From Corynebacterium sp. Marseille-P3884 (GTDB lineage: Bacteria > Actinomycetota > Actinomycetes > Mycobacteriales > Mycobacteriaceae): a stretch of 46,307 nucleotides of DNA. The stretch is taken from contig NZ_JAGKSD010000018.1 in the NCBI RefSeq assembly GCF_017942225.1, forward strand, positions 1 through 46,307. The letters are read 5' to 3'. Below, one piece after another: positions 1 to 46,307 of this stretch. The translations under genes were made by a program, and so were the position numbers. How positions within the stretch are numbered: position 1 is the first letter of the stretch; each line of letters begins with the position of its first letter. The notes under the pieces were generated by a model. It was not told the DNA's origin and made no database searches. It saw only the letters and a program-made list of their open reading frames with translations.

Positions 1-687
1 GCACACGGCGTCCACCTCGCGCGCGCCGGGGACGAACACGAGGGTGCGGCCGTCGTGCGGGGTGCCCGCGAGCTGGGCGACGTGGCGGTAGAACTCCCGT
101 GAGACCTCCGCGCGGCCCGGATGCGGGTGGTAGCTGACATCCAGCGGGTGGGTGACGGCCTCGGTGGCCAGGATCTGCGCGTCCATGTGCGCGGCGAGCG
201 CCTTCGCGTCGAGGGTCGCGGACATGGCGGCTAGATAAAGGTCGTCGCGCAGAAACGCCACTTCCATCGCCATGGCCAGCACCAGGTCGGTGTCGAGCTG
301 GCGTTCGTGGACCTCGTCGATCACTACCGCGCCGACACCGGACAGTTCCGGGTCTTTGAGCAGGCGGTTGAGCAGCACGCCCGGCGTGACGAACTGCACC
401 AGCGACCCGTCCTTGTGTTCGCCGCGGATGGAGTAGCCGACGCGGTCGCCTAGGGGGGTGCCGTCGAGAAGCGCTAAGCGTCTCGCTGCGGCACGCACCG
501 CAACGCGCCTGGGTGCGGTGACGAGTGTGATGCCGCCGTCGGTGGTGAGGTTGCTGATCGCGGGCGGCAGCAATGTCGTCTTGCCTGTGCCCGGTGGTGC
601 CTCCACCACGAGCGGGCCGCGCGCCGGGAGGTCCCCGATGACATTCGCGACGGGGAGGCCTGCGCCGATGGTGGATAGGTCGAACAT
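1..687 (-). CDS. hrpB: ATP-dependent helicase, HrpB type (N-terminal part)
   Basis: This is the N-terminal 229 codons of a DEAH/DEVH-box helicase; the gene runs off the left edge, so the C-terminal half is not visible. Near residue 30 a Walker A loop reads APPGTGKTT. Further on are a DEVH box in the context VIDEVHERQLDTDL and the motif III-like SATLDA, an order typical of the DExH helicase core. The ATG at 687 is chosen because a TAGATT -10 box lies 8 nt upstream and suggests a leaderless message. HrpB-family enzymes are putative ATP-dependent RNA helicases whose physiological role in corynebacteria is poorly known. It is divergent from the next gene. The family call is confident; the symbol follows the nearest family and the missing half could not be checked. 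Confidence 0.85.
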   Translation of the reverse strand, partial: MFDLSTIGAGLPVANVIGDLPARGPLVVEAPPGTGKTTLLPPAISNLTTDGGITLVTAPRRVAVRAAARRLALLDGTPLGDRVGYSIRGEHKDGSLVQFVTPGVLLNRLLKDPELSGVGAVVIDEVHERQLDTDLVLAMAMEVAFLRDDLYLAAMSATLDAKALAAHMDAQILATEAVTHPLDVSYHPHPGRAEVSREFYRHVAQLAGTPHDGRTLVFVPGAREVDAVC

Positions 688-695
688 CGCCCTTA

Positions 696-701
696 AATCT
701 A
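696..701 (-). promoter_or_regulatory. -10 box of the helicase gene (TAGATT)
   Basis: TAGATT on the minus strand lies 8 nt from the ATG at 687, so transcription should start at or within a base or two of the start codon. Confidence 0.5.
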
Positions 702-792
702 CCCGCGGTGTCGGATTGCGCACTGAAGTGTACATCCGTCCCTTAATTTCGCGGCCCGAAACGATTAATGTCCGGGGCAAGGGGGGAAAGAA

Positions 793-1536
793 ATGAAAAT
801 CTACAGTTTCACAATCACGTACCGACCAGACCAAGACGAATTCAACGACGCATACCCGGCGGGCATTATGGCCGTCGATTCCATCACGGGGGAGATGCTC
901 TTCACGGCGCTGCCCGCGGACCACCCGGCGGCACCGTTCGATCACGATGATGTGGTCGTCGATGAGCTCATGGAGTTCTTCGAGGACATGAAGCAATGGT
1001 TAATCGAGATGGACCGCAAGCAAGGAGCAGCGCTTCTCGACGGCCCGTTGAACTTCACCGACCGCATCGACATGGAGCAGAACCCTGATATTGAGGCTGA
1101 CGACCTCGATACCGGGGTGCTACAGCTACTGCGCGACCACGTGCTTGCCGGACTCGGTCATAGCGAGGTTGTCTACCACGCTTTTTCCATCGTCCGCCGC
1201 ATGGGTCCCGAGGAGAACTACCCATTGGCCGTGTTTGTCCTCGACCCGGTCAACTGGCACTTCGCCGGCCGCGTGTTCGGTAACCACAACCCGTACTTGC
1301 CGCGTCTGCCACGGCAGCAGCGCCGCGCGATCGACCGCGAGATGGCGAAATTCATCCGCAAGCTCGAACGCGGCAGCATTCAAGCGGCCTTCGAGGGGCT
1401 GGATCGCCCGCGCTTCGGGATCTTCTCGATCGACGATTACCAGGCCGTCACATCGCAGCACGCCATCGACCAGGCTTTAGCAGACCTGGATGAGATCTAT
1501 CTCGACACCGATGGCGATGTGGATTTGGCGGGTTAG
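793..1536 (+). CDS. Unknown acidic protein, 247 aa
   Basis: I do not recognise a family. The protein begins MKIYSFTITYRP, has no signal peptide or membrane segment, and is rich in Asp and Glu, with an acidic C-terminus (DTDGDVDLAG). The middle contains NYPLAVFVLDPVNWHFAGR and a basic helix around RLPRQQRRAIDREMAKF, so a soluble cytoplasmic protein is likely. The start is well supported by a purine-rich ribosome-binding site (AAGGGGGGAAAG) just before the ATG. Its stop overlaps the stop of the convergent acetyltransferase gene by 4 nt, leaving no room for a separate terminator. Confidence 0.8.
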   Translation: MKIYSFTITYRPDQDEFNDAYPAGIMAVDSITGEMLFTALPADHPAAPFDHDDVVVDELMEFFEDMKQWLIEMDRKQGAALLDGPLNFTDRIDMEQNPDIEADDLDTGVLQLLRDHVLAGLGHSEVVYHAFSIVRRMGPEENYPLAVFVLDPVNWHFAGRVFGNHNPYLPRLPRQQRRAIDREMAKFIRKLERGSIQAAFEGLDRPRFGIFSIDDYQAVTSQHAIDQALADLDEIYLDTDGDVDLAG

Positions 1537-2135
1537 CTCGGCCTGCCTGGTGCGTCGAGTTGGCGGATCAGCTTCGCTGGGACTCCGCCGACCAACGAGT
1601 TATCGGGCACGTCTTTGGTCACCACAGCGCCGGCGGCGATGACGCAGCGGTCACCGATGGTCACACCAGGTAGGACGATCGCGCCGGCACCGAACCAGCA
1701 GTCGTCGCCGATGTTGATGGGGCGGCCGCGCTCCCAGCCGTCGGCACGCTCTTTCGCATCATTAACCGGGTGCTCGACGGTGATGAGCTGGCAACCTGGA
1801 CCAAACAGGGTGCGCTTGCCCACGTTCACCTCAGCTACGTCCAAGATCACGCAGTTGTAATTGAGGAAGCAGCCTTCGCCAAAGGTGGTGTGCGCACCGA
1901 ATTCGACCTGTAGCGGTGCGAAAACTTCAGGGATGGCGGAACCAGGGGCGAGGATGCCTTTCAAGAGCTCTTCCGCACGCTCAGAATTCAAATTGCCTAA
2001 AGAATTCAGTTCGCGGATGCGCTCCCACGCGGCGTGGCGGACAGTTTCCAGCTCGTCGGAATCCGGCTTGTACCAGCGGGAGGCGCGGAGGTCGGCGAGG
2101 TTGGGGTGTTCTGTCGCATCATCAAGCGTGGTCAT
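1533..2135 (-). CDS. Hexapeptide-repeat O-acetyltransferase (maltose/galactoside acetyltransferase family)
   Basis: A 200-aa left-handed beta-helix acetyltransferase. The N-terminal ~60 residues resemble the helical cap of maltose/nodulation acetyltransferases. Imperfect hexapeptide repeats follow, including VEFGAHTTFGEGCFLNYNCVI and INIGDDCWFGAGAIVLPGVTIGDRCVIAAGAVVTKDV. The catalytic His sits in the loop ITVEHPVND, and the GGVPAKLIR ending is characteristic. The family transfers acetyl from acetyl-CoA to sugar hydroxyls; the substrate here cannot be told from sequence. The ATG at 2135 is preceded 7 nt upstream by TACCCT, a leaderless arrangement. It is divergent from the dehydrogenase at 2198. 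Confidence 0.88.
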   Translation of the reverse strand: MTTLDDATEHPNLADLRASRWYKPDSDELETVRHAAWERIRELNSLGNLNSERAEELLKGILAPGSAIPEVFAPLQVEFGAHTTFGEGCFLNYNCVILDVAEVNVGKRTLFGPGCQLITVEHPVNDAKERADGWERGRPINIGDDCWFGAGAIVLPGVTIGDRCVIAAGAVVTKDVPDNSLVGGVPAKLIRQLDAPGRPS

Positions 2136-2142
2136 ATGCGCA

Positions 2143-2148
2143 AGGGTA
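2143..2148 (-). promoter_or_regulatory. -10 box of the acetyltransferase gene (TACCCT)
   Basis: TACCCT on the minus strand, 7 nt from the ATG at 2135; no ribosome-binding site is present, consistent with a leaderless transcript. Confidence 0.5.
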
Positions 2149-2184
2149 CGCGTTAAAAAACCAGTGCCCGCCGAGGGGCACGCC

Positions 2185-2190
2185 TACACT
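2185..2190 (+). promoter_or_regulatory. -10 box of the short-chain dehydrogenase gene (TACACT)
   Basis: TACACT ends 7 nt before the ATG at 2198 and defines that ATG as the probable start of both transcript and protein. Confidence 0.5.
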
Positions 2191-2197
2191 GCACCCC

Positions 2198-2908
2198 ATG
2201 AGCGAGAAGAAGATTGCAGTAGTCACCGGCGGTTCCGCAGGCATCGGGGCGGCAGCGGCACGGGCATTGGCTGACGACGGCTACACCGTCTACGTCTGCG
2301 CCCGCCGCAAAGAGCTGTGCGAGAAGATCGCCGGCGAGATCGGCGGTGTGGGGGTGGAGCTGGATGTGACGGAGCAGGGGAGCGTCGATAAGCTTGCCGC
2401 GCAGCTTGAGCGCGTCGACGTGCTGGTCAACAACGCGGGAGGCGCGAAAGGGCTCGACCCGCTGCGCGAGGCCAAGCCCGAGGATTGGGACTGGATGTAC
2501 CAGACGAATGTGCTGGGCACCGTGCGCGTGACCAAGGCGCTCTACCCGGCGCTCGTCGCGGCGGAAGGCCTGGTCATCAACGTCGGCTCCGTCGCCGGGT
2601 GGGACGCCTACGTCGGCGGGTCTGGCTACAACGCGGCCAAATTCGGCCTGCGCGCGCTCACCCGCGCTTTCCGGCGCGAGGAGGTCGACGCCCCCATCCG
2701 CATCACCGAGATCGACCCCGGCCGCGTGAAGACCGACTTCGCCTTCAACCGCTTCGGCGATGAGGCGCGCGCGGCGGAAGTCTACGACGGCAAGCTCAAC
2801 CTGACCGCCGAGGACATCGCGGAGGCGATCCGGTGGGTGGCATCCCTGCCGCCGCACGTGAATATCGACACGATGAATATCATGCCGCGCGACCAGGCGG
2901 AACGTTAG
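2198..2908 (+). CDS. Short-chain dehydrogenase/reductase (NAD(P)-dependent)
   Basis: A 236-aa classical SDR beginning MSEKKIAVVTGGSAGIG. The glycine-rich dinucleotide loop TGGSAGIG is at residues 9-16, NNAGG follows near residue 76, and the catalytic Ser, Tyr and Lys are in VGSVAGWDAYVGGSGYNAAKFG. The length is normal for the family. The likely relatives are the YdfG/serine-dehydrogenase-like oxidoreductases, but the substrate is not deducible. A longer open frame extends upstream, but the ATG at 2198 sits behind a good -10 box and directly precedes the nucleotide-binding fold. The stop codon overlaps the GTG start of the LysE gene by one base, so the two are probably co-transcribed and translationally coupled. 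Confidence 0.9.
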   Translation: MSEKKIAVVTGGSAGIGAAAARALADDGYTVYVCARRKELCEKIAGEIGGVGVELDVTEQGSVDKLAAQLERVDVLVNNAGGAKGLDPLREAKPEDWDWMYQTNVLGTVRVTKALYPALVAAEGLVINVGSVAGWDAYVGGSGYNAAKFGLRALTRAFRREEVDAPIRITEIDPGRVKTDFAFNRFGDEARAAEVYDGKLNLTAEDIAEAIRWVASLPPHVNIDTMNIMPRDQAER

Positions 2909-3579
2909 TGGCGACCGGTCAGCTACTGGCGCTTGTCGGCGTCTGGGTCGCCGCGATTGCCAGCCCCGGCCCCGACATCGTCCAGATCGCGCGCCTCGGG
3001 GTGAAGTCGCGGGCGGCCGGAGTGGCGTGCGCCGTCGGAATCATGGTGGGCAACACCTTCTGGATTGCCGCCTCGCTGCTCGGCTTAAGCGCACTCATCC
3101 AGGCCGTGCCCCAGATCCTCGCTGTACTCCAACTCGTCGGCGGGGCGTACCTGCTGTGGATGGGCATCGGTGCTGTTCGTGCCGGGTTCGCCGTGAGGAA
3201 GGAAGCAGCGAACGATGGCACAGCCGGCGACACGGACGCGGTCGCAGCTGCCGACGTTCCGTCCTCCGCAGCCCTGCCGACCAGCACGGCTTTCCGCATC
3301 GGCGTGGCCACGAACCTGGCCAACCCGAAGGCGGTGCTGTTCTTCGGGGCGGTGTTCGCTCAGTTCGTCACACCCGGCATGGGGTGGGAGTGGATGCTGG
3401 TCATCCTGCTCACGCTGGTGGTGATCGGGGTGGCGTGGTTCGTGGGGTTCGCGGTGCTCGTCGATAAGTTCGCGGGCTTTCTGGACCGCCACGGGCATGT
3501 GGTCGACGTGGTCACGGGCGTGATCTTTGTGGCGTTGGCGGTGTGGATGCTCGTAGAGGGCGCTACGAGTCTGCTTTGA
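2908..3579 (+). CDS. LysE/RhtB-family amino-acid exporter
   Basis: A 223-aa membrane protein with about six hydrophobic segments. The family signature SPGPD occurs near residue 20 and the second conserved stretch NLANPKAVLFFGAVFAQF lies in the C-terminal half. Members export amino acids or related metabolites across the cytoplasmic membrane; the substrate is unknown. A hydrophilic, Ala/Asp-rich loop of about 30 residues after RKEAANDG separates the two halves and should be cytoplasmic. The GTG start overlaps the TAG of the dehydrogenase gene (TAGTG). The same frame stays open further upstream inside the dehydrogenase gene, but the overlap start fits the family N-terminus (ATGQLLALVGVW). Confidence 0.9.
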   Translation: MATGQLLALVGVWVAAIASPGPDIVQIARLGVKSRAAGVACAVGIMVGNTFWIAASLLGLSALIQAVPQILAVLQLVGGAYLLWMGIGAVRAGFAVRKEAANDGTAGDTDAVAAADVPSSAALPTSTAFRIGVATNLANPKAVLFFGAVFAQFVTPGMGWEWMLVILLTLVVIGVAWFVGFAVLVDKFAGFLDRHGHVVDVVTGVIFVALAVWMLVEGATSLL

Positions 3580-3606
3580 GTCGGAGACACCGTCGGTGTG
3601 CCGCGC

Positions 3607-3612
3607 TAGCAT
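3607..3612 (+). promoter_or_regulatory. -10 box of the YbjQ-like gene (TAGCAT)
   Basis: TAGCAT ends 7 nt before the ATG at 3620; leaderless arrangement. Confidence 0.5.
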
Positions 3613-3619
3613 TGCGTTC

Positions 3620-3940
3620 ATGATCCTCACTACCACGCAGACAGTTGAAGGCCGGACAATCACGGAATACATGCGCATCATCGGTGGCGAAACGATCACC
3701 GGCATGAACATGTTCAAGGACATCGGCGCGGGTTTCCGCAATATGGTGGGCGGTCGCGCGAGCTCCTGGGAGCAGGAGTTGATCCAGGCGCGCGACAGTG
3801 CGCTCAACGAGCTGTGGGAGCGCGCACGCCAGATCGGGGCGGACGCGGTCATTGGCGTTGAGCTGGACTATTCGCCGATGGGTGCGGATGGTTCGATGAT
3901 GCTCGTCGCAGCGACGGGCACCGCGGTTCGGCTCGACTAG
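3620..3940 (+). CDS. YbjQ/UPF0145-family protein
   Basis: A 106-aa protein. Residues 1-40 read MILTTTQTVEGRTITEYMRIIGGETITG, and the C-terminal part contains ALNELWERARQIGADAVIGVELDY, the hallmark of the UPF0145/YbjQ heavy-metal-binding-like family, which forms small pentameric beta-rich rings. The function is unknown. It has no signal peptide. The start is set by the -10 box 7 nt upstream; an earlier in-frame start would overlap that box. Confidence 0.87.
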   Translation: MILTTTQTVEGRTITEYMRIIGGETITGMNMFKDIGAGFRNMVGGRASSWEQELIQARDSALNELWERARQIGADAVIGVELDYSPMGADGSMMLVAATGTAVRLD

Positions 3941-3963
3941 CGGCGAGCTGCTTACATAGAGGC

Positions 3964-4251
3964 ATGGATGTAAGCATCAGCGGTGGCAGCATCAAGCTGG
4001 GCCAGTTCCTCAAGCTCGCGAATCTCGCGGAAACAGGTGGCCACGCGAAAGAGCTCGTTTCTTCGGGGGAGGTCGCGGTCAATGGCGAGGTCGTCACCTC
4101 GCGGGGGCATGAGCTTATCGACGGCGACGTGGTCTCCATTCCCTCCGCCTCCCTCAATGCCACTGTGGTGGCGGACGGCGGCGGGGATGATTATTTCGAC
4201 GAGCGCACCGCCAACGACGATTTCGACCCGGAGAAGTGGAGGAATCTCTAA
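3964..4251 (+). CDS. S4-domain RNA-binding protein (YbcJ/YaaA-like)
   Basis: A 95-aa protein whose first ~65 residues form an S4 fold: SIKLGQFLKLANLAETGGHAKELVSSGEVAVNGEVVTSRGHEL. It resembles the small stand-alone S4 proteins YbcJ and YaaA, which bind structured RNA. The C-terminal 25 residues are acidic (GGGDDYFDERTANDDFDPEKWRNL). Only 3 nt separate its stop from the VOC gene, so the two form an operon. The start has no good ribosome-binding site, and a weak TACATA hexamer lies 5 nt upstream. Confidence 0.85.
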   Translation: MDVSISGGSIKLGQFLKLANLAETGGHAKELVSSGEVAVNGEVVTSRGHELIDGDVVSIPSASLNATVVADGGGDDYFDERTANDDFDPEKWRNL

Positions 4252-4254
4252 CCC

Positions 4255-5034
4255 ATGCCCGCTTTCGAAGCCCGCGAGGGCATGCCGTACTGGATTGACC
4301 TACTCACCTCGGAGACGAGGAAGTCGGCGTATTTCTACTCCCGGATTCTCGGCTGGGATGTCGCAGAGGGCGATTACCGCATCGCACGGCTGCAGAATAT
4401 GCCGGTGGCAGGCATGGTGCCGCAAGAGGACATGCCGGACGCGTGGGTGACGTATTTCCTGTCCACCGATATCGAGCGCGACGCCCAGCGCGTGGGCGAG
4501 CTCGGTGGCTGGGTGCTGGCGCAGCCGCAGCAAGTGTCCTTGGGCACGATGGCGCTGTGCGCGGATGATCAAGGGGGCTGGTTCGGCCTGTACCAGCCGG
4601 AAGGGGAAGATTCCTTCGTCGCGGCCGGTGAGCCGGGGACGCCGGTGTGGCATGAATATACGTGTACGGGGGACGTCGATAAGCTTGCGCGTTTTTATGG
4701 CGAGCTGTTCGACTGGAACATCGTCGAAAACGACGGCTACCTGCTGGCCATGCAGGACGGCGCGGCATTCGCCGGGATCTGGGACGCGCGCGAGCAGATT
4801 CCCGCGGATGTGCCGAGCTTTTGGCGCTCATATCTGGGCGTGGCCAACATCGCGGAGACGCGCAGCCGCATCGAAGAATTCGGTGGCGAGGTGCTGCGCG
4901 GCCCGGAGAATTCGCCGTTCGGGCTGCTGCTGACCGCCGCGGATTCGACCGGCGCGGTGGTGACGTTGTGCGAGGTCGACGAACCCGTCGACGAAGAGAC
5001 CCTCGACGAAGGCGATTCGATCCTGCACCTGTAG
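4255..5034 (+). CDS. Two-domain VOC-family protein (glyoxalase/CFP30B-like)
   Basis: A 259-aa protein made of two tandem vicinal-oxygen-chelate domains. Domain 1 starts GMPYWIDLLTSETRKSAYFYSRILGWDV and domain 2 starts TPVWHEYTCTGDVDKLARFYGELFDWNI; each ends with the family's DxxGxxxxL-type strand (DDQGGWFGLYQPEG and DSTGAVVTLCEV). The layout matches the mycobacterial 27-kDa antigen CFP30B family. VOC proteins are often metal-dependent lyases or dioxygenases, but many of this subgroup have no assigned reaction. It is co-transcribed with the S4 gene. Confidence 0.85.
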   Translation: MPAFEAREGMPYWIDLLTSETRKSAYFYSRILGWDVAEGDYRIARLQNMPVAGMVPQEDMPDAWVTYFLSTDIERDAQRVGELGGWVLAQPQQVSLGTMALCADDQGGWFGLYQPEGEDSFVAAGEPGTPVWHEYTCTGDVDKLARFYGELFDWNIVENDGYLLAMQDGAAFAGIWDAREQIPADVPSFWRSYLGVANIAETRSRIEEFGGEVLRGPENSPFGLLLTAADSTGAVVTLCEVDEPVDEETLDEGDSILHL

Positions 5035-5064
5035 CTTGGATTCCGCAGTGTGTGAGTTGCGGTG

Positions 5065-5070
5065 CATAAT
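5065..5070 (+). promoter_or_regulatory. Extended -10 box of the secreted hydrolase gene (TG-CATAAT)
   Basis: CATAAT, with TG just before it, ends 8 nt before the GTG start at 5079. It supports that GTG as the start of a leaderless message. Confidence 0.45.
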
Positions 5071-5078
5071 GAGCCATT

Positions 5079-5903
5079 GTGAAACGATTCCTCGCCGCCG
5101 CGACAACGACCGCGTGCCTGCTCACCGCGCTTGCCGCGCCGCAGGCTGACGCCGTCGATGTCATTCCCGGCGACCCCGGGGAACGAACTGATCTGGCGGT
5201 CTACCACGCCGACGGCCACTGGACGGGGTCGCCGAATGCGCGCGAGTCCCGCCCGGCGCTGTCGTTGGCGAAGCTGTACCTCGGCTACTACGTCCTGGCG
5301 AACGGCACCCCTGAGGAGCGGGGCAAAGTTCTGCGGATGATCCGCGTGTCCGATGACTTGCTCGCCGTCGAGCTCGATGAGAAGTACCCCGATGCGATCA
5401 ACGACGTCGCCGAAGACTTTGAGCTTTCGGGAACCTACAGCGCCGGCTACTGGGGAAAATCGGAGACCACGCCGTACGACCTGGCGAAATTCGTCATGGC
5501 GATCATGGACGATCCCGTCGCTGAGCCCCTGATTCGCGGCATGGCGAATCACGCCCCGTATGCCCAAGACGGGTTGAAACAGGACTTCGGCACGGACCAG
5601 ATAGATGGGGCAATCGGATCGAAATTCGGGTGGGCCGACGACCGGGAGTCCGCGTTCGGGTCGGTCTCTTTCGGCCCGGACTGGGTCGTTGCCGCGATGA
5701 GCTACGGCGATATCGACGAGCACACCGACGACGTGCACGCCTGGATCGACCAGTCCGAGAAGAATCGTCTGTCCTTCGGCGTCGACCGCGACACGATCGA
5801 TGCGCTCGATATCGCGAATGGCGCTGAATCGCTGACCGTGTGGTCATCGGAACGGGTGCGTTGGGGCCTCCACACCGTCGGACAACCGTTCGTGGAGCGG
5901 TGA
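5079..5903 (+). CDS. Secreted penicillin-binding-fold (class A beta-lactamase-like) protein
   Basis: A 274-aa protein with a Sec signal peptide: KR at the start, a hydrophobic stretch (residues 5-20), and a likely cleavage after ADA at residue 25. The mature part carries the three signatures of serine penicillin-recognising enzymes in the right order: SxxK as SLAK at residues 62-65, a SxN-like SDD at about 91-93, and KTG replaced by KFG at 182-184. It could be a serine peptidase or esterase acting on the cell wall, or an inactive relative; the non-canonical second and third motifs leave activity open. It is not a typical resistance beta-lactamase. The GTG start is chosen because the signal peptide begins there and a -10 box lies 8 nt upstream. 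Confidence 0.75.
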   Translation: MKRFLAAATTTACLLTALAAPQADAVDVIPGDPGERTDLAVYHADGHWTGSPNARESRPALSLAKLYLGYYVLANGTPEERGKVLRMIRVSDDLLAVELDEKYPDAINDVAEDFELSGTYSAGYWGKSETTPYDLAKFVMAIMDDPVAEPLIRGMANHAPYAQDGLKQDFGTDQIDGAIGSKFGWADDRESAFGSVSFGPDWVVAAMSYGDIDEHTDDVHAWIDQSEKNRLSFGVDRDTIDALDIANGAESLTVWSSERVRWGLHTVGQPFVER

Positions 5904-5925
5904 CCGTAAGGCGCGGAGGCGTGGA

Positions 5926-6729
5926 TTATGCCCGGAGGCGGTCCGCGATATCGCGGACGATTCGCCGGTACTCCTCCGGCGTGGCGATGATCCCGCAGGT
6001 TCCCGGGTGCCCGATGGCGGCCGCGGAATAATCGGGGGAGGGCTCGACGAGCGCAGCCGCGCTGACCAGCGCAATCCCGTCCGGCGCCTCGTGCTGTTTT
6101 GCGATGATCGCGGTGGTTGCCGGCTGCTGCTTTGCGACGACATCCAGTACCGCAGCGACATCGCCGTCCCGCTGCGGGTCGGGAAGGTCGATGATGGTGG
6201 TGCCCGACAGTTGGGCGATCGCCGCGATCAGCGGGCGCCAGTGGTGCTCGACAGCGCGGGGCCCGAAGCCGGGGTTGAGCGAGACAGCCCAGCGGCCGAC
6301 GCTGGTGTCCGTGGGCACGAACACGCGGGCACCCAGCTCGGGCAATTCGGGTAGCTCGCGTGCGTCGACATCCATGCCGTAGGCGACACCGGGCATCGTG
6401 TGGTCCAAGCCTGAACCGAGCATGAGCATCGCTGCGTGCGTGAGGCGGTCCGGCAGCGCGGCGAGGTAGCGGTCGAGAGCGTCGTCGTCCGCCGGCACCG
6501 GGTAGCTGTTCTCCATGTAGGAGACGAGCTGCGCCAATTGCTCCGCCGGCGGGAGCGAGCGTTCCACACCGCCGACCTGGAAGTCCTCGAGGTGCTGTTC
6601 GTTGACTGGGTAGGCGGCGTCGGTTTCGCCGGCAGGCAGGGGCGCGTCAGGTTCGACGGGCTCCGGGACGTGGCGCATGCGCGCCTGCGCGGCGGCGAAA
6701 TCGGGGGAGTGGTCGGGGGAAACTGTCAC
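5926..6729 (-). CDS. Unknown 267-aa protein coupled to the M13 peptidase gene
   Basis: I do not recognise the family with confidence. The N-terminal ~65 residues are Pro-, Glu- and Asp-rich and probably disordered. The remainder looks like an alpha/beta fold, with strands such as RWAVSLNPGF, GTTIIDLPD, ATTAIIAKQ and GIALVSAAALV, and it ends with a basic helix (EEYRRIVRDIADRLRA). An alpha/beta-hydrolase-like fold is possible, but no nucleophile-elbow motif is evident. No signal peptide or membrane segment is seen. Its ATG overlaps the stop of the upstream peptidase gene by 4 nt, which suggests translational coupling. Confidence 0.75.
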   Translation of the reverse strand: MTVSPDHSPDFAAAQARMRHVPEPVEPDAPLPAGETDAAYPVNEQHLEDFQVGGVERSLPPAEQLAQLVSYMENSYPVPADDDALDRYLAALPDRLTHAAMLMLGSGLDHTMPGVAYGMDVDARELPELPELGARVFVPTDTSVGRWAVSLNPGFGPRAVEHHWRPLIAAIAQLSGTTIIDLPDPQRDGDVAAVLDVVAKQQPATTAIIAKQHEAPDGIALVSAAALVEPSPDYSAAAIGHPGTCGIIATPEEYRRIVRDIADRLRA

Positions 6730-8654
6730 CAGATCACCACGCGGTCATCCGGGGCGACCCACATCTGGGAGTCTTCGTCCACATCGGGGAATGCCTCGTA
6801 GAACTCGGCGATATTGCCGGCGATGACATTGCAGCGGAACTCGGCGGGCGAGTGCGGGTCGATGGCCAGGTACTGTTCCGCCATCTCAGGGCGGATCGCG
6901 GTGCGCCAGATGCGGGACCAGGACAAAAATAGGCGCTGCAGGCCGGTGAATTCTTTCCCGTCCAGTTCCTTCGAGGAGCCGTCGGTGTCGAAGGGGAGGG
7001 CGGGGCCGTCGTCAAGCTGCTTGTCTTTGAGGTAGTTCTTGTACGCGACGACGGCGATGCCGAGTCCGCCCAGGTCGCCGATGTTCTCGCCCAGGGTGAA
7101 TTCGCCGTTGACGCCGGCGGTCTCGCGGCCTTCGAGGACGTGCGGGACGAGGCCGTTGTACTGGTCGACCAGCTTGCTCGTCAGCTCTTCGAAGCGGGCG
7201 CGGTCGTCGTCGGTCCACCAGGAGTTGAGGTTGCCGGCGCCGTCGTAACGCGAGCCCTGGTCGTCGAAGCCGTGGCCGATCTCGTGGCCGATGACGGCGC
7301 CGATCGCCCCGAAATTCTCCGCGGGGTCAGCGTCGATGTCGAAGAACGGCGGGCGCAGGATCGCGGCGGGGAACGTGATGTCGTTGACCACCGGGTTGTA
7401 GAACGCGTTGACGGTCTGCGGGGTGGTCACCCACTCGTCGCGGTCGGCGGGCTTGCCGATCTTGGCCACCTGGTAGTCGTGCTCGAATTCGGCGCCCGCG
7501 CGCACGTTGGCGACGAGATCGGCGCCGCTGCGGGAGAAGTCGAGGCCGTCGTAGGAGCGCCATGTGTCGGGATAACCGATTTTCGCGCGGAATTGCGAGA
7601 GCTTCTCCAGCGCGCGCTCGCGGGTGGCGGGCGACATCCACGCGAGCTCGCTGATGCGCTCGCGGTAGGCGGCGACAAGGTAGTCGACGAGCTTCAGCAT
7701 TTCGTCCTTGGCTTCCGGGGAGAAGTGCTTATCGACGAACACCTTGCCCATATCTTCCCCCACCAGCGATTCTGCGAGGGCGATGCCGCGCTTCCACCTG
7801 TCGCGCTGCTGCGTCGCGCCGGACAGCGCGGTGCCGTAGAACTCAAAATTGGCGGCGCCGACCTCCTCCGGCAGCACGCCGGCGCGGGAGATGAGAATGT
7901 GCCATGTCGCCCACAGCTGCCAGTCCGGCAGGGTCTCGGGGCGGAGCATCGCCGCCAGCTCCACGGTGTAGGAGGGCATCATGTCGATGACGCGGCCGTC
8001 GGAAAGCCCGGAGCCGCGCAGCAGCGTCTGGATGATGGCGGGCAGGTCGCTCAGCTGCTTCGGGTTGTATGTCTTCACTGCGTCGCGGCTGGCCACGACA
8101 TCCCAGTGGCTGTGCGCGATCTGCTTCTCTGTCTCCACGATGCGCTGTGCGGCGGTGGCCGCGCTGAGTCCGAACAGGCGCGACGGGTCGAGGAAGCCGA
8201 GCATGCGCTCGACGTGGGCGCGGTACTTCTTCAGTGTCTCGGCGTGCGCCGGGTCGCGGTAGTACGCCTCGTCCGGCAGGCCCAGGCCCGACTGGACCAG
8301 GTACGGGACTGCTTCGTCTCCCTCGGAATCCTTTTCCACCCAGTAGGCCAACGGGCCGGAGATGCCGCGGCGGTCGAGTGCGCCCAGGTTACGGGCGAGT
8401 TCTTCGATGTCGGCGACGCTGAGGAGGGCGAAATCGTCATCAAGCGGGCTCATTCCTGCTGCGTTGATCGCGTCAATGTCCATGAACGCCGCGTACAGGT
8501 CACTCGCGCGGCCTGTACCTTCCTTGACGAGTTCGTGCACATCCTCCTCGGCCCTGTCGCGCAGGCCGTGGAAGGTGCCGTCCACACCGCGGTCATCGGG
8601 GATGACGTGGCTTTCCAGCCAGGGTCCGTTCACAAGTCGGTAAAGGTCCTTCAT
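6726..8654 (-). CDS. pepO: M13-family zinc metallopeptidase (PepO-like)
   Basis: A 642-aa member of the neprilysin/PepO family. The zinc motif HEIGH is at residues 457-461, the third zinc ligand Glu is in ENIGDLGG near residue 523, and NAFYNP lies upstream as in the family substrate-binding NAFY motif. Unlike eukaryotic neprilysins it has no N-terminal membrane anchor or signal peptide, so it should be a cytoplasmic endopeptidase cleaving short peptides. The length is normal for bacterial PepO. The ATG at 8654 is preceded at 8 nt by TACAGT. The gene overlaps the downstream unknown gene by 4 nt. The symbol is by family resemblance. Confidence 0.93.
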   Translation of the reverse strand: MKDLYRLVNGPWLESHVIPDDRGVDGTFHGLRDRAEEDVHELVKEGTGRASDLYAAFMDIDAINAAGMSPLDDDFALLSVADIEELARNLGALDRRGISGPLAYWVEKDSEGDEAVPYLVQSGLGLPDEAYYRDPAHAETLKKYRAHVERMLGFLDPSRLFGLSAATAAQRIVETEKQIAHSHWDVVASRDAVKTYNPKQLSDLPAIIQTLLRGSGLSDGRVIDMMPSYTVELAAMLRPETLPDWQLWATWHILISRAGVLPEEVGAANFEFYGTALSGATQQRDRWKRGIALAESLVGEDMGKVFVDKHFSPEAKDEMLKLVDYLVAAYRERISELAWMSPATRERALEKLSQFRAKIGYPDTWRSYDGLDFSRSGADLVANVRAGAEFEHDYQVAKIGKPADRDEWVTTPQTVNAFYNPVVNDITFPAAILRPPFFDIDADPAENFGAIGAVIGHEIGHGFDDQGSRYDGAGNLNSWWTDDDRARFEELTSKLVDQYNGLVPHVLEGRETAGVNGEFTLGENIGDLGGLGIAVVAYKNYLKDKQLDDGPALPFDTDGSSKELDGKEFTGLQRLFLSWSRIWRTAIRPEMAEQYLAIDPHSPAEFRCNVIAGNIAEFYEAFPDVDEDSQMWVAPDDRVVIW

Positions 8655-8662
8655 AGGACCCC

Positions 8663-8668
8663 ACTGTA
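8663..8668 (-). promoter_or_regulatory. -10 box of the M13 peptidase gene (TACAGT)
   Basis: TACAGT on the minus strand, 8 nt from the ATG at 8654. The -35 region would fall inside the emb terminator hairpin. Confidence 0.5.
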
Positions 8669-8671
8669 GTG

Positions 8672-8707
8672 AAAGGCCGGGAACCGAATACGCGGTTCCC
8701 GGCCTTT
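8672..8707 (-). terminator. Terminator hairpin after emb
   Basis: A perfect 15-bp stem (arms 8672-8686 and 8693-8707) with a 6-nt loop lies just past the emb stop codon. In the minus direction the stem ends in TTT followed by CACTA, so the U-run is short. The stem is almost entirely G and C apart from three A-T pairs at its base. Confidence 0.8.
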
Positions 8708-8722
8708 GTATGTGTTAGCGCC

Positions 8723-11700
8723 CTAGTCCTTCTTCTCGTACGGGTCGCGAATCTTCATGTCGGACTGCTTCCACAAGCCGGAGCGGGTGATCTCCTCGTG
8801 GTTGATCTCAGCCTCAGCGGGTGCCTCGCCCTTCGAGTTGGTGCGCAGCACGTAGCGGTAGGCCGAACCCCAGTCGCGGTGCCAGTCCTGGTCGAGGTAG
8901 CCCGGCATCTCGTAGGCAGAGTTCACGGCCTCGGCGGTAGACATCGCGCCGCCGCCCATGAAGTCCTGGAAACCGCTGAGCTGCTCCTTGCCAGGGGCGT
9001 CCGGAGCCACGCGGAACTGCGGGATCTCCGTAACACCGGCGTAGTGGTTGAACGTGCGGTGGCACGGGAACTGCAGCGCGACCGGCCAGTCGAGCAGACC
9101 CGGGGTCTCCGAATCGAAGACGTCGGTGATGTGCTCGAGCTTCGGGTTGCGCAGCGGGGTCAGCGCCATCCACTCGTATGGGTCGAGGTTCAAGTCCTCG
9201 CCCACCAAGCGCACGACGTTCGCGCCCTCCGGCAAGTCCGAGATGGGGTAGCGGAGGTTGCGCCACTTAACGCGCGGGCCCGGATCCATCATCTCCACCT
9301 CGCCGATGTCGGTGACGGAGCCGCCCTCATTGCGGGTGCCGTACTCGAGCTTGATGGTCTGGCCTTCCTTCTCCTCGCCGTTGATGTCGTGGTGCGCCAG
9401 GCGGCCGGCAACGGAGGTGACCAGCAGCGGCGCTTCCTCGGTGGCTTCCGGCAGCTCGAACCAGGACGTGGTGATCTCGGAGGAGGACTGGGCCTCTTCA
9501 TCAAAGGTGCCCAGCACCGGGATGCGGTTGTAGTCCAGGTTGAACGGAAGGCGCACCGTAGAGCCGTTGATGCCGATCTGGTCCTCGGAACGGTTGCCCT
9601 GGGTGCCGGCGCGGCTGGTGGACTGGACGGTGTCGGAGGTGACGTCGTCGCCCTTGGTGTTCGAGCCGGTGGCGGTGTCGGTGCCCGTGCTGGTTCCGGT
9701 GCTGGCGTTCGAGTCTGAACTGTCGGCATTCGCCGCATTCGCCGAGCCCGTAGCAGTGCCTGCACCCGTGTCGGCGTTTGCGGCCGGGTCGTTGCCGATG
9801 GCGCCGACGCTCGCCGAGCCTTCGTTGTCCGAGTCGATGTAGGCGGGCACACCTTCGGGGTGGAAGCCGCGGACAGTGCCGGATTCGAGCGAGGATCCGA
9901 GTGGGACGCCGTCGACGGGAGTGAGGAAGGAGTCGTTGGTGTTGGTCTCCAGCAGAACATCACTGCTGAGCTGGCAGGTATTGCCCTTCAAGGAGCGGAC
10001 GTTGCCCATGCCGACGGAGTAGGCGGGTGCCTGGTCAATAAAGGACTTGGTGAAGGTCAGGCATGAAAACGCCACGATCAAGATGGAGGCAACGGCAATG
10101 GGTGCGGTCATGGCGGTGCGGAAGCGGGAGCCTTCTGCGGCCTCCGCAGCCTCGAATTCCTCGACTCGGCCGGCTTCTTCGGCTTCGGCACGGCGCTGGT
10201 TGTAGCGCAGGGACTGGACAACACCGACGATCACGGTGATCAAGCACAGCGCCAGCATGACCGAGCTGGCTTCGACGCCCTTGAGCTGGACGGTCTTGTC
10301 CCACCATGGGACGGCGAACGAGGAGACGTACCACCATGCGTTCCAACCGGCCAGCGAGAGCGCCATGAGGAACATGACGGCTGCGAGCGCGAAAGTGCGC
10401 GCGCGGGCGGACTGCGCGGCGATCTGGGCCAGCACGACAGCGCCGAGAGCAGCTGCGGCGCCGGCGAGGCCCGCGTAAATGCCGAAGTGGTGGGTCCACT
10501 TCGTCGGGGTGAACATGAGGAAGAACATGGACAGCGCGAAGATCGCGAGCATGCGCTTCGTCGGGGCCTTTTCCGCGCCCTGCACGCTGCCGAAGCGGGA
10601 CATGCTCCACAGCACCAAGCCCAGGCAGAACAGCAACGTGAACATTGCGTATCGACGAGTCAGCGACCCGTCCACCGCCGCCTCAAAGAGCGTGGAGTAG
10701 CGGACGTACTCGTTGAACCACTCCAGTGCAGGGCCGACCTCCGAACGGACAGATGTGGCCTCCAGCACCGCCGCGAGTGTCTGGTCGTGGAAGACCGGGA
10801 TCATCACTGCGAAGCCCAAGCCGAGGAACGGCAGGACGAATGCTCCCTGAGGAGCGATCGAGGTGCGCTCGCGCACGATGCGCAGCAGATGCGGCAGGCA
10901 CACCAGGAAGACGCCGACGGCGGTCAAGCCAGTCGGTCCGCACGCCAGAGTGAAGGCCGCGAAGACAGTGCCGAACGCGGCGGGCAAAAGGCGTCGCGAA
11001 GCGATGGCGCTTTCAAAGGATGCCCAGGTGACAATCGTGCCGAGAGCGATGACCGGCTCTGGGCGCAGACCGTTGTCGTACGGCATCCAAAACGCCAGGA
11101 ACATGAACGCGGCGGTCCAGTACGCCACGCGCCGGGTGGCAATGGACGCGCCTAGCCGCGGCAGGATCTCGCGGGAGAGCACCCACCAGATGGCGATGCC
11201 GGACAGCAGCGTCGGAATGCGCATCCACGCCGAGGCGGTGCTGACCTTCGCCAGAAGCGACAGCAGGTTGTAGAACGGAGCGCCGAACGGCGATTCAGGA
11301 ACGCCGTACCAGCGGTAGTAATTGGCCATGTAGTCCGAGTCGTTGGCCACGCGCGCCATGGTGAGCAAGAAGCCGTCGTCGGAGGTGTTCGCACCGAAGA
11401 AGTGCCAGAACAGCAGCAGACCGACGACCACGGCGTCGAGAGGCTTGAAGGAACGCCATTCCGGGCGCAGCGGACGCAGACGCTTGCCGTCCAGCAGGTC
11501 GAGGCGCGCCAAGGACCACAGAGCCACGATCGCGGACAAGGTGCCGCCGATCATGGCCAGCCACTTCACTGCGGTGGGCTCAGAGGTGAAGCGGGAATTG
11601 ATGTCGACGTGGGCGGAAAGGCCGGCGTCGATAAGCTCTTGCGCCTGCTCTTCCGAAAGCTCGCTGTAGATGCCTGTGAGCTGGGGACGCATGTCTTCGT

Positions 11701-12280
11701 CGGTCTCTTCCGCGAAGTCCGTGCCCGGCACCTCGACCGTGATGCCGTCGCCTGTGGCAGAAAGGTGCAGCGCCGCGTCCTCGGCCTTGCGTGCTTTGTC
11801 CAGCTCATCGGGTGTGAGCTCGAAGATGACCTCGTTGAGCGAGGAGACCGTCAGCCCGCCGTCCTCCGGGACCGTGATGAACAGGCCGCGGTCCAATGCC
11901 TCCGTCGAATCCTGCGGCAAGGTGGACAAGATATTGGTCTGATTCGGGTTCAGCGCATCCGTCACGCTCAGCGGAATGGTCAGGTCCATCGACTCTGGCG
12001 CCAGCGAAATCAGCGGCGCGTTCACCGAATTGAGCGACCCGTTCTGCGGCCAATCGAAAGACGACTGAACCTGCTTCACCGGCAGAAGCGGCGTGAGAAC
12101 GAAGAACAGGAACGCCAAGATGCCCGACAGCATCGCCGTCCGGCTCAACCAGCGGGGACTCCTTTTTGACGTGGACGCGACGCGGGTGCTGCCCGCGGTG
12201 CGCGCGTCTGCCTGGTTTGTTTCTTCCACCTTGCTCACCTTGTTCACGGCGGCTGATTCTACTTTCTGCTTCTTGCTCAC
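8723..12280 (-). CDS. emb: Arabinofuranosyltransferase Emb (EmbC/EmbB family)
   Basis: An integral-membrane GT-C enzyme of about 1185 aa that adds alpha-1,5-arabinofuranose from decaprenyl-phospho-arabinose to the growing arabinan of the cell wall; the family is the target of ethambutol. The first transmembrane segment follows a ~50-residue hydrophilic N-terminus (LFFVLTPLLPVKQ). The catalytic GT-C aspartates are D301-D302 in NTSDDGFLLTMARVAND, followed by MANYYRWYGVPESPFG, a block conserved in EmbA/B/C. About 13 hydrophobic segments precede an extracellular C-terminal domain. That domain contains an odd Ser/Thr/Gly/Asp/Asn-rich stretch (about residues 827-902). The GTG at 12280 is preferred because it overlaps the aftA stop by 4 nt; the frame stays open upstream but only inside aftA. 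Confidence 0.95.
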   Translation of the reverse strand: MSKKQKVESAAVNKVSKVEETNQADARTAGSTRVASTSKRSPRWLSRTAMLSGILAFLFFVLTPLLPVKQVQSSFDWPQNGSLNSVNAPLISLAPESMDLTIPLSVTDALNPNQTNILSTLPQDSTEALDRGLFITVPEDGGLTVSSLNEVIFELTPDELDKARKAEDAALHLSATGDGITVEVPGTDFAEETDEDMRPQLTGIYSELSEEQAQELIDAGLSAHVDINSRFTSEPTAVKWLAMIGGTLSAIVALWSLARLDLLDGKRLRPLRPEWRSFKPLDAVVVGLLLFWHFFGANTSDDGFLLTMARVANDSDYMANYYRWYGVPESPFGAPFYNLLSLLAKVSTASAWMRIPTLLSGIAIWWVLSREILPRLGASIATRRVAYWTAAFMFLAFWMPYDNGLRPEPVIALGTIVTWASFESAIASRRLLPAAFGTVFAAFTLACGPTGLTAVGVFLVCLPHLLRIVRERTSIAPQGAFVLPFLGLGFAVMIPVFHDQTLAAVLEATSVRSEVGPALEWFNEYVRYSTLFEAAVDGSLTRRYAMFTLLFCLGLVLWSMSRFGSVQGAEKAPTKRMLAIFALSMFFLMFTPTKWTHHFGIYAGLAGAAAALGAVVLAQIAAQSARARTFALAAVMFLMALSLAGWNAWWYVSSFAVPWWDKTVQLKGVEASSVMLALCLITVIVGVVQSLRYNQRRAEAEEAGRVEEFEAAEAAEGSRFRTAMTAPIAVASILIVAFSCLTFTKSFIDQAPAYSVGMGNVRSLKGNTCQLSSDVLLETNTNDSFLTPVDGVPLGSSLESGTVRGFHPEGVPAYIDSDNEGSASVGAIGNDPAANADTGAGTATGSANAANADSSDSNASTGTSTGTDTATGSNTKGDDVTSDTVQSTSRAGTQGNRSEDQIGINGSTVRLPFNLDYNRIPVLGTFDEEAQSSSEITTSWFELPEATEEAPLLVTSVAGRLAHHDINGEEKEGQTIKLEYGTRNEGGSVTDIGEVEMMDPGPRVKWRNLRYPISDLPEGANVVRLVGEDLNLDPYEWMALTPLRNPKLEHITDVFDSETPGLLDWPVALQFPCHRTFNHYAGVTEIPQFRVAPDAPGKEQLSGFQDFMGGGAMSTAEAVNSAYEMPGYLDQDWHRDWGSAYRYVLRTNSKGEAPAEAEINHEEITRSGLWKQSDMKIRDPYEKKD

Positions 12281-14280
12281 TTGTTGCGGACCACCACCAC
12301 GAACGGGCCGAATTGCTCGACCGTCCAGTCGTCGGAATCGAATGCCTTCGGGTTGAAGAACAACGCCTCGTAGTGGACATTCGGCTGACTGGGGAAGATG
12401 TCGTGGGCGATGTGGGTCTTCCACGGTTCGTCCGGGTCGTCCTCGCTGCCGCGCAGCAGGAAGACGTCGGGTGCGCGCCAGCGGTTGTTCGTCTCATCGA
12501 CAGCGGCGGTGAAGGCAGCGGGATCCGACAGCTCGCCAAACGAGCCGCGGGCCCACGACGCGATGTGTTCGTTGCGGGCGTCGAATTCGCCGAGCGGATT
12601 CGCATAGTGGCTGGTGAAGGCGTTGAACCCGTGGTACGGGTGGTAGGCCATGAAGTTGATCTCGTCGGTGAACATCACGGTGTCGGCGGGGGTGTAACCC
12701 TGCTGCTGGATGAAGTCGTGGATCTGGATGTAGTAGCGCCCCACATCGGATTCGCGCAGGTCGGCGCGCTCACCATTGCCGTCGGTGCCGGTGTAGGCCT
12801 CGTCGATGAAGCTCTCGTTCTCGTCCGGAATCTGTTGGACATAGGCCAGCGTTCCGGCGCCGAGCAGAACGACGAAGACAGCCGTGACAATGCGGTTGCC
12901 ACGCTCGCCGAGCCTATCCGGGTAGAGCAAGTCCACGCCGACGAGTCGCAGGTCCGCGATCGCGAAAATGCCGGCCGTGGACAACAGCAGCGCGATGAGC
13001 ACCTCCACGCGGAAGCCGAGCAGGGTCGTGCCGGTCAACGCGACGACCATGGAACCGAAGACCCAGGCGTAGCAGACGCTCACCGCCGTGGCGAGGTAGG
13101 TGATCTCCGGTTCACGGAAGCGCACGATGATGTAGATGAGACCGATCAGGCTCAATGCGCCGATAGCGGTCAACGAGAAGAACGGCAGCGGGATCGTGGT
13201 GCCCTCAGACGGCAGGAAGTGCTGCGCGGTCGACTTCACAGCCTCCGGGCTGCGGATCAGCCCCAGCAGATACGGAGCCCACGCCACCAGGGCGATCGCG
13301 ATGGAACCGAAGCCGATCACGGCCAGCTGCCGCACCGGCACCCACCAGCGCTGCCAGCTGGGGCCGGAGGCGATGGCGGTGGCGGTGAAGGTGGTCATCA
13401 TCAGCGCCAGGATGCCGGTGAAAAGGGTGTAGAAGCAGGCGGAAATGCCCAGATACACCATCAGCCCGATCGTGGAGGCCCACGAGCCGCGCATTGCGCG
13501 GAAGCCCATCACGGCGGCGGCGGGAACGCCCATGGCCACGACGGCGGCGTACGGCTCGTCCGGCACCATCGTCAGGCAGATTGCCGTGGTGGTGATAGCG
13601 ATGCACGTGGCGATCGGCAAAGACCCGAGCAGTTTGCGCCACACCGGCACCAGGGCGGAACCGGCAGCGGCGATGGAGACCAGAGCCCACGGCTGGTACA
13701 CCTCCCAGCCAGGCATGCCGAGCAGGTTCGATAGGCGCCCGCCGAGCCAGAACCACCCGAGCGGGTAGAACGACGGCAGGTCCACGTAGTTCATGTCCTG
13801 GTTCGTGGCGGTCTCCGCCATGCGCGTCAAAAACTGGGTGCGGAAGCCCTGGTCGACCTGGATGCCGTCGAGGTACAGCTTTGTCGCGGAAAGCGGAATG
13901 CCGAGCGCGGATACGACGAGGCCGGAGGGGGCGAGGGTGCACACGATCTCCGTCAGCACCGTGCGCCAGCGGGGTCGCGGGTCCTCGCCGTCACGCAACC
14001 ACAGCCAGATCAGCACACCGACGGCGACGACGACCAAAAGGGAGCACGCCGTCGCAAGCGCGCGGGTGACCATGGAGACGTTGAACGCCGCGAGCGACAC
14101 CGAGTGCAGCACGTACCAGCAGGCCAGCGTGAAAACGGCGCCGCCGAGCAGGGCGCAGACAAAACGCACCAGGGCGGCTGGCGTCGATAAGCCGTCTGGT
14201 GCGTACGCGGAAACGCGCCTGCGCTCCGCAATTGTCGATCCTGACTGCCGTTCGCGCTGCTCGGTGAGGTGCTCTGTCAT
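12277..14280 (-). CDS. aftA: Arabinofuranosyltransferase AftA
   Basis: A 667-aa multispanning GT-C enzyme that primes the galactan with the first arabinofuranose residues, using decaprenyl-phospho-arabinose. About 11 hydrophobic segments start with VRFVCALLGGAVFTLACWYVL. The first periplasmic loop holds the conserved LDGIQVDQGFRTQFLTRMAE and NYVDLPSFYPLGWFWLGGR. The C-terminal ~170 residues form a periplasmic domain. The identification is strengthened by gene order: dprE1, dprE2, aftA, emb is the standard corynebacterial and mycobacterial arrangement. The start lies 38 nt after the dprE2 stop with a modest ribosome-binding site (GGGAG/AGGT), so it is probably part of the operon. Confidence 0.94.
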   Translation of the reverse strand: MTEHLTEQRERQSGSTIAERRRVSAYAPDGLSTPAALVRFVCALLGGAVFTLACWYVLHSVSLAAFNVSMVTRALATACSLLVVVAVGVLIWLWLRDGEDPRPRWRTVLTEIVCTLAPSGLVVSALGIPLSATKLYLDGIQVDQGFRTQFLTRMAETATNQDMNYVDLPSFYPLGWFWLGGRLSNLLGMPGWEVYQPWALVSIAAAGSALVPVWRKLLGSLPIATCIAITTTAICLTMVPDEPYAAVVAMGVPAAAVMGFRAMRGSWASTIGLMVYLGISACFYTLFTGILALMMTTFTATAIASGPSWQRWWVPVRQLAVIGFGSIAIALVAWAPYLLGLIRSPEAVKSTAQHFLPSEGTTIPLPFFSLTAIGALSLIGLIYIIVRFREPEITYLATAVSVCYAWVFGSMVVALTGTTLLGFRVEVLIALLLSTAGIFAIADLRLVGVDLLYPDRLGERGNRIVTAVFVVLLGAGTLAYVQQIPDENESFIDEAYTGTDGNGERADLRESDVGRYYIQIHDFIQQQGYTPADTVMFTDEINFMAYHPYHGFNAFTSHYANPLGEFDARNEHIASWARGSFGELSDPAAFTAAVDETNNRWRAPDVFLLRGSEDDPDEPWKTHIAHDIFPSQPNVHYEALFFNPKAFDSDDWTVEQFGPFVVVVRNK

Positions 14281-14318
14281 ACCTGACAGTCTCCCACAGC
14301 GCGGGGCAGTTCCCGGTA

Positions 14319-15083
14319 TTAGAAGCTCAAGCGGCGCATGATCGGCGCCGGGATGTGCTGCAGCACGAGCGAGATCGGCCCGAAGAGCTTGTGCACGAAC
14401 ACGTTCGGCTTGCCAGCAAGCGCGGCGTTCACAGCAGCTTTCGCCACATCTTGCTTATCGACGGTCAACGGCGCCTCATCCAGCCCCTGCGTCATCTTCG
14501 TGCGGACCTGACCCGGACGGACGACGGTGACCGTCACACCTGAATCGCGCAGCGCTTCGCCGAGCTGGGTGTAAAAGCCGTCCATGCCCGCTTTGGTCGC
14601 GCCGTAGACGAAATTCGAGCGGCGCACCTTCATGCCCGCCACCGAGCTCATCGCGATGATGCGGCCGTGGCCCTGCTCCTTGAGCTTCTGGCCCAGCAGC
14701 ACGCCCACCGAGACCGGAGCGGTGAAGTTCGTCTGCGCGGAGGCGACCGCCGCCTCCTGGTTCTGCCAGAGTTCTTCCTGGTCGCCCAGGGTGCCGAATG
14801 CCACGATGGCCACGTCCACGTCGCCGTGCGCGAAGGCCTCCTCGATGACGGCCGGGTGGGACGCGGTGTCGAAAGCGTCGAAGTCGATCACGCGCACCTC
14901 GCCGGCGCCGTGGCTGGTGACCTCTTCCACGGCGGCGTCGATACGCGGGCTGTTCTTGCGTGCCGCGAGCGTGACTGTCGGGGAGCCGCCGCGCGATGCG
15001 ATCTCGTCGACAATCGCGAGACCGATCTCGCTCGTGCCGCCGAGAAGAAGAATGTTCTGTGCCTGTCCAACTGCGTTGAGCAT
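14319..15083 (-). CDS. dprE2: Decaprenylphosphoryl-2-keto-ribose reductase DprE2
   Basis: A 254-aa SDR-fold reductase that works with DprE1 to epimerise decaprenyl-phospho-ribose to decaprenyl-phospho-arabinose, the sole arabinose donor for the wall. The NAD(P) loop GGTSEIG is at residues 15-21. The catalytic triad region reads AMSSVAGMKVRRSNFVYGATKAG, and VRPGQVRTKMT follows as in SDRs. There is no signal peptide. The C-terminal hydrophobic ending FGPISLVLQHIPAPIM may associate with the membrane. It lies 33 nt downstream of dprE1. One copy of the GTCGATAAG core word encodes its TVDKQ segment. Confidence 0.94.
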   Translation of the reverse strand: MLNAVGQAQNILLLGGTSEIGLAIVDEIASRGGSPTVTLAARKNSPRIDAAVEEVTSHGAGEVRVIDFDAFDTASHPAVIEEAFAHGDVDVAIVAFGTLGDQEELWQNQEAAVASAQTNFTAPVSVGVLLGQKLKEQGHGRIIAMSSVAGMKVRRSNFVYGATKAGMDGFYTQLGEALRDSGVTVTVVRPGQVRTKMTQGLDEAPLTVDKQDVAKAAVNAALAGKPNVFVHKLFGPISLVLQHIPAPIMRRLSF

Positions 15084-15116
15084 TGTGTTTCCTCTTTTTC
15101 TTCAGGTAGGGCGGGG

Positions 15117-16547
15117 CTAGGAGAGTTCCAAGCGGCGGGACATATCGGAGGCGAAGACCCCGGTCGGGTCGATGGCGCGGCGGGTGTGAAGCCAACTGTC
15201 CATCTCCGGGTACATCTTGTGGAAATTCTCGGCGGAGGTGCGGGACTCCTTAGCCAGGTAGAGGCGTCCGCCGAATTCCATGACCTGCTCATCGAGGCGG
15301 TCGAGGAAGGCATGCAGGCCGTCGCGGATCGGGAAGTCCACGCACACATTCCAGCCGCGCATCGGGTAGGACAGCGGCGCACGGTTGCCCTCGCCGAACA
15401 GCTTGAACACGTTCAGCGCGGTGTAGTGGCCCGACGACTGGATGTCGTAGATGATCTGCTTGAACGGCTCGACCGCGTCCGTGGGCACCACGAACTGGTA
15501 CTGCAGGAAGCCTGCCTTGCCGTAGCCGCGGTTCCACTCCGCGATCATGTCGAGCGGCTGGTAGAACTGCGTCAGGTTCAAAATATCGTTCTGGCTGGGC
15601 GAACCCATCATGTAGTACGCCTCGCCGATCGCCGACAGCGTCAGCTTGTTCATGGTCCAGGACGGGAAGATGTCAGGTACCGTCATCAGCTGCGGGGCGG
15701 AGAATTTCAGCGGGTTCTTCGCCAGCTTCGGTGCGTACTCTTCCAGCTGCGCGAGCGTTGCCAGCGAGCCGCGGGAGATCGTGGAGCGGCCGGTCTTCGG
15801 CGGCGCCGAGATCGCGTCGAACCATGCCGAAGAGTAGGTGTAGCCCTCCTCCTGGCCGTGGGAGTGCTCCTCGATCGTCTCGTCGAGAGTCGTGGTGCGC
15901 ACCGTGTCGGAGATGAAGTAGGCGGTCTCCGTGAAGGTCATTTGGATGCGTGCGCGCAAGATGATGCCGGTCAGGCCCATGCCGCCGACCGTCGCCCAGA
16001 ACAGGGAGCCGTCCGGGTCGTCCGTGGAGCCCTCCGGCTCCAGGTGCAGCACGCGGCCGTCGGCGACGAGCAGCTCCATGGACAGGACATGGTTGCCGAA
16101 GGAGCCGGCGGAGTGGTGGTTCTTGCCGTGAATATCCGGGCCGATCGCACCGCCGATGGTGACCTGGCGGGTGCCCGGCAGAACCGGAACCCACAGGCCG
16201 TACGGCAGTGCCGCCTTCATCAGCTGGTCGAGGGTCACGCCCGAGTCGACGTCGACAATGCCCGTGGACGGGTCAATGTCGTGGATCTTGTTCAGCGCCT
16301 GGATGTCGACGACCAAGCCGCCGCCGTTTTGCGCCGGGTCACCGTAGGAGCGGCCCATGCCGCGCGCGATGACGCCGCGGCGACGGTTCACCGGCAGCGT
16401 CGCGTTGTCCTCGGCGACCTGGCGGACTGCTTCCTTGATCACATCCACATCCGGCGTGGACAGGACGTGAGCGGTGGACGGGGCGGTGCGGCCCCAGCCG
16501 TAGAGCGATTTCGTGGTGGTGTGAAGTTCCATCTCTTCCATCCCCAT
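15117..16547 (-). CDS. dprE1: Decaprenylphosphoryl-beta-D-ribose 2-oxidase DprE1
   Basis: A 476-aa FAD-dependent oxidase of the vanillyl-alcohol-oxidase fold. The FAD-binding segments are [16 protein letters not shown] near residue 62 and [20 protein letters not shown] near residue 130. The active-site region GWNVCVDFP places a cysteine at residue 402, corresponding to the residue bound covalently by benzothiazinones in mycobacterial DprE1. It is the first gene of the operon dprE1-dprE2-aftA-emb. Three ATGs occur within the first six codons (16547, 16541, 16532); the third has a purine-rich GGAAGAG in front and may be the real start. A TAGGCT box upstream near 16580 could be the -10. Confidence 0.95.
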
Positions 16548-16647
16548 AGGTTGTGGTTGCCCATTTGGGCACTGGGGGCCAGCCTACTCCCGGAACTTCG
16601 GGTGCCCGGGGGTCAAAATGCCTCGAGGAGGGGGACAGCGAGAAGAA

Positions 16648-16869
16648 TCACAGCTCCATGATCTCGCGGATCCGCTCCGGCAGATCCTCCTGGCTCGTGA
16701 TCGTCGGCTTGCCCGATTGCTGGTATTCGCGCAGTTCTTCGTAGACGATGCCGCGGCTCGTGCTATCTAAAAGCGGCAGTTCCTGCGCCACCAAACGGGT
16801 CATGAAATCATCCAGCGGCAGGTCGGTGAGCTGGGCGGCGATGTGCGGGGAATCATCATGATTGACCAT
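16648..16869 (-). CDS. Small unknown protein, 73 aa
   Basis: A short soluble protein, MVNHDDSPHIAAQLTD onward, with no recognised domain. It is mildly acidic and mostly helical by eye (LDDFMTRLVAQELP, SRGIVYEELREYQQ). The start at 16869 is chosen over ATG 16878 and earlier codons because TAAGAT lies exactly 7 nt upstream of it and overlaps ATG 16878. It is divergent from the membrane-protein gene at 16914, with only 44 nt between start codons, so both promoters lie in that gap. It sits upstream of dprE1 on the same strand, about 100 nt away, and is probably separate from that operon. Confidence 0.65.
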   Translation of the reverse strand: MVNHDDSPHIAAQLTDLPLDDFMTRLVAQELPLLDSTSRGIVYEELREYQQSGKPTITSQEDLPERIREIMEL

Positions 16870-16876
16870 GTGAGCC

Positions 16877-16882
16877 ATCTTA
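16877..16882 (-). promoter_or_regulatory. -10 box of the 73-aa gene (TAAGAT)
   Basis: TAAGAT on the minus strand, 7 nt from the ATG at 16869; it decides that start. Confidence 0.45.
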
Positions 16883-16901
16883 CGGCGGGCTTTCACCCCG
16901 G

Positions 16902-16907
16902 TAGGAT
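16902..16907 (+). promoter_or_regulatory. -10 box of the 161-aa membrane gene (TAGGAT)
   Basis: TAGGAT ends 6 nt before the ATG at 16914. Confidence 0.5.
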
Positions 16908-16913
16908 GGCGGC

Positions 16914-17399
16914 ATGACGGAGCAGACAAAGCAGCAGACAGTCCAGGAGCAGACAGGCGAGGAGCGCATCGACTACAACGCCCTGGACAACACCACCGGC
17001 GGCCGGTTGATCCAGGCCGCGTTCGCGGTCGCGTTCACGGCGGTGCCGGACTACGTGCGTTCGACTCCGGGACGCGTGGCGGCCTGGGTGGGCATCGCTG
17101 CGGCGTTCGGCGGCACGGTCGCCGCGTTCAACGCCTTCGACGAGGACCCGCGCAATGACCTCACCGCGCGCGTGGAGAACACGCCCGAGACGGGCAGCCC
17201 GGCCAAGACATGGGGCCTTCTCCTCGGCGGTCTCGCACTGCTCGTCGGCAGTACGCGCCTGAGCATCGCGGTACAGAGCAAGCTTGCCGACGCCCTGCGC
17301 CGCCGCGGCGCAAAGCGCCCGAACACGGTGCTCGGCCTCATCGGCGGCGCCCTAATTTTCGCTGGCTCGGAGGCCGAGGCTCGCGCCACTGCACGTTAA
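16914..17399 (+). CDS. Unknown membrane protein, 161 aa
   Basis: The first ~25 residues are Gln- and Glu-rich (MTEQTKQQTVQEQTGEER). Two or three hydrophobic segments follow: VAAWVGIAAAFGGTVAAF, WGLLLGGLALLVGSTRL and VLGLIGGALIFAGSEA, with a basic loop between the last two (ADALRRRGAKRPN). I do not recognise a named family. Its position beside dprE1 and gtrA suggests an envelope role, but this is only context. It reads in the same direction as the next two genes; the gap to the following start is 20 nt and contains that gene's own -10 box. Confidence 0.75.
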   Translation: MTEQTKQQTVQEQTGEERIDYNALDNTTGGRLIQAAFAVAFTAVPDYVRSTPGRVAAWVGIAAAFGGTVAAFNAFDEDPRNDLTARVENTPETGSPAKTWGLLLGGLALLVGSTRLSIAVQSKLADALRRRGAKRPNTVLGLIGGALIFAGSEAEARATAR

Positions 17400-17406
17400 T
17401 CGGCAC

Positions 17407-17412
17407 TAGGGT
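17407..17412 (+). promoter_or_regulatory. -10 box of the 307-aa gene (TAGGGT)
   Basis: TAGGGT ends 7 nt before the ATG at 17420 and argues against the longer open frame that begins inside the previous gene. Confidence 0.5.
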
Positions 17413-17419
17413 GGGGCTT

Positions 17420-18343
17420 ATGCCGAGTACGTTGTATCGACCGCGACGCCGCCAGCAGGTGGCGTCTGTCGTCGACCTCGACGCAGCTCGCGCCCGCCTC
17501 CGCGGCGTCCGTCGCAGCCGCACGTTGCTCGTGCGTTGTGGCACATCGCTTGCCGACGAAGAGATCATCCGCCACATCGGCCTTTGCTCCGACAGTTCTC
17601 TCGAGGATGTCCAGCGCGCCCTCCACATCGCTTTCGCGGTGCCGGGGGACACGCCCACCCCGAGCCGCTTCACCCTCGCCCCTGCTGATTCCGGCCGGCT
17701 CGAACTTACCGCCACCCTCGGCGAATTCCTGCGCGACGGTGGCGACGAATTGTTCTTCCACTGGGGCTTGTGGTGCTTCAGGCTGACCCTGCTCGATACC
17801 TATCCCCGCGACACCGCCACTCCGCGTGCACTCTGTGTCGCCGGTGCCGGTGATTTCGCGGGCTCGCCTTTCGACGTTTCCGCCATCAACGCCCAGCTCC
17901 TCGGCCCGTTGGCTGTCGAGAACGTGATGGCTAGTGTCCGCCCCGAGGTCGTCGATGTCGTCTCACGCTCCAAAGCGATGGATTTCATCCCGCTGCTCCA
18001 GGCCCTCGACCTGTCACGGCCCGCATACCTCACCCCCTCCGTCGACGACATCCTGCAGACACTGCCGCGCGAGAAAACCCCCCAAGCCCGCGACGCCTTT
18101 TGGTGCACGCTCCTCGCCCTGTCTTGCCTTGTCGACGACGCCACCACCGATGACGTCACCGAATCCGCCATGGCGGCCCTTGGCTGGACCGCCGCCGACG
18201 GCAGTCCTTTGTGCGCCAGCCAGATCCAGCAACTCTGCGCTGGCTCCCTGGTGCGACTCGCATCCGTGGGGGGATATGGGGCGGGGGGAAGGTCGGCCGT
18301 CGATAAGCTTGATCTTTATCGCGCACTGCTTCGGGTAAAGTAA
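17420..18343 (+). CDS. Unknown 307-aa protein, possibly with a divergent pRiA4b ORF3-like domain
   Basis: The N-terminus is basic (MPSTLYRPRRRQQ). Residues ~35-140 contain a block, SLEDVQRALHIAFAV ... RFTLAPADS ... DELFFHWGLWCFRLTLLDTYPRD, followed by RALCVAGAG. It has the order of elements of the IS1096 TnpR-like/plasmid pRiA4b ORF3 family (an LHxxIqxaF helix, then an FxYxYDfGDxWxH-like strand pair). The key acidic residues of the second motif are replaced, so this resemblance is tentative. The C-terminal half is helical and unrecognised. The start is set by the -10 box; GtrA follows 6 nt after the stop. The GTCGATAAGC word encodes SAVDKL near its end. Confidence 0.7.
   Translation: MPSTLYRPRRRQQVASVVDLDAARARLRGVRRSRTLLVRCGTSLADEEIIRHIGLCSDSSLEDVQRALHIAFAVPGDTPTPSRFTLAPADSGRLELTATLGEFLRDGGDELFFHWGLWCFRLTLLDTYPRDTATPRALCVAGAGDFAGSPFDVSAINAQLLGPLAVENVMASVRPEVVDVVSRSKAMDFIPLLQALDLSRPAYLTPSVDDILQTLPREKTPQARDAFWCTLLALSCLVDDATTDDVTESAMAALGWTAADGSPLCASQIQQLCAGSLVRLASVGGYGAGGRSAVDKLDLYRALLRVK
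18336..18341 (+). promoter_or_regulatory. -10 box of gtrA (TAAAGT)
   Basis: TAAAGT overlaps the end of the preceding gene and ends 8 nt before the GTG start at 18350. Confidence 0.45.
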
Positions 18344-18349
18344 TCCGGC

Positions 18350-18808
18350 GTGTCATCCAAGGTTGAAGTGAGCCGGCCCGCGAACGCGAAGAAACAGCTG
18401 GTCAGGTTCCTCGCTGTCGGCGTATTCTGCGCCATGCTCGATTTCGGGCTGACGTATACGCTCACCCACGTTGTCGGCTACGACCGCCTCGTGGCCAAAG
18501 TCTTCGGCTGGTGCCTGGGCACGCTCGTCGCGTACCTGCTGAACTCCAAGTACACCTTCCAGGCGAAAATCACAGGTAAACGCGCGCTCGCCGTGTTCAT
18601 CCTTTACGCCTCTACCCTCGGCGTGCAATGGGTGCTCTACGCCGTGACCAATGCTCCGCTGCGCGCCCTCGGTCTCGTTGATCCGTGGAAGGATGCCGTC
18701 TCGTTCGTCATCGCTCAAGGCGTGGCCACCATCACCAATTTCGTGCTTCAGCGCGTGCTCATCTTCCGCGAGCCCTCGCGCGTCGTCATCGAGGAGGAGC
18801 CGCGGTAG
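18350..18808 (+). CDS. gtrA: GtrA-family membrane protein
   Basis: A 152-aa protein with four transmembrane segments: residues ~19-38, ~50-66, ~83-103 and ~118-138. The family core reads LVRFLAVGVFCAMLDFGLTYTL near the N-terminus, LNSKYTFQAK in the middle, and ITNFVLQRVLIFRE at the end. GtrA-like proteins are linked to movement of polyprenyl-phosphate sugars. The mycobacterial homologue (Rv3789) lies next to dprE1 and has been connected to arabinan synthesis, which fits its location here. The basic N-terminus and acidic tail (EEEPR) should face the cytoplasm. The GTG start has its own -10 box. Confidence 0.9.
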   Translation: MSSKVEVSRPANAKKQLVRFLAVGVFCAMLDFGLTYTLTHVVGYDRLVAKVFGWCLGTLVAYLLNSKYTFQAKITGKRALAVFILYASTLGVQWVLYAVTNAPLRALGLVDPWKDAVSFVIAQGVATITNFVLQRVLIFREPSRVVIEEEPR

Positions 18809-18816
18809 CCCGCGGT

Positions 18817-19767
18817 TTAGGGGCGCTGGAAGTCTTCCTGCGCGCCCATGCGCAATAGCTTCAGCCACTCCCTGAATTCCTGCGGGCTGCGGCGCTGAAC
18901 GAGGAAGAACCACCCGAAACGCACCAGCTCCTGCAGCTTCATTTTCTGCATTCCGCGCTGATTGATGATGTACCCGCGGTTGCGGTAGGTGAAATAGCGC
19001 TTCGTGTCGTTGTCCGGCCACTGCGCGTGTGCGCGTCCGCCCATGATCGGGTGGAATTCCGCCGACCCGTCCGGATGCAGATACGCCGTGGTCAGCGCCG
19101 TTCCGTACTTCAAGCCCGACTGCGCCAGCCGACGGTGGTACTCCACCTCGTCGCCGCGGATGAACAGGCGGTAATCCGGCACTCCGATCCGTTCCATCGC
19201 TTTCGCACTGATCAGCGCGCCGTTGAACAAGCTCGCGTACTGGGGCAGGAAATCCCCCTCCAGCTCATCGCGGCGGCGGTGCCACGTCAGGCCTTGTCTT
19301 AGCGGAAAAGCGAGGCGGTTCGGGTCGTCGATATTGCACACCACCGGTGAGACCTCTGCGAGCTGCTCCCGTTGAGCGACTGCGTACAAGGTCTCTAGGA
19401 CGTTCGCGTCCGCCGGACGGCCGTCGTCGTCCGCGCACCAGATCGCGTCCGCCCCCAACGCCAGTGCGTGCAGGAAGCCGTACGCGAAACCGCCCGCGCC
19501 GCCGAGGTTTGTCCGCGACGGCAGGTAAACGGCTTTCTCGCCTGCCATTTCATTGACCAGGTCCTGGACTTCAGATTCGCAGCCGTTGTCGACCACGACC
19601 ACCCAGTTCACCGGGTGCGTCTGGTTCACGACCTGCTCCAAAGAGTGCCGCAGCAGCTCCACCCGCTTATGCGTCACGATCACCGCAGCCGTCGTGCCCT
19701 GCGGATTCAGCGTTGCATCGGCGTTGGCTTCGGCGTTGTCGCGGGAGCTTCCAGCGGGGGAATTCAT
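18817..19767 (-). CDS. glfT1: Galactofuranosyltransferase GlfT1-like (GT2)
   Basis: A GT-A fold glycosyltransferase of about 316 aa. The N-terminal strand is AAVIVTHKRVELLRHSLEQV, followed by VVVVDNG. The metal- and UDP-binding DDD-type motif is IWCADDDGRP. The acceptor side shows ALISAKAMERIGVPDYRLFIRGDEVEYHRR. The C-terminal half contains the FGWFFLVQRR amphipathic region expected for membrane association. GlfT1 adds the first galactofuranose residues onto the decaprenyl-PP-GlcNAc-Rha linker. In mycobacteria glfT1 lies between wzt and wzm; here it is next to wzt across an inserted gene. The ATG at 19767 is preferred because CAGAAT lies 7 nt upstream; ATG 19776 and GTG 19791 are alternatives. 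Confidence 0.88.
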   Translation of the reverse strand: MNSPAGSSRDNAEANADATLNPQGTTAAVIVTHKRVELLRHSLEQVVNQTHPVNWVVVVDNGCESEVQDLVNEMAGEKAVYLPSRTNLGGAGGFAYGFLHALALGADAIWCADDDGRPADANVLETLYAVAQREQLAEVSPVVCNIDDPNRLAFPLRQGLTWHRRRDELEGDFLPQYASLFNGALISAKAMERIGVPDYRLFIRGDEVEYHRRLAQSGLKYGTALTTAYLHPDGSAEFHPIMGGRAHAQWPDNDTKRYFTYRNRGYIINQRGMQKMKLQELVRFGWFFLVQRRSPQEFREWLKLLRMGAQEDFQRP

Positions 19768-19843
19768 GCGCCCCATTCTGCCACGCGGCACGGCTCACAC
19801 CAGACACGGAACCACCGTGCAGTTCGGGGAAGTCTAACCGTGT

Positions 19844-20830
19844 ATGAACTCGAAGAAACCCACACCTATTCGCAAGACCGTCGCCCTGCGCAACAACATG
19901 GATGTCACAGGACTGGTCCATACCTTCCTGCGGGCCGATGGTGTTGGAACCCCAGTCTCACGACAATACTTCACTACTGACCCGGTGTTACTCCCTTTAG
20001 AACTCGCAGGTAAAACCTCGCTGTTTCATCCGCGCAAGATTGTTTATCGGGTGCCAGCGGCTGCTCGTGCAGTGGCAATGGCACTAGAACGCCCAGATCA
20101 TTCGGTAGGGGGAATGAGCGCTTTGGCGATCTACGGCCTCCGGTATTTCGTTGATTCCTGCGATACCGCGCTATACGGCCCAGTTGCCAAAACGGAATTT
20201 GGTTCTGTGTATGCGCCAACGGTCTTTCGGGCTTCGGACCGCGAACTATGGGTCGTGAGATATCAGGGCCACAAAATCCGGATATCTACCCCGTACGATG
20301 CCTTGACCGAGGCGCTGAAGCATCTTCGTCAAGGCATCAATGCATGGGAAGCTCACTCAATCGCTGGGGTCGATCCGGGCACTGTTCGCGCGATTCAGCT
20401 TGTCGACGCCTGCCGTCGCAGGTTCGACCTCGATCCCCTCCAGATTGAACAGGCCGGTAAGCAGCGCCTAGCTCAGAGGTGGCTGCGGAAAGTCCTCCGG
20501 CTGTCCAGTGATGGTTCTGATTCACCGAAAGAAACGGAGATGCGCTTGCTGTGCTCTGCCGTCTGCCAAGCTCATCGCTTGGAATTGAAAGAGCAGGTGG
20601 CGCTCATTGATGACGGGAAGATCTTGACGGTTTTTGACCTCGCTTTACCTGAGTTGAAGATCGGGATCATGTACGACGGTGAGGATCATTTGAGTAGACA
20701 ACGTCGGAATCGGGATTCGCGGATCAACATGCGAGCCGCGATTTTTGGATGGACAGTGTTAAGGGTGAGCAAGGAAACACTAGGGGCGGTGGGCAAGGCC
20801 CTTGATGAGTTGATCCGCAGGCGCTCTTGA
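19844..20830 (+). CDS. Putative AbiEi/DUF559-like protein with a Vsr-type endonuclease domain
   Basis: A 328-aa protein. The N-terminal ~150 residues resemble the winged-helix plus AbiEi-like part seen in many actinobacterial antitoxin-domain proteins. The C-terminal ~110 residues resemble the DUF559/Vsr endonuclease fold: SPKETEMRLLCSAV with the first acidic residue, FDLALPELKIGIMYDGEDH with the metal-binding aspartates, then RRNRDSRINMRAAIFGWTVLRVS. Its codon choice is visibly more AT-rich than that of the flanking cell-wall genes, suggesting recent transfer. It is opposite in strand to glfT1 and wzt and interrupts their usual adjacency. Its stop lies in the left arm of a 16-bp inverted repeat. 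Nuclease activity is inferred, not shown. Confidence 0.75.
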   Translation: MNSKKPTPIRKTVALRNNMDVTGLVHTFLRADGVGTPVSRQYFTTDPVLLPLELAGKTSLFHPRKIVYRVPAAARAVAMALERPDHSVGGMSALAIYGLRYFVDSCDTALYGPVAKTEFGSVYAPTVFRASDRELWVVRYQGHKIRISTPYDALTEALKHLRQGINAWEAHSIAGVDPGTVRAIQLVDACRRRFDLDPLQIEQAGKQRLAQRWLRKVLRLSSDGSDSPKETEMRLLCSAVCQAHRLELKEQVALIDDGKILTVFDLALPELKIGIMYDGEDHLSRQRRNRDSRINMRAAIFGWTVLRVSKETLGAVGKALDELIRRRS

Positions 20831-20925
20831 AAAAATCGACACGCCAAAATCCGGCGTCTAATAAAAACGCAGGTCATGGCGTTGCCAGGAATCGTTGGCT
20901 TGCGGGGGATGTCGATTTTTTCAAG
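20826..20925. repeat. 100-nt inverted-repeat structure with 16-bp arms
   Basis: Arms CTTGAAAAAATCGACA (20826-20841) and its exact reverse complement (20910-20925). Short internal hairpins are visible: ACGCC/GGCGT, AACGC/GCGTT and GCCA/TGGC. It lies between two convergent genes; the A6/T6 runs in the arms would serve as the U-run in both directions. It is most simply a bidirectional terminator, but the branched, closed-stem shape is unusual. Confidence 0.65.
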
Positions 20926-20976
20926 GACGCATTCCGTTCACAGACTGGGAGGTCCACCAGCTGCGTTTGTCTACCG

Positions 20977-21780
20977 TTAGACCTCTTCATCGTCCTCCTC
21001 GTCGAAGCGGGTGAGAAGGTCGCGGACGTAGTCTCCGGCTTCGGGGCCTTCGTAGTCTTCGACGACTTCGTCGACGAGACCGGCTTGCTTGATCTCGCCC
21101 TTGTCCACCCAGAGGGCGGTGTTGCAGAGCTGGGCCAAAAAGTCATTCGAGTGGCTAGCAAACACCAGGATGCCCGAACGCTTGACCAGTTCGGCGAGGC
21201 GGACGCGGGCTTTGGCCATGAAGGCGGCGTCGACGGCGCCGATGCCTTCGTCGAGAAGAAGAATCTCAGGCTCAATGGATGTCACGACACCGAGGGCGAG
21301 GCGCACGCGCATGCCCGTGGAGTAGGTGCGCAGGGGCATGGAGAGGTAGTCGCCGAGTTCGGAGAATTCAGCGATCTCGTCCATCTTGTCTTTCATCTGC
21401 TTGCGGGTCTGGCCGAGGAAGAGTCCGCGGATGATGATGTTTTCGTAGCCGGAGATCTCCGGGTCCATGCCGACGCCGAGGTCGAACACCGGTGCTACCC
21501 GGCCGCGGACATCGGCGACGCCGCGGGTGGGTTCATAAATACCGCTGAGCAACCGAAGCAGCGTGGATTTACCTGCGCCGTTGTGGCCGACCAGTCCCAC
21601 GCGGTCGCCTTCGCGCAGGTGCAGGTTGATGTCTTTGAGCGCCTCGACAACGACGGTATTGGAGTCGTTCTTCCCGATGGCGCCGCCGGCCGACGACATG
21701 ACCGCTTTCTTCAGGGAGCGGGACTTGGCGTCGAAGATGGGGAAGTCGACGCAGGCGTTGTAGGTGTCAATGGAAACCAT
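20977..21780 (-). CDS. wzt: ABC transporter ATPase Wzt (galactan/polysaccharide export)
   Basis: A 267-aa ATPase. The Walker A loop is GHNGAGKSTLLRLLSGIYEP near residue 70, the signature-helix region is LRTYSTGMRVRLALGV, Walker B is EILLLDEGIGAVDA, and the H-loop reads VFASHS. It pairs with Wzm to export a lipid-linked polysaccharide; in mycobacteria and corynebacteria the substrate is the lipid-linked galactan of arabinogalactan. It lacks the long C-terminal sugar-binding domain of O-antigen Wzt. The C-terminus is very acidic (DEEDDEEV). The ATG at 21780 has a good AAGGAG ribosome-binding site and lies 15 nt after the wzm stop, so the two form an operon. Confidence 0.93.
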   Translation of the reverse strand: MVSIDTYNACVDFPIFDAKSRSLKKAVMSSAGGAIGKNDSNTVVVEALKDINLHLREGDRVGLVGHNGAGKSTLLRLLSGIYEPTRGVADVRGRVAPVFDLGVGMDPEISGYENIIIRGLFLGQTRKQMKDKMDEIAEFSELGDYLSMPLRTYSTGMRVRLALGVVTSIEPEILLLDEGIGAVDAAFMAKARVRLAELVKRSGILVFASHSNDFLAQLCNTALWVDKGEIKQAGLVDEVVEDYEGPEAGDYVRDLLTRFDEEDDEEV

Positions 21781-21795
21781 GGTGAACTCCTTGAT

Positions 21796-22683
21796 CTACA
21801 CCCAGTACGGGACGCGGAAGCGCCATTGGCGCATGGCGATCATGGCGAGGAACAAACCGATGACGGTGCCGGCCAGCACGATGCCCCAGTGGGAGGCGGC
21901 CACGGGTTCGCCGATGAGCGGGGCGCGGACGACTTCGAGGTAGTGGTAGAGCGGGTTGAGCTCGACGATGCGTGCGCGCTGGGCGACCTCGCCGCCCTGT
22001 TCGCGCAGGGTCTTGGCGGTCCAGACGATCGGGGTGACGTAGAACAGCAGCTGGACCAGAGCTTCGAGCAGGGGAGCGACGTCGCGGAAGCGGGTGGCGA
22101 TGATGCCGAAGAGCATGGTCACCCACACGCCGTTGATGACCATGAGGGCCAGGGCCGGGATGAACAGGAACACGTTCCAGCCCAACGGAATGCGGAACAC
22201 CAGCACGAGGATCAGCCAGATCACCATGTTGTGGGCGAAGAACAGCAGTTGGCGCCACACCAGGCGGTAGACGTGCACGGATAGAGCCGAAGGGAGCTGT
22301 TTGATCAAGCCTTCGTTCTCGATGAAGACGTTCGCGCCGTCCTTGATGCAGCCGGAGATGAACCCCCAGACGATGAAGCCGACGGTGACGTGCGGGAGGA
22401 ATTCGCGCACGGAAATCTGGAACAGCATGGAGTACAGAAGACCGAGCGCCAAGGACATGACACCGGTGGCGATGGTGATCCACAGTGGTCCGAGTGTCGA
22501 TCGGCGGTAGCGCTGTTTGATGTCCTGCCAGCCGAGTTGGAGCCAGAGCTCGTGTTGGCCCCAGCCGCGTGCGAGGTCGGAGGCGGCAGCGCCCAGGGTG
22601 GTGGACGTGGACGGTGGGGTGTGGTCGTGGGCCGCCGAGGTCATGCGGGAGACGTCGGCAAGCAGCTGTTCGTTGTCCTGCAC
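21796..22683 (-). CDS. wzm: ABC transporter permease Wzm (galactan/polysaccharide export)
   Basis: A 295-aa ABC-2-type permease with six hydrophobic segments. The family block LQLGWQDIKQRYRRSTLGPLW is followed by TVGFIVWGFISGCIKDGANVFIENEGLIKQLPSALSVHVYRLVWR, and the end contains LNPLYHYLEVVRAPLIGEP. It exports lipid-linked galactan with Wzt. The open frame extends about 60 codons further upstream, but the GTG at 22683 is preferred: TAGGGT lies exactly 7 nt upstream, and the upstream extension is Arg-rich and not membrane-protein-like. It is divergent from the aminotransferase-like gene at 22800. Confidence 0.92.
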   Translation of the reverse strand: MQDNEQLLADVSRMTSAAHDHTPPSTSTTLGAAASDLARGWGQHELWLQLGWQDIKQRYRRSTLGPLWITIATGVMSLALGLLYSMLFQISVREFLPHVTVGFIVWGFISGCIKDGANVFIENEGLIKQLPSALSVHVYRLVWRQLLFFAHNMVIWLILVLVFRIPLGWNVFLFIPALALMVINGVWVTMLFGIIATRFRDVAPLLEALVQLLFYVTPIVWTAKTLREQGGEVAQRARIVELNPLYHYLEVVRAPLIGEPVAASHWGIVLAGTVIGLFLAMIAMRQWRFRVPYWV

Positions 22684-22690
22684 TTGTCCC

Positions 22691-22696
22691 ACCCTA
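22691..22696 (-). promoter_or_regulatory. -10 box of wzm (TAGGGT)
   Basis: TAGGGT on the minus strand, 7 nt from the GTG at 22683; it moves the start 59 codons downstream of the longest open frame. Confidence 0.55.
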
Positions 22697-22799
22697 GTGC
22701 CCTGCACGGGCCAAGTTGTGCAGGCATACTTGTTGCTTGTGGCGTGGGTGGTGTTCAATAGCCACACACTGTGATTTCGTCCGGGAAGGGAGCGTCGGC

Positions 22800-24050
22800 G
22801 TGGCGTACGATGTGGCCAGCGTGCGCGGGCTTTATACCTCGCTTTCGGATGGTTGGACATATTTGAATGCGCATGATTGCCCGCAGGTGCCGGAGCGTGT
22901 GTCGGCGGCGGTGTCGCGGTCGTTCAGGATGGCCACGGCGGTGGCGGCCCCGGAGGTCAATGCCGGGTCGCATTCGCGTCAGGCGTTGGGGCGTCCGGAG
23001 GGGGAGATGTTCGTGGCGTCGGCACGCCATGCGGTCGCGGATCTCGTGGGGGCGTCGGCGGAGCGTGTGGTGCTGGGCCCGAGTTTGCCTGTGCTCTATG
23101 CGTCGTTGGTGACGGGGATGAAGCCGTTATTCCGGCATGGTTCGTCGCTGGTGACCAGTCCGCTCGACAGGCCGGAGATTACCGCGGCTGTGCGCCGCGC
23201 GCCGGCCAAGGTCCGCACGGCTCACGCGGATTTGGGTACGGGCGAGCTTCCTGCGTGGCAATACGCAGAGCTTATCGACGGCTCAACTCGCCTCGTCTCC
23301 CTCCCCGCCGCCCATGCGACGCTGGGAACGGTGGCTCCTGTTTCCGCGATTGTCGATCAGGTGCGGGAACGCTCTCGCGCCTGGGTTGTCGTAGACGCCT
23401 CTTCTTATGTGCCGTACCACGGGATCGATTTCGATGAGTGGGGTGCCGATGTCGTCGGCATCGATCTCGGTGCGTTGGGCGGGCCGCACATGGCTGCGCT
23501 CGTGGTGCGCGATACCGCGATGTTCAAGCGGATGGAATCGCTCAGCGGTGATGAGCGTGTCACGGGCGCGGAGAAGCTGCAGCTCGATGTTTCGCCGGGT
23601 CTCGCCGGCGGTGCGACCGCGCTCGTCGACCACCTGGCGGACCTCGTGCCTGCTCAGGGAGGGCGCGCCACGCGCCGGGCGCGCTTGACGCGGTCGATGG
23701 GGCAGATGACCGCCTACTTGGACGGGCTGCGCGATGATTTGTACACGTTCCTGGGCACCCTGCCCGCCGTCCACATTCTCGGTGTGACGGGCGAAGCCGC
23801 CTCCGAGGCAAGCACCGACCGCACCCCGCGCCTTTCCTTCGGTGTCCGGGGCGTGCCCGCGGCGACGGTGTACGAGCGGCTCTTCGACAACGGCATCGTC
23901 ACCACGCTGACCACGCCGGATCAGGCGACACCCCTGCTCACCGAGATGGGCATCGAAGAAATGGGAGGCGCAGTCACCGTCGGCCTGGGCCCGTTCAACA
24001 CAGAGGCCGACGTGGAGCAGCTGATCCGCGTCGTGGCGTCACTGGCATAG
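22800..24050 (+). CDS. Aminotransferase class V-fold protein lacking the usual PLP lysine (Rv3778c-like)
   Basis: A 416-aa protein with the fold of cysteine desulfurases and class V aminotransferases: LNAHDCPQVPERVSAAV at the N-terminus, VVVDASSYVPYHGIDFDEWGADVVGID in the centre, and a C-terminal TPRLSFGVRGVPAATVYERLFDNGI. Where the family has the SxHK PLP-lysine segment, this protein reads IDLGALGGPHMAALVVRD, with no lysine. The same replacement is, as I recall it, present in the mycobacterial homologue Rv3778c, which also neighbours the galactan genes. PLP chemistry is therefore doubtful and the real function unknown. The GTG at 22800 has an upstream GGGAAGGGAG ribosome-binding site. Confidence 0.85.
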   Translation: MAYDVASVRGLYTSLSDGWTYLNAHDCPQVPERVSAAVSRSFRMATAVAAPEVNAGSHSRQALGRPEGEMFVASARHAVADLVGASAERVVLGPSLPVLYASLVTGMKPLFRHGSSLVTSPLDRPEITAAVRRAPAKVRTAHADLGTGELPAWQYAELIDGSTRLVSLPAAHATLGTVAPVSAIVDQVRERSRAWVVVDASSYVPYHGIDFDEWGADVVGIDLGALGGPHMAALVVRDTAMFKRMESLSGDERVTGAEKLQLDVSPGLAGGATALVDHLADLVPAQGGRATRRARLTRSMGQMTAYLDGLRDDLYTFLGTLPAVHILGVTGEAASEASTDRTPRLSFGVRGVPAATVYERLFDNGIVTTLTTPDQATPLLTEMGIEEMGGAVTVGLGPFNTEADVEQLIRVVASLA

Positions 24051-24094
24051 AAGGCAGGCATTCCGCCGTTGGCAGAGCCCGCCGTGCCGTGTTG

Positions 24095-24128
24095 TAAAGT
24101 GGGTGAGTCGCAATTGCTTTGCGACGAA
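24095..24128 (+). promoter_or_regulatory. Promoter and leader hairpin of tRNA-Ser(TGA)
   Basis: TAAAGT at 24095-24100 is a likely -10 (a TTGGCA at 24069 is 20 nt upstream, a long spacing). Between it and the tRNA lies a 7-bp hairpin, GTCGCAA/TTGCGAC, which would form the 5' leader removed by RNase P. Confidence 0.4.
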
Positions 24129-24213
24129 GGAGACGTGGCAGAGCGGCCGAATGCACTGGTCTTGAAAACCAGCGAGGGTCACACCTCCGGGGGTTCAAAT
24201 CCCCCCGTCTCCG
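24129..24213 (+). tRNA. tRNA-Ser(TGA)
   Basis: The seven-base acceptor arms GGAGACG/CGTCTCC pair. The anticodon arm CTGGT-CTTGAAA-ACCAG gives anticodon TGA. A long variable arm (class II, as for Ser) and a T-loop TTCAAAT are present. CCA is not encoded (GCAGG follows). It reads UCA and probably other UCN codons. The next gene (minus strand) stops only 9 nt away with no separate terminator. Confidence 0.96.
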
Positions 24214-24222
24214 CAGGTACAA

Positions 24223-25140
24223 CTACAGGTGGCGGGAAATCTCCTCCGCCATGAACCGCGAGCCAGCCGGCGTCGGGTGCAGGCCCATATTGTGCTGTGC
24301 GTGGGGGTCGATGACGCCGGCGACCCAGCGCTGGGAGTCCCGTGCGCAGGTGCTGTGGTGGCGCGACGGGTGCATCATTTCCACGTAGGTTGCGCCGGAG
24401 GCGGCGGCTGCTGCGCGCTGGTGGCCGCGGTTGGTGTGCTCGATCTGGTGCAGGGTGGGCATCGGCACGCCGAGCGGTGCATCGGGCACCACGTTGATGA
24501 AGCACAGGCTGTTGAGGCGGTCCGGTTCGGTGACGGACAGAGAGCCACTGAGGAGAATCTTGGCGTTCGGTGCGGCAGCGCGTGCCTTGGAGACGCCTCG
24601 GCGGATGTTGTTGATGTAGTCGCTGCGCATCTTGGCGGCGTTGAACGGCTGCGCGCCGCGCTGGATGCCGTAGGGGCCGAAGTCGTTGATGCCGACGGCG
24701 ATGACGATTGCGCGGGTGCCGCGGTGAATGTCTCCGGCGGCGATGGCCTTGTCGATCTTGCCGGGGATGACGTGCGAGGACTCCGCGGTGCAGGAATAGT
24801 CCGAGATGGGTGCGCGGGCGATCGAACCGAGCTGGCGGGGCCAGTTATTGGGGGCTTGCAGGCAGCCGAGGCGGCTGGGGTAGGTGCCCCACACGAAGTG
24901 GTGGACGTCGGGAATCGGAACCTTCTTCAAGGTGTTGCGGAGCTCGTCGGGGTTAGAGGTGTAGGAATCACCGAAGGTGACGATGTTGCCGTTCGGCGCG
25001 GAATTCGCTTCGGGAACGCCAGCGCCGACGGCGCCGATGCCTGCCGCTGCCAGCGCAGCCGTGGTAAGGAGGCGGGTCAGGCCCAAGCGTCGGGGTGCGC
25101 GGCGGGTACGGGAGGCAGACATGGAAACTCGTTTCTTCAT
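24223..25140 (-). CDS. Secreted SGNH/GDSL-type hydrolase
   Basis: A protein of about 305 aa with an N-terminal signal peptide: basic MKKRVSMSASRTRRAPRR, then hydrophobic LLTTAALAAAGIGAVGAG, with probable cleavage near NSA. The block I serine is in VTFGDSYTS, block III GxND is in VIAVGINDFGPYG, and the catalytic His is in GLHPTPAG near the C-terminus. Paired cysteines (DYSCTAES, STCARD) suit an exported protein. Likely an esterase or lipase acting outside the cell; the substrate is unknown. The start could be ATG 25140 or ATG 25122, and neither has a clear ribosome-binding site; 25140 gives the more usual basic signal-peptide start. Confidence 0.85.
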   Translation of the reverse strand: MKKRVSMSASRTRRAPRRLGLTRLLTTAALAAAGIGAVGAGVPEANSAPNGNIVTFGDSYTSNPDELRNTLKKVPIPDVHHFVWGTYPSRLGCLQAPNNWPRQLGSIARAPISDYSCTAESSHVIPGKIDKAIAAGDIHRGTRAIVIAVGINDFGPYGIQRGAQPFNAAKMRSDYINNIRRGVSKARAAAPNAKILLSGSLSVTEPDRLNSLCFINVVPDAPLGVPMPTLHQIEHTNRGHQRAAAAASGATYVEMMHPSRHHSTCARDSQRWVAGVIDPHAQHNMGLHPTPAGSRFMAEEISRHL

Positions 25141-25285
25141 TTGGGGGAGGCGGGAGAACGCAACTGGTCGAATCAATAGTCACATCCGACACATGCGTCA
25201 CACTATGCTAACTGATTCGCGGAGAAACTGACAGCTTGCGCTCAATAAACTTGGAGTCAGCCACATTACTGAGCGCAGCGAGGCA

Positions 25286-25318
25286 GAAAAAATCCCGCTT
25301 CCACGAAGGAAACGGGAT
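25286..25318 (-). terminator. Rho-independent terminator after the holin-family gene
   Basis: Reading the minus strand: stem ATCCCG-TTTCC, loop TTCGT, GGAA-CGGGAT, followed by a run of T. It lies about 30 nt downstream of the stop of the 25347-25730 gene. Confidence 0.85.
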
Positions 25319-25346
25319 GACGGAGGAAGTGCTTGGGGGCCGAGTT

Positions 25347-25730
25347 TTAGTTCTTGGACTTGTCGCGGGACAGGCCGGTGGCCTTGAATACTGCCTCGAC
25401 GATCCAGCTCGCGATCGCCATGACGATCGCGCCGAAGAATGCCGCCCAGAAGCCGCTGAGCTGCAGGCCGCTGCCGAGCCCGTCGGAGATCCAACCGACG
25501 ATGGAGAACAGCAGGGTGTTCACCAGCAGGGAGAACAGGCCCAAGGTGACGATCTTCAGCGGGATGCTGATCAGGTTCACAACTGGGGAGATGAAGGCAT
25601 TGACGAACATGAACACCAGCGCGACCCAAATGAACGCGCCGACGCCCCCCATGACCTCAACGCCGGGCACGATCAGGGTGACCAGCCACAGGGCGACCGC
25701 GGTCATGACGACATCGATGAGGAAACGCAT
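25347..25730 (-). CDS. Phage holin family IV-like membrane protein
   Basis: A 127-aa protein with four transmembrane segments. It starts MRFLIDVVMTAVALWLVTLIVPGVEV and contains FVNAFISPVVNLISIPLKIVTLGLFSLLVNTLLF, the signature of the widespread chromosomal 4-TM family named after phage holins. In actinobacteria these are ordinary chromosomal genes; no phage genes are near, so lysis is not implied. The function is unknown. The ribosome-binding site TTAGGAGAAT is good. It lies 27 nt after the upstream 142-aa gene and probably shares its transcript. Confidence 0.85.
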   Translation of the reverse strand: MRFLIDVVMTAVALWLVTLIVPGVEVMGGVGAFIWVALVFMFVNAFISPVVNLISIPLKIVTLGLFSLLVNTLLFSIVGWISDGLGSGLQLSGFWAAFFGAIVMAIASWIVEAVFKATGLSRDKSKN

Positions 25731-25757
25731 GATTGATTCTCCTAATTGCTGGGTTGA

Positions 25758-26186
25758 CTAATGCTCAAAAAGCTCGTGGATGATGTGGAATTGGCGGTCG
25801 CCGGGGACGTCGATAAGCGCGTTTTGTGCTTTTCGACGCGCGGGGCCGCTCTTTGCCGCAACCACACGCACCGCGTCGAGGCCGATCGGGCGACGCGTCT
25901 CGACGGTCGCGCTCGCGTCGCTGGCGTAGGAAAGCTGCTGCGGATCGAGTGCGGTGTCGATGTCGATGCCCGCTTCGCCGACCGGGACACCGAGCAGGAG
26001 AGTGTCCTCGGTGAGCTGCGGGATTGCTCGCGGAGTCAGATAAAAAGTAGTGCCGAGCGTGGTGTCCGCGGTGAAGTCTGCGGATGGAACCGGAGCCCAT
26101 GCGATCCATGAGGAGATGTTGTCCAGGGTCGGCGTAGCGCCGTCACCCGCGGCGAAACCAGTGTTGAGAGAGTAATTCAGCTTCAT
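25758..26186 (-). CDS. Unknown 142-aa protein
   Basis: It starts MKLNYSLNTGFAAGDGATPTLDNISSWIAWAPVP, with no signal peptide or membrane helix. The composition suggests a beta-rich fold with a central TFYLTPRAIPQLTEDTLLLGVPVG and a basic stretch near the end (KSGPARRKAQNAL). I do not recognise the family. A TAGGAT box 7 nt before the ATG gives it its own leaderless promoter even though the aminotransferase gene ends only 33 nt upstream on the same strand. Confidence 0.75.
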   Translation of the reverse strand: MKLNYSLNTGFAAGDGATPTLDNISSWIAWAPVPSADFTADTTLGTTFYLTPRAIPQLTEDTLLLGVPVGEAGIDIDTALDPQQLSYASDASATVETRRPIGLDAVRVVAAKSGPARRKAQNALIDVPGDRQFHIIHELFEH

Positions 26187-26193
26187 GCCCGCA

Positions 26194-26199
26194 ATCCTA
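26194..26199 (-). promoter_or_regulatory. -10 box of the 142-aa gene (TAGGAT)
   Basis: TAGGAT on the minus strand, 7 nt from the ATG at 26186. Confidence 0.5.
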
Positions 26200-26219
26200 G
26201 TGATTTCTATATTTCGGCA

Positions 26220-27251
26220 TCATTTCGTTGTTGAATGAATCGCTTTCCATGCCGAGAGGAATTCTTCAGCTTCATCACGGTTCGTCACCGTGACGCGCAG
26301 GCCCTCGGGGAAGGCGCGGACAAGGATTCCACGGGTTGCCAACTGGCGGGCGAGAGCAGCGGAGTCCACATCCGGCAGCCACACGAAATTGGCCTGGGAA
26401 CGCAGGGCGCCAATGCCGTCGGCGACCTCGTCGCGTGCCTCGATGGTGTCCTCGACGCGGGCGAGGAGCTCCTCGGAATGCTGCAGTGACGCGATCGCGC
26501 CGGCTTGCGCGATAGCGCTGACCTGGAAAGGAACCCCCATCTTGTCCAGCGCCTCGATCAGGTCAGGGGCGCCGAATGCGTAGCCGACGCGGGTGCCAGC
26601 CAGGCCGTAGGCCTTGGAGAAGGTGCGCAAGCAGACCAGGTTCGGATAGTCGCGGAATACGCTAGTGCCCTCGACTGCGTCTGGATCTCGGTTGTACTCC
26701 ACATACGCCTCATCCAGCGCCAAGGTCACATGCTCAGGCACGCGGTCCATGAACGCGGCGAACTCGGAGCGGGTGATCACCTGGCCACTCGGATTGTTGG
26801 GGGAGCAGAGGAAGACCAGGGAGGTGGAATCGTCGATAAGCGAAAGCATGCGCTCGAGGTCGTGCTTGCCGTTGGAAAGCAGCGGGACCGGGCGTGCCTG
26901 TGTGCCCACGACCTGGCAAAAGATCGGGTACGCCTCGAAGCTGCGCCACGGGAAGATCACGTTGTTTTCCGGTGTCGACGTCGCTTGCACGAGCTGCTGG
27001 CACAGCGCGGACGAACCGCAGCCGACCGTGACATTCTCCGGCTCGACACCCAGGTGGCGGGCGAGCGCACGGCGCAATGACACCGCACCCATGTCCGGGT
27101 ACCTGTTCGCTCCGCGCGCCGCGGCGACCATCGCGTCGACCGCTGACGGCAACGGTCCCTGCGGGGCCTCATTCGAGGACAGCTTGAGCGCGTCCGGGTC
27201 GCTCTTGCCCGGGACGTAGGACGGAATGTCGGCGAGGTCACGGCGAATCAT
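26220..27251 (-). CDS. pat: HisC-like aromatic amino-acid aminotransferase
   Basis: A 343-aa class I/II PLP aminotransferase. The PLP lysine is in RTFSKAYGLAGTRVGYAFG, the conserved SPNNPSGQ follows FLC, DEAYVEY supplies the cofactor-contacting Asp, and the C-terminal Arg lies in GLRVTVTNRDE. The family comprises histidinol-phosphate and aromatic (Phe/Tyr) transaminases; the corynebacterial member at this locus is the aromatic transaminase Pat. The nearby prephenate/arogenate dehydrogenase TyrA supports an aromatic role. HisC activity remains possible. The ATG at 27251 has TAGACT 8 nt upstream. Confidence 0.88.
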   Translation of the reverse strand: MIRRDLADIPSYVPGKSDPDALKLSSNEAPQGPLPSAVDAMVAAARGANRYPDMGAVSLRRALARHLGVEPENVTVGCGSSALCQQLVQATSTPENNVIFPWRSFEAYPIFCQVVGTQARPVPLLSNGKHDLERMLSLIDDSTSLVFLCSPNNPSGQVITRSEFAAFMDRVPEHVTLALDEAYVEYNRDPDAVEGTSVFRDYPNLVCLRTFSKAYGLAGTRVGYAFGAPDLIEALDKMGVPFQVSAIAQAGAIASLQHSEELLARVEDTIEARDEVADGIGALRSQANFVWLPDVDSAALARQLATRGILVRAFPEGLRVTVTNRDEAEEFLSAWKAIHSTTK

Positions 27252-27259
27252 GCTTTAAG

Positions 27260-27265
27260 AGTCTA
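27260..27265 (-). promoter_or_regulatory. -10 box of the aromatic aminotransferase gene (TAGACT)
   Basis: TAGACT on the minus strand, 8 nt from the ATG at 27251. Confidence 0.5.
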
Positions 27266-27330
27266 TTCCCACGCGCACCCAAATTTTTTGGTCCGGCTGC
27301 ACCGTTGTGGGTAGTGTGTAACAAGGCTAT

Positions 27331-27420
27331 GGAGATGTGCCAGAGTGGCCGATTGGGGCTCCCTGCTAAGGAGTTGACCTTTCACGAGGTCCGCAGGTTC
27401 AAATCCTGTCATCTCCGCCA
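27331..27420 (+). tRNA. tRNA-Ser(GCT)
   Basis: The seven-base acceptor arms GGAGATG/CATCTCC pair. The anticodon arm CTCC-CTGCTAA-GGAG gives GCT, reading AGC/AGU. A long variable arm, T-loop TTCAAAT and encoded CCA (27418-27420) are present. One base separates it from tRNA-Arg, so the two are co-transcribed. Confidence 0.96.
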
Positions 27421-27421
27421 T

Positions 27422-27497
27422 GCGCCCGTAGCTCAACGGATAGAGCATCTGACTACGGATCAGAAGGTTGGGGGTTCGAATCCCTCCGGGCGCACCA
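27422..27497 (+). tRNA. tRNA-Arg(ACG), copy 1
   Basis: Acceptor arms GCGCCCG/CGGGCGC and anticodon arm TCTGA-CTACGGA-TCAGA give ACG, which is converted to inosine-CG by TadA and then reads CGU/CGC/CGA. CCA is encoded. The tRNA body is identical to copy 2 at 29048. Confidence 0.96.
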
Positions 27498-27507
27498 CTT
27501 ATTTTTG

Positions 27508-27536
27508 CCGGTCAGAGGCTTCTCTGGCCGGTTTTT
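27508..27536 (+). terminator. Rho-independent terminator after the Ser-Arg tRNA pair
   Basis: Arms CCGGTCAGAG (27508-27517) and CTCTGGCCGG (27522-27531), one G-T pair, loop of 4 nt, then TTTTT. Confidence 0.9.
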
Positions 27537-27569
27537 GCGTCTTGCGGTGAGTGTTCCTGCGCGGTGAAG

Positions 27570-27594
27570 TAGATTCGGTGGGCGGATAACGCCC
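27570..27594 (+). promoter_or_regulatory. Probable mgtE promoter and leader hairpin
   Basis: TAGATT (27570-27575) is a candidate -10. The short leader contains a GGGCG/CGCCC hairpin (27580-27594) just before the ribosome-binding site AGAGGA. It is far too short for an M-box magnesium riboswitch. Confidence 0.35.
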
Positions 27595-27616
27595 GCGGTG
27601 AAGAAAAGAGGACGCC

Positions 27617-28978
27617 ATGGCCACGACGCAGGAGCGTGATGCTTTGCGCGAGCTAGAAAAGCTCGTGGAAACGCGGTTGCGCGGTGACCGAGCCGAAGAG
27701 ATTTCGGGTCTGCTCGCAGAGGCGACATTGAGTGAGATCATCCGGCTCATCGAGCATTCGCCGATCAAGCGCGGTGCCGTACTCTTCCGCCTTCTACCGC
27801 CGGAGCGCGCGGGTGCCGTATTCGATGCGCTCGATCCGCGACACCAGGCGGATATGGTGCACGCGCTGGGCAGTGACAGCGTCGGCGAGTTCTTTGAGGA
27901 CATGGGCGCGGAAGACCGCGTCATGCTTCTCGACGAGCTCCCCGGGTCCGTCGCCGAGCGCCTCCTCAAAGAGCTGGGCGAAAAGGACAAAGAGAATACT
28001 GACGCGGTCCTGGGATACGAGAAGGGCACTGTCGGCCGCGTGATGTCCCCGGAGATCCCAGAGATCTACGGGTCGATGACGGCGCACGAGGTGCGTGAGC
28101 TGCTGCGCCAACAGCACGAGGACCTGGAGACTCTGTACACCCTGCCGGTGATCGACCGGGACCGGCAGCTGACCGGCATCGTGAAGATGCGCCGGCTCTT
28201 CCTCGCTGACGGTGATACGCAGATAGCGGAATTGCTGGAGGAATCGCCGTCCGTGGTCGCCACCGCGAATGCGGAGGAGACTGCCCGCTGGTTCCTTCCG
28301 TTGGCGCTGCTTGCACTGCCTGTGGTGGATTCCGGCAACCGCCTGGTGGGCATCTTCACCTTCGACGAGGCACAGCATGTCGTGGAGAGCGAGGACTCCG
28401 AGGACAGCGCGCGTCAGGGTGGTTCTGAGGCCCTCAAACAGCCGTATCTGTCCACCCCGCTGACCAACCTAGTGAAGTCGCGCATCGTGTGGCTTCTCGT
28501 GCTCGCGGTCTCCGCGATTCTCACCGTCCAGGTCCTCGACGTCTTCGAGGAGAAGATGGAGCAGGCCGTGGTGCTCTCCTTGTTCATTCCGTTGCTCACA
28601 GGCACAGGCGGCAACACGGGCAACCAGGCGGCGACGACAGTGACGAGGGCATTGGCGCTTGGCGACGTCAAGAAATCCGACGTCCTCAAAGTCATGTGGC
28701 GTGAAGTCCGAGTGGGCTTGATGCTCGGCGCTGTCCTCGGCACATTGGGCTTTACCCTGGCTACCTTGGTCTACGGGCTGGACATGGGCATGGTGATCGG
28801 CCTGACCCTGTTGTCCATCTGCACCATGTCGGCAACGGTGGGTGGCGCTATGCCGATCGTGGCAAAGACAGTCGGCGCGGATCCGGCAGTGTTTTCTAAC
28901 CCCTTCATCTCCACCTTCTGCGATGCGACGGGCTTGATCATCTACTTCCTCGTCGCGACGTCCATTCTCGGCTTATAA
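27617..28978 (+). CDS. mgtE: Magnesium transporter MgtE
   Basis: A 453-aa MgtE. The N-terminal MgtE superhelical domain spans residues ~20-130 (HSPIKRGAVLFRLLPPERAGAVFDAL). Two CBS domains follow (~135-255), with MSPEIPEIYGSMTAHEVRELL at the first. A connecting helix leads to five transmembrane segments in the last 170 residues, including the pore signature GTGGNTGNQAATTVTRALALGD. MgtE imports Mg2+ by gated diffusion; the CBS/N domain acts as the intracellular Mg2+ sensor. The length and domain order are normal. The ribosome-binding site AGAGGA precedes the ATG. It is flanked on both sides by identical tRNA-Arg genes. Confidence 0.95.
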   Translation: MATTQERDALRELEKLVETRLRGDRAEEISGLLAEATLSEIIRLIEHSPIKRGAVLFRLLPPERAGAVFDALDPRHQADMVHALGSDSVGEFFEDMGAEDRVMLLDELPGSVAERLLKELGEKDKENTDAVLGYEKGTVGRVMSPEIPEIYGSMTAHEVRELLRQQHEDLETLYTLPVIDRDRQLTGIVKMRRLFLADGDTQIAELLEESPSVVATANAEETARWFLPLALLALPVVDSGNRLVGIFTFDEAQHVVESEDSEDSARQGGSEALKQPYLSTPLTNLVKSRIVWLLVLAVSAILTVQVLDVFEEKMEQAVVLSLFIPLLTGTGGNTGNQAATTVTRALALGDVKKSDVLKVMWREVRVGLMLGAVLGTLGFTLATLVYGLDMGMVIGLTLLSICTMSATVGGAMPIVAKTVGADPAVFSNPFISTFCDATGLIIYFLVATSILGL

Positions 28979-29047
28979 CGCTCCGGTGACCAGCGGATTT
29001 TGCCTGCTGTTCACCGTGGTGTACCGTTACATCTCGTTGCAAAACAC

Positions 29048-29120
29048 GCGCCCGTAGCTCAACGGATAGAGCATCTGACTACGGATCAGAAGGTTGGGGG
29101 TTCGAATCCCTCCGGGCGCA
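29048..29120 (+). tRNA. tRNA-Arg(ACG), copy 2
   Basis: Identical over its 73 nt to copy 1 at 27422. The encoded CCA is absent here (A is followed by CGC). Confidence 0.96.
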
Positions 29121-29130
29121 CGCTTCACAT

Positions 29131-29171
29131 AAAGCCCGTGACCTGGCAGCTACGCCAGATCGCGGGCTTTT
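29131..29171. terminator. Terminator between tRNA-Arg copy 2 and tyrA
   Basis: Outer stem AAAGCCCG/CGGGCTTT and inner CTGGC/GCCAG, with TTTT after the stem on the plus strand and an A-rich 5' foot, so it can serve both the tRNA (plus) and tyrA (minus). Confidence 0.8.
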
Positions 29172-29192
29172 CTGCTTTCCGTGCACCCTCGT

Positions 29193-30269
29193 TTAGAACA
29201 CGTCGATGCGCCCGCCGAGCGACTCGGTCTGACGGAGGGCTTTGACCCAGCCGTGCGCGCCGAGCTGGATGCGCATGACGGGGCGGGAGGAGATCTTGAT
29301 CGGCGAGACCGACTCGGCGCGGGCGCCCTTGCGCGCACCCATGCGGGTGACGGCGCGGTAGCCGGCGCCGACGAGCTGCTCCAAGTCGGGCTCGGGCGCG
29401 GCCAGCGAAGAGCGGGCATCCTGCAGCAGCGGGATGATCTCGTCCAAGGTCTTCACCACGGCATCGGCGTTGGTCTCGCACATCGCGCGCACCAGTTCGG
29501 GCTCGGTGCCAGCAACACGGGTTGCGCCGCGGAACGAGCCGGCAGCCAGGGACTGGGCGAGGGTGCCGCCGCGGTCGCCGACGACGGCGAGTGCTTCAGC
29601 CAGCACGTGCGGCAGATGGGAGACGCGGGCGACTGCCTCGTCATGCTTCTCCACCGACACGGGGACTGCTTCAGCGCTGCACACGCGTGCGAGCTCGCAG
29701 ACCTGGCCGAAGATGTCCACCCAGTCCGCGGGGACACGACGTCCGGCATCTTCGCATTCCTTGGCGTAGTCGTAGGTGATCGCCCAGGCGGCGCGGGTGA
29801 ACAGGCCGGCGCGGGAGGCGCCCCAACCGGAGTCCTCGGTGCCGGACATCGGGTGGCCGCCGACGTAACGTTCGCGCATGCCGCGGGCGCGCACCAGCTC
29901 GTCGACAGGCTTTTTCACACTGACCACGTCGGTGATGCCGCAATTTGGCGCGTACATCGCGATCGAATCGAGGACGTCCTCCACCGCGTGCATGGGCACG
30001 GCGATAACGATGAGCGCGTGGTCGGAGGACGCACGGGAGAGCACGCGGGACAGGTCGTCGGAGACGTCGAAGCCTTCGCGCGCGGCGTCGCGCATGCCGG
30101 AGCGGGAGTGCGTGTAGCCGTAGACCGGCACCCCTGCGGCATCTAAGTCGCGCATGATTGATCCGCCGATGAGCCCCAGCCCGATAATGCAGGTCGTGGG
30201 CAGGGTACGCCGCCCTCCGACGCGTGCGTTGGACCCCTGGTTGCCTGACATACCGTGTTGCTCGTTCAC
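29193..30269 (-). CDS. tyrA: Prephenate/arogenate dehydrogenase TyrA
   Basis: A 358-aa dehydrogenase for tyrosine synthesis. The Rossmann loop IIGLGLIGGSIMRDL begins near residue 28. The catalytic region reads ITDVVSVKKPVDELV, and the conserved HPMSGTEDSGWGASRAGLF follows. HDEAVARVSHLPHVLAEAL is the second conserved histidine block. It oxidatively decarboxylates prephenate or arogenate; in corynebacteria the arogenate route with NADP is typical, but sequence alone does not settle this. The start is the GTG at 30269; an ATG six codons later is an alternative. It is divergent from the TadA-associated gene, with 39 nt between starts. Confidence 0.93.
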   Translation of the reverse strand: MNEQHGMSGNQGSNARVGGRRTLPTTCIIGLGLIGGSIMRDLDAAGVPVYGYTHSRSGMRDAAREGFDVSDDLSRVLSRASSDHALIVIAVPMHAVEDVLDSIAMYAPNCGITDVVSVKKPVDELVRARGMRERYVGGHPMSGTEDSGWGASRAGLFTRAAWAITYDYAKECEDAGRRVPADWVDIFGQVCELARVCSAEAVPVSVEKHDEAVARVSHLPHVLAEALAVVGDRGGTLAQSLAAGSFRGATRVAGTEPELVRAMCETNADAVVKTLDEIIPLLQDARSSLAAPEPDLEQLVGAGYRAVTRMGARKGARAESVSPIKISSRPVMRIQLGAHGWVKALRQTESLGGRIDVF

Positions 30270-30294
30270 GCTGACAAGCTTTCCACAACGCGAG

Positions 30295-30300
30295 TAGTCT
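30295..30300 (+). promoter_or_regulatory. -10 box of the TadA-associated gene (TAGTCT)
   Basis: TAGTCT ends 8 nt before the ATG at 30309. Confidence 0.5.
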
Positions 30301-30308
30301 GACTAGGC

Positions 30309-30833
30309 ATGAACGACGGACATGCGGAAGCTGGCTCAGGCGACGGGTACGACAGCGCCTTCGAGGACGGCTACGCGGTCACTGTGGCCAGGCGCGACGG
30401 GGAGTGGGTCGTCGCGGAATTCGACGACGATTTCGAGAATCTAGATACGTCCATCAACGCGGTGCGCGGTCTCCGCAGCGAAGGTGCGGCGTTCGCGCTC
30501 CTCAATGTCGAAGAGGCGTACCTCGTCATCGTGCGTCCCGGCCCGTCGCGCACGCGCGTGCTCATCTCGGACGCGACAATGGCGGTCGACGATGATTTCG
30601 CGGCCGAAGTGCTCGACACCGCGGGCATTGAGATCCCGGACATCGACCCGGATGAGCTGGACAATATCGACGGCTGGGCCGACGGCGACTTCAAGATTCT
30701 CGAGGATATCGGTTTCAGCGAGGAGCTCATGAGCGTGCTTATCGACGACTCCGATGACGACCCCTCCGACATCATCGACCGAATCGCTGACGAGCTCGGC
30801 TTCATCGACGAGCTCGACCGGGCGCTGAATTAG
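30309..30833 (+). CDS. tRNA adenosine deaminase-associated protein
   Basis: A 174-aa, strongly acidic protein (DDDFENLD, DIDPDELDNIDGWADGDFKILEDIGF, LIDDSDDDPSDIIDRIADELGFIDELD). This family is found in actinobacteria directly upstream of tadA. Its function is unknown, but conserved adjacency suggests a partner or regulator of TadA. It is likely cytoplasmic, with no membrane segments. Only 7 nt separate its stop from the tadA start, so the two are co-transcribed. The start is defined by its -10 box. Confidence 0.85.
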   Translation: MNDGHAEAGSGDGYDSAFEDGYAVTVARRDGEWVVAEFDDDFENLDTSINAVRGLRSEGAAFALLNVEEAYLVIVRPGPSRTRVLISDATMAVDDDFAAEVLDTAGIEIPDIDPDELDNIDGWADGDFKILEDIGFSEELMSVLIDDSDDDPSDIIDRIADELGFIDELDRALN

Positions 30834-30840
30834 CCCCGTC

Positions 30841-31302
30841 ATGAGCCAGCTGGAGCAACGCGCCGAACAACGGATGCGCCGCGCCATCGAGGTCGCCCGC
30901 ACCACACCAGCAGCGGACATACCGGTCGGCGCGGTGATTTATGGGCCGGACGGCACCGAAATCGCCACCGGGACGAACCGCCGCGAGACAGATCAGGATC
31001 CGGTCGGGCACGCGGAGGTCGTCGCCACGCGAGCAGCCGCGCGCGCCCTGGGCACCTGGCGGCTCGACGGTTGCGAGCTCGTGGTCACGCTTGAACCGTG
31101 CACGATGTGCGCGGGCGCGATCCTCGGCGCGCGCATGAAAAGCGTGGTCTTCGGCGCGTACGAGCCCAAGACGGGAGCCGTGGGATCGCTTATCGACGTC
31201 CTCCGCGACCCGCCCCACCTCCACACCGTCGAGGTGCGCGGTGGCGTCCTCGAGGCTGAAACCGCTGCGCTGATGACTGGGTTTTTCGACCGTTTGCGCT
31301 GA
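30841..31302 (+). CDS. tadA: tRNA-specific adenosine deaminase TadA
   Basis: A 153-aa zinc deaminase. The catalytic HAE is in DPVGHAEVVATRAA and the zinc cysteines are in LEPCTMCAGAILGARM (PCxxC). TadA converts adenosine 34 to inosine in tRNA-Arg(ACG). Two copies of that tRNA gene lie within 3.5 kb upstream. The length is typical. It forms an operon with the associated-protein gene. The N-terminus MSQLEQRAEQRMRRAIEVAR is a usual first helix. Confidence 0.95.
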   Translation: MSQLEQRAEQRMRRAIEVARTTPAADIPVGAVIYGPDGTEIATGTNRRETDQDPVGHAEVVATRAAARALGTWRLDGCELVVTLEPCTMCAGAILGARMKSVVFGAYEPKTGAVGSLIDVLRDPPHLHTVEVRGGVLEAETAALMTGFFDRLR

Positions 31303-31362
31303 TCAGTAGTTCGCGCCGTGGATTGACATGGAATCGTTACCCAACCGTCACCTTGATTTCTC

Positions 31363-31368
31363 TAGCAT
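31363..31368 (+). promoter_or_regulatory. Probable -10 box of csbD (TAGCAT)
   Basis: TAGCAT about 39 nt before the csbD ATG, leaving a leader that contains the strong ribosome-binding site AGAAGGAG. An alternative sigma factor is possible for this stress-type gene but cannot be assigned by eye. Confidence 0.3.
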
Positions 31369-31407
31369 GGGCCGAGTAAGCGAAATCAACTTAGAAGGAG
31401 AAAGATC

Positions 31408-31620
31408 ATGGCTGATCTCAACGGCAAGCTGGACCAGGTCAAGGGCGACGCTAAGGAAGCTCTGGGCAACGTCACCGACAACGACGCTCTGAAGAACGAG
31501 GGCAAGGCTGACCAGCTCACCGGCGGCGTCAAGGACAAGCTGAACGAGGCTGGCGACAAGATCAAGGACAAGGCCAACGAGGTCGCTGGCAAGATCCAGG
31601 ATTCCCGCGACGAGAACTAA
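31408..31620 (+). CDS. CsbD-family stress protein
   Basis: A 70-aa, highly charged, repeat-like protein: LNGKLDQVKGDAKEALGNVTDND ... GKADQLTGGVKDKLNEAGDKIKDKANEVAGK. This is the CsbD family, whose members are often among the most abundant proteins under general stress; the molecular role is unknown. A very good ribosome-binding site (AGAAGGAGA) and biased codon use (AAG, AAC, GGC) suggest high expression. Confidence 0.92.
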   Translation: MADLNGKLDQVKGDAKEALGNVTDNDALKNEGKADQLTGGVKDKLNEAGDKIKDKANEVAGKIQDSRDEN

Positions 31621-31686
31621 ACCGTCGCTTGAGCCGAGTGCCTAGGAATTTGGTTCACCGGCGACGCTACCGCTACTCTGTTCTGC

Positions 31687-31774
31687 GGTAGCGTGTCCGA
31701 GCGGCCGAAGGTACTCGCCTCGAAAGCGAGTGAGGGTAAAACCTCCGCGGGTTCAAATCCCGCCGCTACCGCCA
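31687..31774 (+). tRNA. tRNA-Ser(CGA)
   Basis: Acceptor arms GGTAGCG/CGCTACC, anticodon arm CTCGC-CTCGAAA-GCGAG (anticodon CGA, reading UCG), long variable arm, encoded CCA (31772-31774). TACTCT at 31673-31678 is a possible -10. Confidence 0.96.
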
Positions 31775-31785
31775 TTTTCAAGAAG

Positions 31786-31849
31786 TTCGTGGTGTGGGTA
31801 GAATTCGGCGAAATATCGCCGTTTTTCATCTCCACACCACGAATTTTTT
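31786..31849 (+). terminator. Branched terminator between tRNA-Ser(CGA) and the MmpL gene
   Basis: A perfect 12-bp outer stem TTCGTGGTGTGG/CCACACCACGAA encloses a second hairpin GGCGA/TCGCC, and TTTTTT follows at 31844-31849. A TAGAAT hexamer in the loop (31798-31803) could act as the -10 for the MmpL gene, in which case the right half is that gene's leader. Confidence 0.7.
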
Positions 31850-31870
31850 GTTTCTAGGAAAGGGATCCCA

Positions 31871-34300
31871 GTGGCGAAGTTCCTCTACCGGCTAGGCAAA
31901 TGGTCCTTCCTCAATAAGTGGAAGGTCATCGTGGCGTGGTTGCTGCTCTTCGCTGCTGGCGCTGCGGGCGCCGCGACCCTGTCGAAGCCGCTGTCGTCGG
32001 ACTTCCAGATCACGGGCACCCCGGCGATCGACGCTCTCGAATCGCTCGGCGAGAATTTCCCCGGAATCAGCGACCCTGTCCAAGCGCCCTCGGTGAACTT
32101 GGTCTTCAAGGCACCGGACGGGCAACGCCTCGACGACCCGGCGAATATGGCTGCGATCGACGAGACCGTGGCCTATATAGAGGACAACCTGCCGGAGATG
32201 GGCGGCAAAGACCGCTTCGGCAATCCCGTCACCGTGTCTAACGCGCAGACAGAGCAGATCATCTCCCAGATGACGGACATGGGTCTGCCTGAAGAACGTG
32301 CCAAGGCCGATGCCGATAATGTCCGCCTCTTGTCCGAAGACGCGCGAATCGGCTACACCACCTTCGAATTCGGCGCGGAGACCTCTATGCAGGTCACAGA
32401 TGAGGAGCGCGCCGTGGTCAACGAGGCGCTCGACCTCGGCCGTTCGAAGGGCCTGCAGGTCGAGGCCGGTGGGCCGGGCTTCGGCGATCCCATCGAGATC
32501 AAGACGACCAGTGAGATCATCGGCATCGGCGTGGCTTTCGTGGTCATGCTGGTCACCTTCGGTTCACTCGTTGCCGCGGGCATGCCGGTGATCACCGCCG
32601 TGGTCGGCGTGGGCTTGGGCACCTTCCTCATTCTCATGGCCACGCGGTTCACGGAGCTCAACGAGGTCACCCCGGTCATGGCCGTGATGATCGGCCTGGC
32701 CGTGGGTATCGACTACGCGTTGTTCATCCTCTCCCGCTACAAGCAGGAGCGTGAGCGCCTCCCCGGCCCGGAAGCGGCCGGTCTGGCTGTCGGCACGGCT
32801 GGCTCATCTGTGCTTTTCGCTGGCATGACGGTGTTCACCGCCCTGGTCGCGCTGGTGCTGGCGCGCATCGAGTTCCTCTCCTGGATGGGTTTGTCGGCCG
32901 CGGCCACCGTGGCCATCGCAGTGCTGGTCGCGATCACGTTGCTGCCAGCCCTGATGGGCCTGCTCGGCGATAAAATCTTCGGCGGAAAGATCCCCGGTGT
33001 GGCTGGCAACCCCGGTCCCGGCGACCGTCTTGCGAAAGACTTGGATTCCCGCTCGCTCGGCCGCGCCTGGGTGAACACCGTGCGCCGAGTCCCGGCGCTG
33101 GTCATGGCCGTCGTTGTCGTCCTGCTCGGCGTGTGCTCGCTGCCGGTGCTGCAGATGGAAATGTCCCTGCCTTCGGACTCCAACGGTGATACCGACACCA
33201 CCCAGCGCAAGTCCGCCGACCTCATGGCCGAAGGCTTCGGTGCAGGTGTCAATGCACCATTCCTGCTCGTCGTCGATGCCCACGACGTCAATCCGGAGTC
33301 GCAGGCACTCGCCCCGTACATGAAGTCGATCCCGGATGAGGCGGTGGAGGGCGCAGGGGACGTCGATAAGCAAAAAGCTGCGCTGTCCTCCTTCATGTAC
33401 GCGATGGAACGCGCTGGCACCGTGACCGGTGTGCGTCACGCGCAGCTCGTCGGCGTCAACGACGACATGACCGCTGCGCAGATCCTGGCCACGCCGGTGA
33501 CGGGGCCCGACGACCAGTTCACCGTCGACACCGCGCACGCCCTGCGGGAAATGGACGCCGAGATCGAAGACGCCACCGGTACCGATGTGGGCCTGACTGG
33601 CTTTACCGCCGTGCAGATGGACATCACTGAGGAACTCGCCGGCGCGATGCCCCTCTACCTCGGAATCGTGGTGGGCTTGGCGATCCTGCTGCTCATCATC
33701 GTCTTCCGCTCGATCCTCGTGCCGCTTGTCGCGGGCCTCGGCTTCCTGCTGTCCGTCGGCGCGGCCTTCGGTGCGACGGTGCTGGTTTTCCAGGAAGGGT
33801 TCACGGGTCTAGTGAACACCCCGGGGCCGATCCTGTCCTTCCTGCCGATCCTGCTGATCGGCGTCACCTTCGGTCTGGCCATGGATTACCAGGTCTTCCT
33901 GGTCACCCGCATGCGCGAGCAGTACACGCGCCTGCGCCGCCCCAGCGACGATCCGGAAGCCGTCCTCGACGCTGTCGAAGAATCCACCGTCGAAGGCTTC
34001 GTCCGCGGCGCGCGCGTGGTCACTGCCGCCGCCATCATCATGATCGCCGTCTTCGTCGCGTTCATCGATCAGCCGCTGCCGTTCATCAAGATTTTCGGTT
34101 TCGCGCTCGGCGCGGCCGTGCTTTTCGACGCCTTCTTCGTCCGCATGGCCCTCGTCCCCGCCACCATGTTCATCCTGGGCACCACCACCTGGTGGATGCC
34201 GAAATGGCTCGACCGCATCTTGCCCAACCTCGACATCGAAGGCGAGGAACTAGAGCGCGAATTTGAGCGCCAGTTTGAAAAGGAGCACGTCAACGCATGA
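31871..34300 (+). CDS. MMPL-family RND transporter
   Basis: An 809-aa RND-type membrane transporter with 12 transmembrane segments arranged as 1 + 5 + 1 + 5, and two large extracytoplasmic loops (residues ~40-200 and ~430-590). The proton-relay Asp-Tyr pairs are in GIDYALFILSRYKQERE and AMDYQVFLVTRMREQY. In corynebacteria such proteins move lipids, notably trehalose mycolates, to the outer envelope; several paralogues exist and this one's substrate is not deducible. The GTG start has the ribosome-binding site TAGGAAAGGGA. Its stop overlaps the tgt start (ATGA), an unexpected coupling of an envelope transporter to a tRNA-modification gene. Confidence 0.9.
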   Translation: MAKFLYRLGKWSFLNKWKVIVAWLLLFAAGAAGAATLSKPLSSDFQITGTPAIDALESLGENFPGISDPVQAPSVNLVFKAPDGQRLDDPANMAAIDETVAYIEDNLPEMGGKDRFGNPVTVSNAQTEQIISQMTDMGLPEERAKADADNVRLLSEDARIGYTTFEFGAETSMQVTDEERAVVNEALDLGRSKGLQVEAGGPGFGDPIEIKTTSEIIGIGVAFVVMLVTFGSLVAAGMPVITAVVGVGLGTFLILMATRFTELNEVTPVMAVMIGLAVGIDYALFILSRYKQERERLPGPEAAGLAVGTAGSSVLFAGMTVFTALVALVLARIEFLSWMGLSAAATVAIAVLVAITLLPALMGLLGDKIFGGKIPGVAGNPGPGDRLAKDLDSRSLGRAWVNTVRRVPALVMAVVVVLLGVCSLPVLQMEMSLPSDSNGDTDTTQRKSADLMAEGFGAGVNAPFLLVVDAHDVNPESQALAPYMKSIPDEAVEGAGDVDKQKAALSSFMYAMERAGTVTGVRHAQLVGVNDDMTAAQILATPVTGPDDQFTVDTAHALREMDAEIEDATGTDVGLTGFTAVQMDITEELAGAMPLYLGIVVGLAILLLIIVFRSILVPLVAGLGFLLSVGAAFGATVLVFQEGFTGLVNTPGPILSFLPILLIGVTFGLAMDYQVFLVTRMREQYTRLRRPSDDPEAVLDAVEESTVEGFVRGARVVTAAAIIMIAVFVAFIDQPLPFIKIFGFALGAAVLFDAFFVRMALVPATMFILGTTTWWMPKWLDRILPNLDIEGEELEREFERQFEKEHVNA

Positions 34301-35562
34301 CCGACACCCCTCATAAGGCCGATCTCAGCTTCGAGGTAGGCAGCCGCCTCGAGGAGGCCCCGGGCCGCCATGGCCGTACCGGCGTGATCCATACTCCGCA
34401 CGGTCCGATCCAGACGCCCGCATTCATCCCGGTGGCCACCAAGGCGACCGTGAAAACCCTGACCCCGGAGCAGATCCGCCAGACGGGCGCGCAGGCCATC
34501 CTGTCGAATGCCTACCACCTCTATCTTCAGCCCGGCCCCGACATCGTGGACGAGGCCGGGGGAGTGGCCGCCTTCGAGAACTGGCACGGCCCCACCTACA
34601 CCGACTCCGGCGGATTCCAGGTCATGAGCCTGGGCGTCGGGTTCAAGAAGGTCCTGGCCATGGACGTCGCCGGGCTCACCGACGAGGACATCCGCGCCGC
34701 CAACAAGGACCGGATGGCGCGTGTCGACGACGACGGTGTCGACTTCAAGTCCTTCATCGACGGCTCCTCCCACCGCTTCACACCGGAGGTGTCCATGCAG
34801 ATCCAGCACCAGCTCGGTGCCGACATCATGTTCGCCTTCGACGAACTGACCACGCTCGTGGACACCCGCGCCTACCAGGAGCATTCCGTCGAGCGCACCC
34901 GCCAGTGGGCACGACGCTGCCTGCTCGAGCACGAACGCCTCACCCAAACCCGCCACGACAAGCCTCTACAGTCTCTTTGGGGAGTGGTGCAGGGCGCCCA
35001 GTACGAGGACCTGCGTCGCCAAGCCACCCACGGCCTGATCGCCCTGGACGAGGAAGCCCGCGCCGAGGGGCGTCGCGGTTTCGGCGGCTACGGCATCGGC
35101 GGTGCCCTGGAGAAAGAGAACCTGGGCACCATCGTCGGCTGGGTCACCGACGAGCTGCCGGAGGACAAGCCCCGGCACCTGCTGGGTATTTCCGAGCCCG
35201 ACGACCTATTCACCGCCATCGAAGCCGGTGCCGACACCTTCGACTGCGTCGCCCCGACCCGCCTCGGTCGCCGCGGCGGCGTGTACACCCTGGACGGCCG
35301 TATGAACCTCATGGCCGCACGCTTCCGCCGCGACTTCACCGGTGTGGACGAGGAATTCGGCGGCTACGTTTCCGAGAACTACTCCCGCGCCTATATCCAC
35401 CACCTGCTGCGCGCGAAGGAATTCCTCGCCGGCACCCTGTGCACCCTGCACAACCTCGAGTTCATGGTGCGCCTGGTGGACAATATCCGCGCCGCGATCG
35501 ACGCTGGCGACTACGAGGCTTACCGCGACGAGTTCCTCGGCCGCTATTACGCGGGGCGGTGA
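34297..35562 (+). CDS. tgt: tRNA-guanine transglycosylase Tgt, atypical (zinc cysteines missing)
   Basis: A 421-aa Tgt that should exchange guanine-34 of GUN-anticodon tRNAs for a queuine-type base. Catalytic features are present: D103 in YTDSGGFQVM, D182 in FAFDELTT, VVQG, and the nucleophile D316 in FDCVAPTRLGRRGG. Three things are unusual. (1) The CxCxxC zinc ligands are replaced by F354, G356 and S359 in EEFGGYVSENYSRAY, while the fourth ligand H385 (TLHNLEF) remains at the right spacing. (2) The base-pocket loop GGLAVGE reads GGALEKE. (3) About 25 extra residues (GFKKVLAMDVAGLTDEDIR...) follow the first motif. It may use queuine directly rather than preQ1, or be altered in activity. YhhQ and GluQRS nearby support the queuosine role. 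Confidence 0.9.
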   Translation: MTDTPHKADLSFEVGSRLEEAPGRHGRTGVIHTPHGPIQTPAFIPVATKATVKTLTPEQIRQTGAQAILSNAYHLYLQPGPDIVDEAGGVAAFENWHGPTYTDSGGFQVMSLGVGFKKVLAMDVAGLTDEDIRAANKDRMARVDDDGVDFKSFIDGSSHRFTPEVSMQIQHQLGADIMFAFDELTTLVDTRAYQEHSVERTRQWARRCLLEHERLTQTRHDKPLQSLWGVVQGAQYEDLRRQATHGLIALDEEARAEGRRGFGGYGIGGALEKENLGTIVGWVTDELPEDKPRHLLGISEPDDLFTAIEAGADTFDCVAPTRLGRRGGVYTLDGRMNLMAARFRRDFTGVDEEFGGYVSENYSRAYIHHLLRAKEFLAGTLCTLHNLEFMVRLVDNIRAAIDAGDYEAYRDEFLGRYYAGR

Positions 35563-35565
35563 AAT

Positions 35566-35597
35566 ATCCTAGGATGTAGGTATGTACCTACAGGAGG
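35566..35597 (+). promoter_or_regulatory. Promoter, operator palindrome and ribosome-binding site of the toxin-antitoxin operon
   Basis: TAGGAT (35570-35575) is the likely -10. It forms part of a 10-bp palindrome ATCCTAGGAT (35566-35575). Sharing its final T is a perfect inverted repeat with 8-bp arms, TGTAGGTA-TG-TACCTACA (35575-35592). The ribosome-binding site AGGAGG (35592-35597) follows. The repeat covers the transcription start, as expected for autorepression by the antitoxin. Confidence 0.6.
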
Positions 35598-35603
35598 TGT
35601 GGG

Positions 35604-35843
35604 ATGACAACGCTGAGTGCCCGGGAATTCAACCGTGATGTCAGCGCCGCTAAGCGCGCTGCTCTTGATGGACCAGTGGTGATCACTGACCGCGGCCGCG
35701 CATCGCATGTGCTGTTGTCGGCGGAGCGTTACGAGGAGCTCGTGGCGAACACATCTAATTGGGCGAGTCGCCTCCACATGGACGAGGACATCGAATTTGA
35801 ACCGGCCCGCATGGATTTCGGTCTGAGGGATCCGGGGCTATGA
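35604..35843 (+). CDS. Phd/YefM-family antitoxin
   Basis: A 79-aa protein with the Phd/YefM fold: MTTLSAREFNRDVSAAKRAALDGPVVITDRGRASHVLLSAERYEEL, in which the first strand-helix unit dimerises and binds DNA. The C-terminal ~25 residues (DIEFEPARMDFGLRDPGL) would wrap the toxin. Its start codon is 6 nt after an excellent ribosome-binding site. It overlaps the toxin gene by 4 nt. It should repress its own operon through the inverted repeat at 35575-35592. Confidence 0.92.
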   Translation: MTTLSAREFNRDVSAAKRAALDGPVVITDRGRASHVLLSAERYEELVANTSNWASRLHMDEDIEFEPARMDFGLRDPGL

Positions 35844-36259
35844 GTTTCCTGCTGGACACCAACGTGGTCAGCGAGCTTCGAAAGCCCGCCTCAAAAGTCA
35901 ATCCCGGAGTGTTGGCCTGGTCGTCAAAACACCCGCTTGTCGAGCAATTTCTCTCGGCCGTCACCATCTTCGAGCTTGAGCTGGGGGTGTCGCTGAAGGA
36001 ACGCCGCGATCCAGTGCAAGGCGCGAAGCTGCGGGCGTGGATCGAAGATCAGGTGAAGCCGTCATTCGAAGGGCGGGTACTACCGTTTGATGCTGCGGTT
36101 GCTGCGCATGCGGCTCGCCTGCACGTGGATGATCCTCGCCCTCTGGCGGATTCTTTCATCGCGGCAACAGCGCAGCTACATGGTCTTGCTGTTGTGACCC
36201 GGAATGAGCGTGACTTCATCCCATTCCGGGTACCGTGCATCAACCCCTGGTCGGATTAA
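35840..36259 (+). CDS. vapC: VapC/FitB-like PIN-domain toxin
   Basis: A 139-aa PIN-domain ribonuclease. Its acidic metal-binding residues are visible in LLDTNVVSEL (D6), TIFELELGV, and RPLADSFIAATAQ, and the C-terminus has VVTRNERDF. PIN toxins cut specific RNAs, often tRNAs or rRNA; the target here is unknown. The pairing with a Phd-type antitoxin is the FitAB/VapBC-like combination. The pair sits between tgt and the YhhQ gene, and its stop overlaps the convergent YhhQ stop by 4 nt. Base composition is like its surroundings, so transfer is not obvious. Confidence 0.92.
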   Translation: MSFLLDTNVVSELRKPASKVNPGVLAWSSKHPLVEQFLSAVTIFELELGVSLKERRDPVQGAKLRAWIEDQVKPSFEGRVLPFDAAVAAHAARLHVDDPRPLADSFIAATAQLHGLAVVTRNERDFIPFRVPCINPWSD

Positions 36260-36930
36260 GCCGTCACCGCGCTCGCGCGCTCCTCGGCGCGGCGCACGGC
36301 GGCGATGGTCGGGTAGGTGACCGGCAGCAGGACGACCTCCATGAGGGTCTTCCACAGGAAGCCGACGATGACGTAGTTCACGAACGCGCCGACGGAGTCG
36401 ATGCCGATCACGCCGGCGGCGATGGAGCAGAACAGCAGGGTGTCAGCGAATTCACCCACGATTGTCGAGCCGATCAGGCGTGCCCACAAATGGTCGGTGC
36501 CGAAGCGGTCCTTAATTTTCTGCAGCACCCACGCGTTGAGCAGCTGGCCCACGACGTAGCCGGTGAGCGATGCCAGCATGATGCGCGGCAGCAGACCCAG
36601 CACGGCGGCGAAGGTGTCCTGCATGTCGTAGAAGCTGGCGGCGGGCAGCCAGATCGCAATATAGAAGGACAGCACCGCGAGCACGGCGACACCGAAACCG
36701 GTGAACACAGCACGGCGGGCGGCTTTGAATCCGTAGACCTCAGCGATCACGTCACCGATGACGTACGAGATGGGGAAGAGGAAGAACGCGCCGTCGGTGA
36801 CCAGTGGCCCGAGTTCGACGCCTTTCTGTGCGGTGATATTGGAGATGAGGAAGACCGCGCAGAACACCGCGAGCAGGTACGGGTACGGCGAGCGCGCGAT
36901 GGGGTGCGTGTGGGAAATGGGATTCGACAT
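36256..36930 (-). CDS. yhhQ: YhhQ/VUT-family queuosine-precursor transporter
   Basis: A protein of about 224 aa with six hydrophobic segments: [65 protein letters not shown]; then [41 protein letters not shown]; and [22 protein letters not shown]. The family signatures are GDVIAEVYG and [14 protein letters not shown]. YhhQ proteins import queuosine precursors (preQ0, preQ1 or queuine). Its position between tgt and gluQ fits salvage. The ATG at 36942 is an alternative start; neither has a clear ribosome-binding site or TANNNT box at 6-8 nt. Confidence 0.9.
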
Positions 36931-36948
36931 GCGCAATATCATTGCACA
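36930..36948. promoter_or_regulatory. Imperfect palindrome in the yhhQ-gluQ divergent gap
   Basis: TGCGCAAT-ATC-ATTGCACA, 7 of 8 arm positions symmetric. It fills the short gap between the two start codons and overlaps the gluQ -10 box, so a repressor bound here would control both genes. Confidence 0.35.
36937..36942 (+). promoter_or_regulatory. -10 box of gluQ (TATCAT)
   Basis: TATCAT ends 7 nt before the ATG at 36950. Confidence 0.5.
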
Positions 36949-36949
36949 T

Positions 36950-37867
36950 ATGTCTCACTCACAACCTTCAGCCGGCCGTTATGCACCGAGCCCGAGTGGG
37001 GATCTCCACTTCGGCAATTTACGCACGGCGGTGCTCGCGTGGTTGTTTGCGCGTCAGTCGGGCCGCAAGTTCTACATGCGCGTGGAGGACATTGATTCGG
37101 AGCGTTCCAGCATGGAATCGGCCCGCCGCCAGCTCGAGGATCTCGCGGCGCTGGGCGTCGAGTGGGATGAGCCGGTCGTCTACCAGCACGAGCGCGGCGA
37201 TGCGTACGCGTCGGCGCTGGCCACGCTCGACACGTATGAATGTTATTGCTCCCGCCGCGATATCCGGGAGGCGGCTTCCGCGCCCCACGCGCAGCCGGGC
37301 ATGTACCCGAGCACGTGCCGCGACCTCACGGAAGAGCAGCGCGCTTATCGACGATCCCAGCTCGCCGACCACGGCCGCCTCCCCGCGATCCGCCTGCGTG
37401 CCCATGCCCGTGAGTGGACTGTGTCCGATTACTACAAAGGCGAATTCACCGGCCCCGTCGACGACGTGATTCTCAAGCGCGGCGGCAACCTGAACCAGGC
37501 ACAAGCGGGGGATTGGGCCTACAACCTCGCCGTGGTGGTCGATGACGGGTTCCAGAATGTCGACCAGATCGTCCGTGGAGATGATCTTCTGGAATCAGCG
37601 CCCGCGCAGGCGTACCTCGCCGACCAACTCGGCCTGCCCCAGCCGACCTACGTTCATGTTCCGCTCGTGATAAATGCCCAAGGAAACCGTTTGGCGAAGC
37701 GCGACGGCGCGGTCACTTTGCGGGACATGTTGGCTCACCGAACTATCGCAGAAATTGTCGAGCAGCTCTCCGCCTCAGTCGGTGTCGCGGGCGCCACCAG
37801 CGCGGATGAGTTGATGCAGAAATTCACGCCGGAAATGCTTTCCTGCGAGCCATTTTTGTGGACATGA
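36950..37867 (+). CDS. gluQ: Glutamyl-queuosine tRNA(Asp) synthetase GluQRS
   Basis: A 305-aa paralogue of the catalytic half of glutamyl-tRNA synthetase without an anticodon-binding domain. The HIGH-like motif is [10 protein letters not shown] at the N-terminus. The zinc-binding site is intact: CYC and YPSTC, in ECYCSRRDI...MYPSTCRDL. The KMSKS-like loop is [11 protein letters not shown]. GluQRS activates glutamate and attaches it to the cyclopentenediol of queuosine-34 in tRNA-Asp, so its presence implies that queuosine is made or salvaged in this organism. The start at 36950 follows a TATCAT box by 7 nt; an upstream extension of the frame runs into yhhQ and is rejected. Confidence 0.94.
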
Positions 37868-37940
37868 CGTCAATGAAATCCCTTGACCGCACATGGTCCT
37901 CACCTGATTGTGATGCCTTTAGGCCCTCCGCGGTGGGGCG

Positions 37941-38040
37941 GGTGAATCTGTTTACATTGAAAATAATGGGTGGACTTAAACCTGCTGGTTAAAAAGTTGG
38001 GGCTGTCAAGCAGTCGGCGTGAAATGTAAACAGATTCACC
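37941..38040. repeat. 100-bp element with perfect 18-bp terminal inverted repeats
   Basis: The left end GGTGAATCTGTTTACATT (37941-37958) and its exact reverse complement (38023-38040) enclose 64 bp that are AT-rich for this genome. GGCG flanks both ends (37937-37940 and 38041-38044), a possible 4-bp target duplication. No open frame is inside. It is MITE-like; a terminator role after gluQ is the alternative. Confidence 0.6.
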
Positions 38041-38116
38041 GGCGCTCACCGGCGTGCCAGGCTGAAGTCGCGTGGGCCGAGCAATCGGGAGGGGGAATCA
38101 AGCGCCGGGGAAAGAC

Positions 38117-38151
38117 CAAAATTCCCCCAGCCCTTATGTGTGGGCTGGGGG
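38117..38151 (-). terminator. Terminator of tRNA-Ser(GGA)
   Basis: A perfect 10-bp stem CCCCCAGCCC/GGGCTGGGGG (38124-38133, 38142-38151) with an 8-nt loop; on the minus strand it is followed by AATTTTGG. Confidence 0.85.
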
Positions 38152-38157
38152 ACATTG

Positions 38158-38243
38158 CGGAGGATGTGGGATTTGAACCCACGAGGGTCGTGAAACCCGC
38201 ACGCGTTCCAGGCGTGTGACATAGGCCGCTAGTCGAATCCTCC
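38158..38243 (-). tRNA. tRNA-Ser(GGA)
   Basis: Read on the minus strand: acceptor GGAGGAT/ATCCTCC, anticodon arm CACGC-CTGGAAC-GCGTG giving GGA (reading UCC/UCU), long variable arm, T-loop TTCAAAT. Full CCA is not encoded. It completes the serine isoacceptor set in this window. Confidence 0.96.
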
Positions 38244-38367
38244 AGCGACGTTTCCCGCCTTGCAAGCATGGCCTGCGCAGCGCGTCGAGCCACTACTTTA
38301 GCGGATACTGGGGTGGGGACAAAATTGGTGGTGGGGCGGGGCGTCGATAGGCGGAATGCGTGCTTTT

Positions 38368-38396
38368 TTGAACTGGTTGCCGCAAGCTACTAGACT
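38368..38396 (+). promoter_or_regulatory. Promoter of the SRP RNA gene
   Basis: TTGAAC (38368-38373), a 17-nt spacer and TAGACT (38391-38396). This is the best matched -35/-10 pair in the window, as expected for a stable RNA. Confidence 0.75.
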
Positions 38397-38401
38397 TTCC
38401 C

Positions 38402-38493
38402 CCAGGATCTCACGCGGTGTTTATCTTGTGAACTCCCCCAGGGCGGGAACGCAGCAAGGGTCAGCGAGCTCTGGCAGGTGCGTGGGGTCCCTT
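38402..38493 (+). ncRNA. ffs: Signal recognition particle RNA, small bacterial type (4.5S-like)
   Basis: The universally conserved SRP domain IV core is visible around GGGCGGGAACGCAGCAAGGGT and AGCGAGCTCTGGCAG. The outer stem pairs GGATCTCACGC (38405-38415) with GCGTGGGGTCC (38480-38490), allowing G-U pairs. The ends are approximate. It binds Ffh to target membrane proteins. Confidence 0.9.
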
Positions 38494-38588
38494 TATTTCG
38501 CGCGGATGCGGTGGGGGCCGCGCCAGCGGGGCGCATGTAATCTGGGCGACGTAAACGGTTCCACTCCTTAAAGGAAGTGATCTCCCCC

Positions 38589-39860
38589 ATGTCCCTGCTC
38601 AATCTGGACGCCGCTGCCCGCGAGGAACTCGCGACGAAGGTGCGCGAGGAATACGAAACGCTCAAGGCCCGCAACCTGGACTTGGACCTGACGCGCGGTA
38701 AGCCGTCGTCGGAGCAACTCGACCTCAGCAACGACCTGCTTGAGCTGCCGGGCAAGGGCAACTACGTGGATGCCGCCGGCACGGATGTGCGCAACTACGG
38801 CAACCTCAAGGGCATCAAGGACATCAGGGAGATCTGGGGCGAGCTCATCGGGGTGCCGGTGGACAACCTCTATGCGGAGGATTCGTCCTCGCTGAACATC
38901 ATGTTCGACCTGATCAGCTGGTCCTTCATCTTCGGAAACAACGACTCGGAACGCCCGTGGCGCGAAGAAGAGACCGTGAAGTGGATCTGCCCGGTCCCGG
39001 GCTACGACCGCCACTTCGCCATCTCGGAGAAGTTCGGCTTCGAGATGGTCACCGTGCCCATGCTTGACGACGGCCCCGATGTCGATGCCGTCGCCGAGCT
39101 GGTCAAGGATCCGGCGGTGAAGGGCATGTGGGTCGTGCCGATGTTCGCCAACCCGTCTGGTGTGACTGCGACTGAGGAGGTCGTGCGCGCACTCGCATCG
39201 ATGGAGACCGCCGCGCCGGATTTCCGCATCGTGTGGGACAACGCCTATGCCGTGCACACCTTCACCGAGGACTTCCCGCAGATCATCGACGTGCTCGGTG
39301 CGGCTGAAAAGGCCGGCAACCCGAACCGCTTCTGGGTGATGAGCTCCACCTCCAAGATCACGCACGCGGGCGCGGGCGTGGCCTTCTTCGCGTCGTCGAC
39401 GGAGAACCTGGACTGGTACGCCTCCATCGCTGGGATCCGCGGTATCGGCCCGAACAAGATCAACCAGCTGGCCCATGCAAAGCTCTTCGGTGACGCCGAC
39501 GGTGTGCGCGCCCTGATGCAAAAGCACGCGCAGATCCTCAAGCCGAAATTCGACGCTGTGCTGGAGATCCTTGAGGGTCGCCTCGGCGAGTACGAGGTCG
39601 CGCGCTGGACGACTCCGGCCGGCGGCTACTTCGTCTCCCTCGACGTCATTGACGGCACGGCCACCCGCGTGTGGGAGCTCGCCCGCGAAGCCGGCATCAC
39701 CCTGACCAAGGCCGGTTCTGCTTTCCCGAAGGGCGAGGACCCGAACGACCGCAATATCCGTCTCGCGCCGTCGCTTCCGCCTCTCGACGAAGTCCGTACC
39801 GCTATGGACGGTGTCGCCACCTGCGTGCTGCTCGCGGCACTGGAGAAGCTCGAGAACTAG
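38589..39860 (+). CDS. aspT: Aspartate aminotransferase AspT (class If)
   Basis: A 423-aa PLP aminotransferase of the corynebacterial AspT subgroup. Near the N-terminus is LDLDLTRGKPSSEQLDLSNDLLELPGKG. ICPVPGYDRHF and VVPMFANPSGVTA are followed by the Asp/Tyr block IVWDNAYAVH. The PLP lysine is in SSTSKITHAGAGV, and the C-terminus has RLAPSLPP. It interconverts aspartate and oxaloacetate with glutamate, supplying nitrogen for the aspartate family. The ATG at 38589 is preferred over GTG 38577, which lies within the ribosome-binding site AAGGAAG (38571-38577). A TAATCT box at 38538-38543 suggests a ~40-nt leader. Confidence 0.94.
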   Translation: MSLLNLDAAAREELATKVREEYETLKARNLDLDLTRGKPSSEQLDLSNDLLELPGKGNYVDAAGTDVRNYGNLKGIKDIREIWGELIGVPVDNLYAEDSSSLNIMFDLISWSFIFGNNDSERPWREEETVKWICPVPGYDRHFAISEKFGFEMVTVPMLDDGPDVDAVAELVKDPAVKGMWVVPMFANPSGVTATEEVVRALASMETAAPDFRIVWDNAYAVHTFTEDFPQIIDVLGAAEKAGNPNRFWVMSSTSKITHAGAGVAFFASSTENLDWYASIAGIRGIGPNKINQLAHAKLFGDADGVRALMQKHAQILKPKFDAVLEILEGRLGEYEVARWTTPAGGYFVSLDVIDGTATRVWELAREAGITLTKAGSAFPKGEDPNDRNIRLAPSLPPLDEVRTAMDGVATCVLLAALEKLEN

Positions 39861-40420
39861 TGACTCCCGCCGAAACACACGCCTGGCTCACCGACGTTCT
39901 CGGTCCGATGGACCTGCTGAATGTCAATGGCATGACCATCGGTGTCGCGCCTGTGCTTCCGGCGGCGGTGACCGTCGGGTTCAGCGAGATCGATAGCGGT
40001 CTCGTTGTCGACGACCCGGACGCGGATAGCGCTGGGCTGACCGAGGTTCGCTGCGAAATCATCTGCGCCGCCGACGGCGCGACCCCGCAGCAGCGTGTCA
40101 TGGCGGTCGCGGGCGCGTGGAACACGCTGGTTAACGCTGGTATTCCCGGTCAGCCGGGTACGGCTCTTCCGGGGCTGGTGAACGACCCGGCGCTGACCGT
40201 CCATCACGGCCTGCTTCGCGAACCCGAAATCTTCGATCGCGGGACACCCTTGGTCAACGAGCCCGCCACCGACGACGCCCCGGCACGCATGACACTGCTG
40301 CTGGAGCTGGTCCTGCTCACCGACGACGAATACGAGCTCGCTGAGGAGCAGGGGCTCGAGGTGCTCGAGCGCCGCCTCCGTCGTCGTCAGACGAGCCTCG
40401 GCGATTGGGCCCGCGAGTAG
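39860..40420 (+). CDS. Unknown protein, possibly suppressor-of-fused-like
   Basis: A 186-aa soluble protein starting at a GTG that overlaps the aspT stop by one base (TAGTGA). Its sequence (TPAETHAWLTDVLGPMDLL... SEVRCEIIC-like strand, LVLLTDDEYELAEEQGLEVLERRLRRRQTSLGDWARE) is reminiscent of bacterial suppressor-of-fused (SUFU) domain proteins, which end with a similar ltddEyelaxxxG helix. I hold this loosely. The function is unknown. Tight coupling to aspT implies co-translation. Confidence 0.75.
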   Translation: MTPAETHAWLTDVLGPMDLLNVNGMTIGVAPVLPAAVTVGFSEIDSGLVVDDPDADSAGLTEVRCEIICAADGATPQQRVMAVAGAWNTLVNAGIPGQPGTALPGLVNDPALTVHHGLLREPEIFDRGTPLVNEPATDDAPARMTLLLELVLLTDDEYELAEEQGLEVLERRLRRRQTSLGDWARE

Positions 40421-40423
40421 CCC

Positions 40424-40458
40424 CGCGATAGGTGATCTCGCGCTAGGTGATCCCGCGC
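40424..40458. repeat. Short tandem repeat, about 2.4 units of 15 bp
   Basis: CGCGATAGGTGATCT then CGCGCTAGGTGATCC then CGCGCT, spanning the stop of the response-regulator gene and the convergent gap. Confidence 0.6.
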
Positions 40459-41087
40459 TCGGACAGGTACATCAAGATTGCACGGACGCGGCGGTTCTCC
40501 TCGTCGGGCGTGAGCCCTAGTTTCGAGAAAATAGCAGAGACGTGCTTGGCCACAGCGGCGCCAGAGAAATAGAGCTTCTCCGCGATCTCGGCGTTGGATA
40601 GTCCTTCGGCCATGAGCTCGAGCACTTCACGTTCGCGCGGGGTGAGCGTGGTCAGCCACTGGGAGCTGGCCGCCATGAGCTCGCTGGCTACATCTGGGTC
40701 GATGACAACGCCACCGGATGCGACGGTCTCGCAAGCCTGAACGAAATCCTTCACCTCGGCGACGCGGTCTTTGAGCAGGTAACCGGTGCCGCCGTGGCCG
40801 CCGGAGAAGAGCTCGCGGGCATAGGCAGGGGCGACGTACTGCGACAGCACGAGCACATTCACTGGGCCGGTTTCGCGCAGCTTGAGTGCAGCCTGGAGGC
40901 CGTCGTCACGCATGTTCGGAGGCATGCGCACATCGGTGATCACGAGGTCGGGAGCATGCTTATCGACGGCACCCGGCAGCGCGTCCGCATCCCCCACCTG
41001 CTCCACCACCTCGTGGCCCCGCCGGGTGAGCAGACCCGCGACACCTTCGCGCAGCAGTGCCGAATCATCGGCGATTACGATCTTCAT
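40443..41087 (-). CDS. LuxR/NarL-type response regulator
   Basis: A 214-aa regulator. The receiver domain (residues 1-120) has the acidic pair D7-D8 and phosphoacceptor D52 in VITDVRMPP, with the conserved Lys in GYLLKD. The C-terminal HTH (residues ~145-210) reads LTPREREVLELMAEGLSNAEIAEKLYFSGAAVAKHVSAIFSKLGL. It should be phosphorylated by the kinase encoded immediately upstream (4-nt overlap) and probably binds the 20-bp palindrome at 41778-41797 to control the divergent ABC transporter. It resembles the Actinobacteria-type NarL regulators of ABC exporters such as ChrA/HrrA, but the target here is unknown. Confidence 0.92.
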   Translation of the reverse strand: MKIVIADDSALLREGVAGLLTRRGHEVVEQVGDADALPGAVDKHAPDLVITDVRMPPNMRDDGLQAALKLRETGPVNVLVLSQYVAPAYARELFSGGHGGTGYLLKDRVAEVKDFVQACETVASGGVVIDPDVASELMAASSQWLTTLTPREREVLELMAEGLSNAEIAEKLYFSGAAVAKHVSAIFSKLGLTPDEENRRVRAILMYLSERGIT

Positions 41088-41761
41088 TGCGCTAACCCAC
41101 TTTCTCCTCGGTACAGCAATAACGGTATCCGTGCGGTGATGGTGGTGGGGCCGCCTTGGGGTGAATTGAGCTCGATCGACCCACCGAACGCGGCAATGCG
41201 CTCGCGCATCCCGTCGAGCCCACCACCAGGCACAATGTGGGCACCGCCGTTTCCGGAGTCGGTGACAGCGACGTTGAGGGTCGCATCGGAGGTGATGAGC
41301 ACGCTGACGGGGGCGCCGGGCGCGTGCTTCGCGGCGTTGGTCAGGGCTTCGGAGGTGAAGAAATAGGCGGCGGCGAGGACGGAGTCGTCGATAAGCGGTA
41401 AATCGTGCGGTGCGCGGACGGTGACGTGCGGGCCGTACTGCGCGGCGGCTGTCTCGACGGCTTCGACGAGCCCGCGGTCGGTCAGCTCGCGCGGGTGGAT
41501 GCCGCGCACGGTGCGGCGCAGGGCGTCGAGGCCGTTTTTGAGGTCGCGGGCGGCGGCGTCGAGAAGCGGCGAGTCTGTTTCAAGCTGCGCTTCGCCGAGC
41601 TTCATCGCGGCTGCCACGAAATATTGCTGCGCGCCGTCGTGCAGGTCGCGCTCGATGCGGAGCCGTTCGACCTCGTACGCTTCGGCGATCTTCCGCCTGG
41701 ATGCCGTCAGCTCGTGGATCGCGCGTGCTGCTTCAGCCTCGTGGTTCTTCTTCCGCCACAT
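41084..41761 (-). CDS. Short soluble histidine kinase (HisKA_3 type, no sensor domain)
   Basis: A 225-aa kinase. The phosphoacceptor H41 is in RIERDLHDGAQQYFV (the HisKA_3 signature). The ATP-binding N-box reads SEALTNAAKHA, the G1 box is VAVTDSGNGGAHIV, and the second glycine box is GGGLDGMRERIAAFGG. There are only about 25 charged residues before the dimerisation helix: no transmembrane segment and no PAS, GAF or HAMP region. The open frame has no credible upstream start that adds a sensor. The ATG follows TACCCT by 7 nt. It likely takes its signal from a partner, possibly the divergent ABC transporter. Confidence 0.88.
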   Translation of the reverse strand: MWRKKNHEAEAARAIHELTASRRKIAEAYEVERLRIERDLHDGAQQYFVAAAMKLGEAQLETDSPLLDAAARDLKNGLDALRRTVRGIHPRELTDRGLVEAVETAAAQYGPHVTVRAPHDLPLIDDSVLAAAYFFTSEALTNAAKHAPGAPVSVLITSDATLNVAVTDSGNGGAHIVPGGGLDGMRERIAAFGGSIELNSPQGGPTTITARIPLLLYRGESGLAQ

Positions 41762-41768
41762 GGTGTTG

Positions 41769-41774
41769 AGGGTA
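41769..41774 (-). promoter_or_regulatory. -10 box of the two-component operon (TACCCT)
   Basis: TACCCT on the minus strand, 7 nt from the ATG at 41761. The sequence at the -35 position is poor (GGGTAG) and lies in the palindrome. Confidence 0.5.
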
Positions 41775-41777
41775 GCG

Positions 41778-41797
41778 GGGTAGTGCTGGCACTACCC
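41778..41797. promoter_or_regulatory. 20-bp palindrome between the two-component and ABC-transporter operons
   Basis: GGGTAGTGC-TG-GCACTACCC, perfect 9-bp arms. It overlaps the -35 to -10 interval of the kinase promoter and lies 57-76 bp upstream of the ABC ATPase start, a position suited to activation of the transporter and control of its own operon. Confidence 0.65.
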
Positions 41798-41853
41798 GTA
41801 TTCGGGAGCCTGCGCCATGGTGGACGCGCGCGGCACACAGTGAAATAGGAACC

Positions 41854-42534
41854 ATGCTCGAACTGAACGACATCACGAAATCATTCACCCAGCAACGGGT
41901 TCTCGAAGGAATCAGCCTGGACATCGGCCCCGGCGAATCCGTCGCCATCATGGGCCCGTCCGGCTCCGGCAAATCGACGCTGCTGCACTGCATGTCAGGA
42001 GTGCTCGTGCCCGACCACGGCGAGGTCCGCTTCAACGGGCGCGACATCGCATCGCTTGACGACGCCACCCGCTCCCAGCTCCGCCTCGACCACTTCGGCT
42101 TCATCTTCCAGGACGGGCAGCTCATGCCCGAACTGACTGCAAAGGAGAACGTGGCTCTGCCGCAGATCATGCGTGGCGAATCACGCTCGAAGGCCCACGC
42201 GGAGGCCACGGACATGCTCACGCGGCTGGGGCTGGGCGCGTTTGTGGATCGCTTCCCGGGCCAGCTTTCCGGCGGGCAGGGCCAGCGCGTCGCGATCGCC
42301 CGCGCCTTGGCTGGGCCGCCGTCGGTGGTCTTCGCCGACGAGCCGACTGCCGCACTCGACCAGGCCACCGGCCATGAGGTGATGCAGCAGATCACGGCGG
42401 TGTCGAAGAAATTCGGTGTGACGCTCGTGCTGGTCACCCACGACCCGAAGATTGCGCAGTGGTGCGACCGTCGGATCGAGATTCGTGACGGTCTCATTCA
42501 CGCTGAGGGCCCGAGCAAGGTGATGCCGGCATGA
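41854..42534 (+). CDS. ABC transporter ATPase (MacB/LolD/BceA type)
   Basis: A 226-aa ATPase. Walker A is MGPSGSGKSTLLHCMSG near residue 33, and the Q-loop is in FGFIFQDGQLMPELTAKENVALP. The signature is LSGGQGQRVAIARALAGPP, Walker B is VVFADEPTAALD, and the H-loop is LVTHDPKIA. This subgroup works with FtsX-like permeases that move lipids, peptides or haem rather than classic nutrients. It overlaps the permease gene by 4 nt. The -10 is not clear; TGAAAT lies 7 nt before the ATG but lacks the conserved A, as would suit an activator-dependent promoter. Confidence 0.93.
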   Translation: MLELNDITKSFTQQRVLEGISLDIGPGESVAIMGPSGSGKSTLLHCMSGVLVPDHGEVRFNGRDIASLDDATRSQLRLDHFGFIFQDGQLMPELTAKENVALPQIMRGESRSKAHAEATDMLTRLGLGAFVDRFPGQLSGGQGQRVAIARALAGPPSVVFADEPTAALDQATGHEVMQQITAVSKKFGVTLVLVTHDPKIAQWCDRRIEIRDGLIHAEGPSKVMPA

Positions 42535-43925
42535 GCACCCTGACCTTGATGTCCGCTGCGCAGTCTTCCTCCAGCGAGGGCCGCTCCCAACGTCAGACCG
42601 GCGAACGCTGGGTGCACGTGTTGTCTCTCGTGGCGTTTTCCGTGTCCACGTGGATCCTGTGCACCCTGGCTGCCGGAACGTGGATGTTCGCGCAACGTCA
42701 CATGCACCCGCATGAGCGTCTCGTTGAGGTGCAGGAGAGCGCGGGCGGACCCCTGTCTATGTTTTATATCTTCCTTGCTCTTTTCGCGTCGCTGCTGGTG
42801 GTGCCGACGCTATTGGGTTTGCTCACCCAAGCTGCGCGCGCGAACCTCGGCGGCCGTGAAGAGCAGCTGGCCATTCTGCGCCTTATCGGTGCGACTTCTG
42901 GTCAGGTGCGCGGAATGATGATTCTCGATGCACTGCGTCAGGCCATTGTCGGCCTCGCCGTCGGTACTGTGCTGTACCTGGTCAGCGTGCCCGCCTGGTC
43001 GCTGCTGACCTTCCAGGAAAAGCGAATTGAGACCTGGGAGATGTTCACGTGGTGGGTCGTGCCCGTTGCGTGGGTGGTCGTCCTGGTTCTCGCCGCCGCG
43101 TCCGTCTGGCTCGCCTTGCGCCGCGTGGCCGTCACCCCGCTGGGCGTCACCAAGAAGGTGCCGCCGAAGGGGCAAAGCGTGGTCACTCTGGTCATCTCAT
43201 TGGCGGCGGCTATTGCCCTGTACCGCTACTTGAGCACGCTGACGATCGCCCCGGGGGCCGATGCCACCGAGTTCTTTGCGACGCTCATTGTCGCCGCCGG
43301 CGTGCTGATGGTCAACGCACTCATCGCCGTCGGCGTTATCCAGCTGATCGCCCGAATCAGCTACCTACTGCCCGGCTCCGCCACCTACGTGGCCACCCGC
43401 CGCGTCGGCCGCGGGGTGAGGACGACCTGGAAGCGCGTCGCCGCGCTGTACTTCGTCGCGTTCATCGCGGGCGCCGGAAGCGGCTTCTCCGCTATCCCTG
43501 AGATCGACGATGACCCGGCTTTGAAGATTGTCACCGCCGACATTCCCTCCGGCGTGGCCATCACCGCGATCTTCGGCGCCGTGCTGCTTATCGCCTCCAC
43601 GCTGCTCACCCAGGCGTTGGCCGTGGTGGAGCAAAAGCAACTGACCAAGTCCCTCTACTTCATCGGCGCTCCCGCGAAGTTCCACACCTCTGTGGCGATC
43701 CGCGAGGTGGGAATCCCGATGGCTCTGGTGACTCTCATGGGCTTCGGCATGGGCAGCCTGATGGGACTGGCGTTGGTCATCGCACCGGTCGATGCCCTCC
43801 TGACGCGGCACGCACTCTTCGCCGTGCTGATCGTGCTTGCGCTCGCCGGCTGCGTCGCCGCTGTCGCCGCCACCGGCAAGCTCCGCGAGCGCGTGCTTTC
43901 CGAGACCGGCCGGCTCAACGACTAG
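42531..43925 (+). CDS. FtsX-like ABC transporter permease
   Basis: A 464-aa membrane protein with about eight to ten transmembrane segments and a duplicated FtsX domain. The first half contains SMFYIFLALFASLLVVPTLLGLLTQAARANLGGREEQLAILRLIGAT; the second repeats the motif as VLLIASTLLTQALAVVEQKQLTKSLYFIGAP. Between them lies the coupling-type loop RRVAVTPLGVTKK. It lacks the ~200-residue extracellular loop of BceB, and it is longer than the ~350-residue HrtB haem exporter subunit. It is therefore a duplicated-FtsX actinobacterial exporter of unknown substrate. The two-component system opposite probably regulates it. Confidence 0.9.
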   Translation: MSTLTLMSAAQSSSSEGRSQRQTGERWVHVLSLVAFSVSTWILCTLAAGTWMFAQRHMHPHERLVEVQESAGGPLSMFYIFLALFASLLVVPTLLGLLTQAARANLGGREEQLAILRLIGATSGQVRGMMILDALRQAIVGLAVGTVLYLVSVPAWSLLTFQEKRIETWEMFTWWVVPVAWVVVLVLAAASVWLALRRVAVTPLGVTKKVPPKGQSVVTLVISLAAAIALYRYLSTLTIAPGADATEFFATLIVAAGVLMVNALIAVGVIQLIARISYLLPGSATYVATRRVGRGVRTTWKRVAALYFVAFIAGAGSGFSAIPEIDDDPALKIVTADIPSGVAITAIFGAVLLIASTLLTQALAVVEQKQLTKSLYFIGAPAKFHTSVAIREVGIPMALVTLMGFGMGSLMGLALVIAPVDALLTRHALFAVLIVLALAGCVAAVAATGKLRERVLSETGRLND

Positions 43926-43947
43926 CTTCTAGAAGCTGCGGCTAGTG

Positions 43948-43962
43948 GCTGGGCTCCCCAGC
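43948..43962. terminator. Small GC hairpin between convergent permease and HicB-like genes
   Basis: GCTGGG-CTC-CCCAGC without a T-run; a weak candidate terminator in a 38-nt convergent gap. Confidence 0.3.
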
Positions 43963-43963
43963 A

Positions 43964-44341
43964 TCAGCCCGCCGCGAGCGCCGCTGCGCGCTGGTAGGAC
44001 ACGCCCAGAACCTGGCCCATTTCCCGGACACTGAAGCCCTGGTCCCGCATTGAACGGGCCAGGGCCCGCTTCGCGTCGGCGGCTTCGCGGGTGGCGGCTT
44101 CCGCTTTCCTGTTTGTCTGCTCCGCGTGGACACGAAGCGTCTCGATCTCGTCGGGCAACACCGGAACCACCTCGACCTCGAACTCTGATGGCGCGAGTCC
44201 CGACTGGTACGCGATCGCTTCGGCCACTTCGTCTTCCGCCCGGTCCAACCGGCTGGTCTGGGAGACCACCCCGAGCTCTGTGCATTCCAGGACCCACACA
44301 CCGCTGGTGCCGCGCTCGGCGGTCACTGTGAACGTGTTCAT
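43964..44341 (-). CDS. hicB: HicB-like antitoxin
   Basis: A protein of about 125 aa. The N-terminal part reads MNTFTVTAERGTSGVWVLECTELGVVSQTSRLDRAEDEVAEAIAYQSG, the partial RNase-H fold of HicB. A charged helix (HAEQTNRKAEAATREAADAKRALARSMRDQ) follows, then a small helix-turn-helix-like end (GFSVREMGQVLGVSYQRAAALAAG) for DNA binding. The ATG at 44341 overlaps the toxin gene by 4 nt and has AAAGGG upstream; ATG 44350 is an alternative. In hicAB operons the toxin precedes the antitoxin, as here. Family assignment is by resemblance. Confidence 0.8.
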   Translation of the reverse strand: MNTFTVTAERGTSGVWVLECTELGVVSQTSRLDRAEDEVAEAIAYQSGLAPSEFEVEVVPVLPDEIETLRVHAEQTNRKAEAATREAADAKRALARSMRDQGFSVREMGQVLGVSYQRAAALAAG

Positions 44342-44547
44342 CGCCACCATCCCTTTCCCAGCTCTGCTTCGAACTGGTCGAAAAATTTACGTGCAGTGAG
44401 GTCGTCGATTTCGCTGTGCCTGCCCAGCGTCCGCGTGACGCTTCCGACCCTGTAAGCATCATGTCGGCGCAATGGGATTTCCTCGAACTCAAGGCCGCGC
44501 CGTCGTGCCTCGAGCTTCAACTTCTTAATTACCGCACGCCGTTTCAA
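44338..44547 (-). CDS. hicA: HicA-like toxin (small mRNA interferase)
   Basis: A 69-aa basic protein: KRRAVIKKLKLEARRRGLEFEEIPLRRHDAYRVGSVTRTLGRHSEIDDLTARKFFDQFEAELGKGWWR. The histidine in RRHDAYRVG matches the active-site GSHxxYxxG of actinobacterial HicA proteins; the LGRHSEIDDLTAR and GKGWWR endings are also typical of that subgroup. HicA cleaves mRNA during stress and is neutralised by HicB. The start is a TTG with the purine run GGGGGG about 8 nt upstream, an economical start that would keep toxin translation low. The first glycine of the motif is replaced by arginine. Confidence 0.75.
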   Translation of the reverse strand: MKRRAVIKKLKLEARRRGLEFEEIPLRRHDAYRVGSVTRTLGRHSEIDDLTARKFFDQFEAELGKGWWR

Positions 44548-44779
44548 TCTTCAAGCCCCCCAAGATTAAGTTTGTCTATGCCCTATTGACGCTGTTGCAG
44601 AATTCTTCCTTTATTTAGACTGCGAAAAGAGCGCATTGGTTCCCTTGCGAGGAGGCGATGACGGCGTAGTTCGCGCATGGACTGAACCACATAAGTACAA
44701 GTGGGGAGTCAACTAAGACGTGAAAAGCTCTACCTGTACTCGATTGATGCAGGTTAGTTGGTGGCGGACTTCGCGTATC
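44548..44779. other. AT-richer gap between the HicA-like gene and the RHH gene
   Basis: About 230 bp with no convincing gene. A plus-strand frame stays open from about 44568 to the TAA ending at 44717. Its translation (ends WTEPHKYKWGVN) has no plausible start, so it may be the tail of a decayed gene. The HicA-like promoter must lie at its left side, but no clear -10 is seen. Confidence 0.4.
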
Positions 44780-45025
44780 TCATGCCGCGGTGAAGGCGCC
44801 GATCGCTTGGCGGATGAGCTCGGACCGGGTCACGTTCTTCTTGGTGGCGAGATCGTCGAGTGCTTTCAGTTCATCGTCGGTGAGGCGGACTGCGACGACC
44901 TGTGCGGGAGTTGATCCCCGTCCCGGGCGCCCGCGGCCGCGCTTCTTCAGGAGCTCTGGGTCGTAGCCGATCTCGGCTTCGGCGACCCAAGCGTCGAGCT
45001 GTTCTTGGCTGGCGTTCACAGGCAT
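44780..45025 (-). CDS. Ribbon-helix-helix (CopG/Arc-like) protein, antitoxin-like orphan
   Basis: An 81-aa protein. The N-terminal half (MPVNASQEQLDAWVAEAEIGYDPELLKKRGRGRPGRG) has an AT-hook-like GRGRPGRG. The C-terminal half is a typical RHH unit: QVVAVRLTDDELKALDDLATKKNVTRSELIRQAIGAFTAA, with the DNA-contacting strand VVAVRL. Such proteins are usually antitoxins or small repressors. No toxin partner gene is found on either side; the next gene downstream on the same strand is the HicA-like gene 232 bp away. The start is set by TACAGT 6 nt upstream. Confidence 0.85.
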   Translation of the reverse strand: MPVNASQEQLDAWVAEAEIGYDPELLKKRGRGRPGRGSTPAQVVAVRLTDDELKALDDLATKKNVTRSELIRQAIGAFTAA

Positions 45026-45029
45026 GTGA

Positions 45030-45038
45030 ATACTGTAT
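45030..45038. promoter_or_regulatory. -10 box and palindrome of the RHH gene
   Basis: The minus-strand -10 TACAGT (45032-45037) is embedded in the palindrome ATACTGTAT (45030-45038), a plausible self-operator. Confidence 0.45.
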
Positions 45039-45106
45039 AACGAAAATATCTGCGCTGGCAATGCCCACTTGCAGGCTGACCCACGGTGGGTGTCGCGGGC
45101 GCCTAG

Positions 45107-45112
45107 TAGGGT
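45107..45112 (+). promoter_or_regulatory. -10 box of dnaX (TAGGGT)
   Basis: TAGGGT ends 6 nt before the GTG at 45119; no ribosome-binding site is present. Confidence 0.5.
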
Positions 45113-45118
45113 GAAACC

Positions 45119-46307
45119 GTGGCTTTGTACCGGAAGTATCGCCCAGCCTCGTTCGCCGAGATGATTGGGCAGGAGCAGGTGACGCGCCCGCTGTCCACAG
45201 CGCTGGATAACGGGCGGGTCAACCACGCTTATTTGTTCTCGGGGCCGAGGGGAACGGGCAAGACGTCGTCGGCACGCATTCTGGCGCGCTCGCTGAATTG
45301 CGTTCAGGGGCCGACATCGACGCCGTGCGGGGTGTGCCCGTCGTGCGTCGCGCTCGCGCCGGGCGGGCCGGGCAACCTGGACGTCACGGAGATGGACGCC
45401 GCGTCGAACGGCGGTGTCGACGAAATGCGTGAGCTGCGCGAACGCGCGTATTTCGCGCCGGCAGAATCGCGCTACCGCGTGTTCATCATCGACGAGGCCC
45501 ACATGATCACGGGCGCGGGCGCGAACGCCCTGCTGAAGATCGTGGAGGAGCCGCCGGAGCACCTCGTGTTCATTTTCGCGACGACGGAGCCGGAGAAAAT
45601 CATCGGCACGATCCGTTCGCGCACGCACCACTACCCATTCCGTCTGCTCACGCCGCAGGCGATGCGCCAGCTCGTCGAGCGCACGGTCGCCGCGGAAGGT
45701 GTCACGGTCGACGAGAACGTCTACCCGCTGGTCATCCGCGCCGGCGGCGGTTCCCCGCGCGACACCCTGTCCATCCTCGACCAGCTGCTCGCAGGAGCCG
45801 GCCCCGAGGGCTTGACGTACGAGCTCGCGTTGCCGCTTCTCGGGGTTACGGACCTTTCGCTTATCGACGCCACCGTGGACGCCCTTTCCTCCCGCGACGC
45901 CTCCGCCCTGTTCCAGGCCGTCGACGACGTGATTGAGGCCGGCCACGAGCCCCGCCGTTTCGCGATCGACCTGCTCGACCGCCTACGCGATTTGATGATC
46001 ATTCACGCCGTCCCGGACGCCTTCGGCCAGGGACTCGTGGATGCCCCTGCCGACCGTGCGGAGATTCTTACCGCCGAGGCTGACAAATTCCCCGGCAACC
46101 AGCTCGCCGCGCTTGCCACTGAGGTAAACGAGCGCATCACCTCCCTGCGCGGCGCGACCTCCCCGCGCCTGCTGCTGGAGATCATGATGGCGCACCTCCT
46201 TGGTGTTCTCACCGGCACGCAGGCACCTGCCGCCGTCGCCGGTCTCACTGAGCTCCAGGACGCCTCCGCCGAGGCCGCCGGCATGGGTGACAAGCCCCGC
46301 GGCGCCG
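45119..46307 (+). CDS. dnaX: DNA polymerase III subunit gamma/tau (N-terminal part)
   Basis: The first ~396 codons of DnaX; the gene continues past the right edge. It starts MALYRKYRPASFAEMIGQEQV. Walker A is GPRGTGKTSSARILARSLNC near residue 45, a zinc module has CGVCPSC, Walker B/DExx is VFIIDEAHM, sensor 1 is FATTEPEK, and the arginine-finger SRC-like segment is SRTHHYPFR. DnaX forms the clamp-loader core and holds polymerase cores together. Being next to aspT is the usual corynebacterial order, here separated by a two-component/ABC module and toxin-antitoxin genes. The GTG start is supported by the -10 box. Confidence 0.95.
   Translation, partial: MALYRKYRPASFAEMIGQEQVTRPLSTALDNGRVNHAYLFSGPRGTGKTSSARILARSLNCVQGPTSTPCGVCPSCVALAPGGPGNLDVTEMDAASNGGVDEMRELRERAYFAPAESRYRVFIIDEAHMITGAGANALLKIVEEPPEHLVFIFATTEPEKIIGTIRSRTHHYPFRLLTPQAMRQLVERTVAAEGVTVDENVYPLVIRAGGGSPRDTLSILDQLLAGAGPEGLTYELALPLLGVTDLSLIDATVDALSSRDASALFQAVDDVIEAGHEPRRFAIDLLDRLRDLMIIHAVPDAFGQGLVDAPADRAEILTAEADKFPGNQLAALATEVNERITSLRGATSPRLLLEIMMAHLLGVLTGTQAPAAVAGLTELQDASAEAAGMGDKPRGA

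Follow-up and report, generated by a model that had tools for sequence, protein, structure and literature searches.

Why should a single decamer recur throughout a 46,307-nucleotide stretch of the genome of Corynebacterium sp. Marseille-P3884 (the whole stretch is referred to here as the window)? The preliminary description reported 19 copies, 18 of them as the same 10-mer and in both orientations, where about 0.1 would be expected by chance. Recounting gave 18 exact copies of GCTTATCGAC plus one of ACTTATCGAC (9 on the plus and 10 on the minus strand), and an order-3 Markov model put the expectation for the window at 0.116, both strands included. With at most one mismatch to the decamer there were 31 matches, against a mean of 2.4 and a maximum of 7 in 100 shuffles. 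The over-representation is real, and larger than first stated. The copies had been assigned to 19 different genes and, with two exceptions, to frames reading L-I-D or V-D-K. With ORFs chosen mechanically for frame and gene assignment, 16 of the 18 decamers fell inside 16 different ORFs and two lay outside any chosen ORF, so that the figure of 19 genes is not fully borne out by this mechanical choice. Most of the 16 did read L-I-D (8) or V-D-K (5), the copies in other frames numbering three rather than two.

All 18 decamers extend to GCTTATCGACG, and the decamer is one spelling, the commonest (NN = AT), of GCTTNNCGACG, which occurs 37 times in the window (reversed control, 2). The full word is bipartite, GCTT-NN-CGACG-N-C. 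The GCTTATCGACG copies, recovered by both the decamer and the GCTTNNCGACG searches, are on the plus strand at 4113..4123 (frame same1), 7727..7737 (within a peptidase M13 gene), 14453..14463 (outside the chosen ORFs), 23270..23280, 30737..30747, 31188..31198, 37343..37353 (within a class I tRNA-synthetase-like gene, non-LID frame), 40958..40968, and 45859..45869, and on the minus strand at 2383..2393 (V-D-K frame), 4674..4684 (outside the chosen ORFs), 11626..11636 (within an emb-type arabinosyltransferase gene), 14182..14192 (within an aftA-type gene, non-LID frame), 18298..18308, 25808..25818, 26831..26841, 33361..33371 (within an MMPL-family gene), and 41386..41396. ACTTATCGAC, a variant at the first base, was found by the decamer search at 3460..3469 (minus). 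The GCTTNNCGACG search added GCTTCTCGACG at 462..472 (minus), 1032..1042 (plus), 27925..27935 (plus), and 41557..41567 (minus); GCTTTGCGACG at 6129..6139 and 24116..24126 (both plus); GCTTGACGACG at 7007..7017 (minus), 39062..39072 (plus), and 42054..42064 (plus); GCTTTCCGACG at 7997..8007 (minus); GCTTCGCGACG at 10992..11002 (minus); GCTTGCCGACG at 17282..17292 (plus), 17548..17558 (plus), and 22653..22663 (minus); GCTTGTCGACG at 20398..20408 (plus); GCTTTTCGACG at 25828..25838 (plus), which forms an inverted pair with the copy at 25808..25818, and at 34120..34130 (plus); and GCTTGGCGACG at 28657..28667 (plus) and 35014..35024 (minus). Letters 5 and 6 of the word are free and differ between species, while C at position 13 was present at 51 of 54 sites in one genome (G004) and 59 of 61 in another (G006). 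No strongly conserved flanking sequence was found beyond 13 bp. The flanks are not AT-rich, and the downstream one shows a weak preference for C at every third position, which may reflect codon structure.

The genome-wide count was nowhere near the Markov expectation. The 2.40-Mb source genome holds 682 copies of GCTTATCGAC and only 4 (2 + 2 by strand) of the reversed word; for GCTTNNCGACG the corresponding figures were 1,535 copies and 84 for the reversed control. A majority of the copies sit in L-I-D- and V-D-K-type frames, as would be the case if codon-pair bias for these tripeptides, or conserved peptides, made the word. However, within-gene synonymous shuffling of 404 kb of ORFs (60 shuffles) yielded a mean of 15.6 and a maximum of 26 copies of GCTTNTCGACG, compared with 186 observed, and frames other than LID and VDK contained 48 copies where the synonymous shuffles predicted 1.0. 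Copies are found in each of the six frames and also outside genes, where they make up their expected share (21 of 207 copies, 17.6 expected by length) and so show no intergenic preference. In addition, GCTTNTCGACG was not enriched in any of 24 genomes from the order's other families (0.5 to 1.8 times the control). The leucine of L-I-D had been noted as CTT although CTG and CTC dominate, and this was borne out, CTT accounting for 72 of 101 such codons and for 1,440 of 12,303 leucine codons overall. The codon-pair or peptide explanation is refuted by the synonymous shuffles and the frame distribution and retains almost no probability. The excess acts, as had been proposed, through DNA and not through protein or codon choice.

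Within the genus, GCTTNNCGACG exceeded its reversed control at least 3-fold in 173 of 242 Corynebacterium genomes, and most of the 242 hold scattered copies of the word, roughly a hundred to almost two thousand per genome. A 22-kb locus of the environmental strain Corynebacterium lubricantis DSM 45231 has 6 copies of GCTTNTCGACG. The sites turn over between species: in one helicase gene compared across 45 genomes, 47 sites were spread over 17 alignment positions. The distribution is genus-limited, with sites changing from species to species. Dispersed copies this numerous might be what is left of a mobile element or of some interspersed repeat that multiplied through transposition or gene conversion, uptake playing no part. 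Such elements, however, do not spread as single-letter differences at aligned positions in conserved genes, and the copies share no strong conservation past 13 bp, making this origin extremely unlikely.

Some lineages spell the word with one letter changed throughout the genome. Seventeen genomes, at four places on one tree, use GCTTNNCGATG instead, with 159 to 1,184 copies in these 17 of the 74 genomes tested and 32 to 142 in the others. In 32 kb of aligned sequence in all, comparison of the related genomes G004 (C spelling) and G006 (T spelling) identified 18 aligned sites. At 10 of these, C10T was the sole difference in the fixed letters; 1 was unchanged, and 7 were lost. Eight further genomes carry a possible third word, TYCGACGCCA, perhaps a more distant dialect, and 37 genomes have none of the three words. 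There is, in sum, one word with clade-specific dialects, replaced site by site. Because C and T within a CG step separate the two dialects, deamination of a methylated C10, or more generally a methyltransferase or a repair bias, could be invoked for the difference. Yet a mutational bias would not produce hundreds of sites with nine fixed letters that enclose two free ones, and outside the word CGACG had become CGATG in 14 of 106 cases. Nor is the T dialect decay, since copy number in T genomes such as G006 (about 1,000) matches that in C-dialect genomes. In addition, at some T sites of G006 the aligned sequence is unrelated, two against G004 (at the ComEC locus) and three against G005, although gain and loss are unpolarized in these comparisons. 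We thus consider a mutational or modification effect highly unlikely.

Some sequence-specific reader is needed for an asymmetric word that has dialects and is spread evenly over the genome, and this could be an intracellular protein that organizes, segregates, or repairs the chromosome (nucleoid-associated, Chi-, KOPS-, or MatP-like). A change in the specificity of such a protein would also explain the dialects. The orientation of Chi- and KOPS-type sites follows the direction of replication. The decamer, in contrast, has no strand bias in the source genome (330 and 352 copies by strand), no replichore bias was seen across 20 stretches round the chromosome of G008 (69 plus, 74 minus), and the strand z score over the 173 enriched genomes averaged -0.01 (SD, 0.79). 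Polar sites are ruled out on these grounds, in agreement with the argument from strand balance made in the preliminary description. No gradient between origin and terminus was apparent by eye in the same 20 stretches, and the missing intergenic preference likewise speaks against a chromosomal protein. GCTTNNCGACG is asymmetric and not palindromic. The core of the DnaA box is TTATNCACA, and a resemblance to it had been pointed out. This reading is unsupported because the letters that make the resemblance (the AT in GCTT-AT-CGAC) are the variable letters 5 and 6, and a DnaA box was discarded accordingly. Taken together, these data render an intracellular reader unlikely. An apparent one-strand run of the word in G029 looks like an artefact of the order in which sites are given (plus before minus within a contig), the totals in that genome being 203 and 236.

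Three readings had been offered at the outset: an uptake sequence, a binding site of a chromosome-organizing or repair protein, or a motif spread by gene conversion. The first fits best, given the lack of polarity, the dialects, and the turnover, and the chromosomal protein is less likely. In copy number, DNA-level excess, absence of polarity, turnover, and dialects, the word matches DNA uptake sequences. As judged from these genomic patterns, GCTT-NN-CGAYG-N-C is quite probably a Corynebacterium DNA uptake sequence, spread by biased import and having dialects. It would act as a self-recognition tag preferred by a surface DNA receptor during uptake, the candidate receptor likely being part of a Tad/Flp pilus and ComEA/ComEC transformation machinery. 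Fragments that carry the tag would be imported and recombined more frequently than others, and this biased import (molecular drive) would multiply and maintain copies at any position that the encoded protein can accommodate. Were the receptor's specificity to change, a new spelling would be favored and the genome rewritten, giving rise to the dialects CGACG, CGATG, and perhaps TYCGACGCCA. A broader scenario seems to us moderately probable, namely, sequence-specific sex in Corynebacterium, with a Gram-positive uptake code that is read by a novel receptor on a competence pilus of Tad/Flp type. The spelling of this code would have been switched genome-wide at least three times, and gene exchange among species would now be hindered or helped by their dialects.

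The uptake signal sequence (USS) of Pasteurellaceae has a 9-bp core, about one copy per 1 to 2 kb, and subtypes that differ in a few letters. The Corynebacterium word is of the same kind in core length, density, and few-letter subtypes, but its letters are different, its flanks are not AT-rich, and it has instead the weak C periodicity downstream. In Neisseria and Haemophilus, inverted pairs are frequent as terminators; inverted pairs of the word were sought here and were not enriched. The HIP1 octamer of cyanobacteria, a palindrome whose role is disputed, is likewise very frequent genome-wide, whereas the Corynebacterium word is asymmetric and dialects replace it site by site. The Neisseriaceae DUS, beside which the Pasteurellaceae USS is mentioned, is described in the available text of PMC3630211 as a word of about 10 bp present in thousands of copies per genome, with dialects conserved per species and following the species tree. 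The two systems are alike in their short word, genome-wide copies, and dialects. They differ in that the Corynebacterium word is unrelated and bipartite with two free central letters, belongs to Actinobacteria rather than Betaproteobacteria, and lacks the excess of inverted pairs.

A machinery that could read such a tag is widespread in the genus. ComEC was present in 61 of 61 genomes and in 19 of 20 of a further set, tblastn detected ComEA in 37 of 37, and 235 of 242 genomes had TadA over the cut-off. Of 58 locus sets, 56 contained a match to each of TadB, TadC, Flp, TadE, and TadG. Another actinobacterium, Micrococcus luteus, possesses a comparable set of genes (comEA, comEC, and tad with Flp and TadE/G) and transforms by a Flp/Tad pilus, the tad genes being needed for transformation (available text of PMC4322843 and PMC6370729). 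Genomes that lack the word have ComEC and Tad genes just as often, so these genes do not distinguish the two groups. When 11 T genomes were compared with up to 25 C genomes, the dialects were not split by any conserved column of ComEA, ComEC, TadB, TadC, TadE, TadG, or Flp. Machinery loss is dismissed as the cause of word loss in G006 and G014, since both have ComEA, ComEC, and tad genes; G006 uses the other dialect, and neither the C, the T, nor the third word is enriched in G014. Among the seven genomes without TadA over the cut-off, six are word rich (G021, G199, G200, G218, G226, and G231). These six are multicontig drafts in which the absence possibly reflects gaps. The T-dialect genome G214, which is 90 percent complete, gave no ComEC match; in the word-rich G001 (1,618 copies) the ComEC domain is split into two pieces; and in the source genome itself (G000) TadA lies at a contig end, the tad operon beyond it not being seen.

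The literature search, conducted outside bioRxiv and most subscription journals, gave, among the matches listed, no description of the word and none of an uptake sequence in Corynebacterium; of 44 papers matching the letters of the word, the 20 listed were unrelated by title. Natural transformation of a Corynebacterium was not reported in the literature searched, including the available text of PMC12519793. The main text of PMC4322843, as available, mentions neither "uptake sequence" nor Corynebacterium; that of PMC11651106 does not mention competence or natural transformation, and that of PMC5217627 gives, for three Corynebacterium genomes, nothing beyond spaced motifs related to CRISPR. In the papers cited, uptake sequences are described for Neisseriaceae and Pasteurellaceae. 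If the uptake reading is true, Corynebacterium would be an independent, high-GC Gram-positive case, and the trait would evolve repeatedly without being tied to Gram-negative type IVa pili. Natural competence would be predicted in a genus where the literature searched has no report of it, and placing the word on donor DNA would provide a genetics tool. Relatives whose genomes differ site by site in one letter would constitute a natural experiment on genome-wide code rewriting and its reader protein.

The spacing of the word is slightly even (CV, 0.85), with 7 pairs at most 60 bp apart where 14.6 were expected. In four plasmids (124 kb), taken irrespective of host dialect, there were 1 copy of GCTTNNCGACG and 7 of GCTTNNCGATG, and this scarcity is accordingly weak evidence. 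Long word-free gaps are no commoner than under a Poisson distribution, and the two longest word-free stretches (8.1 and 7.4 kb) are of low G+C content, the 7.4-kb one holding an IS3-type element.

The decamer GCTTATCGAC occurs as 18 exact copies in the window, together with one ACTTATCGAC, 9 copies being on the forward and 10 on the reverse strand. All 18 decamers continue to GCTTATCGACG, and an order-3 Markov model of the window predicts 0.116 decamers over both strands. The copy number, strand split, and expectation of about 0.1 in the preliminary description were thus reproduced. Its claim that the copies lie in different genes held for 16 of the 18 decamers, which a mechanical ORF choice places in 16 distinct ORFs; the other two are outside the chosen ORFs. 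Among these 16, L-I-D (8 decamers) and V-D-K (5 decamers) predominated as described, with three in other frames instead of two. Pfam matches were found in 7 of 10 window ORFs scanned, including emb- and aftA-type arabinosyltransferases, an M13 peptidase, an MMPL protein, and a tRNA-synthetase-like protein. Genome-wide (G000; 2,403,595 bases, 32 contigs, of which the window is contig 9), GCTTATCGAC is present in 330 + 352 copies, versus 2 + 2 for the reversed control, i.e., the word read backwards.

In a 446-kb sample of G000, one-change neighbours of GCTTATCGACG are in excess mainly at position 5 and less so at positions 1, 3, and 6. In G008, a single-contig chromosome, GCTTCTCGACG (49 copies) almost equals GCTTATCGACG (60 copies). 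Across the enriched genomes compared, letters 5 and 6 depend on the species (AT, CT, GC, GT, and others) and GCTT and CGA-G are constant. Position 13 is C at 221 of 346 sites in G000, 200/251 in G008, 51/54 in G004, and 59/61 in G006 (two further genomes), C being the top letter in each frame class having at least nine sites. The word is therefore GCTT-NN-CGAYG-N-C. A bipartite spelling with free central letters, GCTTNNCGACG, was counted 37 times in the window (2 reversed) and 1535 times in G000 (84 reversed). The G000 and G008 samples also show a weak preference for C at each third position 3′ of the word, exceeding that upstream, which may reflect codon structure or belong to the sequence that is recognised.

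The excess of the word is at the DNA level. When synonymous codons were shuffled within each gene, preserving protein and codon usage, 60 shuffles of G000 gave a mean of 15.6 and a maximum of 26 copies of GCTTNTCGACG, versus 186 observed; in G008, the mean was 8.4 and the maximum 15, versus 128 observed. Outside the LID and VDK frames, 48 copies were observed in G000 versus 1.0 expected, and 21 of 207 sites lie outside ORFs, versus 17.6 expected from length. The unusual leucine codon noticed at the outset was borne out, CTT being used in 72 of 101 LID cases and in 1440 of 12303 leucine codons overall.

The word is without polarity. Strand z-scores over 173 enriched genomes have a mean of -0.01 and a standard deviation of 0.79, and 20 stretches spaced round the G008 chromosome hold 69 forward and 74 reverse copies of GCTTNTCGACG, with no density gradient discernible by eye. 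Spacing is slightly more regular than random (gap coefficient of variation, 0.85 in G000 and 0.87 in G008). Pairs at most 60 bp apart are rarer than expected (7 versus 14.6 in G000; 6 versus 8.4 in G008), and inverted, terminator-like pairs are therefore no feature of the word. Long word-free gaps are not in excess over a Poisson process; the longest two, of 8.1 and 7.4 kb in a total of 482 kb, are both G+C-poor, and the 7.4-kb stretch holds an IS3-family element (L008; G000 contig 1, ~37.6-39.0 kb).

Overall, the data reveal a real, genus-wide word with dialects. GCTTNNCGACG reaches at least 3 times the control in 173 of 242 Corynebacterium genomes (115 to 1964 copies; median ratio, 16) and 1.7 to 3 times in 8, the ratio being lower in the remaining 61. 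For all 24 genomes sampled from other families of the order, GCTTNTCGACG counts lie between 0.5 and 1.8 times those of the reversed control. The same spelling occurs in the helicase-gene loci of C. lipophiloflavum, glaucum, riegelii, lubricantis, senegalense, pollutisoli, stercoris, pilosum, and others, and was found neither in that of C. phocae nor in those of Glutamicibacter, Arthrobacter, and Brevibacterium. Within the helicase gene, 45 genomes carry 47 GCTTNNCGACG sites at 17 alignment positions; ten positions are each occupied in one genome only and one is common to 12 genomes, so sites have been gained and lost and some are old.

A four-gene tree places G006 as sister to G004 and G005, and G006 has only 20 copies of GCTTNTCGACG, versus 276 and 263. 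A de novo word search in 208 kb of G006 recovered GCTTGCCGATG and relatives. GCTTNYCGATGC is present 428 times in G006, 33 times in G004, 40 times in G005, and 2 to 50 times in 34 other genomes of the genus. This T dialect has a CGATG core, versus CGACG in the C dialect. Among 74 genomes (61 low, 8 intermediate, and 5 for comparison), GCTTNNCGATG numbers 159 to 1184 copies in 17 and 32 to 142 in the others; the T-dialect genomes thus comprise 16 from the low group and one from the intermediate group. In a tree of 47 genomes (ComEC, ComEA, TadB, and TadC; read by eye), including 11 of the 17, the T dialect appears at four places, one nested within a C group, so that at least three changes are needed. 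The 17 genomes, from several lineages, form a natural comparison set for a reader protein (for G006, stretches L061, L062, and L170-L176).

The G004-G006 alignment (32,420 columns, 78.6 percent identical) shows the replacement site by site. Of 18 G004 GCTTNNCGACG sites with an aligned G006 counterpart, 10 differ by C10 to T alone at fixed positions, 1 is unchanged, and 7 are lost. Eight of the ten changes are synonymous, one replaces an amino acid, and one is outside ORFs. Of 106 CGACG outside the word, 14 read CGATG in G006 and 24 are unchanged. Recognition has apparently shifted at one letter, with the genome changing to match. At the ComEC locus, G006 T sites face unrelated sequence in G004 (2) and G005 (3), through either gain in G006 or loss in G004/G005.

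A third word, TYCGACGCCA, emerged from de novo searches of G010 and G015. In a count that left out the 8 intermediate genomes, eight of the 61 low genomes had 101 to 338 copies, and the other 66 genomes counted had at most 73, save two of other genera (101 and 83 copies; 8.9 and 7.0 Mb). It shares only the 3′ half of the main word, so kinship is tentative. T-rich sequence precedes it in G010, G015, and G033 (L053, L054, L057-L060, and L184-L198); the G033 stretches also hold the long over-represented words TGGAGCACCCGG, TAGTCGTGCGCC, and CCAGCAGCTCCG, perhaps interspersed repeats. After all three counts, 7 genomes are word-weak and 37 are without any of the words. One of the latter, G014, sits amid enriched genomes and has comEA, comEC, and tad genes, which would fit either a fourth dialect or lost selectivity.

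To our knowledge, no uptake sequence is known in any Gram-positive genus, and the literature matches listed included none for Corynebacterium. The word is best read as an uptake sequence, and we class it as DUS-like rather than as a proven DUS. Its features match those of the DNA uptake sequences of Neisseriaceae (PMC3630211), whose dialects are constant within a species, track the phylogeny, and restrict transformation between species. Four Corynebacterium plasmid stretches (124 kb), whose host dialects may differ, hold 1 GCTTNNCGACG, 7 GCTTNNCGATG, and no TYCGACGCCA, versus ~79 GCTTNNCGACG predicted from the G000 density, no more than a hint that plasmids may be without the tag.

The word may act through the ComEA/ComEC/Tad machinery. 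In the actinobacterium Micrococcus luteus, according to PMC4322843 and PMC6370729, transformation requires tad genes for Flp pili and the genome has comEA and comEC without a comG cluster, tad plus comEA/EC being described as frequent in actinobacteria; Corynebacterium has the same kind of gene set. ComEC was found in all 61 genomes of the order that were searched and in 19 of a second set of 20 (G006 belongs to both), ComEA in 37 of 37 by tblastn, and TadA above the cut-off in 235 of 242, six of the other seven being word-rich drafts. Of 58 locus sets, 56 gave matches to each of TadB, TadC, Flp (DUF4244), a TadE-like, and a TadE/G-like (PF13400) protein, although some matches are weak (e.g., Flp of G028); the exceptions, G000 and G021, arise because the sequence retrieved stops at the operon or does not include it. 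The machinery is present in genomes both with and without the word, and no conserved residue tracked dialect in seven candidate proteins. G001 has 1618 copies despite a ComEC Competence domain spread over two frames (G001:C4:524862-525658), a split that could reflect either recent loss or faulty assembly. A conserved ITDALSNTP-like Flp pilin end is usual in GCTT-word genomes, G144, G008, G026, and G019 deviating, and the tail differs in genomes of the other clade, a difference that could be phylogeny only.
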